Below, in pieces: positions 1 through 64,000 of a stretch of DNA of 64,000 bases. The notes under the pieces were generated by a model. The model worked only from the letters and a program-made list of their open reading frames with translations, was not told the DNA's origin and made no database searches. The position numbers were made by a program, and so were the translations under genes. Positions within the stretch are counted from its first letter, which is position 1. Every line of letters starts with the position of its first letter. Source of the stretch: Buxus sempervirens (taxonomy: Eukaryota > Streptophyta > Magnoliopsida > Buxales > Buxaceae); contig OX387186.1 in assembly GCA_947561395.2 (NCBI GenBank), positions 41,311,220-41,375,219 of the forward strand. Reading direction: 5' to 3'.

Positions 1-364
1 CATGCAAGGGCTCTTTTCAATGTTTAGAGAGACTTGGGTAATATTGGATTTCTTGATAAATGGCCAACTCCTCTTCACCAAGCTCTCATATAGGCAAAAC
101 TTGTTGAATTTGGTTTTGCACATGCACACAAACACAATTGGAAATTTGGTTGAGTTGTTGTGTAATTATTTGGGAGTTTTGAAGTTAAATTTGATCAAAT
201 CTGATTTTTAGAGCAAAATGGTTCTCAAAATAGGTCAAAATTTGAGTTTTCAAGAGTTTATACTTGATTTATAGTTGTTGGTATGTCTTGCAAGTTTTTA
301 CATATGTTTGAAGTGTTTTTGGTTGAAAAGAGATGAGTTTTCTTGCTGAAATCTGGAAATTTTT

Positions 365-620
365 TCTGAACTTTTGATGAACGTTCGAACGGCCTATCGA
401 ACGTTGAACAAACGTTGATTTTTTCCTCCCCGTTCAGCGAATGCGTGTCGAACGTTGGTTTTAAAACAAATTTCTTGTTTAACGTTCGCCCCGTGTTCGC
501 CAAACGTTCGAACGTTCAATTAAAAATCGGTTTTTAAAAAAAAAGGTCGCGTGCGAAAAAGGCATTAGGGTTTTTGAGCGTTCGAAACGTTAGTCGTTCG
601 AACGTCTGGCGATTTTAGGG
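365..620 (+). promoter_or_regulatory. Cluster of CGTTCGAAC-type palindromic motifs before the SIRE extra ORF
   Basis: At least ten occurrences of CGTTCG, GTTCGAAC or AACGTTCGAACG-like words lie between 380 and 606. Another pair (CCGTTCGAACGG) lies at 931-956 inside the predicted leader intron. The same words dominate the LTR at 2872-3242. The cluster lies just upstream of a predicted splice donor (CCAAG|GTAAG near 677), so it is placed where the promoter of a separately transcribed leader exon would be. No clear TATA box was located. A promoter role is inferred from position and from the match to the LTR. Confidence 0.5.
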
Positions 621-1122
621 ATTTCGTGCTTTTGTGTCTTCTCTCTTCGATTCGTGCCTTAATCTCGTGATCCAAGGTAAGATTTTTAGTTTTTGTTCAT
701 TATTTGTTGTTTTTATCTACATGTTCATCTTCGGCTAGGTTTTTCTAGGATTTTCATGTTAAAACTTTGATTTTTTCGTGGTTTATGGTTTATCCTTGTT
801 CAAATCAGTTTTAAAAGGTTGTATTTATGTTTTATTGTTGATTTCGAGTCATTATTTGGCAATTTTTGTTGAAGTTAACGATTTCACAAAAAATCCCCAA
901 ATCTGGGTTCGTGAGTCTTCAATGTTTGCCAACCGTTCGAACGGTGATCGAACGGTTTGAATTTTTTTTTGCTTTGAAACATTTTTTTCTCTCATGCATT
1001 TTTTTTTCTTAGCATATAGTTTCATTCCTTTTTATTCCATGTTACCTTATACTAACATGTGCTTATTGTGTTGTTTTCTTTTATTTTTTTTTCTTCTTTT
1101 TCTTTGTTCTATTCCTTCCTAG

Positions 1123-2265
1123 ATGCCTAGGAAGAAATCTCTGGGTACCAAAACTTCAAATAAGAAACCTAGGTATGATGAGTCATTGTTTATTGACAAG
1201 AAAGCTGGTAAAAACTTTGAAGAGTATTTCTGTGATCGGTCGGTCATCCTAGAAAGAGAGGTTAAGTTTACTACCCTTCCGGATGAGGTTACAGATTGCT
1301 TTAAAGATAGGGGTTGGGATTCAATGTTTGCAAATTTTATCCTTCCGTCTGTAGAGCTTGTTAGAGAATTCTACTCCAACATCCATGATATTGATTTTGA
1401 AAATTCAGAATTCTCTACTTTTCTTCGTGGTACTCATTTTCGTGTTGGCCCTGATGTTATTGCTTCGACATTTGGTCTTCCTAGGGTCCCGAAACCTCAA
1501 TTTCCTTACCCTCCTCCCACACCTGATTTTCAAAATGAGGTTGTGGATACTCTTCTTCATCTTGGACGAGGAAATTGGGTTTTTAGGGGTGGTGCATTAT
1601 CTGTGAAAAATTTTACGGCTGAAACCATTGTGACTTTTCGTATTCAAAGTCACAATTTGTTTCCCGTAGCCCATAAATCATCCGTTCCTTTTGATAAATG
1701 CTTGTTTTTATATGCCTTGAAGAAGAAACATTCCATTGACTTGCCTTCAGTTATTTGCTCCAAAATGATTGATATCTTCTTAAATTCAAAGAAGACGTAT
1801 GGTCTTCCTTACGGGTGCTTAATTGCCCGTCTTATTCGTGCCTTGAATGTTGCTTTCCCCCCCTTAGAGCTGTGTAAGGCTTCAAATCCTATCACTGAAT
1901 CCACTCTTAAGCAGAGTCGTGCCCATTTGTCTACCACTCAGGCTCCCAATCCAGATGATCCTGCTGAGGAACACCCTCCTGCTTCTTTGCATGAGGAACT
2001 AGTGTCCCTCAGAGCGCAAAACTCCGAGATTCTCTCTTACTTGCAGAGGCATCATAAGGACGTGGTTCTTCGGTTTGAGCGCCTGGAACTTAAGCAATCT
2101 TCGTTGCAATCTTCGTTTGGCAAGCTCGAATCTGCTCTTGAAGATTATTTTCGTCAAGAGGATGTGGAGGACGAAGAGGATGATGAAGCTCATGCTCCTG
2201 AGGCTCCCGGTTCGAGTGGAGGTGGTGGCAGTGGAGTAGGTGATGGTGCTGGGCCATCTAGTTAG
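1123..2265 (+). CDS. Extra ORF of SIRE element, putative plant transposon protein (PF20167-like)
   Basis: Intact 380-residue ORF. Residues 1-25 are basic (PRKKS, NKKPRYD). About 30-260 form one globular region that resembles the plant transposon protein family found as an extra ORF in plant retroelements, including the 'RGTHFRVGPDVIASTFGLP' stretch. Residues 285-345 are a predicted coiled coil, followed by an acidic run (EDVEDEEDDEAHAPE) and a Gly/Ser tail. The ATG directly follows a splice acceptor (CTTCCTAG|ATG) that pairs with a donor near 677, so a leader intron of about 450 bp is likely. There are no catalytic motifs, signal peptide or membrane segment. It takes the place of the env-like ORF of SIRE elements but does not look like a membrane glycoprotein. 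Function unknown; the family call is from sequence feel and would need a profile search. Confidence 0.7.
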   Translation: MPRKKSLGTKTSNKKPRYDESLFIDKKAGKNFEEYFCDRSVILEREVKFTTLPDEVTDCFKDRGWDSMFANFILPSVELVREFYSNIHDIDFENSEFSTFLRGTHFRVGPDVIASTFGLPRVPKPQFPYPPPTPDFQNEVVDTLLHLGRGNWVFRGGALSVKNFTAETIVTFRIQSHNLFPVAHKSSVPFDKCLFLYALKKKHSIDLPSVICSKMIDIFLNSKKTYGLPYGCLIARLIRALNVAFPPLELCKASNPITESTLKQSRAHLSTTQAPNPDDPAEEHPPASLHEELVSLRAQNSEILSYLQRHHKDVVLRFERLELKQSSLQSSFGKLESALEDYFRQEDVEDEEDDEAHAPEAPGSSGGGGSGVGDGAGPSS

Positions 2266-2293
2266 TGGGGTGATCCCTTTGTCTTCTTGTGAC

Positions 2294-2308
2294 AAAAAGG
2301 GGGAGAAG
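2294..2308 (+). other. Internal polypurine tract after the extra ORF
   Basis: AAAAAGGGGGAGAAG follows the stop of the extra ORF by about 30 bp. It is nearly the same as the LTR-adjacent tract at 2720-2729. Such extra tracts are known in SIRE-lineage elements and could act as additional plus-strand primer sites. Confidence 0.6.
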
Positions 2309-2719
2309 TTAGTCTTAGTTGTAATGGTGCAAAATTTGAATGGATGTTATTTTTGTATTGAACATGGCTCATGGATGGTATTTTTTGTTGTTGTTCATCA
2401 ATGAATGTATATTGTGTTGAACTTTTGTTGGTGGTCCATGAATGTTCAAATGTAGATAGTATAAAGTAAATGAATGAGAAGTCAGTACATTTGATCATTG
2501 TGAGCTCATTATATTACTTGTGCTTGGATATTTCTATTTCCCTTGCTTTTCACTTGGTATTTTCTATTTTTTTATGTTTCAGGAACAGGTGAAATTGAAT
2601 GGGTTAATAGGTTTAGGGGGAGGTCATGTCAAATTTTTTTTATTTTTTTCTTGTTCAATGTGTTGCTTGGTGGTTCACAACAATTGAATAAGTCTTGTTA
2701 ATTTTGTCACGGAATAGCC

Positions 2720-2729
2720 AAAGGGGGAG
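2720..2729 (+). other. Polypurine tract next to the 3' LTR
   Basis: AAAGGGGGAG lies 2 bp before the LTR start (TGTAAGG at 2732). This is the expected position for the plus-strand primer in reverse transcription of an LTR element. Confidence 0.75.
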
Positions 2730-2731
2730 TT

Positions 2732-3920
2732 TGTAAGGTTTATTTTGTTTTGGCTGTATTCCGAGTCAAAAAGGTCTTAAAAATATTGTCAATGTATTTG
2801 GGATAGGTTAGAGGTATTGCGGTTCAAACGGGGTTTTGATCGGAGTCAAATTGAAATTGTTACGACCAACGTTCGCTGAACGTTCGCCGAACGTTCGACC
2901 GGTGACGACATACAGAGAAACCCGAGAGCAGCGTGAGCTGAGCGTTCGCTGAACGTTCGACCGGTGACGACACACAGAGAAACCCGAGAGCAGCGTTCGC
3001 TGAACGTTCGACCGGTGACGACACACAGAGAAACCCGAGAGCAGCGTGAGCTGAATGTTCGACCGGTGGTGTTTCTCAGAGAATCTGGAGAGCAGCGTTT
3101 GATGTCCGTTCGACCGATGAAGTTCCACAGAGAAACCCGAGAGCAGCGTTCGCCTCTCGTTTTCTGTCCGTTCGAACGAGAAGAAGAAAAGTGAGTTTTA
3201 TATCGAACGTTCGAGCCGCGTTCGCTAAACGTTCGAACGTTCGTAAACAAATTTCTTTTATAGAAATCCAATCTTTTCTGATTTGTTTCCTTTTCGTTCC
3301 CTTCCTTCTCCTAACCTATTTAAGGAGTGTCTAGCCTATGTTGAGGGTTACCCAATACGTTTTTGAGAACCCTAAAACGTGTGCAAGAGAGAGAGACCTT
3401 CTTCCTCTTTCCTCTTCTTCTTTGAGCCATCAAAACCAGTCTTCTTCTTTTCTTTTCTACCTTGGAGTTCCGGGTTGAAGAGTTTGCTCGTGGGAGTTCC
3501 TACGGTTGCTGAGCGAGTTCGTTCGGCACATCACTAAGGAGATATTCAGAGTTCTGAATCGTTGCAAGGATGCAAATCTGAAGAGTTCTTCAGATATTTA
3601 CATTGTGAGTCAGAGTCATTGTTGGGTCGTCTGAACCACTATTGTAAGTCTTCTTCTTATAGTGATTTCCAGAGGTGGCACCTCGTAGCCCGGAGGGTTT
3701 TTCTCTTTGAGAGTTCTCTTAGAGTTTTCCCTTCGTCACCAAATTGCTTGTGTTGTCTCTTCTTTATTTTGCAATTGTGTGTGATGAATTGATATTTGTT
3801 CAGACTTGTGCATGCCAATTAATTAAGAACTTGTTTTTAATTGATTGATATTTTATTCCGCAATCGGCTTCACCTATTCACCCCCCTCTAGGTGATTTAG
3901 AGTCTAAACTGTGTTTTTCA
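2732..3920 (+). repeat. 3' LTR of the SIRE-type Copia element
   Basis: It starts TGTAAGG after the polypurine tract and ends TTTTTCA, directly against ankyrin exon sequence. The U3 holds a 51-bp tandem repeat array of CGTTCGACC-type motifs (2889-3180). A TATA-like CCTATTTAAGG lies near 3314-3324. The segment CACCTATTCACCCCCCTCTAGG near the 3' end is a common plant Copia LTR signature. The right boundary was set where the PGG coding sequence resumes (Phe-Leu-Lys-Thr-Asn codons on the minus strand). The matching target duplicate is left of the window. Confidence 0.75.
2872..3242 (+). repeat. 51-bp tandem repeat array with CGTTCGACCGGT motifs in LTR U3
   Basis: Units beginning G(A/T)(A/C)CGTTCGACC or a close variant start at 2889, 2951, 3002, 3053, 3104 and 3166. 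Three spacings are 51 bp and two are 62 bp (51 plus 11). Each unit contains CAGAGAAACCCGAGAGCAGCG after the motif. Copies 4-6 are diverged. The array is about 70-430 bp upstream of the TATA-like box, where enhancers of LTR promoters normally sit. Confidence 0.8.
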
Positions 3921-6900
3921 AGTTGGTCTTCAAGAAAATTGGAATGCCTGTATCATTATTGTTGCCACCTGGGACAGCAAATGCTACTCCAAACACCACT
4001 GTTGCAATTAGAGTTGCCACAAGCATGCATGATGTCGAAGTGTTCCTCATCCATTTCTCACCTTCTTTCAGTAAGTCTTTGTGCTGTTCGGTAAATAAAT
4101 CTTGAGGTGTTTTACCAATTGAATTTTCCATTTTTATATATGATGGTGGCACGATCTTTTCCACCTCCTGCAATACACAGTAGGTAAAATTAGAAAAAAG
4201 TGAGGTGAGACCTTTATCTATGAATAATCCTTAACTAAAAAAATCTCATCATACAAAATGATTATACCATTTATATTTTATCTAAATATTCATAGTTAGA
4301 ATATGTGTTTTCCTGATATTTCATTAATTTGGGAGAAATAAATTGTAGAATATGGTTGAATGAGTTGAAATACCAACCTTGAACCAAAGTAATTCTTGTT
4401 GCATTTGTAAAGCTGCTCCTGATACCGTTTTTAGTTGTCTTGGTGGTAGCGTTGCAGCTAAATGTAACATGTTGTTATGATTATCATCTTTATAAGAAGC
4501 TATCAGATCTTTAATTGCACCTATCTTGTATATGAGACTAAATACTTTTTCTTGACGATGTGCAACTGCGACATGGAATATACTTTGCTTATTTTTATCA
4601 ACTCTCCAAACGAGATCAGGATAGTGCTTGATCAGCACAGTAATAAATCCAATATTGTCCAACTCTGCAGCGACAAATAATACTCTTGAAGGCTCTCTAA
4701 TTAAGTCTGAAACATCCTTGTCATCTAATTTAATAATTTGTTTCCAAACATTTTCCACAAGTTCATGAGCCTTCATTTTCATCCACATTTTATTGTTGGA
4801 GAATTTGATACCTGCAACCCATAAAAAACTTGAGTCAAACTTTATTTGTAAAATCATTTTGGTAGTATTTAAACAAATATTCAACTAAAAAATGAATAAA
4901 TTTTCAGTTGCATACCTAGTTGTTGCTTACATTATTGTTGCTAAAATTTAAATGAATTAAATTGTTGACCAAGCTAATTCCATCTAAGATTGAATTTTTT
5001 AAAGCATGCTAAAGGAAGAAATCAAAGAATATAGCCAAAAGTTGAATTGTAGTATGGTTTGCTACTAGGATGATGCTTAGATCTTGAAATTTCCTTATGG
5101 GCTATATGACATGGAATTTAAATTGTTAAAAAATGCAAAGACTTTTTGTTGTGAGTAATGACAAGATATATTAAATATTAAGGAAGAAGAATATAGTTAC
5201 AATATCCATAGGATTATATTTAATCATACAAATTAAATCAACATAGACGAGACTTTACAAAATGAAATGCTCACTTTGTTCCTATTAGTACAATCAGTAA
5301 TGGAACCCTTTGATGTCTCCCTATTTATCCTCAGTACTGCAAGGCCTTGTACTTATTGTACTGGAGGAAAGTATGTGCTATGCGTGTGTTGAAGTTGGAA
5401 AACCAAAATTTTAATTTTCTCTTAATTACCTAGAAATTAATTTTATTATAAATTTTGAAACTAAGTGTACTAAATATTAACAAAACGAAATATTATTATA
5501 TGAAGATTAAGAATTTAAGATGGCTAAAGAAGTGATTATCTATTTATTAAAAATTAAAAATAATGATCTCTTTGTAAGATGGTTGATCTCTATGTAATAA
5601 TTAACTGTTCACATAATTCTGATATATGAGAATTTTATTTGATATAAGAAACTAATAGGATTTACATTGGATAGTTTTAACTAATTAGGAGAACGTGGTT
5701 CTTTGGGATAAGGATGTCTTTAACAAAATTTCTATCTTCAACATAAAACTCAATTTAGAAAAAGCCAATGGGCTCTTTGGACAGGGAATGTCAGGTTCGG
5801 ATATTGTGAATTCCCTTTAATAATAGTATAGATGAATTTTATCTATTTGGTTATGCTGCTGTCTGTGTAATCATGCATAAAACAGCCAAATCCGAGTAAT
5901 TTGATTGCTATGGTAGTGTTTAAGTTGACTCACTTATATCCTTTACCCCCACCATTCACTAAATAATATCAACTAATCGGTTGTTCTTCTTGTGTTCATA
6001 TTCAAGAAACAATAATCTGAAAATTGAATCTAACTAGGTATAAGATCAAATATTGAAATCTTTTAGGACTAGAAATTAAAAGACTAAAACGGGCACATGT
6101 CAAGATCCATCGAGCTGAATCATTAGAAGTAAATGTTTAAAATCTAAATGAAATTCATAACATTGAAGAATGAGTGCCATGTTGCTCTCACTCAAATGTG
6201 ACCCCATAAATCTGAATCAAGTACTAAATCAAGATAATTCTTTGAATAATAGTGTTATCCAAATTTTTTATTGCTTTTGTAAAGTAGTGGTGTATAAAAT
6301 AGAATTCTCCAATTTTAATCTATGAATGGGAAAAAAATTCCCCTTTGCAAGACACAAAAATGATAAGTGTTGAAGCCCTTTATTTAGTATAAATGTTGAA
6401 AACAAAATGTTTTAAGTTCCTTAATTGTTGGTTGTCTCGACTTGAACTCACATCCTACTGTTGTTAGATGTCTCTGCAATGAATACTTTGTGGATGGGGA
6501 GGGAAGACAAGTCCTACTGTAATGGTTACAATATTTATATATACTGATAAGTATTACTATTTATATTATTTTTTTTATAAGTATTACTATTTGTTAATGT
6601 GTTTATCTTGTAATCATTCCATTACCTGTAGGTTGTGCTGCATAGACATACATAATTTGAAGGCATAATAAAGTTCAGAAAGGTTGGATAGACGAACCCA
6701 AGTTGATGCTTCTTCTCCAGACTTGTAGCTCACTTGGACTGGCAAATGCTCCTGGCATTTGAGCCAACACATGTAAGGCTGTCTCCCCTTTCCCTGTTTT
6801 CCTTCTCCCATCTTGAGCCATATCCCCTTTCTCATATCGAGCAATTGCCAATTCCGGGTGTCTATCTAACATTTTAATGGCTACATCTACACAGCACAAT

Positions 6901-9613
6901 GAGTTGCATTTAAAACTGCATCCATGGGCTCTTATTTTTGGCAATAGAAGTGTTAATGGTTAGAATGATCTCTACCAAATAAATTGCTGTTGATGGTAGC
7001 AATGAGTATTGCAATGCGATCCTCCAGTGTAAGGTCTTCACTTTTTGTCATATCATAGATATACTGCACCATATTCCTGTGCCCAAACAAGGCAGCCATA
7101 TAGAGTGGTGTTACTCCTTTACTACCCCGTATATTTGGCAGGTTTTTATTCTTCTTCACCATCGCCTCAGCAATCTTTGTACTTTTTGATGCCACAGCAA
7201 AGCAGAAGGCTGTGTTCCCATCATTGTTCTGTAATGCCAAGTCATCTGAATCCATCCATTTGACAAGCTCCTCCACAAACTTTGTCTGTCTTGCAGCAGC
7301 AGCAATGTGAAGAGCAGTCTCATGTCCTCGTGCAATTCTCTCACGAACTATGGAAGGACGCTTTGCAATGATATCTTTTGCAATTTTCCAGTCACCTTTG
7401 ATGGCAGCATGATATAATGGCACACAAAAGTTGATGTACACTTCTTTTATCTCCTCTGTAAGGCATCAGGCATTAGCACGTGTAGTACAAAACAAACAAA
7501 TAATGCTAGAACTATAGTATGGTAAGGTGCTCTACCTGAAAATTTGCATACGAGTGGATTACTTCTGCATTGGCAATTTGCACAAGGATAGGACTAATTT
7601 TAGCATTCCGAGGACACACCCATTGTTTGTTTAGGAGTAATAAAAGGAAGAAAATTGGTGTTTATTCCTGAGAGCATAGAATATCTTTAGCTTTGTCTAT
7701 CAGGAAAAGGTGGACCACAGTCATGACAAAATATCTTCTATGGGATATTCATCTGTAGGAAGACGAAATCTCCTTTTTCGTTTTTTTGGGTAGGATGTAC
7801 GAAGATAAAATCACTCCATTAAGGACTGCATCTTATCTCTATATGATAGAGAAACTAGGAACATTCAAGATTGGGTGATTAATTGGAAATAGAAAACTCT
7901 GTTTGGCACACTTGTCAATGAAGACATTTCTTATACATAAATTCACATGTCACTTCCTGGAGTTACTCTTTCAAATTAATGGGTTAAAGTTATTCACTAG
8001 CTTGCCTTTGCAATGATCTTGAGCTTTCTATCATTTACTAAATTATACCAGTTATCGAGTAGACTTGTTAACTTGTTGGTTACAAATTTTATTTATTAAT
8101 TCCATGCTTCTGATAAAGTTTGTAACTACTTGATTACGAACTTGTTGGTACTTTCCCCTTTAATGACTGGTGCTCTGTTGTCTCTGGTATGAATTTTGAA
8201 ATATGGTGTGGAACAAAATTTCCGATAGCAAAAAGAGCCGATGGATTATATGAGTCCGAAAGAAGATCCAAAAAGCATTAGCTAGTAGAATCTAAACCTT
8301 GATCTGGGGTTTTGTGGCCACAATTTGTCTTACACCATTGGCTTTCCAGATAGAAATAAAAAATAACAAAACAAGAAACAAAAAGGAACAAACTACTTTT
8401 AACACAGTGGTTGGTAAAATATTTCTCTTTGCATCTTGTCTCATTGTCATGATTATGCAGTTTTCAAATTCCGTCCATAGAAATGACACATTCTTCTCGT
8501 AATTCTTTGCTATAGTCATTGCATGAATATGTAACTTCTTTATCTGTATATCATGTTTATTAATTTTTGCTTTGGTTTTTTTGGGATATTTTTTTTTTTT
8601 TCGTTACATTTATATCTCTTATAATTAGTCTTTCTGATAGGCTGTGCTTGGTTTCTTAAATTCTTAGACGTGTGGGAATGTGGATTTCCAGTTAGTTTAG
8701 ACAATTAAAAATTTTGCATCTTTCATTTTTTTGGATAACTCTAGGGAGTACCTACATAAACCTTATGACATTTAATTTGAGTATGATATTTGCATTTGGA
8801 GTTTTATCTTGAAGTACTCTTTTGTATGAGATCTCTTAATGGGCTAGAGCAATTTGGGGAGTACTTGTTAACAATGTTTACCAGGGTTGTAAGATGGGAT
8901 AATTCCTATTTAGTTCGTAAATTAAAAACTGACCGACTAAACAAATGCAGTAAAAAGGATAAGAAAAAAAAAAAATTTTTCAACTGCCTTGACATTGCAT
9001 GTTCAAGTCAATTTGGCAAAATTTTTTGTCTAATAAGAGATGATGTGATTGACACAGGCCTAGGCAGGAGAAGAAAGCAATTAATTAAAAAGCATTTTGA
9101 CTTACCTGAAAGCAGATTCTCTTGAGGTCGGGTCCGTGGAGAACTCAAAATATCAATAATTACATATGGATCCTGTAATTGTGTCGTACTTTGCAAGATT
9201 GATGGATCGGCAGTAAGTTGCTCATCACCAGGGGAGGTGCCAACTACCCGAGAATTCATAAGCACAGTTCCAGTCTTCTTTGAGACTTGCATGCCTTTTT
9301 GTGGTGCAGTTGGTGGCTTAAAGGGATGAACACTATTTGGCTCATGAATTCCATGTGGGGCAGCCATAACCACCATTCTTGCTTCTTGTCCCAGTACTTG
9401 GATACCATCTTGTGATGCATTGATATTGGCTCCTGCAGCTCCTTCAAAACTGGAAGATTCAGCGACTGGGTTAGGGGAAGTAGCCGCGGTGTCACCGGGA
9501 AGGTACTCCTCGGTTTCTGCCCCTTTCGTGATTTCTGGAGTTATATCAGCAGGATAGCATGATGCAATGGAAGGAACTCTATGCACAGGACGACGTTTAA
9601 ACCAAGTTCTCAT
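3921..9613 (-). pseudogene. Ankyrin-repeat/PGG-domain gene (ACD6/ITN1-like), disrupted
   Basis: Proteins of this family are membrane-anchored ankyrin proteins implicated in defence and salt responses. Model on the minus strand: exon 1 9613-9106 (ATG, low-complexity N-terminus; donor TTTCAG|GTAAG); exon 2 7455-6976 and 6886-6626 (ankyrin repeats with PLYHAAIKGDW, HETALHIAA, GVTPLYMAALFGH, GETALHVLAQMPGAF); exon 3 4770-4378 (HELVENVWKQ..., IFHVAVAHRQEKVF, NNMLHLAA); exon 4 4167-3921 (GEKWMRNTSTSCMLVATLIATVVFGVAF then the PGG motif). Exon phases agree for exon 1-2, 2-3 and 3-4. Exon 4 stops after the PGG motif (PGGNNNDTGIPIFLKTN) at the SIRE LTR, so later membrane helices are lost. A frame change is also needed between about 6675 and 6730. 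The introns (4378-4168, 6625-4771, 9105-7456) show nothing else I recognise. Confidence 0.8.
6887..6975 (-). other. Probable 89-bp intron within the ankyrin exon
   Basis: On the minus strand the coding sequence reads ...INSNLF then G|GTAGAG, and resumes after GTGTAG|ATGTAGCC. Removing 6975-6887 restores NLF-D-VAIKMLDRHPELAIAR, a normal ankyrin stretch of this family. Left in, it introduces a stop at 6953. GT-AG borders support a small intron; a decayed insertion is the alternative. Confidence 0.55.
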
Positions 9614-9998
9614 CTTAATTCAGTGATTGATCACCACAAACCCTGTTGTCTTGGTTTGGTTCAAAAACTGAAAATCATGGAATCAGATCAGAAAAGGAAA
9701 AAAGAAAAAACGAAAAAAAGGAGAAACAAGATGCAGATCTTCTTCAATTGAGAAGTCCATGAAAAGGCAGTAATAAGAACAAGTTTTGACACTTTTGTTC
9801 CATGGAATTACCATTGTTGTAAAACCTGGTCATTTATTAAAGACTAACTTGCTTTCAAATTTTACTTTCGGCATTATAGAAGAACCTAAACGCTAATGCT
9901 TCCATTTAACGCCAAAATGGATCTCTCTTTCTATCTATTCTGTACACTTTATATGGGGATTGGGCCTCTCTGTACATTTTGTCTCTCTTTTTAAGCCC

Positions 9999-10310
9999 TT
10001 ATTTTTTGCCTGACCTATGGCAGGATAGTATGATTTGATGGAAGGAACTCGCCGCAGATCGACGTCTCACCGCAGTAACCCCCATATTTGCATGTTGTTC
10101 CAACACTCCCATACTATTATGTGGTGCAGTGCCATATACTGCTGTGGCTCTTTCAGTAATGGTTAATTTAGGGACTGGAGAAAGCAGAGCAACAGTGGGA
10201 TCAAGAGTGTACTTGTCATCTGGCCCAGTGCTAAAAGTTTCCATGGCAGGACAGCATGATTCGATAGAAGGACTCTAGCCACAGGTCGACGTCTCATCCG
10301 AGTTTCCATT
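9999..10310 (-). pseudogene. Repeated copies of the ankyrin gene first-exon motif
   Basis: The start of exon 1 (an RRP-V-RVPSIASCYPA-like stretch, 9613-9540) recurs twice upstream on the same strand: near 10078-10022 (RRRSAASSFHQIILSC) and near 10310-10240 (ATGAGACGTCGACCTGTGGC, then a diverged tail). The nucleotide core, AGGAC(G/T)CT...GTCGACGTCTCA on the + strand, is shared. The segment 10244-10079 encodes METFSTGPDDKY..., unrelated to the ankyrin domain. This looks like tandem duplication of a promoter/first-exon unit, possibly alternative first exons. Neither copy has an intact reading frame into the known exon 2. Confidence 0.45.
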
Positions 10311-12146
10311 TTTATTCACTGTGACTACTTGCTACTAACACTTGGTACTCTTGGCTCAAAATTTGAAAGCCATAATTAAATTTGAGAGTAAAAAAATTAG
10401 GACATTTTCAAATGATCAAATTTGAATATGAAAAGACAGAAATTTTATTCATTCTCCTTCCATGAAATTATGCCATTTACTATCATTTGTGTAATTTGTG
10501 TATATGGGGTTGAAGGGGCTGAGCTATGGTGGCAATGGAGCCTGCCCAACTTGCCCTTAGCCCTCCCCCATAATAAAAGTTCAATTTCCATTACATATAT
10601 ATAAACCTTCAAATCAATAATTTTAAGAAAAATTAAAATTCATATTTGTGAATGTCTCCTCTGTTTCATCGTATGTGGATGCCCACTTTTTAAGTTGCCT
10701 GTAAGGTCAGCAACAGAATGCCATGCATGGCTAGGATTACAGTATTGTAACTGCAATAAAGTTTAACCACCAAGCTAGGGATGGATTGGTGTGGTTCCTT
10801 TATGCCTAGGACACCAGAATACCAAACCAGGAATGAAGAAAGGAATAGTACTTGTGAGGCACCATCTTGGCTGGAGGATAAACCAAAGGCCTGTCTGCCC
10901 TTCCAGATCTATGAGGGTTGGTTTTGGATTGTCCTTGGTCGGTTTTGGTTCAGTTTTGGCTTTATGCTATATAAAACCAATTCAGTTTCAGTTCGGTTTT
11001 GGTTTTAAGGTCAAACCAAACTGAACCAAACTGATTACATATATACAAATATGTTTACATCAAACCACCAATTAGGGATAGTTCGATTTATCCACTAAAA
11101 CTGATAATTGAACCTAACCGAACTGATTAACTCGGTTTTGGATTTGTATTAATTGGTTTCAGTTCTGTTTTGGTTTTATATACTAAGAAAAATCAATTAA
11201 CCCTTCCATCCTCTGAATTTAGAAGAGGGCAGAGCTTTTGAACATTTAGAAATTCAGCAGTACAAATGCAATTAGTTTATTTTATTTTAGTAACAAAAAT
11301 GATTAATTTTTCACACAATAACAGCCTTTAAGAAGGCAACAACTTACAGTATTATATAACACTTTAAAAAGAAAAGAAAAGAAATAAATATTTGTAGGCT
11401 TAAGACTGTTGTTCGCTAATTTTATTTTATTTTATTTTTCCCTACATGTGAATATATCTTTCTTTCTATTGCTTATGGCAATTTTTTTTGGATACTATTC
11501 TTTATCGACCTCAGTGTCTGAGGTTAAACAAAATAATTATTATTCCTTTCCTATTTTTTTTCTCTAATCTCTCCCTACATATGTCATACATTTTTCTGTT
11601 TTTTTTAATTTTTTTTCTCTTTTATTCTTTCTACAAAGATGACAAATACCCAAAAAAATAAATAAATAAAAAGGTAACTAAATCATTAGAGTAACATAAT
11701 TATAATAATAATAACTAAAAAAAATTTTTTTTAAAAAAAAAGAAAAGAAAATTTTCTTCCAAATCCGGATTAGGATTTATTCTCTTACTGTGTTACATGC
11801 TATATGTACTTTGATTCCCCAAAGCAAAATTTCTTAGCTCTAACCGTAACTGATTAGGTTAAGGCAGCCAGTCTAAACCTATTGAAATCATCCCCAGTAT
11901 GAACCAAAAATCCAACCCTTTGGATTTTTGGATTTTTGGTTGGAAGGATTATGGATCTGGAATCTAATCCTAATACAAAAGATGGTGATGAATGCATGTT
12001 AAGGGTTTGAGAATTACCTGAAAGAAGGAGAGCACTCAAAATGCTAAGAAGCAACAGCAGCTGGAACTCAAAGTTCCGATAAGTGTCTTGAGTGTGCACT
12101 AGGATCAGCAGTCAAAGCAAAATTAACAACAAAGAAGTGGGGGAGA
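10311..12146. other. AT-rich spacer without a recognised gene
   Basis: There is no ORF with a recognisable domain. The stretch 10905-11190 is rich in repeats of GGTTTTGGTT / AACCAAACTGAACC in both orientations, as seen in decayed small DNA transposons of plants. The minus-strand ORF 12099-11854 has a hydrophobic core (FEFQLLLLLSILSALLLS) followed by a good splice donor (TTTCAG|GTAATT). It could be a stray exon but has no partner. Confidence 0.5.
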
Positions 12147-12558
12147 ATTATGAAAAAGGGTCATTTTTTTAAAAATATTTATAAAAACAGTCCACTAAGA
12201 TGTTGAATTTCAGAAAAGGTCACATTTAAAAAATAATTGACTTGAAGGGTCACTTCTCAAAAATAATTAAAAAATAGTTTCATTTTATTATTAACAAAAC
12301 ACACTTGTGTGTCCACGAATGATACGCTCGTATCCCACGCAGAATATACTCGTGTCCCATATACGATGCACTCGTGTTCCGTGTAAGAAGCTTGTCCCAT
12401 GTACAATGAGTTTATGTCCCAAGTAAAGTTATCCTCAAATTTAATTATTTTTGAAAAGTGATCTTATAATTTAATTTCAATGGATTTTTTTTAATAAATA
12501 TCGACAAAAATAGCTGTTTTTATAAATATTTTAAAAATGACCTTTTTTTAAATCATGC
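12147..12558. mobile_element. Palindromic MITE-like element
   Basis: Both ends carry the same approximately 40-bp sequence in inverted order: ATGA, an A-run, GGTCATTTTT, then AAAATATTTATAAAAACAG (12147-12190 and the reverse complement of 12515-12558). A second inner pair also matches inverted: AAGGGTCACTTCTCAAAAATAATTAAA near 12245-12273 against about 12430-12460. The whole unit could therefore fold back on itself. The centre (12308-12420) holds four diverged units of about 24 bp, TCCCA...ACTCGTGT. No ORF. Ends and size fit a non-autonomous, possibly Mutator-like element; a clear target duplicate was not seen. Confidence 0.65.
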
Positions 12559-13153
12559 AGGGCCTACTTGACTTTTCCTTTATGACCCCAAGTCCTTTGA
12601 AAGTTGACTTGGAATGGGAGAGAAACGACTTTGAACAATCTAAAGTCTTTGGGAAAATATAAAGTTTCTGCTCTTGTTTCCTCGTTGTTTCGCTTTTATT
12701 TCCCTCTTCTTGACTTTAATAAAGTGGGTTATATTAAGCAAATATGTAAAGTTTTCCATGTAACTAAAAAAAAAGAGGTAGATACATATGTATGTATCAT
12801 GATCATTATCAACATAAGCCAGTTTCCAACGGGTTTTTTTTTTTTCCCAACAGATACAACTCTGTCTCACAAAGAAAGGTGTACGTTTGTGTAGAGTTGC
12901 GAGATTAGCCCAACCCACCCTAAGCCGAGCCAACCTAACCTGAATAATAGCTCGATCTATGGTTTTATTTTGGGTTAGGGTTTGGGTTGGGCTTGATTTT
13001 AGGCCAACTTGTGTTCGGGTTGGGCTCGAGTTCCCACTTTACAATTTGAAAGTCCGAACCATAAAACTCTAGGTTGATTTATTGCAAACCCCATCTTCTT
13101 CCTAAGTTCTTCCAAAATCCATGCCCTTCTTCTCTACTCTTCCATAGATCAGG
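12559..13153. other. Spacer, possible left half of a decayed hAT-like element
   Basis: From 12892 the sequence GTAGAGTTGCGAGATTAGCCC is followed by GGGTTGGGC-type words. It resembles in inverted form the stretch ending GGGCTACTTACAGCTCTAC-like at 18895-18942. The solo LTR at 13154-18493 would split these halves. No ORF is supported here. Confidence 0.3.
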
Positions 13154-13720
13154 TGTAGACACCTGATTTTTGCACCCCTAAAATGAAGAAAAATGAAAAG
13201 TCAAACCCTGAGGGGGTCAAAAATTGACTTTTTGATTCAAGTGAATTTAGCCATCAAACTTCATCTCATTGAAAAGAGCACTTCGACATGGTTCCAACGC
13301 AACTGAATTTGCTGGAATCGGAGTCCGAATGAGAAAGTTATGAATCGGTCAAACTTTTGGGGAGCGAAAGTTGACTTTTTGCTTGACCCCAATTCAGCTG
13401 TCCAAAATTATCCCAATGCAAAGGTGGTTCCGAGCTGATTCCAACGACACCAAGTTTGTTGAAATTGGACACCGGACGAAGAAGTTATGGGCAGTTAAAG
13501 TTTCAGAAAAATTGCCCATGTGACAAAAACAGCTGCAAAAAGCCAAATAAATTAATAAAATAAATAAAAACCATTTAATAAAAGATATTTTAATATTTTA
13601 ATATGGTAATGATGAAGAATCTTAAGATTTTTTAATAAAATAATAAGAAAATCGAATAAAATCTTTAAATAAGTCAAATTTAACAAAAATTTTCAAATCC
13701 AACATTTTAAAAACGTGCTC

Positions 13721-13898
13721 GCCCGTATTTGAAGTACGGGCAAGCCTTCTAAAAGGGGACACGCGTCGCTGTACGGCGGGACACGTGTCCTGTACAGGCA
13801 ATTCGCGCACGAGGGCGGCGAGCCCGTATTTGAAATACGGGCATGCCCTGCCCGTAGTTCAAGTACGGGCAAGGGATGCCCGTAGTTCAAATACGGGC
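13721..13898 (+). promoter_or_regulatory. Palindrome array GCCCGTA-N7-TACGGGC, 28-bp period
   Basis: Four 21-bp palindromes start at 13721, 13822, 13850 and 13878. The last three are exactly 28 bp apart. Between the first and second lie two other palindromes, GGGACACGTGTCC and CCTGTACAGG. The array ends 13 bp before a TATA-like CTACAAATAGAGG. This is the U3 position of the LTR promoter. Confidence 0.7.
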
Positions 13899-14715
13899 AC
13901 AAAATTTTGTCTACAAATAGAGGGTCAGCTCTCCCCATTTCGGTAATCTGGTTCCCCCAAGCACTTCCCCTCTCCTTCCCTGCTTTCTCCATGTCCAGAC
14001 CCTGCCCACATTCTGTCCCTATCAACCCTAATGACCATATTGCCCCTAAACCCTGCCTAAAACCTTCCCTTTCATTTGTTTAGCATGAAAACTCAGTGAA
14101 TCCCTTTTTAAGCCTATTCTGGAAAATCAATAGGAGTGCGGAAGCGCTGCTGAAGTCTACCAAAGAACCACAATATATCAAATCAGGAAGGTAATTGCAT
14201 GGTAACATCTTTGACAGTCTTCTATTTCACATATATGAAAATCTTTCTTTCATTTTAAATTCTTCGTTTACATGATATTATTCTAACCTGTTTGTTGAAG
14301 TCTTGCATGGATTAAGATATCCAACGCATTTCCATACGGGAAAGGTGAAGAGTGGGTTCATAAAACAAAAAAAAAAGGGAGCATGCTAGCTAACATGGTT
14401 TGATTAATTGACTTTATTTGCAAAATGCAAGAGGGGTTTGTCCTCTTTAAATTGCCCAATGTAATTCCATCCCCTTTCCTCATTCCCTTCTTCTAAATGC
14501 CGCATGTAACACTAGGGAGTGTTTTGATCAAATGGAAAAGAAAAGGGACTTCATCCCATTGCCAAACACCGGGGAAGAAGAAGACTTGGCTGCATATGAG
14601 GACATTTGCACAATCGAAATTGTGCTAGAACCACCAACAGGGGCTGCCGAGCACCTTAAGAAGCCACCCAAAATGATCTTGGCCGAAATTGGCACAAAAA
14701 TGTAAAATTAGGTGT

Positions 14716-14820
14716 GCCCGTATTTACAGTACAATCTGGGCGTGCTCGTATTTACTATACGGGCAAGCTTGAGCCGTATTGCATTTACAGGCAAGGCCAG
14801 CCCATATAGCAAATACGGGC
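14716..14820 (+). promoter_or_regulatory. Second, degenerate GCCCGTA palindrome array, 28-bp period
   Basis: Units begin at about 14716, 14744, 14772 and 14800, each 28 bp apart. The second (GCTCGTA-N7-TACGGGC) and fourth (GCCCATA-N7-TACGGGC) are the best preserved. It repeats the array at 13721-13898 about 0.9 kb downstream in the same LTR. Confidence 0.55.
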
Positions 14821-15176
14821 AGTTTTAAAATAACTTAAAAAATCAATTTTTTCGGCCCGGTTGGATCCGCTCCAACCCGAACCAGCTTGACCCGACCCTA
14901 TAAGGTTGTTTGGGCTATCCTGAGCCCATTGTGGACTATGGGCCTAGATGGGCCCATCAAGACCTCCTGGGCCCACCTATGTGGCCCACATCTGACTAGC
15001 CCAAACCAGGCCCGTTTTCAACAAACAGGCCCAAGGCCACTTGAATAATTGCTAATGGGCCAAATCTAAGCCCACTAAGCCATTAAAATGTATAATTGCT
15101 TAAATAACCCAAATCAACCAAAATAGGGTTACCTAATAACCCTACTGGGCCAAAGCCCAAACTTGGCAACCCACAG

Positions 15177-18106
15177 TGTAACGCCCCCGAACCCGGGTCA
15201 GTGCAAACCGGCACCCAACCCGAACCCAGTTCGCTACTGTAACAACCCAACTCTGGTTCAACAACCAAACTCGAGGTGTTACCACGAAGCTGGGGTTAGA
15301 TACAAACCAAGATTCACAATAATTTTAAATTTTACTAATTAATTTCATCAGAGTTATGGTGGCCAATAAAACAATTTTTTATTCAATAATATCAATTCAG
15401 TTTACAATAAAGTTTATCTAATCAACATGTGCCATTAATACCAATTACAATTCTACCCATCAATTTAAAACCCCATCTTCGCGATCTCTCCAAGCAACCT
15501 GAAAAATAGGGGAAAATGGAGTGAGATTTACATCTCAGCAAGTAGCAGGTGCATGCAATTAGAAACAGTCTAAAGTAAGCAAAAGCGATAAAACCGACAA
15601 AGCAGATGATCATGTATAAATACCAGTAACTTGATGTTAACGGGGTAAAACCGACAAAAGCGATAAAACACGTGCCATTGCAGGACTCACAAAGATGATA
15701 AGTATTTGAGATGACACTCAACTAACTGCTATACCACTGTGCGGCTTAGGGGCAGTGCTACTTAATGATACTCAAGCCTCATGCAGCGCAGCTATAGACA
15801 AGAGCAGTAGTCATTGACTTATTGCGCACGAACTCAACAGAGTTGGCATGTACCACCAGCATGCAGTACCAAAATCAATACATGGAGATGGTCGCTTATC
15901 CACATGTACAGGGAATCACCAGCGGCGCACCAGGGTGTTCCTCCAGACATAGGACCTTCCCAGAGCAAACTAACTCGCAAGGGAAGCGCGCTCGCATATA
16001 GGAGTAACTCAACCCAAACTACATACCACTTAGCTAACCAGCCAAAAACTATGGATCCATATACAGCTAAGCCCATTGACACAAACCACGATAAAACCAC
16101 ATACGGGAGGACACGCTAATGTAGGAGGCATACACACTTTTACCCGTAAAGGATTACACATCTCTACACAGAGGATTACACATCTCTGCCGTAAAAGTTA
16201 GTATCAACTCAACCACAGAAGCCGTATCACCCAACCGTAAAAGTAAAGTGAACAACATCATACCACATACCAAAACATACCCAAGTATTCCATTCCATGT
16301 GAAAACCATGATTCAATCCTTACAAATTCAATTAAAGGCTTTTTCAGAATAACATATGCAATTTCCCAAATATATTCAAAATAAAACTCATGTATCATGT
16401 GATTGATAAAACTCAGAGTTTATAAAATTCCAGTAGCCAACATTCATGTTGAAAGCTCAATTAAAGTGAATCAAATCTTACTTAGTGTTTTCCTTATTAA
16501 TCCCTTTATTAGAATCCAATTTCCTATCTTAACACCCAAGATAGTTTCTATTTAGGTTTTCTGTATTGTATTTCTCCAGCATGTCCTACAGACCTAAAAT
16601 AAAGTTTAGAAGATGTTTATAAGCTATAAGTACCAGTAGTATTATTCCTATCAATATCCATACCATTTGACCCTTTTATGGACAACCTTTCATTGAAACC
16701 TTCAATTTATTGGTTAATCTTTCCAATTTAATTTTATAATTTTTATACCTTAATTAGGTCCTTATAAAGATGCTAACATGCTTAACTAATTATTATTATT
16801 ATTGGATATTTATTCAAATTACAAAATCCCCAAAACCTGCAAATTTTACATAGAGCGTCGACCTCTACAGGGCTAGGCGATCTTGGGCGATCCTAGGCGC
16901 TCGTGCAATTTTTAACAGAATTTTTCAGATTTTTAAAGTTCGGATTTTTATGCTTTTGCTATATGTTTCTTTGGTCTAAATTAATCTAATAACATTCTAA
17001 AACATTCCTAAAGCCTTTTAGATTAATTTTTGTTAATTAAATACCCTCTTACATTTATTTACATAATTAATCTAAGTTTTCTTTTTTAATTTTGACAATT
17101 CCATCAAGAATACCAATCATGAAACTATAAGCAATTTGATTCCATGTAAATACAGTTCCGACTAATCCATTCAAACCATATGCAATCCCAGAAAACAAAA
17201 TCATGCAATTCCTCACGTTTTCCAAGGTTACTACTTGCCTTATACGCTAAAATCCTTCTTCCATTGAAGCTTCTAATTTTGGACCTTACTTTTGCTCCCA
17301 AACTCACCAAGCTAGAGTTCTCTGATTCACATCTTCACCGCACACATTATAGGTCCCTCAGTCATGAACAAAACTCCCAAATTTGACGGCGATCCACCGC
17401 ACGGATTTTCTCCGATCATGTTTTGATTATGGCTGGTCAGACATCTCCATTAGCAACCTCCTTCCTTTCTCTCCCTCTTTTCTCTCAATAATAAACCCAC
17501 GAAAATTCTCTCTTGTCTAACCTTAATCTCCTATTTATATTAGGCTTTAGAAGTCCTAAACCAACCCTAATAGACTACTTTAATTTGGGCTAACCCAACC
17601 ATGGTCTAATTAAAGTCTAACCCATTCTAATTATTCCTACTTTTTCTCCACCTTTTATTTTTCTACTTAAACATTAATAATTTAATCTCTTATCATCTAA
17701 ACTCCTATTTATAACCTATTTTCGTGCATAATATTTAATTAAACTTTAATATCACTTAAAACCTTATTTTCTCCAAATTTAGATGTGAAATCTCCTAATT
17801 ACCCTTTTCCCACTTTTAGGCTTTTATTAATTCATTTTAATTTCTAAATTGTCAAAATAAATTATTTCCTTCTATTTTCAAATTCTAGTTATTATTTAAT
17901 GAACTATTTATTAATTACCCTTTTCTGAAAATTACTAAAATACCCTTTTTACTCTTTTAGGCTAATTTCATTAAAATTCTTTCTTTATTTACAACTTATG
18001 ACTTATTCGAATTAATTATCCTCTAAATCTTCACTTTTTATTTTAACTAGGATTTAACTCATATTTTCTTTTATTTATTTATTAGGTGAAAATTCGGGGT
18101 TTTACA
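15177..18106. repeat. Solo LTR (2930 bp) nested in the outer solo LTR
   Basis: It starts TGTAACGCCCCCGAA and ends TTCGGGGTTTTACA, an imperfect inverted pair typical of plant gypsy LTR ends. It is flanked by perfect 5-bp duplicates CACAG (15172-15176 and 18107-18111). The interior is AT-rich with no gag or pol motif. A small tandem repeat of GAGGATTACACATCTCT lies near 16150-16190. Orientation cannot be set without an internal region. A non-autonomous element of this length is possible, but no second LTR pair is visible inside. Confidence 0.75.
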
Positions 18107-18493
18107 CACAGGCCTTCCAAAGAGGCCTGTATCCGACTCACTTCACTTGAATAAAAAAATAAAAAATGAAATAAAAAGCGGCCCACAATTTCAGAGGACC
18201 CCGCCAGACCAAAAATCGACATGCTGGTCTAGGAAAGGGTGAAAATTGACTCAAAACCAGGGAGACCCGAGGGACCCGTCAGACCTATGGGGCTGGCCGA
18301 GGTGTCTTTGGACTTCCCCGAAAACCGAGGACTTAGCTAGATCTCTAATAAGCCACAGACCAGACTTAGACCCGGATAGGCAATTCCCGTGTCTGTCTGC
18401 ACCTCTCAAGCAGTGGCGATTTCGAAAGTCCCGAGTTACGCACGAACCCACGTGCACCCGGTGTGCGATCTAGGCCAGATTTAGGTGTGCACA

Positions 18494-19152
18494 TCAAGTT
18501 CTATAGAATTGAATATAAAGCTCCAAACCTACAACTTCTTCAAGATCAAGCAAAGTTGATAATGTTGACCTTTTTTGTCGATAATGACTTGGGATTAGCA
18601 AAGGAGCAAACTTTCAATAAATATTTCTTTCATGATGTTGGATGTGTTGTCTTATAATTTGGTTAGAATTCTTAGAAATGTTTTAATTCAAAAACTCAAT
18701 TTTTTGCTCTCTTATATTAAAAATGTCATATACTTGTTGTCTTTGCTATTATATTAGATCATTGATAAATCTCATTAATTTGGGCTAGCCCGAACTTGAG
18801 AAATAATTTTAGGGTTCGGTTTGGGTTCAAGCAATTTGAGTTTAGGGCGGGCCAAGGTAACTTTGGGCCAACTTATTTTAGATTGAGCTGCGCTCGAACT
18901 CATCAAAACCTAGCCCCACCCGCCCTACTTACAGCTCTACGCCACTTTGTCTTTCCTATCTGTGTAGAATAGAGAAAACTTACAGTTGTATCCCGGGACG
19001 TCATGCTGTGTTTGCTGCACATGAAATGACTTCCATGCTAGCAAAAAATCTGAGAGACGGTTTCTATCACTTACCACACCATAATGATGTATTGCATATA
19101 TCAAAAATCAAGACCAAAAGCAATTTGCCATTGAACATGAGTACTCTCTGTG
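18494..19152. other. Spacer, possible right half of a decayed hAT-like element
   Basis: GGGCTAGCCCGAAC, GGGTTCGGTTTGGGTTC and GGGCGGGCC-type words lie between 18780 and 18942 and end in ACAGCTCTAC, resembling plant hAT ends. Otherwise AT-rich and non-coding. Confidence 0.3.
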
Positions 19153-21546
19153 TTTTTTTTTTTGGTTGTTGATGATGGGATCAATATTATTAGAGAATAA
19201 AACAGTTAAGGAACATAACTAACAAAGGTTTTCCTTGCAAAATCGTCTAGCACTAACTTAAAGATCCCTACAAGGACTTTCTTAACCCAAAAAAGAGAAT
19301 ACTTGTCTAATAAGAAATTTGCTAACCCATAGCAATAGAATTTGCTTCTCTATAGATGTTGACAATCTTGACTTCCAAAAACAAGGAACATAGATGCCTA
19401 GCTTACATCCAACAAACAGCTAACCAATGTTCGAGAGTCGCTCTAGATGATAACTCTGTTGCAGTTCAGTGCTAATGCCAGCTTGACTCCTTCAACCAAG
19501 GCGGAGACTTCAGCAAAAATGGCGTTTGCAAAACCAATGTTAAGTGCCACAGCTCCCAATACTCTTCCATCTGCATCTCATAGAATAGTTCCAACGCCTG
19601 CTTCGTTGGGCATCCCTTTGCCGCACCATCAAAATTTAATTTCTTCCATTCTCCTTTTGGTCTATCCCATCTAATGAAGACCTCTTCCATCCCATCTTGT
19701 TTTCTGACCATGTCATTTCTTGCAATTGTATTTGAATCAGCCTGCAATGATAAAAATTCAGAACAACATGAGAGCATATCAGGTTTTTTATTTTCAAAGA
19801 TAAATTTGTTTCTTGAATTTCAGACTATCTAGCAGAGGTTGGCCCATGTAGTCAGTAAATTCTCCCTGTTTTGGATATCTCCTTCCATGTTCCAAAAATG
19901 CTTGAAGACCCATTCTTTGCAAGATTGTATCTGGTCTTCTTGCAGTAGTCTACCTCCCCTGCATCCAAACCATAAGGCCCTAGTAAAATCACACTTGAGA
20001 AAAAGGTGGAGATTAGATTCCTGTTCCTTATTACATAAAACACACATTTCAATAGCAACTCCAATTCTGTTATGTAATAGGTCATTTGTTGTATTTCCCC
20101 CTTGGAGATGTCTCCAAAGGAAGAGTTTGATCTTCTGAGGACAGGGGATACGCCAAATATTCAACCATTTCCTTTGCTCAACCTGATTGTCCTCCACATG
20201 AGTGAGTAATTTGTAAGCCGAAGCCATAGTATACTTATCAGACAAAGTACCCGATCAAATCAATTTGTCTATAGAAGCGTACCTGTTGATTGGGATTTGA
20301 CAGATCTGATCAGTTTCTTGGGAAGGCCAGATGTTCATTACCTCTTCTATTTTCCAGGTTCTGGTATTTTGGTCTATTAATTTTGCCACTTTGTTGTACC
20401 TTTCTTCTTCACCATTATCAATCTCAATGACTTCTAGTTGTGATTTCCAAGCCTTGGCATTGCTGCCTATGTCCTCTCCATTAGCTAGACACCATTTTCT
20501 ACCAAGATCAAGGACTTCCCTTGTTCGGCATAGCTACTTCCATTTCCATGAGGCATTGTACCTGCATTTAACTTGTGAAAAATTGTCATTTGGAAAATAT
20601 TTGCTTTTTAACAAGTTAGACCATATCTTACCTTCTCCCACCACAAGGTTCCAAGCAACCTTTCCCAACATAGCTTGGTTGAATTTTCGGCTGTCTCTTG
20701 TATTCAATCCTCCAAATCTTTTGGGAAGGCAGAGTTTATCCCAGCCAATGGTGTGCACGGGCCTCTCTTTATCAGGCTGAAACCAAAAGAATCTTCTTGC
20801 CTCCCTGTTAATTTTATTAGTGATCGAACAAGGGATCTTCAAGCATCCGACATAGAACTGGGATGTGCTCAACAAGACAGAATTTGGCAAATTTAATCTC
20901 CTAGCCTGCATTAGAAGCTTAGCTTTCCAACCCTTAAATCTTCTATTAATTCTTTCAATCAGGTCTAGGAAATCTTTCACTTTGGGGGCATTAAGAAAAG
21001 TACGGTATCCGTACTTGGATTCTTGGTTGGTTTAATACCAAGAATCCTAGTAAGATTACCATTTTCCCAACCTTTGATACAAGTGTTAAGGAACAATTCA
21101 GATTTTCCCCTATTAATTTTATACCTAGCCATATCACAATAGTTGTCAATCACTAGATTAAAATTTTTGCATTCCTGATAGAAGCCCTTCTAAAAAGAAT
21201 TAAATCATCAGCATATAAAATATGGCTTATCGGCCGGGCCATTCTAGAGGATTTGACACCATGGATAAATTGGTCTTGCTTAGCTTTAACTAAGGCATAA
21301 GACAACATCTGATGGGTCAAAATAAAAATGTAAGGGGAAAGAGGATCCCCTTGTCTTATGCCTCTTGAAGGGCTAACCACAAGGTTTACCATTAACTAGG
21401 ACACTTTAGGACACCGAAGTTATGCAAAACATTATGAGCTCAATAAATTTCTAATTGAATCCAAACACCATTAAAGATTTTTCAACGAACCCCCAATCAA
21501 CTCTATCATAGGCCTTAGCAAAGGTCTAATTTGGCAACAAAAAGAC
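19153..21546 (-). pseudogene. LINE (L1-type non-LTR retrotransposon) ORF2, 3' part, decayed
   Basis: On the minus strand, in order: the RT motif AKLDLAKAYDRVDWGFV (about 21540-21490), RT core GIRQGDPLSPYIF...HILYADDLILF (21392-21153), RT C-terminal region with RFKGWKAKLLMQARRLNL (20980-20534), zinc-binding RT domain with WLNIWRIPCPQKIKLFLWR and the C-x2-C CVLC (20245-19829), RNase H-like WKKLNFDGAAKG (19777-19472), and a poly(A) tail seen as an 11-T run at 19153-19163. Frames change between segments and stops are present, so it is dead. The 5' part is cut off by the LTR of element B at 21547 and should continue beyond that element, outside the window. Confidence 0.85.
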
Positions 21547-23889
21547 TATGAGACATAGGAAAAATCACCGGAATGATTCCCCCTCCGTCAACACACGGGC
21601 TCGACTTAAAAAGTGGAAGAGTCACCACCATTCAGCTTTTTGAGGTGTGAATGGACACCAAAAGATTCAAAAATAACAAAAGGGAGCTAAAAGGCAAATT
21701 CTAGAGTAAAAATAACCCTACTTGAAAATCAAATCCAGAGATGGGTAAGGGGATTAGATTATGAACGGGGAAAGGTATTAGGCACCCCCATTCACCCACA
21801 AAGTGGTTGCCAAGTGTTGTTCATGCAAAAAAGTAAGAAAGCTTGCTAAAATCATTAAAAACATTGAAAAAGAATTAAACAAATGTGTGATATCTTCACA
21901 TGAGAAATCCAAATGGATTCCAGATCCTCTTTTATGTCAATATCACTTCTGGAATATCAACAATAGATGGAAATCCAAGCAAAAATTGCACAAAGCCAAG
22001 TTGAGTCAAATCCGGAAAATTCGGTAAAAGATAATGCCATTTGTCTTGAAATCATTCAAATCCAATTTTAAATTGAATCAAACCAAATCCATTTGAAAGA
22101 TTATGGTAAATAAGAGACTCATGCAAAGTTTCAATTAAATCCGGTTGAAATCCTAAGAGTTATGCCTCTTTTAAAATTGCTGCTGGAGATAATTAAAAGT
22201 GACAAGTAGGCAAGTTTGGAAAATCATCTAGAAAACTCAGCTCCATATAAATTCATGAAATTTGGTGTGAGTGAAGTCTGTATGGTCATCTTTCAAATGA
22301 AACTAGCTTCATACAAAAATTCATTCGGATGTGCCTTGGGTGATCTCCCGAACAGGCCCCGAAGATCACAAATTTACCCAGAAAAGTGCTGTTGAGCAGT
22401 TCTGAATAAATCTGTTACCCACGACACAAATGGAGTCAAACAATTATGAAACCAACTGGATTTGAAACTAGACTTCCAAAGGAAAACACAGAAATAAGAA
22501 TCACTCAAATCGGACTTAAAACAAGCACATGGCGCTCCATCGAAGTGACAGGTTCCGTGTTCAGACCTGAACTAACCTATCAACTTCGACAGAGAGGTGT
22601 CACAAATCCGCTTGATAGAAATTAATGAAATTTGGTAGGCATAAACTAGATAGTCTCACCTTTCCCATGGTTCTGGAATCAATCCCAAATTCATCCGGAT
22701 GATGAAGTTATGAGTGTCCGAAGTTGGGGTACAGTTGCTATCAAGTTAAGCCATTTTTGGAGAAAATCAATTCAAAACAGTGACAAGAGGTGTGTGATCT
22801 ATGCAAGATAGATCAAAATCACTTGAAAATCATTTAAAGACATTCCAGAATTGCTTAGGGCTATTTATTTCAGATTTATCACAATAAATGCAATAAATCC
22901 GAAATATGAGCCTATCCCGCCAAAATCACGTGCCATGTATGTGTAGGTGTAAAAATCATTCCATCAACATAACAAAGATAGCATGCATTCATATCAATCA
23001 AAATAGGGTTTTAAAAACAACCTAGGGTTCCGTTCCATTATCGTTTCCCTTAGTTCTCTCTCCCCGTTAAACACGGTTCTTCAAGATAATCTTGGGGTAC
23101 TTTGAATATGGAACGGTCTTCACAGATTCAGAAGGCTTATTCAAAAGAGGTTCTAGCACCAGGATCAATCCCCAGTCTCGTTTCTCCTAAATCCCGCCTT
23201 CACGTTTTACGGCTAGGGGGAGTCTTGTGATACTTTGAGCCGGGGAAGGGTTTTCATACACACATCAAAGGCCTTATTCTACAGAAAGTAGAAGAAGAGA
23301 TCTAGACCTGGAATGTAAAAACAGAAAATTAAAGATAGGTTTGAGGCATACCTGGGTTCTGGAAGCAGTTCTGCAGCGGTTCCCCTCTTCACTCGGAGCT
23401 CTTCTTGGCAAAGGTTCTTGGCAAGAGTTGTTGGCAAGAGTTCAATGGCCATTTGCTTAAGGAGGAGCCTCTTATTTATAGGCAAGGCTAGGGTTAGGGT
23501 TGGTGGGATGGTAGACACAAACTAATGTCTAGAGCCCACCAACCTTAACCCTAAGGCTATTTCTGAGATTTCCACTCATTTAATGAAGGACATGATGGTA
23601 AAAAGTGAAAACTCTCTGAAAACCCTAATTTTGAGCAAAAAGCTTGTATCCGACATGTCAGGTCGGATACACAAGCACCTTAATGTGTTCGGCATATGAT
23701 GTCGGATACACTAAAGCCTGCTTGTATCCGGCAACTTATGTCGGATACGAAGAAGAGTATTTGTATCCGACCTGAGTTATCGGATACAAGGAAAAAGTTT
23801 GTTTTCTCAAATTCTGTGCTGGCTTCAAAGGAGATAATGATTTTTGCTAACTACTGATCATTTTTACTGTGGAATTTGGGGTGTCTACA
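21547..23889 (-). repeat. 3' LTR of element B
   Basis: On the minus strand it begins TGTAGACACCCCAAATTCCAC directly after a polypurine tract and ends CCTATGTCTCATA (ancestral ...GTCTCACA mutated). 2343 bp. It carries the four-unit palindrome array at 23646-23787 and, 165 bp downstream on the minus strand, TATAAATA (23480-23473). It is homologous along its length to the LTRs at 25367-27673, 35919-38259 and 45987-48254. Confidence 0.88.
23646..23787 (-). promoter_or_regulatory. Four-unit 39-bp-phased palindrome array, LTR of element B
   Basis: 25-bp units start at 23646, 23685, 23724 and 23763, exactly 39 bp apart. The consensus arms in this copy are GTATCCGAC and GTCGGATAC around a 7-nt centre. 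The array is in U3, upstream of TATAAATA at 23480-23473. Confidence 0.85.
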
Positions 23890-23904
23890 ACTGCCCCTCT
23901 TTGC
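23890..23904 (-). other. Polypurine tract of element B
   Basis: On the minus strand GCAAAGAGGGGCAGT directly abuts the LTR start TGTAGACA. The same tract precedes the LTR at 35919, so it is the plus-strand primer of this family. Confidence 0.8.
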
Positions 23905-24284
23905 GAGAGTTACGAAGCAATGAGCTGCAAAGATTAGACAAGCCCAAATTGCACTCCCTTAACCATGATTTGCTTGGTTCAATTCAATTTTTGCAAAATA
24001 ATTTTTAGGTGAAGATTTGCCAAAAAGCCCTAACTTTAAGGGGGCATCTCTCCAAGAATTCTTAAATTCCATTGAGCTCTCGTGGCTATGAAGTGGATTT
24101 TAAGCCCAAAAATAAGATTTTTTGAAAACTGATTTTTTATCCAACCAAGTTAAAAAATTGAGAGAATGTCCTCCTTTTTTACCAACACATTTCCTCAAGT
24201 TGTCCGAAATTCCACTGCGCTCTCGTGGCAGTGAAGTGGATTTTAAGGCAAAATAGGGATTTTGTGAAAATAGCTAACTTTGTA

Positions 24285-24440
24285 GCACGCTTTTTTGCTC
24301 TTTTTTCTTTTCTTTTTTTCTTTTGCTCTCTCTTTCTTTTCTCCTTTTTTTTCTTTTTTCCTTTTTTCCTTTTCTTTTTCTCTTATTTCCCTTTTTTTCT
24401 TTTCTTTTTCTTCTTTTTTTCTGTTTTTTTTTCTTGCTTT
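24285..24440 (-). other. Long purine-rich tract in the 3' region of element B
   Basis: The + strand is almost pure C/T for about 150 bp, so the genomic RNA strand is nearly pure purine. The equivalent tract in fragment C is at 35395-35510. It lies between the antisense promoter and the true polypurine tract. Confidence 0.7.
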
Positions 24441-24446
24441 TCTTTT

Positions 24447-24524
24447 GTATCCGACATGTTTAGTTGGATAAGAAGGATCTCTCTTGTATCCAACATTGTA
24501 TGTCGGATACACCCTGTTATAAAA
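24447..24524 (+). promoter_or_regulatory. Antisense promoter of the PMD gene in element B (two palindromes plus TATA)
   Basis: Two 25-bp palindromes start at 24447 and 24486 (39 bp apart), followed after 7 bp by TATAAAA (24518-24524). A GC palindrome, GTCGCGCGCGAC, lies right after the TATA box. A half-site CGCCGGATAC lies near 24579. A leader exon with a possible donor near 24895 (GGCAG|TAAG or GGCA|GTAAGC) would splice to the acceptor GTGTAG|ATG at 28087. Confidence 0.6.
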
Positions 24525-25366
24525 GTCGCGCGCGACCGCAACTTTCCCTCTTCTGTTCTTTCTTCTCCGCTTGCTCACGCCGGATACAAGCCTGTTCTTC
24601 TTCGTCCCCGACGACTCCTTTCTTCTCCGGTGGCTTCCTTTCTCTCCGAAGACTTCCATTGCTGCCGGCGATTGCCACTAACTCCGGCGACTTCCATTGT
24701 TGCCCATTTACGGCAGTGGTCGAGCCCTAGCTCGATCTCTCTGATTTTTGGTGATTTTCCCAGCTCAGTGCCGTCGCCCTTGCTCCGGTGATTTCCCTGG
24801 CGGCTTGCTCTTCACCAATTCGACTCCCTTGTGTCTGCATTATCGATCCTTGCTCTTGCTCCACCTTCTTCAATTTCCAATCCAACTGTGGCAGTAAGCA
24901 TTCGGCCATCCTTATTTCACTCATAATTTCCAGTAAGTGATCCTACTTTGCTCGAAATTTTATCCAAGTAAAGCTAATAGCAATTGTTTTGTTGGCAATT
25001 ATTTGCATAACTTTGGGGATCCGATTTCTTGATTGCATGTTTAGTATGCTTCTCATGCTTTGGTTCCCTGTATTGGTAGATTTTTCTTTTCCTTTTTCTA
25101 TAACTGGCTTTGATCTCCCAACTGTGATCCAATTTGATACAATCCTTTAAGATTTGTCCCGTTGGTGATCTTTTCCGCCGAAATGTATGATTTTTCAGAC
25201 GACATGCTGCTGATACCATGCTGCAATTTTCTTGAATCATGCTGCAATTTTTCTTGACTGGAATTCTGCTTTTTATACCATGCTGTAATTGAATTCTGAT
25301 TCCTATACCATCCTGCAATTTTCCCTTGACTGGAATTTATACCATGCTGCAATTTTTCTTGACTGG

Positions 25367-27673
25367 TGTGAGACATGAGAAAAAATCACCCGGAGATGAT
25401 CATCCCTCCGTCAACACGCGGGGCTCGACATAAAGAGTGGGCGTCGCCACCATCCATTTGTTTAGGGTGTGAATGGACACCAAAAGAATTAAAAACAAGC
25501 AAAAAGAGATAAAAAGTGCTAAAAGGCAAATTCTAGAGTAAAAATAGCCCTACTTGAAAATCAAATCAAAAGATGGGTAAGGGGATTAGATTATGAACGG
25601 GGGAAGATGTTAGGCACCCCCATTCACCCACACAAGGTGGTTGCCAAGTGTTTATTCATGCTAAAAGAAAATAGAAAGCTTGCTAAAAAATCATGAAAAC
25701 CTTGAAAAAGGACAAATATATGATATCTTCACATGAAAATCCAAATGAATTCCAGATCTTCTTTTATGTTAATATCACTTCCGGAATATCATAAAAAAGA
25801 TGGAAATCAAAGCAAAGGTTACACAAAACCAAGTTGAGGCAAATTCGGGAAATTTAGTAAAAAGTATGGCCATTTCTCTTGAAATTAATCAAATCCAATT
25901 TTAAATTAAACCAAACCAAATCCATTTGAAAGATTAGGGTAAACAATAGTCTCATGCAAAATTTCAATTAATTCCGGTTGAAATCCCAAGAGTTATGGCT
26001 CTTTTAGGGTTGCTGCCGGAGAAAATTAAAAGTAGCAAGTAGGCAACTTTGGAAAATCACCTAGAAAAATCTACTTCATAGAAATCCGTGAAATTTGGTG
26101 TCAATGAAGTCTGTATGGCCATCTTTCAAAAGAAACTAGCCTCATACTAAAACTCATTCGGATGTGCCTTGGGTGACTTCCCGAACAGGCCTCGAGGATC
26201 ACAGATTGACCCAGAAAAGTGCTATTGAGCAGTTCTGAGTAAATCTGCTCTCCACCATATAATTTAAATCAAAAAATTATGAAACCAAATGGATTTAAAA
26301 ATAGACTCATAAAGGAGTTCTCAGAAACAAAAATCACTCGAATCGGATTTAAAACAAGCAGATGGCGCCCATTCGAAGTGATAGGTTCAACAGTTTGACC
26401 TGAAATGACCTCTCAACTTCGGCAGAATGGTGTCAAAAATCTGCTCCATAGAAATTACTGATTTTTGGTAGGCATAAACTAGACAGCCTCACCTTTCCCA
26501 TGATTCTGGAATCACTCCAAAATTCATCCGGATGATGAAGTTATGAGTGTCCGAAGTCAGGGTACAGTTGCTGTCAAGTAAAGCCTATTTTGAGTAAAAC
26601 CAATGCAAAACTGTGACAAAGTGTGTGCAATTCGTGCAAGATGAACACAAAACCTTTAAAAATCATTTAAAAATATTCCAGAATTGATTGAGGCCATTTA
26701 TTTGAGATTTATCACAATGAATGTAATAAATCCCCAAATGTGAGCCTATCCCGCCAAAATAGTGCTATGTATATGCAAGAGTGAAAAACCATACAAGATC
26801 AATAGAACAACATAGCATGCATACATATTCATCAAAATAAGGTTCTAAAACAACCTAGGGTTCCGTTCCATTATCGTTTCCCTTTGTTCTCTCTCCCCGT
26901 TAAACACGGTTCTTCAAGATAATCAAGGGTACTTTGAATAGGAAACGGTTTACAATCAATCAGAAGGCTTATGCAAGTAGGGTTCTAGTACTAGGGTCAA
27001 TTCCCAGTCTCGTTTCTCCTAGATCCCACCTCCACATTTTACGACTAGGGGGAGTCTCGAGATACTTTGAGCCAGGGAAGGATTTTCACACACAAAGAAG
27101 GCTTTATTCTACAGAAAGGTAGAAGAAGAGATCTAGAACTAGGAAATTAAATACAGAAAAATAAAGGAGGGTTGAGGCTTACCTGGGGTTCTGGAAGCAA
27201 TCCGGCAGCGGTTCCCTTCTTCACTCGGAGCTCTTGGATCTCCAACTTCTTGGCCATTTGCCTAAGGAGGAGCCTCCTATTTATAGGCAAAGGCTAGGGT
27301 TGTTGGTAGACACAACTTAATGTCTAGAACCCCCCAACCTTAACCCTAGGGCTGTTTCCGAGATTTCCCATCACTTAATGAGGGATATGATGGTAAAAAG
27401 TGATTTCTCTCGAAAAACCCTAATTTTTGAGCAAAACTTATGTATCCGGCATATCAGGCCGGATACACAAGAGCCTTAATGTATCCGGCATATAATGCCG
27501 GATACGCTAAGGATTCCTTGTATCCAGCATTTTCCACCGGATACAAAGAGAAGTACTTGTATCCGGCCTAAGTTGCCGGATACAGGTAAAAATTCATTTT
27601 CTTCAATTTTTGTGCTGGCTTTCAAGGAGATAATGATTTTTGATGATTGTTTGTGCAATTTGGGGTATCTACA
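25367..27673 (-). repeat. Solo LTR, Tat family, in the leader of the PMD gene of element B
   Basis: On the + strand it runs TGTGAGACATGAG to GGGGTATCTACA, flanked by perfect 5-bp duplicates ACTGG (25362-25366 and 27674-27678). 2307 bp. It holds the four-palindrome array (27442-27583) and TATAAATA on the minus strand (27285-27278). No polypurine tract or PBS adjoins it, so it is a solo LTR. Confidence 0.88.
27442..27583 (-). promoter_or_regulatory. Four-unit 39-bp-phased palindrome array in solo LTR
   Basis: Units start at 27442, 27481, 27520 and 27559, all 39 bp apart. Arms are mostly GTATCCGGC and GCCGGATAC. Unit 3 is imperfect (GTATCCAGC with CACCGGATAC). It lies 157 bp from the TATA box on the minus strand. 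Confidence 0.85.
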
Positions 27674-28086
27674 ACTGGAAATGTATTTGACAATTTCAAA
27701 TGCTCATCTTCAAAGGCTATGACTTATTCCTTTTTCTCAATTCGCCTTGGTGGTAGTATACTTCTAATCAATGTGGTGCTCCAATTGTCAGAACCTTTCC
27801 ATGATCGGCTATTGGAACTTCATCCCTTTCCCGCTTGCATGTAGGAGCCCTGAAATAGGTTAGAAGATATTAAGCCTTGTACATATCTTTTAGGACAAAA
27901 TGCTTTAGGACCAGAATAGAAATATTTCTTGAAAAACTTCGAACTAAAACAGAGAATGAAATTCCCTCAAGACACAATTCCTGATACTTTTGAAAAAGTC
28001 ATTTAAGATTCTTGAGGAAATAGCACCGAAACCTAGACCAAAAGTAGGGTAAAATTCATAATAAATTTGAGCACTTCCCTGTGTAG

Positions 28087-30902
28087 ATGGCTAGGAGTCG
28101 CTCTCGTGTGCGAGAGGAGGTTGACCCTGCTGATCAGCCATCCACCTCGCGGGCTCGGACAAAGGCGAGTTCTAGCGCCACCCTGTTAGAGCCATTAGAT
28201 GTTTCCAGAGAGAGCTCTACTGAGGGCTCTGCTGAGATAGGCTTCCCAATTTTTCCTTCTTTCTTTCCCTGCTTCCCTTGAAGCCGACTTCACTTATTCA
28301 TTTTTTTTGCTTTTAGCCTGTGGTTGATCTTGTTCGAGGCCATGGTAGAGGCCGAGAGAGAGGTGGAGGCAGAGTTGGTGAGAGGGGCTGAGGCCGAGCT
28401 GGAGAGAGGGGCTGAGGCCGGGCCGGAGCTTCAGGCCAGGAGGGTGCTGCTGTGGCCTTACGCTTAGGAGTTTCTGTGGAGCTGAGAGCGTCTGTTCATG
28501 ATACAGAGCTCCTTAGTGGTTTGGATAGCCACCCTTCCATGTGCATCCGGGCCGATGTGCCTCTTCCATATCCTCCTTCTCATCTGCGAGGCAGTTGGGG
28601 GAGATTTAGTGAGTTGGTGCAGTCGCTTTACCTGGCACTTAGGCGTGAGTTTGGGAGGTGCCATCTGGATTATTTTCTCAGCATCCCATCGTTCCGAGCT
28701 GACCATCCCCTCATTTTTGCTATGATGGAGTGTTATTTTCCGGAGACGCAGTCCTTCCATTTGCAGGACGTGGAGCTGGGGATCCGCCCCTCCGATTTTG
28801 TGATGATTACCGGCATTCCTCTGATGGGGCGGACTATCATTTTGGACCGGCCTTCAGCGGAGGATATCGGCCTTCTCTTGGGATATCAGGACCTGCCTCC
28901 TGCTGCTTGGGACGGGCGGAGTGGTCGTATCTCCATCAGTTGGCAGTGGGAGAGCCTTGCTCGACATTTTGAGGGGAGACACGCGACCATCACTGTGGAG
29001 GATGCAGCCTTCACCCCTATTTTCCTGCACGTGTTTCTGCTGATGCTTAGGAGCTGCTTTTTCCAGGAGGACACGATCAACGTTAGTCCCCTCTTTTTGG
29101 ATGCTCTGCGAGATTTCCATCAGACCCGCCAGCTAGCATGGGGTCGGCTCATATATGGGACCATCTTGGCCGGTCTGTACCGAGTAGTTCGGGGCCTGGC
29201 AGCCCTGAGAGGTGATGGAGTCAGCTGCCGGTTCTTTTGGCAGATTCTGCAGGTATTATATTCATCTGTCTTGTCTTATTCCTTAGGCTTTATCTTCTTT
29301 ATCTCTGACTGATTTTTCTTTTGCCAGGTGTTTATGTACACCTATATGACTTTCTTTAGCCCATCCCCAGTACTTGGTGTCGCGGAGTTCCCTGTTGCTT
29401 TGCGGTGGTCGGCCCAGGTCCGAGATGCTGATAGGAGTCAGCCTCGCACTGCTCGAGTTCACTTGGACCGTGCCCGACGATCCGATGTAAATTCTTTGCC
29501 CTTTTTCCTTTTGTTTCTTTTCATGCACCTTGACAGTATCTGACCATTTTTCTTCGTTGCAGCTCATCCTGGCACGCTTTGACGACGTGGATGTTGGAGT
29601 GGCCCGTGAGATGTTAGTACAGGACGCCTTTGATAGAGATCTGCGACGTCAGCCCTACCAGTGCTTCCTTGGGAGGCTTGGTAGGGTGATGTATTTGGGA
29701 GAGCGCTTGTACTACCAGCACACAGGCACGCTTCGTATCCCCGTTCCTCCTCCTCCTGTGAGTCCTGACACGCTCCTGCCGGGCTTTGATATTGATCAGT
29801 TTGATCACTTTCAGGATGCGAAGGGGCTCACAGTAGCTGGGGATTATGACGAGTGGATCCAGAGAGTATCCATTGGGTGCTTGATGGATCGACCCACTCG
29901 TGCCGGAGTGATAGAGATCGGCGGGATCTACATCCGGGTCCATGATGACACTGTGAGTCTCATGATTTTCATTTTTCCTCCCATTTCCTTCGATTCTGTA
30001 TTTCTGACTTTAATTCTGTTCTTATTGGTAGGTACATGAGCTGAATGCCGTGCGGAACCGGTTCCAGAGTCAGCGGGCCGCGATCGAGGATATGATCGCA
30101 GAGCATGACGCGGTCGTGGCCTAGAGGTATGCTCGGATCAGAGAGCTGGAGGCCCTAGTTGCTGAGCTCCAGGCTAGACAGGTATCTGGTTTCTTTATAA
30201 TTTCATCTCTTTCATTTCCATGTTTCTGCTATTCTGATATGCCTGTTTGACTTTTGCAGGGCCCAGTCCCAGATCAGGATGCTGCTTTTGAGCCTGATTT
30301 CCCTGTACCTGATCCATCTCCGGTTCGGGCTGCTGATCCTGATGATGCCTTGGCTGCCGTTCCTGACCCTTCTGCATCTCTTGCACGTGTTGCTCCTGCG
30401 GATCCTGGGGCTTCCGTGGACCTGTAGACATTCCGGTTGCAGACCCGGCTCATACTGCTCCTGCCGGCACTTCATCCCCTGTGGCGGCTCCTGATCCTGC
30501 TCCTGAGGTCCCTAGTAAGTTTTCTTTAGTTTCATCTCCTTGGTTCATTTGGATACCTCAATTTCTTATTTGTCTTCTGTTGGCCCAAATATTTTTGTTC
30601 CTGGCCCCTTTTCTGCTGCTGCTGGGGCTTCTGGATCTACAGGAGCAGAGGCCGCTGTGGCGGAGGGTCCAGTCGAGCCTATACATGCTGAGCCCGAGGC
30701 CTCTTCCCCAGATTCTGCTCCTGATCCGCCTCCAGACCTTTCGGAGTATTGCTTGGAGTATCAGATCCAGTCGGTTGTGGGTCGGCTTCCTCGCCATACT
30801 GCCAAGCTTATTCTGGCATACTCTAGGCACCGATCACCTCGAGGTAGAGGTCACAGAGAAGGACGGGGCAGAGGACGCCGAGGAGATCCTGCACATGAGT
30901 AG
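28087..30902 (+). pseudogene. Antisense plant mobile domain (PMD, aminotransferase-like) gene of element B
   Basis: Exons: 28087-28236, 28317-29252, 29328-29486, 29563-29952, 30032-30181, 30260-30514, and about 30594-30902. Exon 2 encodes the globular core (RADHPLIFAMMECYFPETQSFHLQ, TGIPLMGRTIILDRP, WDGRSGRISISW, QLAWGRLIYGTILAGLYR). Exon 5 is a coiled coil (RIRELEALVAELQARQ). The last exon ends in an Arg/Gly-rich tail (RGRGHREGRGRGRRGDPAHE). All visible introns are GT-AG except the first, whose donor reads GAG|ATAGG. Defects: two TGA stops in the Arg/Gly repeat (28389-28391, 28413-28415), TAG at 30122-30124 where the copy in element A has Gln, and a frame change near 30425. Proteins with this domain are mobile-element passengers; some host versions act in silencing of transposons. 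Function here unknown. Confidence 0.75.
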
Positions 30903-31098
30903 TAGATTAGGATTTTCCTTTTTTCCTTATCATTGTACAAAAAGACTTGTTTATATATGAAAAGAAACTTTTTTATTTATTCTCTCTTGTCTGGCTCTCT
31001 TTCCCTTTCAATTTCATGCAATTATAACTTGTATACAGGTGAAACAGGTAACAAATTCGGATTTTTCTCCATTTTCTCTTTTTTTGCATTTTTTCTTT

Positions 31099-31260
31099 GT
31101 ATCCGACATATCAGACCGGATACATTGATATTTCTTTGTATCCGGCATAATATGTCGGATACATGAATATCTCCTTGTATCCGGCATACTTCATCGGATA
31201 TGAATAAAATCCCTTGTATCTGATCTGATATGCCGGTTACATTAAAAAAAGCTATAAATA
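31099..31260 (+). promoter_or_regulatory. Antisense promoter of the DUF7745-like gene, element B
   Basis: Four palindromes start at 31099, 31138, 31177 and 31216 (39-bp period). After the last one, 12 bp separate it from TATAAATA (31253-31260). The start of transcription would be near 31290, just before the solo LTR insertion at 31312 that now separates the promoter from its ATG at 33167. Confidence 0.75.
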
Positions 31261-31311
31261 CGACTGGCCTCGGGATTTGAGTCATTTTTACGACTTTTTG
31301 ATTTTAGGAAC

Positions 31312-33112
31312 TGTGAGACATGGGAAAAAATCAATTTAATGACTTCACTGATCATCACGCGGGAATCATTAAAAACACAGAGTCGCCACCATTCAATCTA
31401 GGTGTGAATGGACACCGAAATATCAAATAAGCACAAAAGGCCAAATTTGGGGTAAAAATAACCCTCCTAAAAAAAACAACCCGAGATGGGTAAGGGGATT
31501 AGGTTATGAAAAGGGGAAGGTGTTAGGCACCCCTATTCATCCACACAAGGTGGTTGCCAGGTATTGTTCATGTTAAAAATAAAGGAAAAAGGCTTGCTCT
31601 AAAAATCATGAAAAATCACAAAAAAGACAAACATGTATGGTTTTTTCATACGAACATCCTGATTGATCCAGAACTTTCAAATATGATCATACCATTCCTA
31701 GGGTTTCATGATCAAAACAAAATTGAGATAAAATCAAATAAAACCAACTTAATGTGAAAAATCCAAAAATCTGGCTCCAAGTCAAATTCTAGAAATCTAG
31801 AAAAATATGATTTTTATAAAATATTTCAAAATTGAACTTAAATAGTCCAGGACATAGATAAAGCCCAAATTTCACATTAAATCAAGAAATAAAAACCAAA
31901 AATACCCACATTAATGAAAAACATCAAAAGGGGAGAACTTTGACCGTAGGGTCTTATCTCAAAAGTGGAAAACAACTCAAAAACATCATGAAACCCTAGA
32001 ATTTACTTTCAGGCTTCTAGATCCAGATCTACCGTATTGATCATGATAAATCCAGGATCTTAGCCTAAAATCACAAAAATCACGAAAACAGTGCTGTATG
32101 TGCAAAAGTGGTGAAAATCCAAATTTTAGAAAAAAAAAGCGGATCTCGTGCTATAATCATCATGAACTCATAGGATTAATCCAGATTCAAAATATAATCA
32201 TTAAAACATGATCAGGATATCAAAATAGCCATATCTCACAAATTAGAGCACATGGGGGCTACCCTACGGATCCACCTGTTCTCTTTTCCCCTAGCTCTCT
32301 CTTCACGTTTTATGGCTAGAGAGACTCTTGAGGTACTTAGAGATAGGTTTGGGTACACAAACACAACCAAAGGCCTTATTCTATAAAAAATAGAAAAAAC
32401 AGATTATGGGGTTCTATTCTAGGGATCCACCTGTTCCCTTTTCCCCTAGCTCTCTCTTCACGTTTTACGGCTAGAGAGACTCTTGAGGTACTTAGAGACA
32501 AGTTTAGGGATACAAAATAAAATAGATGGCCTTATTCTACAGCAATAGAGAAGATCCTATTATCTTTAGAATTGAAGACATAAAATAAAAGGGACTTACC
32601 TGGATTCAGCAAGCAGAGCAGCAGGGATTCCTCTCTTCTCTTGGAGCTCTTGAGTCTTCAAAATTTCGTGTCCCTTTAGCTTAAGAATCTCACCTCTATT
32701 TATAGGCAAGCACAGGGGCAAGGCTGGTCCAGAAGGATATATCCTGATCCTCAAGATAGAGTCAAAAACAGAGATAATGCCCATCCATAGCCAACCAAGG
32801 TGGCTTCAGCGAATAAAAAACATAATTCGCTTATTTAAAGGGATATTGGACTAAAGATAAAGCTCGGAAATCGAGAGAAGAATAAAACTTGCACGAGTCT
32901 TTAGTGACCGTAAATGATACACGGTCCAACAGTGCCCGTATTTCCAATACGGGCGCGCCTGACCGTAGAGATATGTCGGGCACGACCGGCCCGTGAATAA
33001 AATACGGGCAAAGCCTGCTTTGTCAATTTTTATGCATTTTTGACCTGGTTTAAGCTCTAATTACATGTTTTTATTACTTTATCATTCTGTAGTGCAATTT
33101 GGGGTGTCTACA
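31312..33112 (-). repeat. Solo LTR of a second Tat-like family, between promoter and ATG of the antisense gene
   Basis: On the + strand it starts TGTGAGACATGGG and ends TTTGGGGTGTCTACA, flanked by perfect duplicates GGAAC (31307-31311 and 33113-33117). 1801 bp, shorter than its relatives. Its palindromes are of the GCCCGTA type instead of GTATCCGG. TATAAATA lies on the minus strand at 32704-32697. An internal duplication is visible: GGATCCACCTGTT...CCCCTAGCTCTCTC occurs at 32269 and again at 32420. Confidence 0.88.
32906..33009 (-). promoter_or_regulatory. Palindrome array GCCCGTA-N7-TACGGGC in solo LTR, 28-bp period
   Basis: Four 21-bp units start at 32906, 32934, 32961 and 32989 (28, 27 and 28 bp apart). 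Units 1 and 3 use GACCGTA arms. The array occupies the same U3 position as the 39-bp arrays in other LTRs, about 200 bp upstream of the TATA box. Confidence 0.75.
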
Positions 33113-34260
33113 GGAACCCCCTTTTTCATCCTCCCATTGATTCTTAGCTTGCTCCCATCGCCTTCAATGCATTCCGGATCATCCTCTGCCTTGCCATTGT
33201 CTGTCCATGCAACCTCCCCTGCAAAACAACCTTTTAGATCAAAACCCCCTAACCTTACTAGGTACAATCCTGTGGACTCATTTTACACTAGATGGGTTAA
33301 TTCTATGACCCTTGATGAAGAGAGGAGGTGGGATTCCACCCATCTAGGCCACATTCTGCTTATCCCGAAGATTCCCTTTAAGTGGGAGATTATTGAAGCC
33401 ATGATTGGTCATTGGATACCCAACTTCAACCTTTTCCGTTTTGGAAACCATGAGATGACCCCTACCATTGAAGAGGTGGAAACCATCCTGAGCTTGAGGT
33501 TTGATGAGAAGGTAGTGAACCCACCCCTTAGGCCCAGCTACAAGAAGGAGGCTTTTACTTTCCTGGGTATAGGGAAGAAGGATTTAGGGGATTCTGACAC
33601 CCTTTTGACTTTGTCTAAGTCTTTTTTGACTGAGAAGCTCTTGAGGGGGGGATAACAAGGAAGCCAGGTTCAATGCCTTGACCCTGATAGTGGTTAACCA
33701 ACTGCTTTTCCCCCGGGATGACGATGAGGTAGACTTGGCCCTAATCTCAGTTGTATGCCAGGTTAGGGAGCAGGAGAGATTGGCCCCTATGATTTTGGCA
33801 GAGATGTACCAGGCTTTGACTGATTGCTATTATAGGAAGACAAAGCGCTTCCTGTCATGTGCCCCTATCCTGCAGGTAATTTTTTTTCTTTTCTTTTTTG
33901 ATTTTCTTTTGTTTTTGCTTTTTGCTTTTCTTTTTTTCTTTTACAATGTACTGAAATATCCTTCCTCCTTTGCAGCTTTGGCTACTTGACCACTTGAGTC
34001 AGATTGAGGAGATCAATCGACACTTCTTCCCAAGCTTGAAAGTTCCCATCTTGATGAGCAACCGGGGGTGTCCTGACATTCCAGGGGGTAAACAGGGCTG
34101 GTTTGCTTTCTTGGCTACGCTCCAGGATGATCAAGTGAGGTGGCCTGGTACTTATCAGCCCAATGCAGAGATCGTGATCAGCTTTTGAGACCGCAACTTT
34201 TTGGTTCTGGCTGGCTTGAGACATGCTGTGCTTTACCTCTCTTTGCGGGTTCTTCGTTAG

Positions 34261-35107
34261 ATGGTCAAGTAGCCAGAGTTGTAAGGGGGGGAGACATATT
34301 TCAGTGTATTGAAAAAAAAAAAAGCAAAAAGCAAAAGAAAAAAAAAGCAAAAAGCAAAAAAAAGAAGAAAAAATAGCAAAAAAAAAAAAAATTTTTTTAC
34401 CTACAGGATGGGGGCACATGATAAGAAGCGTTTTGACTTCCTGTTGTAGCAGTCAGTCAGTGCCTGGTACATCTCCGCCAAAATCATAGGGGCCAATCTC
34501 TCCCGCTCCCTAACCTAGCATACCACTGAGATCAAGGCCAAGTCTACCTCATCATCATCTCGGGGGAAAAGTAGCTAGTTGACCACTATCAGGGTCAAGG
34601 CATTGAACCTAGCATCTTTATTCTCCCCCCTCAGGAGCTTCTCACTCAAAAATGACTTGGACAAGGTCAAAAGGGTGTCAGAATCCCCCAAATCGTTCTT
34701 CCCTATGCCTAGGAAAGTAGAAACCTCCTTCTTGTAACTGGGCCTGAAGGGTGGGTTCACCACCTTCTCATCAAAGCTCAATCCTAGAATGGTTTCCACC
34801 TCTTCAATGGTCGGGGTCTTCTCATGGTTTCCAAAACGGAAAAGGTTGAGGTCGGGTACCCAATGGCCAATCATGGCTTCAATAATCTCCCATTTGAAGG
34901 GAATCTTAGGGATGAGCAGAATGTGGCCTAGATGGTTGGAATCACATCTCCTCTCTTCATCAAGGGTCATAGAATTAACCCATCTATTATAAAAAGAGTC
35001 CACAGGATTATACCTAGTAAGGTTAGGGGGTTTTGATCTAAAAGGTATTTTGCAGGGGAGGCTGTGTGGACAAACAACGGCAAGGCAGAGGACGATCCGG
35101 AATCCAT
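34261..35107 (-). pseudogene. DUF7745-like antisense gene of fragment C, truncated
   Basis: ATG at 35107 (MDSGSSSALPLFVHTASPAK). A 1-nt loss near 35045 shifts the frame; the second frame (35003-34575) continues MDSFYNRWVNSMTLDEERR through EKLLRGENKDARFNALTLIVVN. The donor (CTGTAG|GTAAAA) is at 34401/34400. The intron is A-rich on the + strand, and the acceptor has lost its AG (ACAA in place of GCAG). Exon 2 breaks off after about six codons (LWLLDH) at 34261. It is in inverted orientation to the element B copy next to it. Confidence 0.75.
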
Positions 35108-35218
35108 TGGAGGCAATGGGAGCAAGCTAAGAATCAATGGGAGGATGAAAAAGGCGAAAAAGGGGTTTTCTAAACTCAAAAACTCGTAAAAAATACGTAA
35201 ATCCCAAGGCTGGTTGCA

Positions 35219-35378
35219 TTTATAGCATCTTTTAATGTATCCGACAACTCAGATCGGATACAAAAGGTTCTATTCATATCCGGTGAAGTATGCCGGATAC
35301 AAAGGGAACAATGCATATCCGGCATGTTATGCCGAATACAAAGAAAAATCAATGTATCCGGTCTGATATGCCGGATAC
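35219..35378 (-). promoter_or_regulatory. Antisense promoter with 39-bp-phased palindromes, fragment C
   Basis: Palindromes start at 35237, 35276, 35315 and 35354, all 39 bp apart. The minus-strand TATA box (TATAAA, 35224-35219) is 12 bp from the first unit. The ATG of the antisense gene is 112 bp further downstream. Confidence 0.75.
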
Positions 35379-35388
35379 AAAGAAAAAA

Positions 35389-35513
35389 TGCAAAAAAAAA
35401 TAGAAAAAAGGAGAAAAACAAGAAAAAAAGAGAAAAAACAAGAGAAAAAGAAAAAAAAAGAAAAGGAAAAAGAAAAGAAAAAAAAAGAAGAAGAAAAAAA
35501 AAAGAGCAAAAAT
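35389..35513 (+). other. Long purine-rich tract in fragment C
   Basis: About 120 bp of almost pure A/G on the genomic-RNA strand, with only a few pyrimidines, followed by AGAGCAAAAATGTGC. It is conserved in position with 24285-24440 of element B. Confidence 0.75.
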
Positions 35514-35903
35514 GTGCTACAAAGTCCATTATTTTCACAAAAAATCCCTATTTTGTCTTAAAATCCACTTCATAGCCACAAGAGCTCAGTGGAATTTGGG
35601 GACAACTCTGGGAAATGTGTTGGTCAAAAGGAAGATATCCACTCAATTTTTAACTTGGTTTAATAAAAAAAAAATCGGTTTTCAAAAAATCCTATTTTTG
35701 GGCTTAAAATCCACTTCATAGCCACAAGAGCTCAGTGGAATTTAAGAATTCTTGGAGAAATGCCCCCTTAAAGTTAGGGCTTTTTGGCAAATCTTCACCT
35801 AAAAATTATTTTTACAAAAATTGAATTGAACCAAGCAAATCAAGGTTAAGGGAGTGCAATTTGGGCTTGTCTAACCTTTGCAGCTCATTGCTTCGCAACT
35901 CCC

Positions 35904-35918
35904 GCAAAGAGGGGCAGT
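35904..35918 (+). other. Polypurine tract of fragment C
   Basis: GCAAAGAGGGGCAGT abuts the LTR start TGTAGACACC at 35919. It is identical to the tract of element B. Confidence 0.85.
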
Positions 35919-38259
35919 TGTAGACACCCCAAATTGCACTGTCAAAATGATCAATAATCATCAAAAATCGTTATCTCCTTGAAGGTCAGCACAGAATTTG
36001 AGAAAATGAGTTTTTTCCTTGTATCCGGCAACTCAGGTCGGATACAAGTGTCCTTCTTTGTATCCGATGGAACATGCCGGATACAAGCAGACCTCAGTGT
36101 ATCCGGCATCATAGGCCGGATACATTAAGACACTTGTGTATCCGGCCTGACATGTCGGATACATAAGTTTTGCTCAAAATTAGGGTTTTCCGAGAGATTT
36201 CATCTTTTACCATTATGTCCTATATTAAATGAAGGGAAATCTCGGAAATAGCCTTAGGGTTAAGGTTGGTGGGCTATAGACATTATGTTGTGTCTACCAT
36301 TCTCATCAACCCTAACCCTAGCCTTTGCCTATAAATAGGAGGCTCCTCCTTAAGCAAATGGCCATTAACTCTCTTGCCAATAATTCTTGCCAAGAACCTC
36401 TGCCAAGAAGAGCTCCGAGTGAAGAGGGGAACCGCTGCGGAAGTGCTTCCAAGACCCAGGTAAGCCTCCAACCTATCTTTTATTTTTTTACATTTCTAGA
36501 TCTAGATCTCTTCTTCTACCTTTCTGTAGAATAAGGCCTTGTTGTGTATATGAAAACCCTTCCCCGGCTCAAAGTATCTCAAGACTCCCCCTAGCCGTAA
36601 AACGTGAAGGCGAGATCTAGGAGAAACAAGACTGGGGATTGACCATAGTACTAGAACCTATTTAGAATAAAGCCTTTTGAATCTTTGAAGCCCGTTTCAT
36701 ATTCAAAGTACCCCAAAATTATCTTGAAGAACCGTGTTTAACGGGGAGAGAGAACTAAGGGAAACGATAATGGAATGGAACCCTAGGTTACTTTTAGAAC
36801 CTTATTTTCATGAATATGAATGCATGCTATGTTGTTATATTGTTCTTGAATGATTTTTACACTTACACATACATAGCACACATTTTGGCGGAATAGGCTC
36901 ATATTTCCGGTTTATTGCATTTATTGTGATAAATCTGAAATAAATGGCCTCAATCAATTCTGGAATGTTTTGAAATGGTTTTTAAAAGATTTGGATTCAT
37001 CTTGCACGAATTGCACACTTTGTCACTGTTTTGAATTGTTTTTCTCCAAAAAAGGCCTAACTTGACAGCAACTGTACCCTAATTTTGGATACTCATAACT
37101 TCATTATCCGGATGAATTTTGGAGTAATTCTAGAACCATGGGAAAGGTGAGGCTGTCTAGTTTATGCCTACCAAATTTCATTAATTTCTATCGAGCGGAT
37201 TTTTGACACCTCTCTATCGAAGTTGATTGGTCGGTTCAGGTTTAAATACGGAACTTGTCACTTCGACTGAGCGCCATGTGTTCGTCTTAAATCCGATTCC
37301 AGTGATTTTTGTTTCTGGGAACTCCTCTATGAGTCTATTTTCAAATCTAATTGGTTTCATAATTGTTTCACTCCATTTGTGTCGTGAGCAACAGATTTTC
37401 TCAGAACTACTCATCAGTACTTTTCTGGGTAAATCTGTGATCTTCGGGGCCTGTTCGGGAGACCACCCAAGGCACATCCGAATGAATTTTTATATGAGGC
37501 TAGTTTCACTTGAAATATGGCCATACAAACTTCAATCACACCAAATTTCATGAATTTATATGTAGCCGATTTTTCTAGGTGATTTTCCAAACTCGCTTAC
37601 TTGCCACTTTTAATTATCTCCAGCAGCAACTTTAAAGGAGGCATAACTCCTAAGATTTCAACCGGATTTACTTGAGATTTTGCATGAGACTCTTATTTAC
37701 CATAATCTTTCAAATGGATTTGGTTTGATTCAATTTAAAATTGGATTTGAATGATTTTAAGACAAATGGCATTATCTTTAACCGAATTTTCCGGATTTAA
37801 TTCAACTTGGTTTTGTGCAATCTTTGCTTTGATTTCCATTTATCTTTGATATTCCAGAAGTGATATTGACATAAAAGAGGATCTAAATCCATTTGGATTT
37901 CTCATGTGAAAATATCACACATTTGTTTAATTCTTTTTCAATGTTTCAATGATTTTAGCAAGCTTTCTTTTTTTTTTTGTATGAACAAACACTTGGCAAC
38001 CACCTTGTGTGGGTGAATGGGGGTGCCTAACACCTTCCCCCATCATAATCTAATCCCCTTACCCATCTCTGGATTTGATTTTCAAGTAGAGTTATTTTTA
38101 CTCTAGAATTTTGCCTTCTATCACTTTTGCTTATCTTTAATCTTTTGGTGTCCATTCTCACCTCAAAATTCTGAATGGTGGCGACTCTCCCACTTTTTGC
38201 GTTGAGCCCGTGTGTTGACGGAGGGGAAATCATCCCGGTGATTTTTCCCATGTCTCACA
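35919..38259 (+). repeat. 3' LTR of fragment C
   Basis: TGTAGACACCCCAAATTGCAC start and CCCATGTCTCACA end; 2341 bp. U3 holds the palindrome array 36021-36162 and TATAAATA at 36330-36337. The R/U5 part contains GGTGCCTAACACCTTCCCC and the AATGGTGGCGACTCTCCCAC stretch shared by all LTRs of this family here. Confidence 0.9.
36021..36162 (+). promoter_or_regulatory. Four-unit 39-bp-phased palindrome array, LTR of fragment C
   Basis: Units start at 36021, 36060, 36099 and 36138, exactly 39 bp apart. Arms are GTATCCGGC and GCCGGATAC with some GAT/GTC variants. The array ends 167 bp before the TATA box. Confidence 0.88.
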
Positions 38260-38893
38260 CCTCCCTTTGCGGGTTCTTCGTCAGTTCAGAGCAACCCAGG
38301 GGATTATAATCCCAAGTGGATATGAGGACCACCTTGGGCCACTTTCACCAGCCACCATGAAGCTGAATGCTTGGTTGATGAGGGAGTGGTCCTATGTCCG
38401 TTTTATGCGGAGCCCGGTCTTCTCAGAGTCCCATGTGAAGGATTATCTCTTCTGGATCAGGGAGCAGATACAGAGTCAGGCTCCAGTACCCAAAGATCCT
38501 CCTGCAGTTCTGGCTCCTACTTATGAAGACATTCTGGAGTCTAAGATAGCTTCTCACAAGCGACTTCAGCAGATATGGGTACGAGAGGCCCAGGAGCTTA
38601 GGATACGGGGCCTTGACATGGAAAGGCAACTTGCAGAGCAGGCATCCCGCCGTCTTGCTATGGAAAAGCAACTTGAGGAGCAGAGGCAGGCCCGCTGCTT
38701 TGAGGTTCGGATGATACGGCAGAAGTACCAGGATGCTTTAGCCAGCCTTAGGAGCATGAGGATCAGGCAGACTCTTTCAGATGAGATCATTTCCTTCTTA
38801 AGTGATCCCGTTGCAGAGGGGGCTTCTGGAGTTATTGCAGCTCAGGCAGCTCGGATTCGGGAACTTGAGGAACGGCTAGGAGACAAAGACTAG

Positions 38894-39904
38894 CCTTATT
38901 TCCTGCACATTTTTCTCTTTCTTTTTTTCATACCTTTGTACGAAAGCAAACTCCAATAGTGGAAAGACAAAGGATTTAATTCAAAAATAAATTTTTTTAT
39001 ATTATTGGCCTCAGAATGCTCAGATGCTTGTAAAAACAAAGGTTTTATGAAAAGTATTTGATTTATCATCACTGGCCAAAGTATAGTTTTTCTTTTTTAA
39101 TATTTTTTATTATTCTTTTTTTTTTTAAATTTGGTCCATGCACTTAATCACCCATAATTAAATGAATTAAAACCAGGTTAAATAATGAAAAGGGTAGTCC
39201 AAGTAATAATGAGGGATCAAAACCGTCCATCTTAGGACCTTTAGAGTCATCCCCAAATGCCTTTTCTTCCAGAATTGACCGTATTACCCAATCTGCTCAG
39301 TCTTAGTACTTGCGCTGATTTCTATTCAAGCTTGGATCACATGATCAACTCAACCTTTGATTTTTCTTTTTATTCTTTTTATTCTTTTTTCTTCTTGCCA
39401 ATATTGCTCCTAGCGCCAGTTACGGTTTTCACTAGGGCCGGCTTCTGTATTCCGTCATCACCAACCTTACTCTGAAATTTGAATGAACATACTAAAATCA
39501 CCGAGGGCTTAGGAATAAGATGAAACAAAGGCTAGGCTCGGTTTATGAAAGAAAAGGTATTAAGGCTCAAAATTTTTCAAATGTGTAAATAGGTCAACCA
39601 GACTTACAGTCATGATGAATTTAACCCTTTTTCCCCAAATTGCATTCTTTGCATCTCTTTTCGCACTTGGCTTTCATTTGCCATTTATCTTTGCTTTTTC
39701 TCTCTCTTTTTCTTTTTTTCTTATTTTTGCCCCAATTGGCCTTGCCCCAATTGGCCTTGCCCCAATTTGTTTTGCCCCAATATAAGACTGTAAGTTCGGT
39801 TTAGGTTTATCAAAGAAACGAACAGGTTCAACTGGGCAAGACTAGGGATTAAAATTTTGAAGGAAATAAAGAAGGATGGCCTCGGATCATTTCCTAGTAA
39901 TGTT
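38894..39904. other. Non-coding region between antisense gene and pol of element B
   Basis: It is the 3' flank shared by the convergent antisense gene and pol. A short tandem repeat of GGCCTTGCCCCAATT occurs at 39728-39780. It corresponds to 58859-59806 of element A in inverted order. No ORF is supported. Confidence 0.6.
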
Positions 39905-42900
39905 CAATCAAAGAAAATACCTTTTTACTGCATCAGAGTTAATTAGCTCAGGAAAATCTGACCCATCCATTTCTATCAAGATAAGTGCACCCCCTGACAG
40001 GACCTTCTTAACAACATAAGGCCCTTCCCAATTGGGCTTGAACTTACCACGAGGATCTTCCAAAAATGGTAGAATTTTCTTTAGAACCAAATTCCCTTCC
40101 TAGAAAGTTATGGGCTTCACTTTATTATTGTAGGCCCGGGCCATTCTCCTCTGGTACAATTGGCCATAACAAAGCGCTTTCAAACGCTTCTCTTCTATTA
40201 GGTTGAGTTGATCACTTCTTGACTGTATCCATTCAGCTTCTTCTAATTCCGCCTCCATGAGCACTCTAAGTGATGGGATTTCTACCTCCACTGGCAAAAC
40301 TGCTTCCATTCCATAGACTAGTGAGTACGGGGTTGCCCCAGTTGAAGTCCGGATTGAGGTTCTGTAGGCATGTAGAGCAAGCGGTAGCATTTCATGCCAA
40401 TCCTTGTAGCTCACTACCATCTTCTGAATGATTTTCTTTATATTCTTATTTATTGCTTCTACTGCCCCATTCATCTTTGGCCTGTATGGAGCTGACTTGT
40501 GGTGGGTGATCTGAAACTGCTCACACATCTTCTTCATGTCCTTGTTCTTGATATTTGAATCGTTGTCTGATACTATGGCACTTGGCAGTCCATAGCGACA
40601 AATAATATTATGCTTCAAAAACTTAATAACATGGTTGCTTGTGATGTTCGCACACGAAGCCGCTTCTACCCACTTGGTGAAATAATCAATTGCTACCAAA
40701 ATAAATCTGTGCCCGTTCGATGCCTTAGGTGAAATCATGCCAATGACATCTATGCCCCACATGGAAAAGGGCCATGGGGATGTCATGTTGTGTAATTCAC
40801 TTGGGGGTGCATGCTTGTTATCTGCATATATCTGACATTGGTGGCATCTCCTGACATGTATACAGCAATCATGTTCCATCGTCGACCAATAATATCCCAA
40901 CCGCAGGATCTTCTTTGCAAGCATGTGTCCGTTCATATGGGGTCCACAGACTCCTCCATGTACAGTCACGATTAACCTTTCTGACTCAGTTTTAGCAACA
41001 CATCTGAGCAAAATGTCATTATGTGATCTCTTGTACAAATGTCCACCACTTAGCAGAAACTGACCAGCTAATCTCTGTATTGTCCTTTTCTCAGTAGAAG
41101 TGGCATTTTCTTGTAACCTCCGATTGTTCAAGAAAATTTTGATGTCTTGAAACCATGGTGCTTCTTCTTCGGGTGCTCCCTCTAGAACAAGACAATAAGC
41201 CGGTTCATCCTTGACCTCAATCTCTAGTGGTTTGATGTCTATCCCTTCTGGCATGCTAACCATTGAAGCCAATGTTTCTAGAGCATCTGTGAACTGATTC
41301 TTAGCCCTTGGCATATAGTTGAAGGAAATTCGAGTAAAGTTTGTGCTTATTTCTTCCAAATACTGGTGATAGGGGATCAATTTGTGATCCTTGGTTTTCC
41401 ACTCACCAGTTGTTTGGAAGATGATAAGACTTGAATCTCCGTATACGTCAAGTTCCTCCACTTCATGATCTATGGCAGCTTGCAACCCAATTATACATGC
41501 TTCATACTCTGCAATATTGTTGGTGCACTAGAATCTTTGCTTCACTGCGATTGGGATGTGAGACCCATCTGGCTTGACCAAAACTGCCCCTATTCCATTC
41601 CCATTCATCTTGGTGGCCCCATTGAAGAACATTTGCCAAGAACTCTCACTTTCCTCCTCTTCAGTAAACAAAATTGCCTCATCAGGAAAGTTTGTCTTCA
41701 AAGGTTGGTATTCTGGCAAAGGATGTGCAGCTAGGTGATCAGCAATGGCTTGACCCTTAATCGCCTTCTGAGTGATGTACGTGAGGTCAAACTCAGATAG
41801 TAGTAGTTGCCACTTTGCCGTTCTGCCAGTTAGTACCGGCTTCTCAAATAGATACTTCAGAGGATCCATCTGGGATATCAATAATGTGGAGTGACTAAGG
41901 AAGTAATGCCTTAGCCTCTGAGTTGCCCACACTAGAGCACAACAAGTCTTTTCCAACGGTGAGTACTTGGCTTCATATTCTGTGAATTTTTTACTCAGAT
42001 AGTAAATTGCCCTTTCTTTTCTACCAGTCTCATCATGTTGCCCCAAGACACATCCCATCGATGTTTCCAACACTGACAAGTACAGGATCAGTGGTCTTCC
42101 TGGAGTTGGTGGCACTAGCACAAGCGGGTTCAGTAAATACTCCTTGATTGTGTCAAAGGCTTTTTGGCAATCCTCATTCCAGACCGTCGGGTTATTCTTC
42201 CTCAGAAATTTGAAAATTGGTTCACAGATAGCAGTGAATTGTGCTATGAACCGGCTTATATATTGAATTCTTCCAAGAAAGCCCCTAACCTCCTTCTCTG
42301 TTCTGGGTGCTGGCATTTCAATTATGGCTTTGGCTTTAGCCGGGTCAATTTCAATTCCACTTCGGCTCACAATAAATCCCAACAACTTTCCTGATGTAGC
42401 CCCAAAGATGCATTTAGCCGGGTTAAGCCGTAGGCTGTACTTCCTAAGACGATCAAACACCTTCTTTAGATTGATCAAGTGGTCCTCTTCTTTGCACGAT
42501 TTGGCAATCATATCGTCCACGTAGACCTCCATCTCCCTATGGATCATGTCATGGAATAGTGCGGTCATGGCCCGCTGGTATGTTGCCCCAGCATTTTTAA
42601 GCCCAAATGGCATGACTGTATAGTGGAATGTGCCCCAAGGTGTGATGAACGCTATCTTCCTTAGCTATCTTGATTTGATTATATCCCGAGAAACCATCCA
42701 TGAAAGGGAATAGGCAATGTACCACAGTATTATCGACCAGAATGTCGATGTGTGGAAGTGGAAAATCGTCCTTTGGGCTGGCCTTGTTCAGATCTCTGTA
42801 GTCCACACACATTCTAACTTTCCCGTCCTTCTTTGGTACCGGCACTATGTTTGCAAGCCACTCAGGATACGTAGAGACTGTCAGAAATCCGGTTTGAAAT

Positions 42901-43474
42901 TGCTTGACTACTTCATCCTTGACCTTCAGAATCCATTCAGGTTTCAATCTTCTCAGCTTCTTCTTGATTGGCTTAACCCCTGGCAAAATTGGCAACTTGT
43001 TCACCACCATGTCTGTGTCCAACCCCGGCATGTCCCAATATGACCAGGCAAACACATCTTTGTAGTCAGCCAAAAACTGTGTCATTTCACTACACTGCAC
43101 ATTAGATAGACATGCCCCGATTTTCACTATTTTTGGGTCATCTTTGGTCCCAAGATTTATTGATATGGTCTCCTCAATATTAGGTTGGACCCCCTTTTCA
43201 TGACGTTCCAATTGATATTCAATTTCTTTTGGAACGTTTTCTTCCTCGACCTCGGTCTCTTCTTCGATCCTCATGAGGTCAAAGTTAAGCTCGAAGTCGA
43301 AGTCATATTCAACCTGGTCTAATTCGGTCTGATTATATGGTTCATAAGTGGTTTGGACCTTTTGAAAAAATTAAATTTTCTAGAAAAAATAGAAAAATCT
43401 TTTTGGTTTTTTTGTGAGCCTTCTAAATATTATTCCCCTGAAGACGAAGGCTCATTAGGACCTTCAGGGAAATG
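39905..43474 (-). pseudogene. Element B pol: RT, RNase H, archaeal-type RNase H, integrase
   Basis: On the minus strand: an acidic linker (EEETEVEEENVPKEIEYQ), RT (43050-42200; CVDYRDLNKASPKDDFPLP, FMDGFSGYNQI, MPFGLKNAGATYQ, YVDD), the Ty3 RNase H, a second RNase H (FFNGATKMNGNGIGAVL; the first Asp is Asn), integrase (zinc-binding RRCHQC, WGIDVIGM, IVSDND, NGAVEAI) and the GPY module (WEGPYVVKKVL), ending at 39908. Defects: an 11-bp deletion after IAKED near 42660 shifts the frame, CAG to TAG at about 41529, and a TAG near 40100 where element A has Gln. About 90% or more identical by eye to element A pol. Confidence 0.9.
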
Positions 43475-43479
43475 GCATT

Positions 43480-45986
43480 CCGCTATTGGAGTTTTTTTTG
43501 GAAACCGCGTCAGTTTGCCAAACAAACGCTGCTTCAAAGGTAAGGGGAGTTTCCTCCCAATTGTTCAATACAAAATTTTTGGGAGCAGGGAAATAGGGAA
43601 AGCTTGCTCCTCAAGCCTAGAATCCGATGCCATCATCACCGGGTGGGTACTGCCTTTTTCTGCTACGGGGCCCAGTCCAGATATGACCTCATCTGGGATT
43701 TTCACTGCTGCCCAGTCAATGAACGGCAACTCCTTATCTGCTTCTGTTCTTTCACCTTCAGCCATGGCAAAGAACGCACCGACATCTTCGGAGAAGTTCA
43801 CCTGCTGCTTGGGCTGTGGCCCAGGCCCGCTCACTATTTTAGGAGATGGGTTGTAAGGTTGCAGGGCCGAAACATAAGGCTTTTGGTATGGGTTGATGTT
43901 GCGGTAGGGAGGCTTGGATTGGTCCATGGGAGGAGATATTTGGATTGTATTGGAGGGTTTAGGAAAATTTTCCCTTAAATGAGGGACTTTTCCTTTGCTT
44001 CTTTTCTCTCCTTCTTCATGTTTCATCCTTCTCCGACCTCTGGGTTTAAATCCCAACCCTACTTTGGGGATCAGTTTCTTGGCCCGGATGGGCTCCACCA
44101 TTCCTTGCAAATCGATTCCCAGGCCTTTCCCTAGGTGAAAGTGGTATTTCTCCATCACTTTCTTTACCATCTTCTCTGCAGTAGTCCATTTTCTTTCTCT
44201 TTTCTCACACTCCCCAGGTATGAAATTGACCGTCTCAAACTGAAATGAGTGAAACGCAATCTTGTCGACAGTTAAGTCTACATTTATCAAGGGTACATCA
44301 GGTGACACAATGGGAGGCACCAAATTCTCAACTAGGACTGTTATCACCCTTTGCCCTCTTATGTATTTCACCCTTTGGTGGAGCGTGGATGGTATTGCCC
44401 TAGCCAAATGTATCCACGGCCTTCCTAGGAGCAGATTGAAGGCTGCTGGAATATCCATCACTTCAAATGAGATGTTGAAAATATTCGGTCCAATTGTGAC
44501 CGGCAGTTTAATCTCCCCTAGGGAGTGTCTTAGAGCTATCAAAAGGCCTCACTATCCTCCCATTTTGCTTAATCTTTGACTGATCCAGACCCAGCTTGAT
44601 AAAAGTGATTAACAGGCAGACGTTTAACGCCAACCCGTTGTTAATTAAAACCCGTGCGATCATGCTGCCCTTACAAAGCACTGTGATATGCAAAGGGTCA
44701 ACATGATAACACCCACCTGGGCTTATCTCACATTCGGAGAAACTTATCACATTATGTGACAAGATTTGACCAACCATTTTGCCTAGCTGGTCTGGATCGA
44801 TTGTCTGGGATACATGTGCACTCTGTAGCACCCTTAACAATGTGTCCCGGTGCTTTTCAGAATTTAGCAAAAGGCCAAGTATTGAAATCTGGGCTGGGAC
44901 TTTGTTCAGTTGATCAACAAGATTGAATTCACTCTTTTTGATTATTTTTATGAGGTCTGATGCCTCATTTTCTGCACCTTGGGGGTGTCTTCTCCCACTT
45001 TTGTTTTTCCTTTTAACTTTCTTTTTTCTTCTGTTTCTTTTTTCTCTCTCTCCACCTCTGTTTCTTTTTCTTTCTCCACTCCTTCTACACATTTTCCCGA
45101 CCTCGTCATGAGGTTCACCTCCTCCTGGTTCTGGTTTCGGACCACTGGAACCGTAACCGTGACCCCCTCGCTGTAATTCCATGGTACAGCTGCCTCAGAA
45201 TAGGCTAGTTTAGGGACGTTGACCACCACCTGCTGGAGTTTGGACCGGGATGTATGGGTCGGTCTAGGGATACTGTAGGAAGCTGGAATGTTTACAACCA
45301 TGGGTTGGAGTTTGGACCCAGATGTGGCTGATGGAACTGAAGAGGTGATGGAGGCGGTGGTGGGGTCCAAGTTGATGACCAAGGGAGCCTTTGGTGGTTT
45401 GGCCGGAGAGCAGGTGGGTGAACCACAATTAAAGACCAGAGGAGGCCTTGCAATATTTATTTGGGCCATTAGAGAGGAGACCCGGTTCAGAGAGGAGCTA
45501 ATATCTTCAACAGCCTCATCACTTTTCCTGGAGATAACATTAACCTCCTCTTCTTCTTTCTCTTGGCAGAAATAGACCTTGACCGAGGTCCCCATGGGTG
45601 CTATAAGCTGAGATGGGTCAAAGGCCCTTCTCCCAGTGGATATGGCAGTGATAGAGTTGGACGGGCCTGCCCCATTGTGGTAAGGCAGAGGGTTCTGCCC
45701 AATATCATTTTCCGATGGGGCGGGTGCAGCAGTGTTAAAGACTAGGGCCTTCTAATCCAACAGATCTTGGACCGCGTGCTTCAGAACCCAGCAAGTATCT
45801 GTAGAGTGCCCCGATGCACCCATGTGGAAGTCACAAGTGACTGCCGGATCGAAATTCCTCCCTTTTGTGGCATTCGGGCTTGGCTCCTTCAAGGTCACAT
45901 ATTCCCCTTTCGGCAGGGTTGGCAACAGTTAGGAAAGAGATACTGGGAGAGGCGTGAAAACTCTGTTCCTTCTTGCTGCTAACCAG
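43480..45986 (-). pseudogene. Element B gag C-terminus, protease and G-patch-like region
   Basis: The left-to-right insertion of element A cuts gag at the LAARKNRVFTP stretch (45982-45950). The following frame holds the low-complexity linker with DPTTASITSSVP and a charged Glu/Lys run. Protease follows (ARVLINNGLALNVC near 44640; the catalytic Asp codon is now Asn). Next are LLLGRPWIH and a G-patch-like stretch (EKYHFHLGKGLGIDLQGM, 44150-44090). Frameshifts occur near 44970 and 44515. The PR-RT junction has an 8-A run near 43495. Confidence 0.85.
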
Positions 45987-48254
45987 TGTAGACACCCCAA
46001 ATTGCACAAACAATCATCAAAAATCATTATCTCCTGGAAAACCAGCACAGAATTTGGGAAAATATACTTTTACCTGTATCCGGATACTCAATCCGGATAC
46101 AAGTACTCTTTCTCGTATCCGGATACTCAATCCGGATACGTGTGAGCCTTAGCGTATCCGGTACCATGTACCGGATACCTTAAGGCCCTTTGTTATCCGG
46201 TCTGATGTACCGGATACCTTAAGTTTGCTCAAAATTAGGGTTTTCCGAGAGCTTTTCACTTTTACCATCATGTCCCTCATTAAATGAGGGGAAATCGCGG
46301 AAATAACCTTAGGGTTTAGGTTGGAGGGGTTCTAGACATTAAGTTGTGTCTACCAATGACCTTAGCCCTTGCCTATAAATAGGAGCCTCCTCCTTGAGCA
46401 AATGGCACACAACTCTTGTTTTGAATTCTCGCAAAGAAGAACTCCAAGAGAAGAAGGAAACCGCTGTGGAATCGTCTCCAGAACTCAGGTAAGCCTCAAC
46501 TTTTCTTTTTATTTTTTGTCTTTACATTCCTAGATCTAGATCTCTTCTTCTACCTTTCTGTAGTGTAAAGCCTTGTTTGTATGTGTGGAAATCCTTCCCC
46601 GGCTCAAAGTATCTCAAGACTCCCCTAGCCGTAAAACGTGAAGGCGGATCTAGGAGAAACGAGACTGGGGATTGACCCTAGTGCTAGAACCCATGTAGCA
46701 TAAGGCTTTTTGATTGATTGTAAACCGTTCCATATTCAAAGTACCCTTGATTATCTTAAAGAGAACAGAGGGAAACGATAATGGAACGGAACCCTAGGCT
46801 ATGCTAGAACCTATTTTGTTGAATCTATATGCATGTGTATGGATCTTGCTTGGTTTTTTCACTTTTGCACACATATCACTATTTTGGCGGGGTAGGCTCA
46901 TATTTGGGGTTTATTGCATTTATTGTGATAAAACTCAAATAAATGGCCTCAATCAATTCTGGAATGCTTTTCGGATGATTTTAAAGTATTTGTGTTCATC
47001 TTGCACGAATTTCATTTTTATCAATTTTCGGACTTGGTTTTACTCAAAGGTGGCTTAGCTTGACAGCACCTGTACCCCTACTTCGGACGTCCGTAACTTC
47101 ATCATCCGGATGAATTTTGGGGCGATTCCAGAACCATGGGAAAGGTGAGGCTGTCTAGTTTATGTCCACCAAATTTCATGATTTTCTATCTAGCCGATTT
47201 TTGACACCTCTCTGTCGAAGTTGAGTGGACAGTTCAGGTCCAAGTACAGAACTTGTCACTTCGACGGACCGCCATGTGTTCGTTTTAAGTCCGATTCGAG
47301 TGATTTTTGTTTCTGAGTACTCCTTTATGAGTCTATTTTCAAATCCAGTTGGTTTCATAATTTTTGAATTCTATTTGAATTATTGGTAGCCGATTTACTC
47401 AGAACTGCTCATTTGCACTTTTCTGGGTAAATCTGTGATCTTCGGGGCCTGTTCGGGAGACCACCCAAGGCACACCCGAAGGGATTTTTGTATGAGGCTA
47501 GTTTCTCTGGAAAGATGGCCATACAAACTTCAATCACACCAAATTTCACGGATTTCTATGTAGTGGATTTTTCTAGACAATTTTCCAAAGTTGCCCACTT
47601 ACTACTTTTAAAAATCCCCAACAGCAACTTCAAAGGAGCATAACTCCTAGATTTTTCATCAGAATGAAGTGAAATTTTGCATGAGACTCTTATTTACCCT
47701 AATCTTTCAAATGGATTTGGTTTGGTTCAATTCAGAATTGGATTTGAATGATTTTAAGGCAAATGGCATACTTTTTACCTAACTTCCCGGATTTGATTTA
47801 ACTTGGTTTTGATCAACTTGTGTTTTGATTTCCACCTCTTTAATGTTCCAGAAGTGATATTGACATAGGAGGAGATCTAAAATCCATTTGGATCTCCATG
47901 TGAATATATCATACACTTGTTCCTTTTTTAAGGCTTTTTCATGATTTTTAGCAAGCTTCTTATTTTCTTTTTAGCATGAACATACACTTGGCAACCACTT
48001 CGTGTGGATGAATGGGGGTGCCTAACACCTTCCCCCGTTCATAATCTAATCCCCTTACCCATCTCTGGATTTGATTTTCAAGTAGGATTATTTTTATCCT
48101 AGAATGCTTCTTTTGGCTATTTTTGCTACTTTTGAATCTTTGGTGTCCATTCTCACCCCAAAATCATGAATGGTGGCGACTCTCCCACTTTTGCGTTGAG
48201 CCCGTGTGTTGACGGAGGGACGATCACTCCGGTGATTTTTTCCCATGTCTCACA
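45987..48254 (+). repeat. 5' LTR of element A
   Basis: TGTAGACACCCCAAATTGCAC to CCCATGTCTCACA; 2268 bp. It has a palindrome array at 46076-46217 and TATAAATA at 46374-46381, so transcription probably starts near 46405. A possible donor lies at ACTCAG|GTAAGCC (46488). It is followed at 2 bp by the PBS. Confidence 0.92.
46076..46217 (+). promoter_or_regulatory. Four-unit 39-bp-phased palindrome array, LTR of element A
   Basis: Units start at 46076, 46115, 46154 and 46193, exactly 39 bp apart. In this copy the arms are GTATCCGGA/TCCGGATAC (units 1-2) and GTATCCGGTAC/GTACCGGATAC (units 3-4). It lies 157 bp upstream of the TATA box. Confidence 0.88.
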
Positions 48255-48256
48255 AC

Positions 48257-48274
48257 TGGCGACTCTGCTGGGGA
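48257..48274 (+). other. Primer binding site of element A (tRNA-Arg type)
   Basis: TGGCGACTCTGCTGGGGA lies 2 bp after the LTR. Its complement ends in AGAGTCG plus CCA, as in the 3' end of plant tRNA-Arg. A tRNA-Arg primer is known for Ogre/Tat elements. Confidence 0.8.
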
Positions 48275-49623
48275 CTTGTGGATTTAAGCCATTTTGTGCA
48301 TATTCATGCTTTTTCATCACTTTTGAATGTTTGCTATTTTGTTTGTTTTATTTGTGCATAATGGTGTATTCTAAATCTGATTGGGATATTTTTAAATTTT
48401 ACATTGATGAAGGCATGTGTGTATGCTTGGATATGCTAAGGATCATGTTTAGGGCCTTACCTTGTTGTGCATGCCTACTTGTTTTTGTTTGCCTTGGGTT
48501 AGGAGGTTTTTAGTGCCATGATTTGAGCATGAAAACATTGAGCAAAAATCTGTAAATATAGTAGCCATTAGGATGGTTTTCAAGCATGTTTTACCTCATT
48601 AAAACACTTTTGTATCATGTCAAGTAGTGGCTAAATTTTTAGGCATTAATTTGGGGTATAAAGGATGCACTTTTGAGCATAAGAAATCTGAAAATTTTAG
48701 TGCATATTTCTGGAGATTTCAAGCATATTTTACCTCATTGAAACACTTTTGAACCATGTCAAGTAGTGCTAAAATTTTAGGCTCCAATTTGGGGTAGAAA
48801 TGGTACACTTTGAGCATGAAAAAGAGCATGAAATCTGGGATTTTAGGGAATGCTTTTGAGTTTCAAGCATGCTTGCATGATTTAATGGTTGTTTGTACAA
48901 ATGACATGTTTTGTATAACACTTTTGGGCATGTAATATTTTTGTGCATATTTGGTGCTTGCTTGCTTGTATTTAGCTTCATTATTTTGTCATATATGCCT
49001 TGGCTTGAAATGGAATGCATGGCTACGAAAAAGAGTGGCAAGGGGCTGGGACGTTGTGAATGTTACCCCAATTTAAAATTGCACTTGAGCACTTGAAACA
49101 ATTTGCACAGCCTACCATTTACCTATTAAGAAGTTGAACCATGAATGTGTGTAGCTTGGCGCACCGAGGTCGTGACTTCGGAAAGCGAAAGTGAAAACAT
49201 TTACCTTAGAATTTGAGTCAATGATGTGATGACAATGGGATCTGTGATTCGATTCCGGGCATCACTAGACTTGAGTTCTAAGTTGCCAATTAAGCCAAAA
49301 CCCAAAAAACCATACGCTTGAAGGTGGAGAAACACGTTTTCAGCTAAAAGCACACAATTGCGTTTGGGGAATTGGGTGTAAATGTGGGAAGGCCGTTTGC
49401 ATGTTTTACAGGCCAAGGTATAATGTGGATACCATATTAAAAGAAGGTAATACAAGGTGGCAAGGTAAAACCATGTTCTTTTCATGAATTTGGGGATTTT
49501 CCAGATATGATGTCCAAGCCCAATTTGGGGCAAGTTTGAAGGTCAAATTAAGGTGAACATCAATTGGGAATGAAAAAAATCAAATCTGGTGGAAAAAATG
49601 AGTCAAAAAGGGCCATTTCGGCA
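48275..49623 (+). other. Leader of element A, first part
   Basis: About 1.35 kb without a supported ORF. A repeated passage (AAGCATGTTTTACCTCATT...AAACACTTTTG...CCATGTCAAGTAGTG) occurs at 48580 and again at 48722. Long untranslated leaders are usual in Tat elements. Confidence 0.6.
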
Positions 49624-49765
49624 ATAACCGGCAACTCAGGCCGGTTAATAACAGCTCTAATCATATCCGGTACATATTTCCGGATACAAAGACATATGCG
49701 GATATCCGGTTAGGTTGACCGGATACAATAAGGCATATTCTTATCCGGAATAGTGTACCGGATAC
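49624..49765 (+). promoter_or_regulatory. Four-unit 39-bp-phased palindrome array in the leader of element A
   Basis: Units start at 49624, 49663, 49702 and 49741, exactly 39 bp apart. Arms are ATATCCGGTA-like; unit 1 reads ATAACCGGC...GCCGGTTAA, a paired change in both arms. No TATA box is obvious next to it, so it may act as an internal enhancer or as RNA hairpins in the genomic RNA. Confidence 0.85.
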
Positions 49766-50074
49766 ATTCAAAAAATGCACAAATTGGCTTTTCAGCCCAA
49801 ATTTTCAAAATAAAATGCCTAAAATACTGTGGATAATCCTTAGGCACCCCGAAAAGAACATAAGAAATGTTCCCAAAAATACAAAAAAAAATACAAAAAC
49901 AAAAAAAAACAAAAAAAGAATAAAATAAAATATTCTTTCAGGGTTTAACCTAAGCCTGAAAATCAAAGAGGAAACCAAGGTGTCATATTTTTTTTGACAC
50001 CAACTCAACTCAAACATGTGTCAATCAAACTCTGGAACTTGAAAACTGAGAAAATTCAGCAATTTTGAAGAAGA

Positions 50075-51330
50075 AAAAAAACCTTTGGTTGGTTATTTTT
50101 ATCAATCACATCAAAAAAAAATGTAAACCTTGGTTGGTTATTTTTATCAATCAAATCAAAAAAAGTGGGACACTTGGAAGCCCTAGAATATTCCATGAAA
50201 ACCTTGGTTGGTTATTTTTATCAATCAAATCAAATAAAAAAAAAATGAAAACCTTGGTTGGTTATTTTTATCAATCAAATCAAAAAAAGTGGGACACTTG
50301 GAAGCCCTAGAATATTCCATGAAAACCTTGGTTGGTTATTTTTATCAATCAAATCAAACAAAAAAAAATGAAAACCTTGGTTGGTTATTTTTATCAATCA
50401 AATCAAAAAAGTGGGACACTTGGAAGCCCTAGAATATTCCATGAAAACCTTGGTTGGTTATTTTTATCAATCAAATCAAACAAAAAAAAATGAAAACCTT
50501 GGTTGGTTATTTTTATCAGTCAAATCAAAAAAGTGGGACACTTGGAAGCCCTAGAATATTCCATGAAAACCTTGGTTGGTTATTTTTATCAATCAAATCA
50601 AACAAAAAAAAATGAAAACCTTGGTTGGTTATTTTTATCAATCAAATCAAAACATTTGTGGGATACTTGGATAGAGTAGTCCAAGACACCTTTGGTTGGT
50701 TATTTTTATCAGTCAAATCAAAACATTTGTGGGATACTTGGAAGCCCTAGAATATTCCAAGACACCTTTGGTTGGTTATTTTTATCAATCAAATCAAAAC
50801 ATTTGTGGGATACTTGGAAGCCCTAGAATATTCCAAGACATCTTTGGTTGGTTATTTTTATCAATCAAATCAAAACATTTGTGGGATACTTGGATAGAGT
50901 AGTCCAAGACGCCTTTGGTTGGTTATTTTTATCAATCAAATCAAAACATTTGTGGGATACTTGGAAGCCCTAGAATATTCCAAGACACCTTTGGTTGGTT
51001 ATTTTTATCAATCAAATCAAAACATTTGTGGGATACTTGGAAGCCCTAGAATATTCCAAGACATCTTTGGTTGGTTATTTTTATCAATCAAATCAAAACA
51101 TTTGTGGGATACTTGGATAGAGTAGTCCAAGACACCTTTGGTTGGTTATTTTTATCAATCAAATCAAAACATTTGTGGGATACTTGGATAGAGTAGTCCA
51201 AGACACCTTTGGTTGGTTATTTTTATCAATCAAATCAAAAAAAAAATGAAAACCTTGGTTGGTTATTTTTATCAATCAAATCAAAAAAAATTGGGACCCT
51301 TGGAAGCCCTAGAATATTCCAACACAAAAT
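50075..51330 (+). repeat. Tandem repeats in the leader of element A
   Basis: Every unit contains GGTTGGTTATTTTTATCAAT followed by CAAATCAAA. In the left half (50075-50640) a 50-bp and a 74-bp unit alternate, giving a period of about 124 bp. In the right half (50690-51210) units of 76, 76 and 71 bp form a 223-bp higher-order unit present twice (50696-50918 and 50919-51141). The last units return to the left-half type. Translations are repetitive shadows, not genes. 51330-51390 is an A-rich simple repeat. Confidence 0.85.
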
Positions 51331-51557
51331 CAAAAAACAAAAAAAAAAAAACAAAACAAAAAAAAAACAAAACAAAAAAAAAAAGCACAAAAAATTCTGG
51401 ATTGGTGTTCACCTAACCTACTGGTTTACATGTATAGGGGTGTGACTCAAGTTAAATGGAAGCTGACATGTTCTATTCATTTTTTCCTCAGGTACATTCA
51501 ACCTAGGTGCACTTATTTGCAGTCATTGCTCCCGTGACCAGATCCAAAGCAAGAGCC

Positions 51558-52679
51558 ATGAATACTGAAGAGAACCAAGCCCAAGCTACCGTCCCCGCTC
51601 AGGACTTTACTCAGCTGCAGGAGCAAGTGGCCGGTCTGGCCAAAATGCTAGGAGACTTACTGGCGGCTCAGGCCCAGCAGGCCCAAGCCCAAAATCAGGC
51701 GTCGACTTCTCATCCGGCACCGCCACCTCAGGCCTATATTCCGCCTCCGGTTCAGCCCATGCCTGAGCCCATTTCTGAACCAGTCCCTGAACCCATTCTG
51801 ATCAGGGAAAATACAGCGGAGTTTGAGAAAGAGCTGGAAAAAGAAAAGGCCCGGGATGAGATGGAAAAGAAAATGCTGCTGAGGATAGAAAGAATTCAGG
51901 TAGAGCTGAAAGAGGTGAAGGGGGGAGGCAGCCATGCAGGCACCACCTTCGAAGATCTGTGCATGTACCCGGACGTCTGTCTACCGGCTAAGTTCAGGTG
52001 CCTAGACTTTGACAAGTTTGATGGCACGGGCTGCCCATTGAGCCATCTGAAACTATACTGCGGGGCTCTGTGCCAGTTTGGCCGGGACGATGGAATACTG
52101 ATCCAGCTCTTCCAGAGGAGTTTGACCGGGTCAGCCCTTCGGTGGTTCGCTACAGTGGACCATGGAAGGATTAGAAGGTGGAAGGACTTGGCCGATGCTT
52201 TCCTGGACCAGTACAAGTTCAACTCTGAGATCGTGCCGGACAGGTATGACATGATGAGGATGACCAAGGGGAAGGATGAACCGGTACGGCAGTACGCCAA
52301 GAGATGGAGAGAGGCCGCCTCCCAGGTCAGGCCACCTATGCAAGAGCCAGAGATGATCTCCACCTTTATGGGCACACTGGGGCAGCCCTTTTACAACCAT
52401 CTGGTGGGTCAGATAACCACCAACTTTGCAGCCCTGGTGCAGGTGGCTGACCGGATTGAAGAAGGGGTCAGGTCAGGACGGCTGATAGACTACTCTACTC
52501 TGACTGGGCAGTCTGATTCCTCGGCCTCCATGGCCCAGAAGAAAGGGGCCGGATTCAAAAAGACGGGGGCCCGAAAAGAAGGGGAGGTGAACCTGGTCCA
52601 GGCTCCTCCCGCCAAGAAGCCACTGCACGTGAACATCTCGGCACCCCAACAGGCCCAGCAGGCCCAGCAGTCGTACTAG
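51558..52679 (+). CDS. gag: Element A gag (capsid part), ended by an in-frame TAG
   Basis: The first ATG in frame is 51558 (MNTEENQAQATVP); the frame is open from 51507. Order: Gln/Ala-rich segment, Pro-rich segment, coiled coil (EKELEKEKARDEMEKKM), then the retrotransposon gag domain (KFDGTGCPLSHLKLYCGAL, GSALRWFATVD, RRWKDLADAFLDQYKFN, QYAKRWREAASQV). The TAG at 52677-52679 is followed in the same frame by the rest of gag, so it either inactivates the polyprotein or is read through. An acceptor-like TTTTTCCTCAG at 51482-51491 precedes the frame. Confidence 0.85.
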   Translation: MNTEENQAQATVPAQDFTQLQEQVAGLAKMLGDLLAAQAQQAQAQNQASTSHPAPPPQAYIPPPVQPMPEPISEPVPEPILIRENTAEFEKELEKEKARDEMEKKMLLRIERIQVELKEVKGGGSHAGTTFEDLCMYPDVCLPAKFRCLDFDKFDGTGCPLSHLKLYCGALCQFGRDDGILIQLFQRSLTGSALRWFATVDHGRIRRWKDLADAFLDQYKFNSEIVPDRYDMMRMTKGKDEPVRQYAKRWREAASQVRPPMQEPEMISTFMGTLGQPFYNHLVGQITTNFAALVQVADRIEEGVRSGRLIDYSTLTGQSDSSASMAQKKGAGFKKTGARKEGEVNLVQAPPAKKPLHVNISAPQQAQQAQQSY

Positions 52680-55271
52680 ACCCCGATGAATGTCAACTTC
52701 TCTCCTTCCGTGCCAGCTAACACAAGGAGGACTTTTTCTAAGGAGGAGCGGGATGCCTGGTTCGCAGCAAGAAAGAACCGGGTTTTCACCCCTCTACCCA
52801 TATCTCTGTCCCAACTACTGCCAACCCTGCTGAAAGGGGAATATTTGACTCTGAAAGAGTCCAACCCGAATGCCACCAGGGGGAGAAATTTTGACACGTC
52901 GGTCACCTGTGACTTCCACATGGGTGCACCGGGGCACTCTACTGATACCTGCTGGGTGCTGAAGCATGCAGTCCAGGACCTGTTGGACCAGAAGGCATTG
53001 GTGTTCAACACTGCTGCACCGGCCCCGTCCGGGAATGATATTGGGCAGAATCCTCTGCCTTACCACAATGGGGCAGGCCCATCCAACTCCATCACTGCCA
53101 TATCCACCACCAGAAGGGCCTTTGACCCATCACAGCTCATAGCCCCTGTGGGGACCACAGTCCAGGTCCGATTTTTCCCAGAGGAGGAAGAGGAGGAGAT
53201 CAACATGGTCTCCCAAAAAAATAATAATCTTGCTGCTGAGGACATAAGTTCCTCTCTAAACAGGGTCTCTTCACTCATGGCCCAGATGAATACTGCAAGA
53301 CCCCCATTGGTCTTCAATTGCAGTCCACCCACTTATTCCCCATCCAAGCCGTCTAAGGCTCCACTGGTCATCAATCTTGACCCCACTACTGCTTCCATCA
53401 CTTCTTCTGTCCCCACCAAATCCAAACTTCAACCCCTGGTTGTAAATGTGCAGCCAGCCCAAACTATCCCTAAACCGGCCCATACATCCCGATCCAGACT
53501 CCAGCCATTAGTGGTTAACATCCCTAAACTAGCCTATTCAGAGGCCGCTGTACCATGGAATTACAGCGAGGGAATCACGGCTACGGTTCCAATGGTCAGG
53601 AACCAGAACCAGGAGGAGGTGAACCTCATGACGAGGTCGGGGAGATGTGCAGGGGGTGAAGAGAAAGAAAAGGAGACAGAAACAGAAAAAGAAAAAATAG
53701 AAAAAGAAAATGAAGAAAAAAGAAAACAGAAGGGAAAAAATAAAGTAGGAGAAGACACCCCCCAGGGTGCAGAAAATGAGGCAGCCGACCTCATAAAAAT
53801 AATAAAAAAGAGTGAATTCAATCTTGTGGATCAGCTAAACAAGGTCCCGGCCCAGATTTCAATACTGGGCCTCTTGCTGAATTCCGAAAAGCACAGGGAT
53901 GCATTGTTAAGGGTGCTACAGAGTGCACACGTATCCCAGACCATCGATCCAGACCAGCTTGGTAAAATGGTTGGTCAAATCTTGTCACATAATGTGATAA
54001 GTTTCTCAGAGGGTGAGATCAGCCCAGGTGGGTGTTATCATGTGGACCCTTTGCACATCACTGTGCTTTGTAAGGGCTGCATGGTTGCACGGGTTTTAAT
54101 TGACAACGGGTCAGCGTTAAACGTTTGCCCGTTAATCACTTTTACCAAGCTGGGTCTGGACCAGTCAAGGATCAAGCAAAATGGGCGGATAGTAAGGGCT
54201 TTTGATAGCTCCAAGACCCACTCCCTAGGGGAGATTGAACTGCCGGTCACAATTGGGCCGAATATCTTTAACATCACATTTGAAGTGATGGATATACCCG
54301 CAACCTTCAATCTACTCCTAGGAAGGCCGTGGATACATTCGGCTAGGGCAATACCATCCACGCTCCACCAGAGGGTGAAATATGTAAGAGGGCAAAGGGT
54401 GATAACAGTCCTAGCCGAAAACTTGGTGCCGCCCATCGTGTCACCTGATGTGCCCTTGATCAATGTGGACTTGACTGTCGACAAGATTGCATTCCACTCA
54501 TTTCAATTTGAGGCAGTAAATTACATACCTGGGGGGAGTGAGAAAAAGAAGGAAAAAGGGACCACTGCAGAAAAGATGGTCAAGAAAGTGATGGAGAAAT
54601 ACCACTTTCACCCAGGGAAAGGCCTGGGGATCAATCTGCAGGGGATGGTGGAGCCAATCACGGCTAAGAAACTGATCCCCAAGGTAGGGTTGGGCTTCAA
54701 GCCCAGAGGTTGGAGGAGAATGAAGCATGAAGAAGGGGAGAGCAGAAGCAAAGGAAAACTCCCGCATCTGAGGGTGAACTTTCCAAAACCCTCCTACATA
54801 ATCCAAATTTCTCCTTCTATGGACCAATCCAAACCTCCCTACTACAATGTCAACCCATTTCAAAAGCCTTCTGTTTCGGCTTTGCAACCATATAACCCCT
54901 CTCCGATACTAGAAGCAGTGGATGGGCCTGGTCCACAGCCCGAGCAGCAGGTGGACTTTTCTGAAGATGTTGGTGCATTCTTCGCCATGACTGAAGGCGA
55001 AAAGACAGGGGCAGACATGGAACTGCCATTTATTGACTGGGCCGCAGTAAAGGTTCCAGACAAGGTCATTTCTGAACTGGGCCCCGTAGCAGAAAAGGGC
55101 AGTACCCACCCGGTGATGATGGCATCGGATGCTGGGCTTGAGGAGCAGACTTTCCCTATTTCCCCTGCTCCCCAAAATTTTGTACTGAACAACTGGGAGG
55201 AAACTCCCCTTACTTTTGAAGCAGCGTTAGTTCGGCAAACTAACGCGGCTTCCAAAAAAAAACTCCAATAG
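52680..55271 (+). CDS. Element A gag C-terminus, zinc-knuckle-like motif, protease, G-patch-like region
   Basis: It continues in the gag frame after the TAG. Seen in order: C-x2-H-x5-H-x4-C (CDFHMGAPGHSTDTC, near 52908-52952), a low-complexity linker and a Glu/Lys run, aspartic protease with VLIDNGSALNV (Asp codon 54102-54104) and LLLGRPWIHSARA, a G-patch-like stretch (HPGKGLGINLQGMVEPI...GLGFKPRG, about 54610-54705), and a linker with FFAMTEGE. It ends at TAG 55269-55271 after a 9-A run; pol follows in the -1 frame. Unlike element B, the protease Asp is kept. Confidence 0.85.
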   Translation, partial: TPMNVNFSPSVPANTRRTFSKEERDAWFAARKNRVFTPLPISLSQLLPTLLKGEYLTLKESNPNATRGRNFDTSVTCDFHMGAPGHSTDTCWVLKHAVQDLLDQKALVFNTAAPAPSGNDIGQNPLPYHNGAGPSNSITAISTTRRAFDPSQLIAPVGTTVQVRFFPEEEEEEINMVSQKNNNLAAEDISSSLNRVSSLMAQMNTARPPLVFNCSPPTYSPSKPSKAPLVINLDPTTASITSSVPTKSKLQPLVVNVQPAQTIPKPAHTSRSRLQPLVVNIPKLAYSEAAVPWNYSEGITATVPMVRNQNQEEVNLMTRSGRCAGGEEKEKETETEKEKIEKENEEKRKQKGKNKVGEDTPQGAENEAADLIKIIKKSEFNLVDQLNKVPAQISILGLLLNSEKHRDALLRVLQSAHVSQTIDPDQLGKMVGQILSHNVISFSEGEISPGGCYHVDPLHITVLCKGCMVARVLIDNGSALNVCPLITFTKLGLDQSRIKQNGRIVRAFDSSKTHSLGEIELPVTIGPNIFNITFEVMDIPATFNLLLGRPWIHSARAIPSTLHQRVKYVRGQRVITVLAENLVPPIVSPDVPLINVDLTVDKIAFHSFQFEAVNYIPGGSEKKKEKGTTAEKMVKKVMEKYHFHPGKGLGINLQGMVEPITAKKLIPKVGLGFKPRGWRRMKHEEGESRSKGKLPHLRVNFPKPSYIIQISPSMDQSKPPYYNVNPFQKPSVSALQPYNPSPILEAVDGPGPQPEQQVDFSEDVGAFFAMTEGEKTGADMELPFIDWAAVKVPDKVISELGPVAEKGSTHPVMMASDAGLEEQTFPISPAPQNFVLNNWEETPLTFEAALVRQTNAASKKKLQ

Positions 55272-58200
55272 TGGATTGCCATTTCCCTGAAGGTTCTAAT
55301 GGGCCTTCGTCTTCAGGGGAATTATGTTTAGAAGGCCCACAAAAAACCCAAAAAGATTTTTCTATTTTTTCTAGGAAATTTAATTTTTTCAAAAAAGTCC
55401 AAACCACTTATGAACCATATAATCAGACCGAATTGGACCAGGTTGAATATGACTTCGACCTTGAGCTCGACTTTGATCTCATGGGGGTCGAAGAAGAGAC
55501 CGAGGTCGAAGAAGAAGACGTTCCAAAAGAAATTGAATACCAATTGGAACGTCATGAAAAGGGGGTCCAACCTAATATTGAGGAGACCATATCCATAAAT
55601 CTTGGGACCAAAGAGGACCCAAAAATTGTGAAAATCGGGTCATGCTTGTCTGATGTGCAGAAAATTGAAATGTCACAATTCTTGGCAGATTACAAGGATG
55701 TGTTCGCTTGGTCATATCGGGACATGCCGGGGTTGGATACGGACATGGTGGTGCACAAGTTGCCAATTTTGCCAGGGGTTAAGCCGATTAAGCAGAAGCT
55801 GAGAAGATTGAAGCCTGAATAGACCTTAAAGGTCAAGGACGAGGTGGTCAAACAATTTCAAGCCGGATTTTTGGCAGTCTCTACGTACCCAGAATGGCTC
55901 GCAAACATAGTGCCGGTACCCAAGAAGGACGGGAAAGTCCGAATGTGCGTGGACTATAGAGACTTGAATAGGGCAAGCCCAAAGGACGATTTTCCGCTTC
56001 CACACATCGACCTTCTGGTCGATAATACTGCGGTACATAGCCTGTTTTCCTTCATGGATGGTTTCTCAGGATATAATCAGATCAAGATGGCTAAGGAGGA
56101 TCAAGAGAAAACCGCATTTATCACACCTTGGGGCACATTCCACTATACAGTCATGCCATTTGGGCTTAAGAACGCTGGGGCAACATATCAGCGGGCCATG
56201 ACTGCACTATTCCATGACATGATCCACAAGGAGATGGAGGTCTATGTGGACGATATGATTGCCAAATCATGCAAAGAGGAGGACCACTTGATCAATCTGA
56301 AGAAAGTATTTGATCGGCTCAGGAAGTACAGTCTACGGCTTAACCCGGCTAAGTGCGTCTTTGGGGCTACATCAGGAAAGTTGCTTGGGTTTATAGTGAG
56401 CCGAAGAGGAATTGAAATTGACCCGGCTAAAGCCAAGGCCATAATTGAAATGCCAGCACCCAGAACCGAGAAGGAGGTCAGGGGCTTTCTTGGGAGGATT
56501 CAATACATAAGCCGGTTCATAGCACAGCTCACTGCTATCTGTGAACCAATTTTCAAACTTTTGAGAAAAGATAACCCGACGGTCTGGAATGAGGACTGCC
56601 AGCAGGCATTTGACACAATAAAGAGGTATTTGCTAAACCCACCTGTGCTAGTGCCACCAACTCCAGGAAGACCACTGATCCTGTACTTGTCAGTGTTGGA
56701 AACGTCAATGGGATGTGTCTTGGGGCAGCATGATGAGACTGGTAGAAAAGAAAGGGCAATTTACTATCTGAGTAAAAAATTCACAGAATATGAAGCCAAA
56801 TACACACCATTGGAAAAGACTTGCTGTGCTCTAGTGTGGGCCACTCAGAGGCTAAGGCATTATTTCCTTAGTCACTCCACACTATTAATATCCCGGATGG
56901 ACCCGCTGAAGTATTTATTTGAGAAACCGGCACTGACTGGCAGGACGGCAAAATGGCAACTGCTACTGTCCGAGTTTGACCTCACATACATCACCCAGAA
57001 GGCAATCAAGGGTCAAGCCATAGCTGATCACCTGGCTGCACATCCTTTGCCAGAATATCAACCCTTGAAGACCAACTTCCCAGATGAGGCAATTCTGTAC
57101 ACTGAAGAGGAAGACAGTGAGAGTTCTTGGCAGATGTTCTTTGATGGGGCAACCAATATGAATGGGAACGGAATAGGGGCAGTCTTGGTAAAACCAGATG
57201 GTTCACACATCCCAATTGCAGTAAAGCTGAGATTCCAGTGCACCAATAACATAGCAGAATATGAGGCATGCATAATTGGATTGCAAGCAGCCATGGATCA
57301 TGGAGTAGAGGAACTTGACGTATATGGGGATTCGAGTCTTATCATCTTCCAAACAACTGGTGAGTGGAAAACCAAGGATCACAAATTGATCCCCTATCAC
57401 CAGTACTTGGAAGAAATAAGCACAAATTTCACTCGAATTTCCTTCAACTATATGCCAAGGGCCAAGAATCAGTTTGCGGATGCTCTAGCAACCTTGGCTT
57501 CAATGGTCAGCATACCAGAAGGAGTAGACATCAGACCGCTGGAAATTGAGGTTAGAGATGAACCGGCTTACTGTCTCGTTCTAGAGGGAGCACCAGAGGA
57601 AGAAACACCATGGTTTCAAGATATCAAGAATTTCTTGAATAATCGGAGTCTGCCAGAGAATGCCAATGCTACTGAGAAGAGGACAATACAGAGATTGGCT
57701 GGTCAATTTCTGCTAAGTGGTGGACATGTGTACAAGAGGTCACATAACGACATTCTGCTCAGATGTGTTGCCAAGGCTGAATCGGAAAGGCTGATTGAGA
57801 CTGTACATGGAGGAGTCTGTGGGCCCCATATGAGTGGGCACATGCTGGCTAAGAAGATCCTGAGGCTAGGATATTACTGGACGACTATGGAGCACGATTG
57901 CTGTATACATGTCAGGAGGTGCCATCAATGCCAAATATATGCAGATAATAAGCATGCACCCCCGGGAGAGCTGCACAACATGACATCACCCTGGCCCTTC
58001 TCTATGTGGGGCATAGATGTCATCGGCATGATCTCCCCTAAGGCATCGAACGGTCACAGATTCATCCTGGTGGCGATTGACTACTTCACCAAATGGGTGG
58101 AAGCAGCATCATATGCAAATATCACAAGCAACCATGTTATCAAATTTTTGAAGCACAACATTATTTGTCGCTATGGGCTGCCAAGTGCCATAGTATCTGA

Positions 58201-58858
58201 CAATGCTTCAAATATTAAGAACAAGGACATGAAGAAAATGTGTGAGCAGTTTCAGATCACCCATCATAAGTCAGCTCCGTACAGGCCAAAGATGAATGGG
58301 GCAGTGGAAGCAGCAAACAAGAATATAAAGAAAATCATTCAGAAGATGGTAGTGAGTTACAAAGATTGGCATGAAATGCTACCACTTGCTCTACATGCCT
58401 ACAGAACCTCGATCCGGACTTCAACTGGGGCAACCCCATACTCCCTAGTCTATGGGATGGAAGCAGTCTTGCCCGTGGAAGTAGAGATCCCATCACTCCG
58501 AGTGCTCATGGAAGCAGAACTAGAAGAAGCCGAATGGATCCAGTCGAGACATGATCAACTTAACCTAATAGAAGAAAAGCGGTTGAAGGCGCTTTGTCAT
58601 GGACAGTTGTACCAGAAGAGAATGGCCCGGGCTTACAATAAGAAAGTGAGACCCAGAACTTTCCAAGAAGGAAACTTAGTGCTAAAGAAAATTCTACCAT
58701 TTTTGGAGGATCCTCGTGGTAAGTTCAAGCCCAATTGAGAGGGCCCATATGTCGTCAAGAAAGTCCTATCAGGGGGTGCACTCATCTTAGCAGAAATGGA
58801 TGGGTCAGATTTTCCTGAGCCCATTAACTCTGATGCGGTAAAAAGGTATTTTCCTTGA
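55271..58858 (+). pseudogene. pol: Element A pol: RT, RNase H, archaeal-type RNase H, integrase
   Basis: RT about 55844-56400 (DYRDLNRASPKDDFPLP, FMDGFSGYNQIKM, MPFGLKNAGATYQ, YVDD at 56242-56253). The Ty3-type RNase H follows and lacks the usual first Asp (LYLSVLETSMGCVLGQ). Next is the archaeal-type RNase H with all four acidic residues (FFDGA near 57139, AEYEA near 57256, YGDSS near 57325, FADAL near 57474). Integrase has the zinc-binding set (VHGG, GHM, CHQC), catalytic IDVIG (58014), SDNAS (58198), GAVEAA (58298), and the C-terminal GPYVVKKVL. Two Trp codons are now stops: TAG 55820-55822 before RT and TGA 58736-58738 before GPY. Element B keeps Trp at both sites. Confidence 0.92.
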
Positions 58859-59806
58859 GTGAATATTTCTAGGAAATGATCCGAGGCCATTTTTCTTTAT
58901 TTCCTTCAAAAATTTTAATCCCTAGTCTAGCCAAGTTGAGCCGGTTCGTTTCTTTGATCAACCTAAACCGGATTTACAGTCAAATTGGGGCAAAATCAAT
59001 TGGGGCAAAAGTGAGGAAAGAAAAAGAAAAAGAGAGGAAAAGCAATGGAAATGGCAAATGAAAGCCAAGTGTGAAAAAAAAAGAAAAATGCAAAAAATGC
59101 AATTTGGGGGAAAAGGGTTAAATTCATCATGACTGTAAGTCCGGTTGACCTATTTCCACACTTGAAAATTTTTTGGGCCTTTAATACCCTTTCTTTCATA
59201 AACTGAGCCTAGCCTTTATTTCGTCCTATTTTTAAGCCCTCGGTGATCTTAGTTTGTTCATTCAAATGTCAGAGTAAGATTGGTAATGACGGAATTCAGA
59301 AGCCGGCCCTAGTGAAAACCGTAACTGGCGCTAGGGGCAATATTGGCAAAAAGGCAAAAAGGAAAAAAAATAAGAAAAATGAAAGAAAATCAGAGGTTGA
59401 GTTGATCATGGGGATCTAAGCTTCAAGCAAAGTTGGCATGAGCAGAATGGGGCAGTTTTGGCAGTTGGGGATGACTCTAAAGGTCCTAAGATGGACGGTT
59501 CTGATCCCTCAGTATTTTGTGGACTTCCTTTTTCATTATTTAACCTGGTTCTAATTCCTTGAATTATAGGTGATTAAGTGCATGGACCAAATTTCAAAAA
59601 ATACAAAAAAAATATATAAAAAGGAAAAATTATACTTTGGCCAGTGATGAGAAATCAAATACTTTTCATAAAACCTTTGTTTTTACAAGCATCTGAGCAT
59701 TCTGAGGCCAATAATATAAAAACTTTATTTTGAATTAAATCCTTTGTATTCCCACTATTGGAGTTCAATTTTGTACAAAGGTATGAGAAATGTGCAGGAA
59801 ATAAAG
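58859..59806. other. Non-coding region between pol and antisense gene, element A
   Basis: About 950 bp between convergent ends of pol and the antisense gene. It is the inverted counterpart of 38894-39904 in element B (CATAATTAAATG/AAGCATCTGAGCATTCTGAGGCC passages). No ORF is supported. It should hold the poly(A) signals of the antisense gene. Confidence 0.6.
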
Positions 59807-61521
59807 CTAGTCTCCTAGCCGCTCCTCAAGCTCCCGAATCCGAGCTGCCTGAGCTGCAATGACTCCTGAAGCCCCCTCTGCAGCGGGATCACTCAAGAAG
59901 GAAATGACCTCATCCGAAAGGGCCTGCTGGATCCTCATACTCCTAAGGCTGGCCAAAGTATCCCGGTACTTCTGCCGGATCATACGGACCTCGAAGCGAC
60001 GGGCCTGCCTCTGCTCCTCCAGCTTCTCTTCCACGGCAATACGGCGTGAGGTCTGCTCATCAAGCTGCCTCTCCAGATAAGCACTCTGTATCCTGAGCTC
60101 CTGGGCCTCCCGTACCCATATCTGCTGAAGCCGCTTATGAGAAGCCCGCTCAGACTCTAGAATGTCCTCATAGGTGGGAGCCAAGACTACAGGAGGATCT
60201 TCGGGTATCGGGGCCTGGGTCTGTATCTGTTCCTTGATCCAGAAGAGATAATCCTTCACATGGGTTTCCGAGAACACAGGACCATGCATAAAGCGGACAT
60301 AAGACCACTCCTTCATCAACCAGGCATTCAGCTTCATAGAAAGAGGCCCAAGACGATCCTCGTATCCATATGGGATGATAATCCCCTGGGTCGCTCGGAA
60401 CTGACGAAGGACCCGCAGAGGAAGATAAAGCACTGCATGCTTTAGGCCTGCTAGGATCAGAAAGTTGCGGTCACGGAAGCTAATCACTGTCTCCGCATTG
60501 GGCTGATAAGTACCAGGCCATCTCACCTGGTCATCCTGAAGCGAGCCCAAGAAGGTGAACCAGCCCTGTTTGCCCCCTGAAATATCGAGGCACCCCCTGT
60601 TGCTCATCAACAAAGGGACTTTCAGACTCGGGAAGAAGTGTCGATTGATCTCTTCAATCTGGCTCAAATGATCAAGTAGCCAAAGCTGCAAAGGAAGAGA
60701 GAGGTGTCAGCACATTGTACAAAAAAAAAAAAAAAACAAAAAAAAAAAAAAAAAAGGCAAAAAGAAGGCCAAAAAGCAAGAGAGAAAAAGAAAGAAAAAA
60801 AAAACTTGTTTACCTGCAGGATCTGGGCACATGCTAAGAAGCGTTTCGACTTCCTGTTGTAGCAGTCGGTCAAGGCCTGATACATCCCTGCTAAAATCAT
60901 AGGGGCCAACCTCTCCCTCTCCCGAACCTGGCATATCACGGAAATCAAGGCCAAGTCCACCTCGTCATCCTCCCGTGGGAAAAGTAATTGGTTGACCACA
61001 ATCAAGGTCAAGGCATTGAATCGGGCCTCCTTATCTTCTCCCCTCAAAAGTTTCTCAGTCAAAAAAGCCTTAGATAGGGTCAAAAGGGTGTCAGAATCCC
61101 CCAAGTCCTTCTTCCCTATACCCAAAAAAGTAGAAGCTTCCTTCTTATAACTGGGCCTAAGAGGTGGATTCACCACCTTCTCATCAAACCTCAGGCCCAG
61201 GATGGTTTCCACCTCTTCAATGGTTGGGGTCATCTCATGGGTCCCAAAACGGAACAAGTTGAGATCAGGAACCCAATGACCAATCATGGCCTCTATAATC
61301 TCTCACTTAAAGGGAACCTTGGGAATGAGCAGGGTATGGCCTAGGTTAGTAGTACCCCATCTCCTCTCCTCATCTAGGGTCATAGAGTTAACCCACCTTG
61401 TGTAAAAGGAATCCACAGGGTTGTACCTAGTGAGATTTGGGGGTTTTGGTCTAAAAGGCTGTTTTGCAGGGGAGGCAGTGTGGACAGACAATAGTGGGGC
61501 AGAAGATGATCCAGATTCCAT
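59807..61521 (-). pseudogene. Antisense DUF7745-like gene of element A
   Basis: Exon 1 61521-60814 (ATG with MESGSSSAPLLSVHT; donor CTGCAG|GTAAAC), intron 60813-60686 (128 bp, pyrimidine-rich on the coding strand), exon 2 60685-59807 (acceptor TTTGCAG). Core: RYNPVDSFYTRW, MIGHWVPDLNLFRF, TPTIEEVETILGLRFDEKV, WLLDHLSQIEEINRHFF, FRDRNFLILAGLKHAVLYLPLRVLRQFRA, AWLMKEWSYVRFMHGP. The C-terminal 130 residues are a Gln/Arg/Glu-rich coiled coil ending RIRELEERLGD. One defect: TGA at 61305-61303, where element B has Trp. Otherwise the reading frame is open, in contrast to the multiply broken gag-pol. The promoter is at 61633-61790. Family name from recall; function unknown. Confidence 0.8.
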
Positions 61522-61632
61522 TGGATTTGACGGGAGCAAGCTAGAACTCAAGAGGAGGAAGAAAAAGGCGAAAAAGGGGTTTTTTAAACTCAAAAACTCG
61601 TAAAAAATGCTCAAATCCCGAGACTGGTTGCA

Positions 61633-61790
61633 TTTATAGCATCTTTTAACATATCCGGTAACTCAGACCGGATACAAAGGCTTTAGTAAGATCCGGATAA
61701 GTGTACCGGATACAGGGCTTCCATGAATATCCGGTATGACATACCGGATACAAAGACCAGTCAATGTATCCGGTATGTCAGACCGGATAC
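61633..61790 (-). promoter_or_regulatory. Antisense promoter with phased palindromes, element A
   Basis: Palindromes start at 61651, 61689, 61727 and 61766 (38, 38 and 39 bp apart), with arms TATCCGGTA and TACCGGATA. The minus-strand TATAAA box (61638-61633) is 12 bp from the nearest unit, as in B and C. The ATG is 112 bp downstream of the TATA box. Confidence 0.8.
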
Positions 61791-61996
61791 CGAGAAAAAA
61801 TGCAAAAAAAGAGCTAAGGATGATAAAATCCGAATTTTTACCTGTTTTACCTGCTTACAAGTCATAATTGCATAGAATTGAGAACAAAAGATGTGCAAGA
61901 CATGATAGAATGAATAAAAAGTTTTTCATATATATATCTGAAAGTTTTTGTACAGGGATGATAAAAATACATGAAAATGAAAAATATAAACCTAAT

Positions 61997-64000
61997 CTAC
62001 TCCTGTGCAGGATCATCCCCGCGTCCTCGGCCGCGTCCACCTCTACGGCGTCTCCCCCAAAGGGCTCGGCCTCTAGAGTATGCAAGAATCCGCTCGGCCG
62101 CATGGCGAGGATGCCGACCTACCACCTGCTGAAGATGATACTCCAAGCAATAATCCTCGAGATCCGAGGGAGGAGCAGGAGTAGAATCTGGAGAAGAAGT
62201 CTCGGGCTCAGCAGCAACCGGCCCAACTGGGCCCTCATCCAAAGTATCCTCTACTCCCGCAGCTCCAGAAGGCGCAGCATCCGCAGCAGAGGGGCCAGGA
62301 TCAGAAGTAGCTGAGTCCACAGAAAAGAGAAAAATCAGAAGATTCAGATATAAGGAAGAATAAAAGAAGAGAATAAAAAGAAGATCATACCAGGAAGGTC
62401 TGCAGAAGGAGCGGGAGGATCCGGCTCGTCAAGACCAGCCACTGGGGCATCCTCGGGATCAGAGGCCCGGGCAGGAGATGGGTCAGGAATCAGGAAATCA
62501 TGCCCAAAGAAGGCATCCTGATCATGGACCGGGCCCTGCACAAGTCAAACAAGCATATCAGAATAGCAGAAACAGAAAAATAATGAAAGAAATGAACATA
62601 TAAGAAGGCCAAGTACCTGTCTAGCCTGGAGCTCAGCAACCAAGGCCTCCAGCTCCCTGATCCGGGCATCCCGCTGGGCCACGACCGCATCGTGCTCCGC
62701 GATCATATCATCGATCGCAGCCCGCTGGCTCTCCAACCGGTCCCGAATGGAGTTCAGCTCGTGTACCTGCCAGCAAGAACGGAAGCATGGTCAAAAAGGC
62801 ATAAGGAAGGAAAAGAGGATAAAAATGGGAAGAATACAAGGTTTACCGTGTCCTCATGGATCTGGATACGGATCCCGCCAATCTCAGTCACCCCAGCACG
62901 AGTGGGTCGATCCATCAAGCACCCAATAGACACCCGCTGGAACCACTCGTCATAATCTCCAGCTACTGTAAGCCCCTCCGCATCCAAGAAGTGATCGAAC
63001 TGATCAACATCAAAGCCCGGGAGGAGTGTGTCGAGACCCACAGCAGGAGGAGGGACGGGGATGCGAAGTGCGCCAGTGTGCTGGTAGTACAGGCGCTCTC
63101 CCAAGTACATCACCCTACCAAGCCTCCCAAGGAAGCACTGGTAAGACTGACGTCGGAGATCTCGCTCAAAAGCATCCTGTACTGCCATCTCACGAGCGAC
63201 TCCGACATCCACGTCATCTGGACGGGATAGAATGAGCTGCAAAGAAGCAAAGTGGTTAGATACAGTCAAGGTACAGGAAAGAAAATAAAAGAAAAAAGAT
63301 AGAGGACTTACATCAGATCGGCGTGCACGGTCTAAGTGCACCCGAGCGGTGCGGGGCTGACTCCTATCAGCATCCCGGACCTGGGCCGACCATCGCAAAG
63401 CCACTGGAAAATCTGCGACCTCAGGTACCAGGGAGGGTCGGAAGAAGGTCATATAGGTGTACATGAACACCTAGCAAAAGAAAAATCAGTCAAGAAAAGA
63501 TATAGCCGAAGGAATTAAACCAGACAGATGAATTCAATACCTGCAGAATCTGCCAGAAGAACCGGCTGCTAACTCCATCGCCTCTCGGGGATGCCAGACC
63601 TCGAACTGCACGGCACAACCCGGCCAAGATGGTCCCATAAATGAGCCGACCCCATGCTAGCTGGCGGGTCTGATGGAGATCTCTCAAAGCGTCCAGGAAA
63701 AGTGGGCTGACGCCGGTCGTATCCTCCGGGAAAAAGCAGCTCCCCAGCATCAGCAAGAATACGTGCCGGAAGATAGGAATAAATGCAGCATCATCCACAG
63801 CCACAGTCCTGTGCCTCCCCTCAAAATGTCGAGCCAGACTCTCCCGCAGCCAACTAATGGAAAGCCGGCCACTCCTCCCATCCCAGGCAGTAGGTGGCAG
63901 GGCCTGATACCCCAAAAGGAGGCCAATATCCTCCGAAGAAGGCCGCTCCAAGACAATGGTCCGCCCCGTCAGAGGAATGCCGGTGATCATCACAAAATCC
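61997..64000 (-). CDS. Antisense plant mobile domain (PMD) gene of element A, 3' exons
   Basis: Exons on the minus strand: 64000-63541 (continues off the window), 63470-63312, 63236-62847, 62766-62617, 62535-62391, 62310-61997; every intron is GT-AG. Content: PMD core (TGIPLTGRTIVLERPSSEDIG, WDGRSGRLSISWLRESLARH, QLAWGRLIYGTILAGLC), FMYTYMTFFRPS, RRQSYQCFLGRLGRVMYLGERLYYQHTG, a coiled coil (AAIDDMIAEHDAVVAQ, RIRELEALVAELQARQ), an Asp/Pro-rich linker and an Arg/Gly-rich tail (GRRRRGGRGRGRGDDPAQE). No stop or frameshift is seen in the visible 1.5 kb of coding sequence. It is antisense to the genomic RNA of element A. Domain name from recall of the aminotransferase-like plant mobile domain; activity unknown, an enzymatic role is unlikely. 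Confidence 0.8.

Follow-up and report, generated by a model that had tools for sequence, protein, structure and literature searches.

Phased palindrome arrays in Buxus Tat/Ogre-type retrotransposons: putative binding-site arrays for a dimeric regulator

Palindromes arranged in phased arrays recur in retrotransposons of Buxus sempervirens, and we give about an even chance to the reading, drawn from sequence, that they are putative binding-site arrays for a dimeric regulator of Tat/Ogre-type elements, most likely encoded by the elements themselves. The DNA analysed here (the window) is a 64,000-nucleotide stretch of contig OX387186.1. Re-examination of its sequence recovered all eight class I arrays that an earlier note had described, at 23646, 27442, 31099, 35237, 36021, 46076, 49624 and 61651, with the pitches it gave. 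Each array consists of four 25-bp palindromes with arms TATCCGG and CCGGATA; the pitch is exactly 39 bp in seven of the eight and 38, 38 and 39 bp in the array at 61651. The 25-bp pattern, with up to three mismatches, matched the window 33 times, compared with a mean of 0.02 in shuffled sequence. The matches comprise 31 of the 32 array units (the unit at 49624 was missed) and two extra ones at 24486 and 24563. A ninth array, with two class I units at 24447 and 24486, occupies 24447-24510 (+ strand) and is a remnant preceding the TATA box of an antisense plant mobile domain (PMD) gene, aORF2, that has been lost; the context is the same as in L087-L091.

Class I-type units number in the thousands in the 676.5-Mb genome. 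The pattern CCGGATAC-N{1,30}-TATCCGG matched 16,406 times forward and 16,662 times in reverse, with many places counted on both strands, and its reversed control gave 20 and 16. The 100 matches listed are all on contig C1. After nested matches were collapsed, they contain 64 unit junctions, of which 59 have the 39-bp pitch, three have 38 bp and two have other values. Five elements on C1, among the matches listed, carry five arrays each in identical order.

Three of the arrays in the window belong to element B. Its 5' LTR (45987..48254, + strand) carries a class I array in U3 (46076..46217, +; TATAAA 156 nt downstream); a primer binding site comes after the LTR, at 48257. A second array lies in the untranslated leader (49624..49765, +), and no TATA box was found near it. 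The gag, G-patch and pol reading frames follow (51507..58738, +), with Pfam domains in the order gag, RT, RNase H, a second RNase H-like domain and integrase. Extra antisense ORFs lie between pol and the 3' LTR. The first, a broken copy of aORF1 (59807..61302, -), has DUF7745 and PMD matches in frame 60664-61302 and a sub-threshold DUF7745 match only in frame 59807-60706; upstream of it is a class I array (61651..61790, +). The aORF2 region (62446..64000, -) continues past the window end, is 82% identical in DNA to 28794-30349 and has a PMD match under the cut-off. L091, outside the window, contains the two-unit array of this region as well as the array of the 3' LTR. From this layout we take the host elements to be of Tat/Ogre type.

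The other class I arrays lie elsewhere in the window. Three are in U3 of type-1 LTRs: 23646..23787 (-; TATAAA 165 nt downstream in the LTR sense), 27442..27583 (-; 156 nt) and 36021..36162 (+; 167 nt), the last within a 3' LTR (35919..38259, +) that is preceded by a polypurine tract. An aORF2 region at 28416..30960 (+) matches PF10536, the plant mobile domain, in its first frame only (28416-29312; 41.8 bits, cut-off 34.9), and no Pfam family was found in its later frames. The array at 31099..31240 (-) faces a + strand aORF1 and has a TATA box 18 bp past its end; it is separated from that gene by a type-1-related solo LTR (31312..33112, -; target site duplication GGAAC). The aORF1 fragment it formerly served (33044..33655, +; DUF7745 at 25.5 bits, just below the cut-off of 26) matches 35154-34262 at 87%. 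Another aORF1 fragment, antisense to its element (34575..35126, -; DUF7745 at 28.5 bits, cut-off 26), has the array at 35237..35378 (+) upstream, and 18 bp past this array is a TATA box on the - strand. The earlier note had treated the arrays as features of Tat LTRs, which is true of four. However, three are at aORF1 promoters and one is in a leader, so the arrays are not merely LTR features, and the view that every one of them is an LTR feature is ruled out. Taken together, class I arrays in these Ty3/gypsy elements occupy U3 of the LTR, the leader and the sequence immediately upstream of the antisense genes aORF1 and aORF2.

The 30 loci of class I aORF1 with the highest scores among 154 matches (close relatives, window copy included) all have exactly 12 nt between array and TATAAA. 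Twenty-nine of these arrays have four units and one has three, with pitches of 39 bp (n=53) or 38 bp (n=36). Type-2 LTR arrays end 11-13 nt before TATAAA in 15 of 15 loci, two of which are the two LTRs of a single element. Three of five fetched copies lack a TATA-like box behind the aORF2 array. The unit next to the TATA box has the centre CTGAGTT, the antisense of AACTCAG, in 29 of the 30 aORF1 loci, and this centre also adjoins the TATA box in eight of the 15 type-2 LTR loci. The earlier note had explained the position-specific centre AACTCAG by copying of the cassette as a block; placement next to the TATA box is a possible alternative reason.

Comparisons between arrays support the earlier suggestion that spacing and dyad symmetry are under selection. 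Among LTR, leader and aORF arrays, identity is 83% in the arms, 50% in the proximal spacer and 33% in the distal spacer. Across the four window LTRs there are no gap cells in the array and 2-9% elsewhere, and when one type-1 and one type-2 LTR were compared, significant alignment was confined to the array. These results bear on a neutral reading, in which functionless repeats spread by tandem duplication and shared descent and kept their pitch because indels are rare. Most of the genome copies seen come from a few families, so the copy counts are not independent, and within type-1 LTRs the arms resemble their U3 flanks in raw identity. Higher conservation of arms than of flanking U3, on which the earlier note had staked its proposal, was found only in part: across the four window LTRs raw identity is hardly better (0.859 against 0.831-0.858), whereas transversions are fewer (0.035 against 0.067-0.073). 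The neutral reading is nevertheless disfavoured, and we consider it very improbable, because arms are retained between contexts in which the distal spacers have nearly reached saturation, the array is free of gaps, the two LTR types align significantly in the array alone, the 12-nt TATA distance is fixed in the 30 aORF1 loci, and a different word can occupy the identical slot, as described below.

In class I units 90.3% of arm cells are paired (G-U counted), compared with at most 43.4% in slid controls, and the covariation score of the arms is 0.146, compared with at most 0.075 when slid. Shuffling reached the observed score in 2 of 500 trials and the observed count of pairs changed on both sides in 48 of 500. 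As RNA, each palindrome could form a hairpin with a 9-bp stem and a 7-nt loop acting in packaging, stability or dimerisation of the genomic RNA, which would contain the leader, aORF and 3' LTR arrays; covariation at pairs 8 and 9 fits this idea. However, arm positions 2-9 show G.T and A.C mismatches in equal measure (12 and 11), as a DNA site would and an RNA hairpin would not. In addition, the arrays precede TATA boxes on either strand, with a constant spacing in the case of aORF1, and an Rfam search returned no match. We regard RNA hairpins as very unlikely. Phased CCGG could also be a chromatin signal, marking a methylation or nucleosome boundary with no private factor involved. Four units span about one nucleosome, every one of the 19 departures from CCGG is a C>T or G>A change, the pattern expected if the cytosines are methylated, and the motifs of Sireviruses delimit CpG islands (PMC2829016). 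This reading has a small chance of being right, since class II and class III arrays are phased too with other words, and dyad arms of 7-9 bp far exceed what CCGG requires.

The two further classes differ from class I in word and pitch. The class II word is GCCCGTA-N7-TACGGGC with a 28-bp pitch, and the class III word is AACCGCA..TGCGGTT; the pitch of the branches outside class I is mostly 28 bp. CCG/CGG triplets are common to all three words. Class II sites in the window are at 13822-13898, 14716-14820 and 32906-33009. The first belongs to a set of units (13721, 13822, 13850 and 13878; 13721..13898, +) in an LTR that is similar to a type-2 LTR over its first 350 bp. The second (14716..14820, +) is a four-unit array of exact 28-bp pitch in a presumed leader, and the homologous L065 has class III in that slot. 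The third (32906..33009, -; pitch 28, 27 and 28 bp) is in the solo LTR at 31312..33112, where it takes the place of the class I array of type-1 LTRs: the class II array is at nt 104 with TATA at 409, compared with class I at nt 103 and TATA at 412 in LTR36, and nt 90 and 388 in LTR46. Upstream of 20 diverse DUF7745 loci, class II units were found in six, class III in six, any two classes together in none and units of any class in none of the remaining eight; three units appeared in 0 of 400 shuffles. The class III aORF1 arrays have a 41-bp gap in mid-array, no TATAAA was found between array and start codon of their promoters, and a word-free scan found none of the six.

From this arrangement we infer protein binding, an element-encoded origin of the binder and an activating or anti-silencing effect. 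The arrays would be operators or upstream activating sites for a sequence-specific dimeric DNA-binding regulator, with one dimer per palindrome and one array per promoter (sense LTR, antisense aORF1 and antisense aORF2), a further array being in the leader. Since neither 39 nor 28 bp is a whole number of helical turns, we ascribe the pitch to contacts between neighbouring dimers, not to stacking on a single DNA face. At class I aORF1 promoters and in type-2 LTRs, 11-13 nt separate the last unit from TATA, so the complex could touch the core promoter. A binder encoded by the element, for which aORF2 is the better candidate, could form an autoregulatory or anti-silencing loop like that of VANC in VANDALs, which are DNA transposons. 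Different branches would have evolved different words.

The antisense proteins, aORF1 being DUF7745-like and aORF2 PMD-like, diverge to different degrees between classes. Identity is 51-69% for aORF2 (first piece; the alignment took in the element B region 62446..64000) and 79-85% for aORF1. In aORF2 the two 28-bp classes are closer to each other (69%) than to the 39-bp class (51-53%), a grouping that, with three classes only, matches pitch by chance one time in three; word class and aORF are on the same DNA and would co-vary by descent anyway. Pfam matches of the antisense proteins are to DUF7745 and PMD. No known DNA-binding domain was found in the aORF1 and aORF2 pieces scanned with Pfam; coiled-coil-like matches after the PMD are below the cut-off. 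A homologue search with the aORF1 protein gave 558 candidates and none at E 0.001, a PDB sequence search gave a single chance-level match (E 0.65), and one array pattern sought in viral contigs was not found there.

A host transcription factor may bind the arrays instead, different element branches using different host factors. The type-2 elements L059 and L062 have class I arrays, yet the stretch fetched for them contains no class I aORF1 or aORF2 match; they would therefore need a factor that acts in trans or comes from the host. The triplets shared by all three classes also favour this reading. However, dyads of 25 and 21 bp, set in phased rows, are long by the standard of plant factors, and the swapping of three words in one slot with the layout kept is better explained by a co-evolving private factor. 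In Sireviruses, a comparison of the motifs with PLACE recovered mainly sites of stress-related factors, and Bousios et al. raised a stress-factor reading (PMC2829016), which adds to the case for host factors. On balance we consider a host factor the main rival, a credible but doubtful explanation. The regulator reading could be extended to a private, switchable transcription code, which we advance tentatively, as rather less than an even prospect. An aORF2/PMD dimer would read the LTR, aORF1 and aORF2 arrays, so that a lineage would activate or unsilence its own kind alone. New lineages would arise when an array is swapped in place together with the protein (TATCCGG at 39 bp; GCCCGTA or AACCGCA at 28 bp), and elements lacking aORFs would ride along with their array kept. 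If true, such a code would, together with Sireviruses, represent convergent regulatory design in two retrotransposon superfamilies.

The closest published relative of the arrays is the palindromic repeated motif of the Ty1/copia Sireviruses (PMC2829016). Both consist of CGG-CCG palindromes with family-specific words, and AATCCGGCTWRCCGGATT, the word found in Citrus, closely resembles class I (PMC2829016). The Sirevirus motif is found in the LTR upstream of TATA and upstream of the extra gene ENV, with 8-32 copies per element (PMC2829016). In Buxus, palindromes with CCG/CGG also lie upstream of the LTR TATA box (those of class I in two types of LTR, those of class II in the solo LTR), and the extra copies are upstream of aORF1 and aORF2, not ENV. 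The hosts differ: in element B integrase follows RT, not the Ty1/copia order of integrase before RT. The text of that study available to us does not state a fixed pitch, a fixed unit number per array or in-place class switching (PMC2829016). What is new here is the occurrence in Ty3/gypsy elements of Tat/Ogre type with antisense genes, near-exact phasing at 39 or 28 bp in arrays of mostly four units, one array per promoter, and in-place class switching.

VANDAL transposons also carry family-specific tandem motifs in non-coding regions, which are bound by an element-encoded protein whose targets switch between relatives (PMC5735166). The Buxus elements likewise keep their system while the word differs between relatives, with three classes and replacement in the same slot. 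YAGTATTAY, the motif of VANC21, is short, dense and in one orientation (PMC5735166), unlike the arrays here, which are putative sites from sequence. Among host PMD proteins, MAIN and MAIL1 have been linked to a promoter DNA motif (DOWN) and to transposon control; the likeness here is by description, and binding to DOWN is left open by the authors (PMC7156037).

For Retand/Tat elements, the role of antisense genes is described as an open question (PMC11963269, PMC7264820), and the arrays give these genes a concrete candidate target sequence and a prediction of class-matched binding. If correct, our proposal would explain joint control of three promoters in very large retrotransposons, insulation of related families, and exploitation of the regulator by elements lacking one. 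Phased arrays with exchangeable words might also serve as orthogonal plant promoter modules. In the Retand/Tat survey the antisense domain TRP28 is stressed, with DNA binding predicted and a regulatory role suggested (PMC11963269, Vicient 2025), whereas DUF7745 and PMD are found here. The word 'palindrome' occurs in the main text of that survey in one reference title only (PMC11963269). Gene23 of maize Grande is transcribed from its own antisense promoter (PMC11963269, PMC7264820).

All eight phased rows (arrays) of class I palindromes (TATCCGG..CCGGATA) claimed by the earlier note are present in the window, with their coordinates and pitch confirmed. Allowing up to three mismatches, the 25-bp pattern gave 33 matches in the window versus a mean of 0.02 in shuffled sequence. 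These comprise 31 of the 32 array units and two further matches, at 24486 and 24563. A ninth array has two units, at 24447 and 24486. The proposed dyad symmetry was also borne out: 90.3% of the arm cells are paired, compared to at most 43.4% with a slid partner, and the covariation score of the arms is 0.146 (at most 0.075 with a slid partner). When letters were shuffled, this score was equalled in 2 of 500 controls and the count of pairs changed on both sides in 48 of 500.

The arrays occupy defined places in Tat/Ogre-type Ty3/gypsy elements. Four of the eight are within U3, in type-1 LTRs related to one another: those at 35919-38259 and 45987-48254 and two copies in inverted orientation. They begin 90-103 nt into the LTR, and TATAAA is 156-167 nt downstream of them. 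Element B, which extends rightwards from 45987, carries the array at 49624 in its leader; a primer binding site, gag and pol come after its 5' LTR, which ends at 48254. Between the leader array and gag, 50078-51240 contains tandem repeats with unit lengths of 122 bp and 71/76 bp. The arrays at 31099, 35237 and 61651 each immediately precede a TATA box when read along the strand of the antisense gene aORF1, which is similar to Pfam DUF7745 (33044-33655 scores just below the cut-off). A second antisense gene, aORF2, matches the plant mobile domain (PMD) in Pfam, above the cut-off at 28416-29312 and below it at 63490-63999. It has its own array, two units at 39 bp, in all five fetched copies, four of them chosen for a pattern match and L091 as the neighbour of the window. 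Beyond this array, a TATA-like box is present in two of the five copies and in the window remnant. Just past this TATA region a GTCGCGCGCGAC palindrome is found, at 24525-24536 in the window and in all five copies (L087-L091). Among the matches listed, the array order LTR, leader, aORF1, aORF2, LTR is seen in five elements of contig C1 (beginning at 3409342, 3441588, 3679722, 4234128 and 4516505), assigned mostly from spacer letters and order, not from fetched genes; a sixth (3385823-3395466) has no aORF1 match among those listed. At locus L048 (2478-2847) an aORF1-type array is only 111 bp from an LTR-type array, an arrangement that could result from loss of aORF2 with its promoter.

In the 676.5 Mb of genome searched, CCGGATAC-N{1,30}-TATCCGG has 16,406 + 16,662 matches, versus 20 + 16 for the reversed control. 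Among the 100 class I matches listed, all on C1 and with nested ones collapsed, 59 of 64 junctions have a pitch of 39 bp, three 38 bp and two another value. At the aORF1 loci examined, the distance to the TATA box is also fixed. An aORF1 search, in which 150 of 11,550 candidates were scored, gave 154 matches; at all of the best 30, window copy included, an array is present (four units in 29, three seen in one) and TATAAA lies exactly 12 nt past the last unit. In 29 of these 30 copies, which are close relatives and not independent, the centre nearest the TATA box reads CTGAGTT. Type-2 LTRs were sampled at 15 loci, two of which (L006 and L059) are the LTRs of one element. Fourteen have five units spaced 39, 93-104, 39 and 39, and one has four; TATAAA is 11-13 nt past the last unit in all 15. 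Comparison of one type-2 LTR stretch with one type-1 LTR gave significant alignment only within the array.

Between contexts, identity is 0.827 in the arms, 0.329 in the distal spacer and 0.502 in the proximal spacer; for the centres it is 0.835 (centre 1), 0.361 and 0.451 (centres 2 and 3) and 0.617 (centre 4). The earlier note had expected the arms to be conserved beyond the flanking U3. Among the four window LTRs, arm identity is 0.859, hardly above the U3 on either side (0.831 and 0.858), so raw identity hardly bears the expectation out. Transversions (0.035 in the arms versus 0.067 and 0.073) and gap cells (none in the array versus 2-9% outside) do. Spacers and centres are at ~0.67 identity. 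The 512 arm cells contain 36 departures. C>T or G>A accounts for 28 of them; 9 of the 28 fall at arm position 1, and the remaining 19 make up every change within CCGG.

Two further words were found. Class II in the window is a GCCCGTA-N7-TACGGGC palindrome with a 28-bp pitch; TACGGGC-N{1,30}-GCCCGTA occurs at 7,962 places genome-wide versus 121 for the control, and among the matches listed the pitch is 28 bp at 48 of 50 distinct places and 27 bp at two. Class III, AACCGCA-N7-TGCGGTT, surfaced in a scan for which no word was preset. A scan of this kind over 1.15 kb upstream of each of 20 DUF7745 ORFs, picked for diversity from 118 scored, found arrays in four, all class II, and none in 100 shuffles. 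Scans for the class words, drawn up once the sequences had been read, found class II in six of the 20 (five units apiece, with TATAAA 24-25 nt past them), while six had class III and eight had no class; three units occurred in 0 of 400 shuffles. Class III spacing is 28, 41, 28 in four loci; L070 and L084 show three units, and none of the six has a TATAAA from array to start codon. Divergent DUF7745 loci (L067-L069, L071-L073, L076 and L077) form a group without phased palindromes upstream; in two members compared, aORF1 shares 31-41% identity with the others. An upstream dyad resembling TTTAGAGTT...AACCCTAAA occurs in several of the group.

Different words can occupy the same slot. The solo LTR at 31312-33112 (TSD GGAAC) is related to the type-1 LTRs, with 86-88% identity over the first 35-40 bp and further blocks at 65-76%, some displaced by internal repeats. 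Its class II units start at nt 104 and its TATA is at 409, compared to class I from nt 103 and TATA at 412 in the LTR at 35919, and nt 90 and 388 in that at 45987. Similarly, the presumed leader at 14716 and L065:2071 can be aligned, with class II in the first and class III in the second, both 4 x 28; identity is 64% and 76% in the flanks and 54% in the array. Over roughly its first 350 bp, the LTR from 13154 has 63-72% identity to type-2 LTRs; its class II units are further on, past the aligned part.

The arrays may well be binding sites of a dimeric regulator, most likely encoded by the elements, and the sequence comparisons favour aORF2 as the candidate reader. Between classes, with two to four copies compared per class, aORF1 is 79-85% identical and aORF2 51-69% (first piece) and 46-67% (second piece). 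In aORF2, classes II and III, both with a 28-bp pitch, group together (69%) against class I (51-53%); aORF1 places class I nearest class II. The aORF2 grouping agrees with pitch, but with only three classes this could be chance, and genes and arrays co-vary through linkage alone. A Pfam scan of the aORF1 and aORF2 pieces found no DNA-binding domain. Two type-2 elements with class I arrays (L059 and L062) have RT 80-82% identical to that of element B; in their fetched pol-to-LTR stretch neither aORF1 nor aORF2 of class I gave a match. The factor there would therefore act in trans or be a host protein; these elements may rely on other elements for a regulator. Binding by a host transcription factor is a possibility to which we give less credence. 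It gains a little strength, and an element-encoded regulator loses a little, from the class III promoters without TATAAA near the array.

Ty1/copia Sireviruses are reported to have palindromic, CGG-CCG-bearing, family-specific motifs that precede the TATA in LTRs and also the ENV gene, and these motifs are called Sirevirus-specific (PMC2829016). They are the closest published relative of the arrays, and VANC (PMC5735166) is the closest mechanism to the one proposed here. Among the open-access papers listed, no earlier report of such arrays in Tat/Ogre/Retand elements was found. The window also contains a 51-bp tandem repeat with GAACGTTC palindromes, away from the Tat elements (2875-3153), an open frame similar to Transposase_32, a putative plant transposon protein (1123-2265, E 2.9e-23), and two minus-strand frames with ankyrin repeats (4324-7465), which are probably exons of a host gene.
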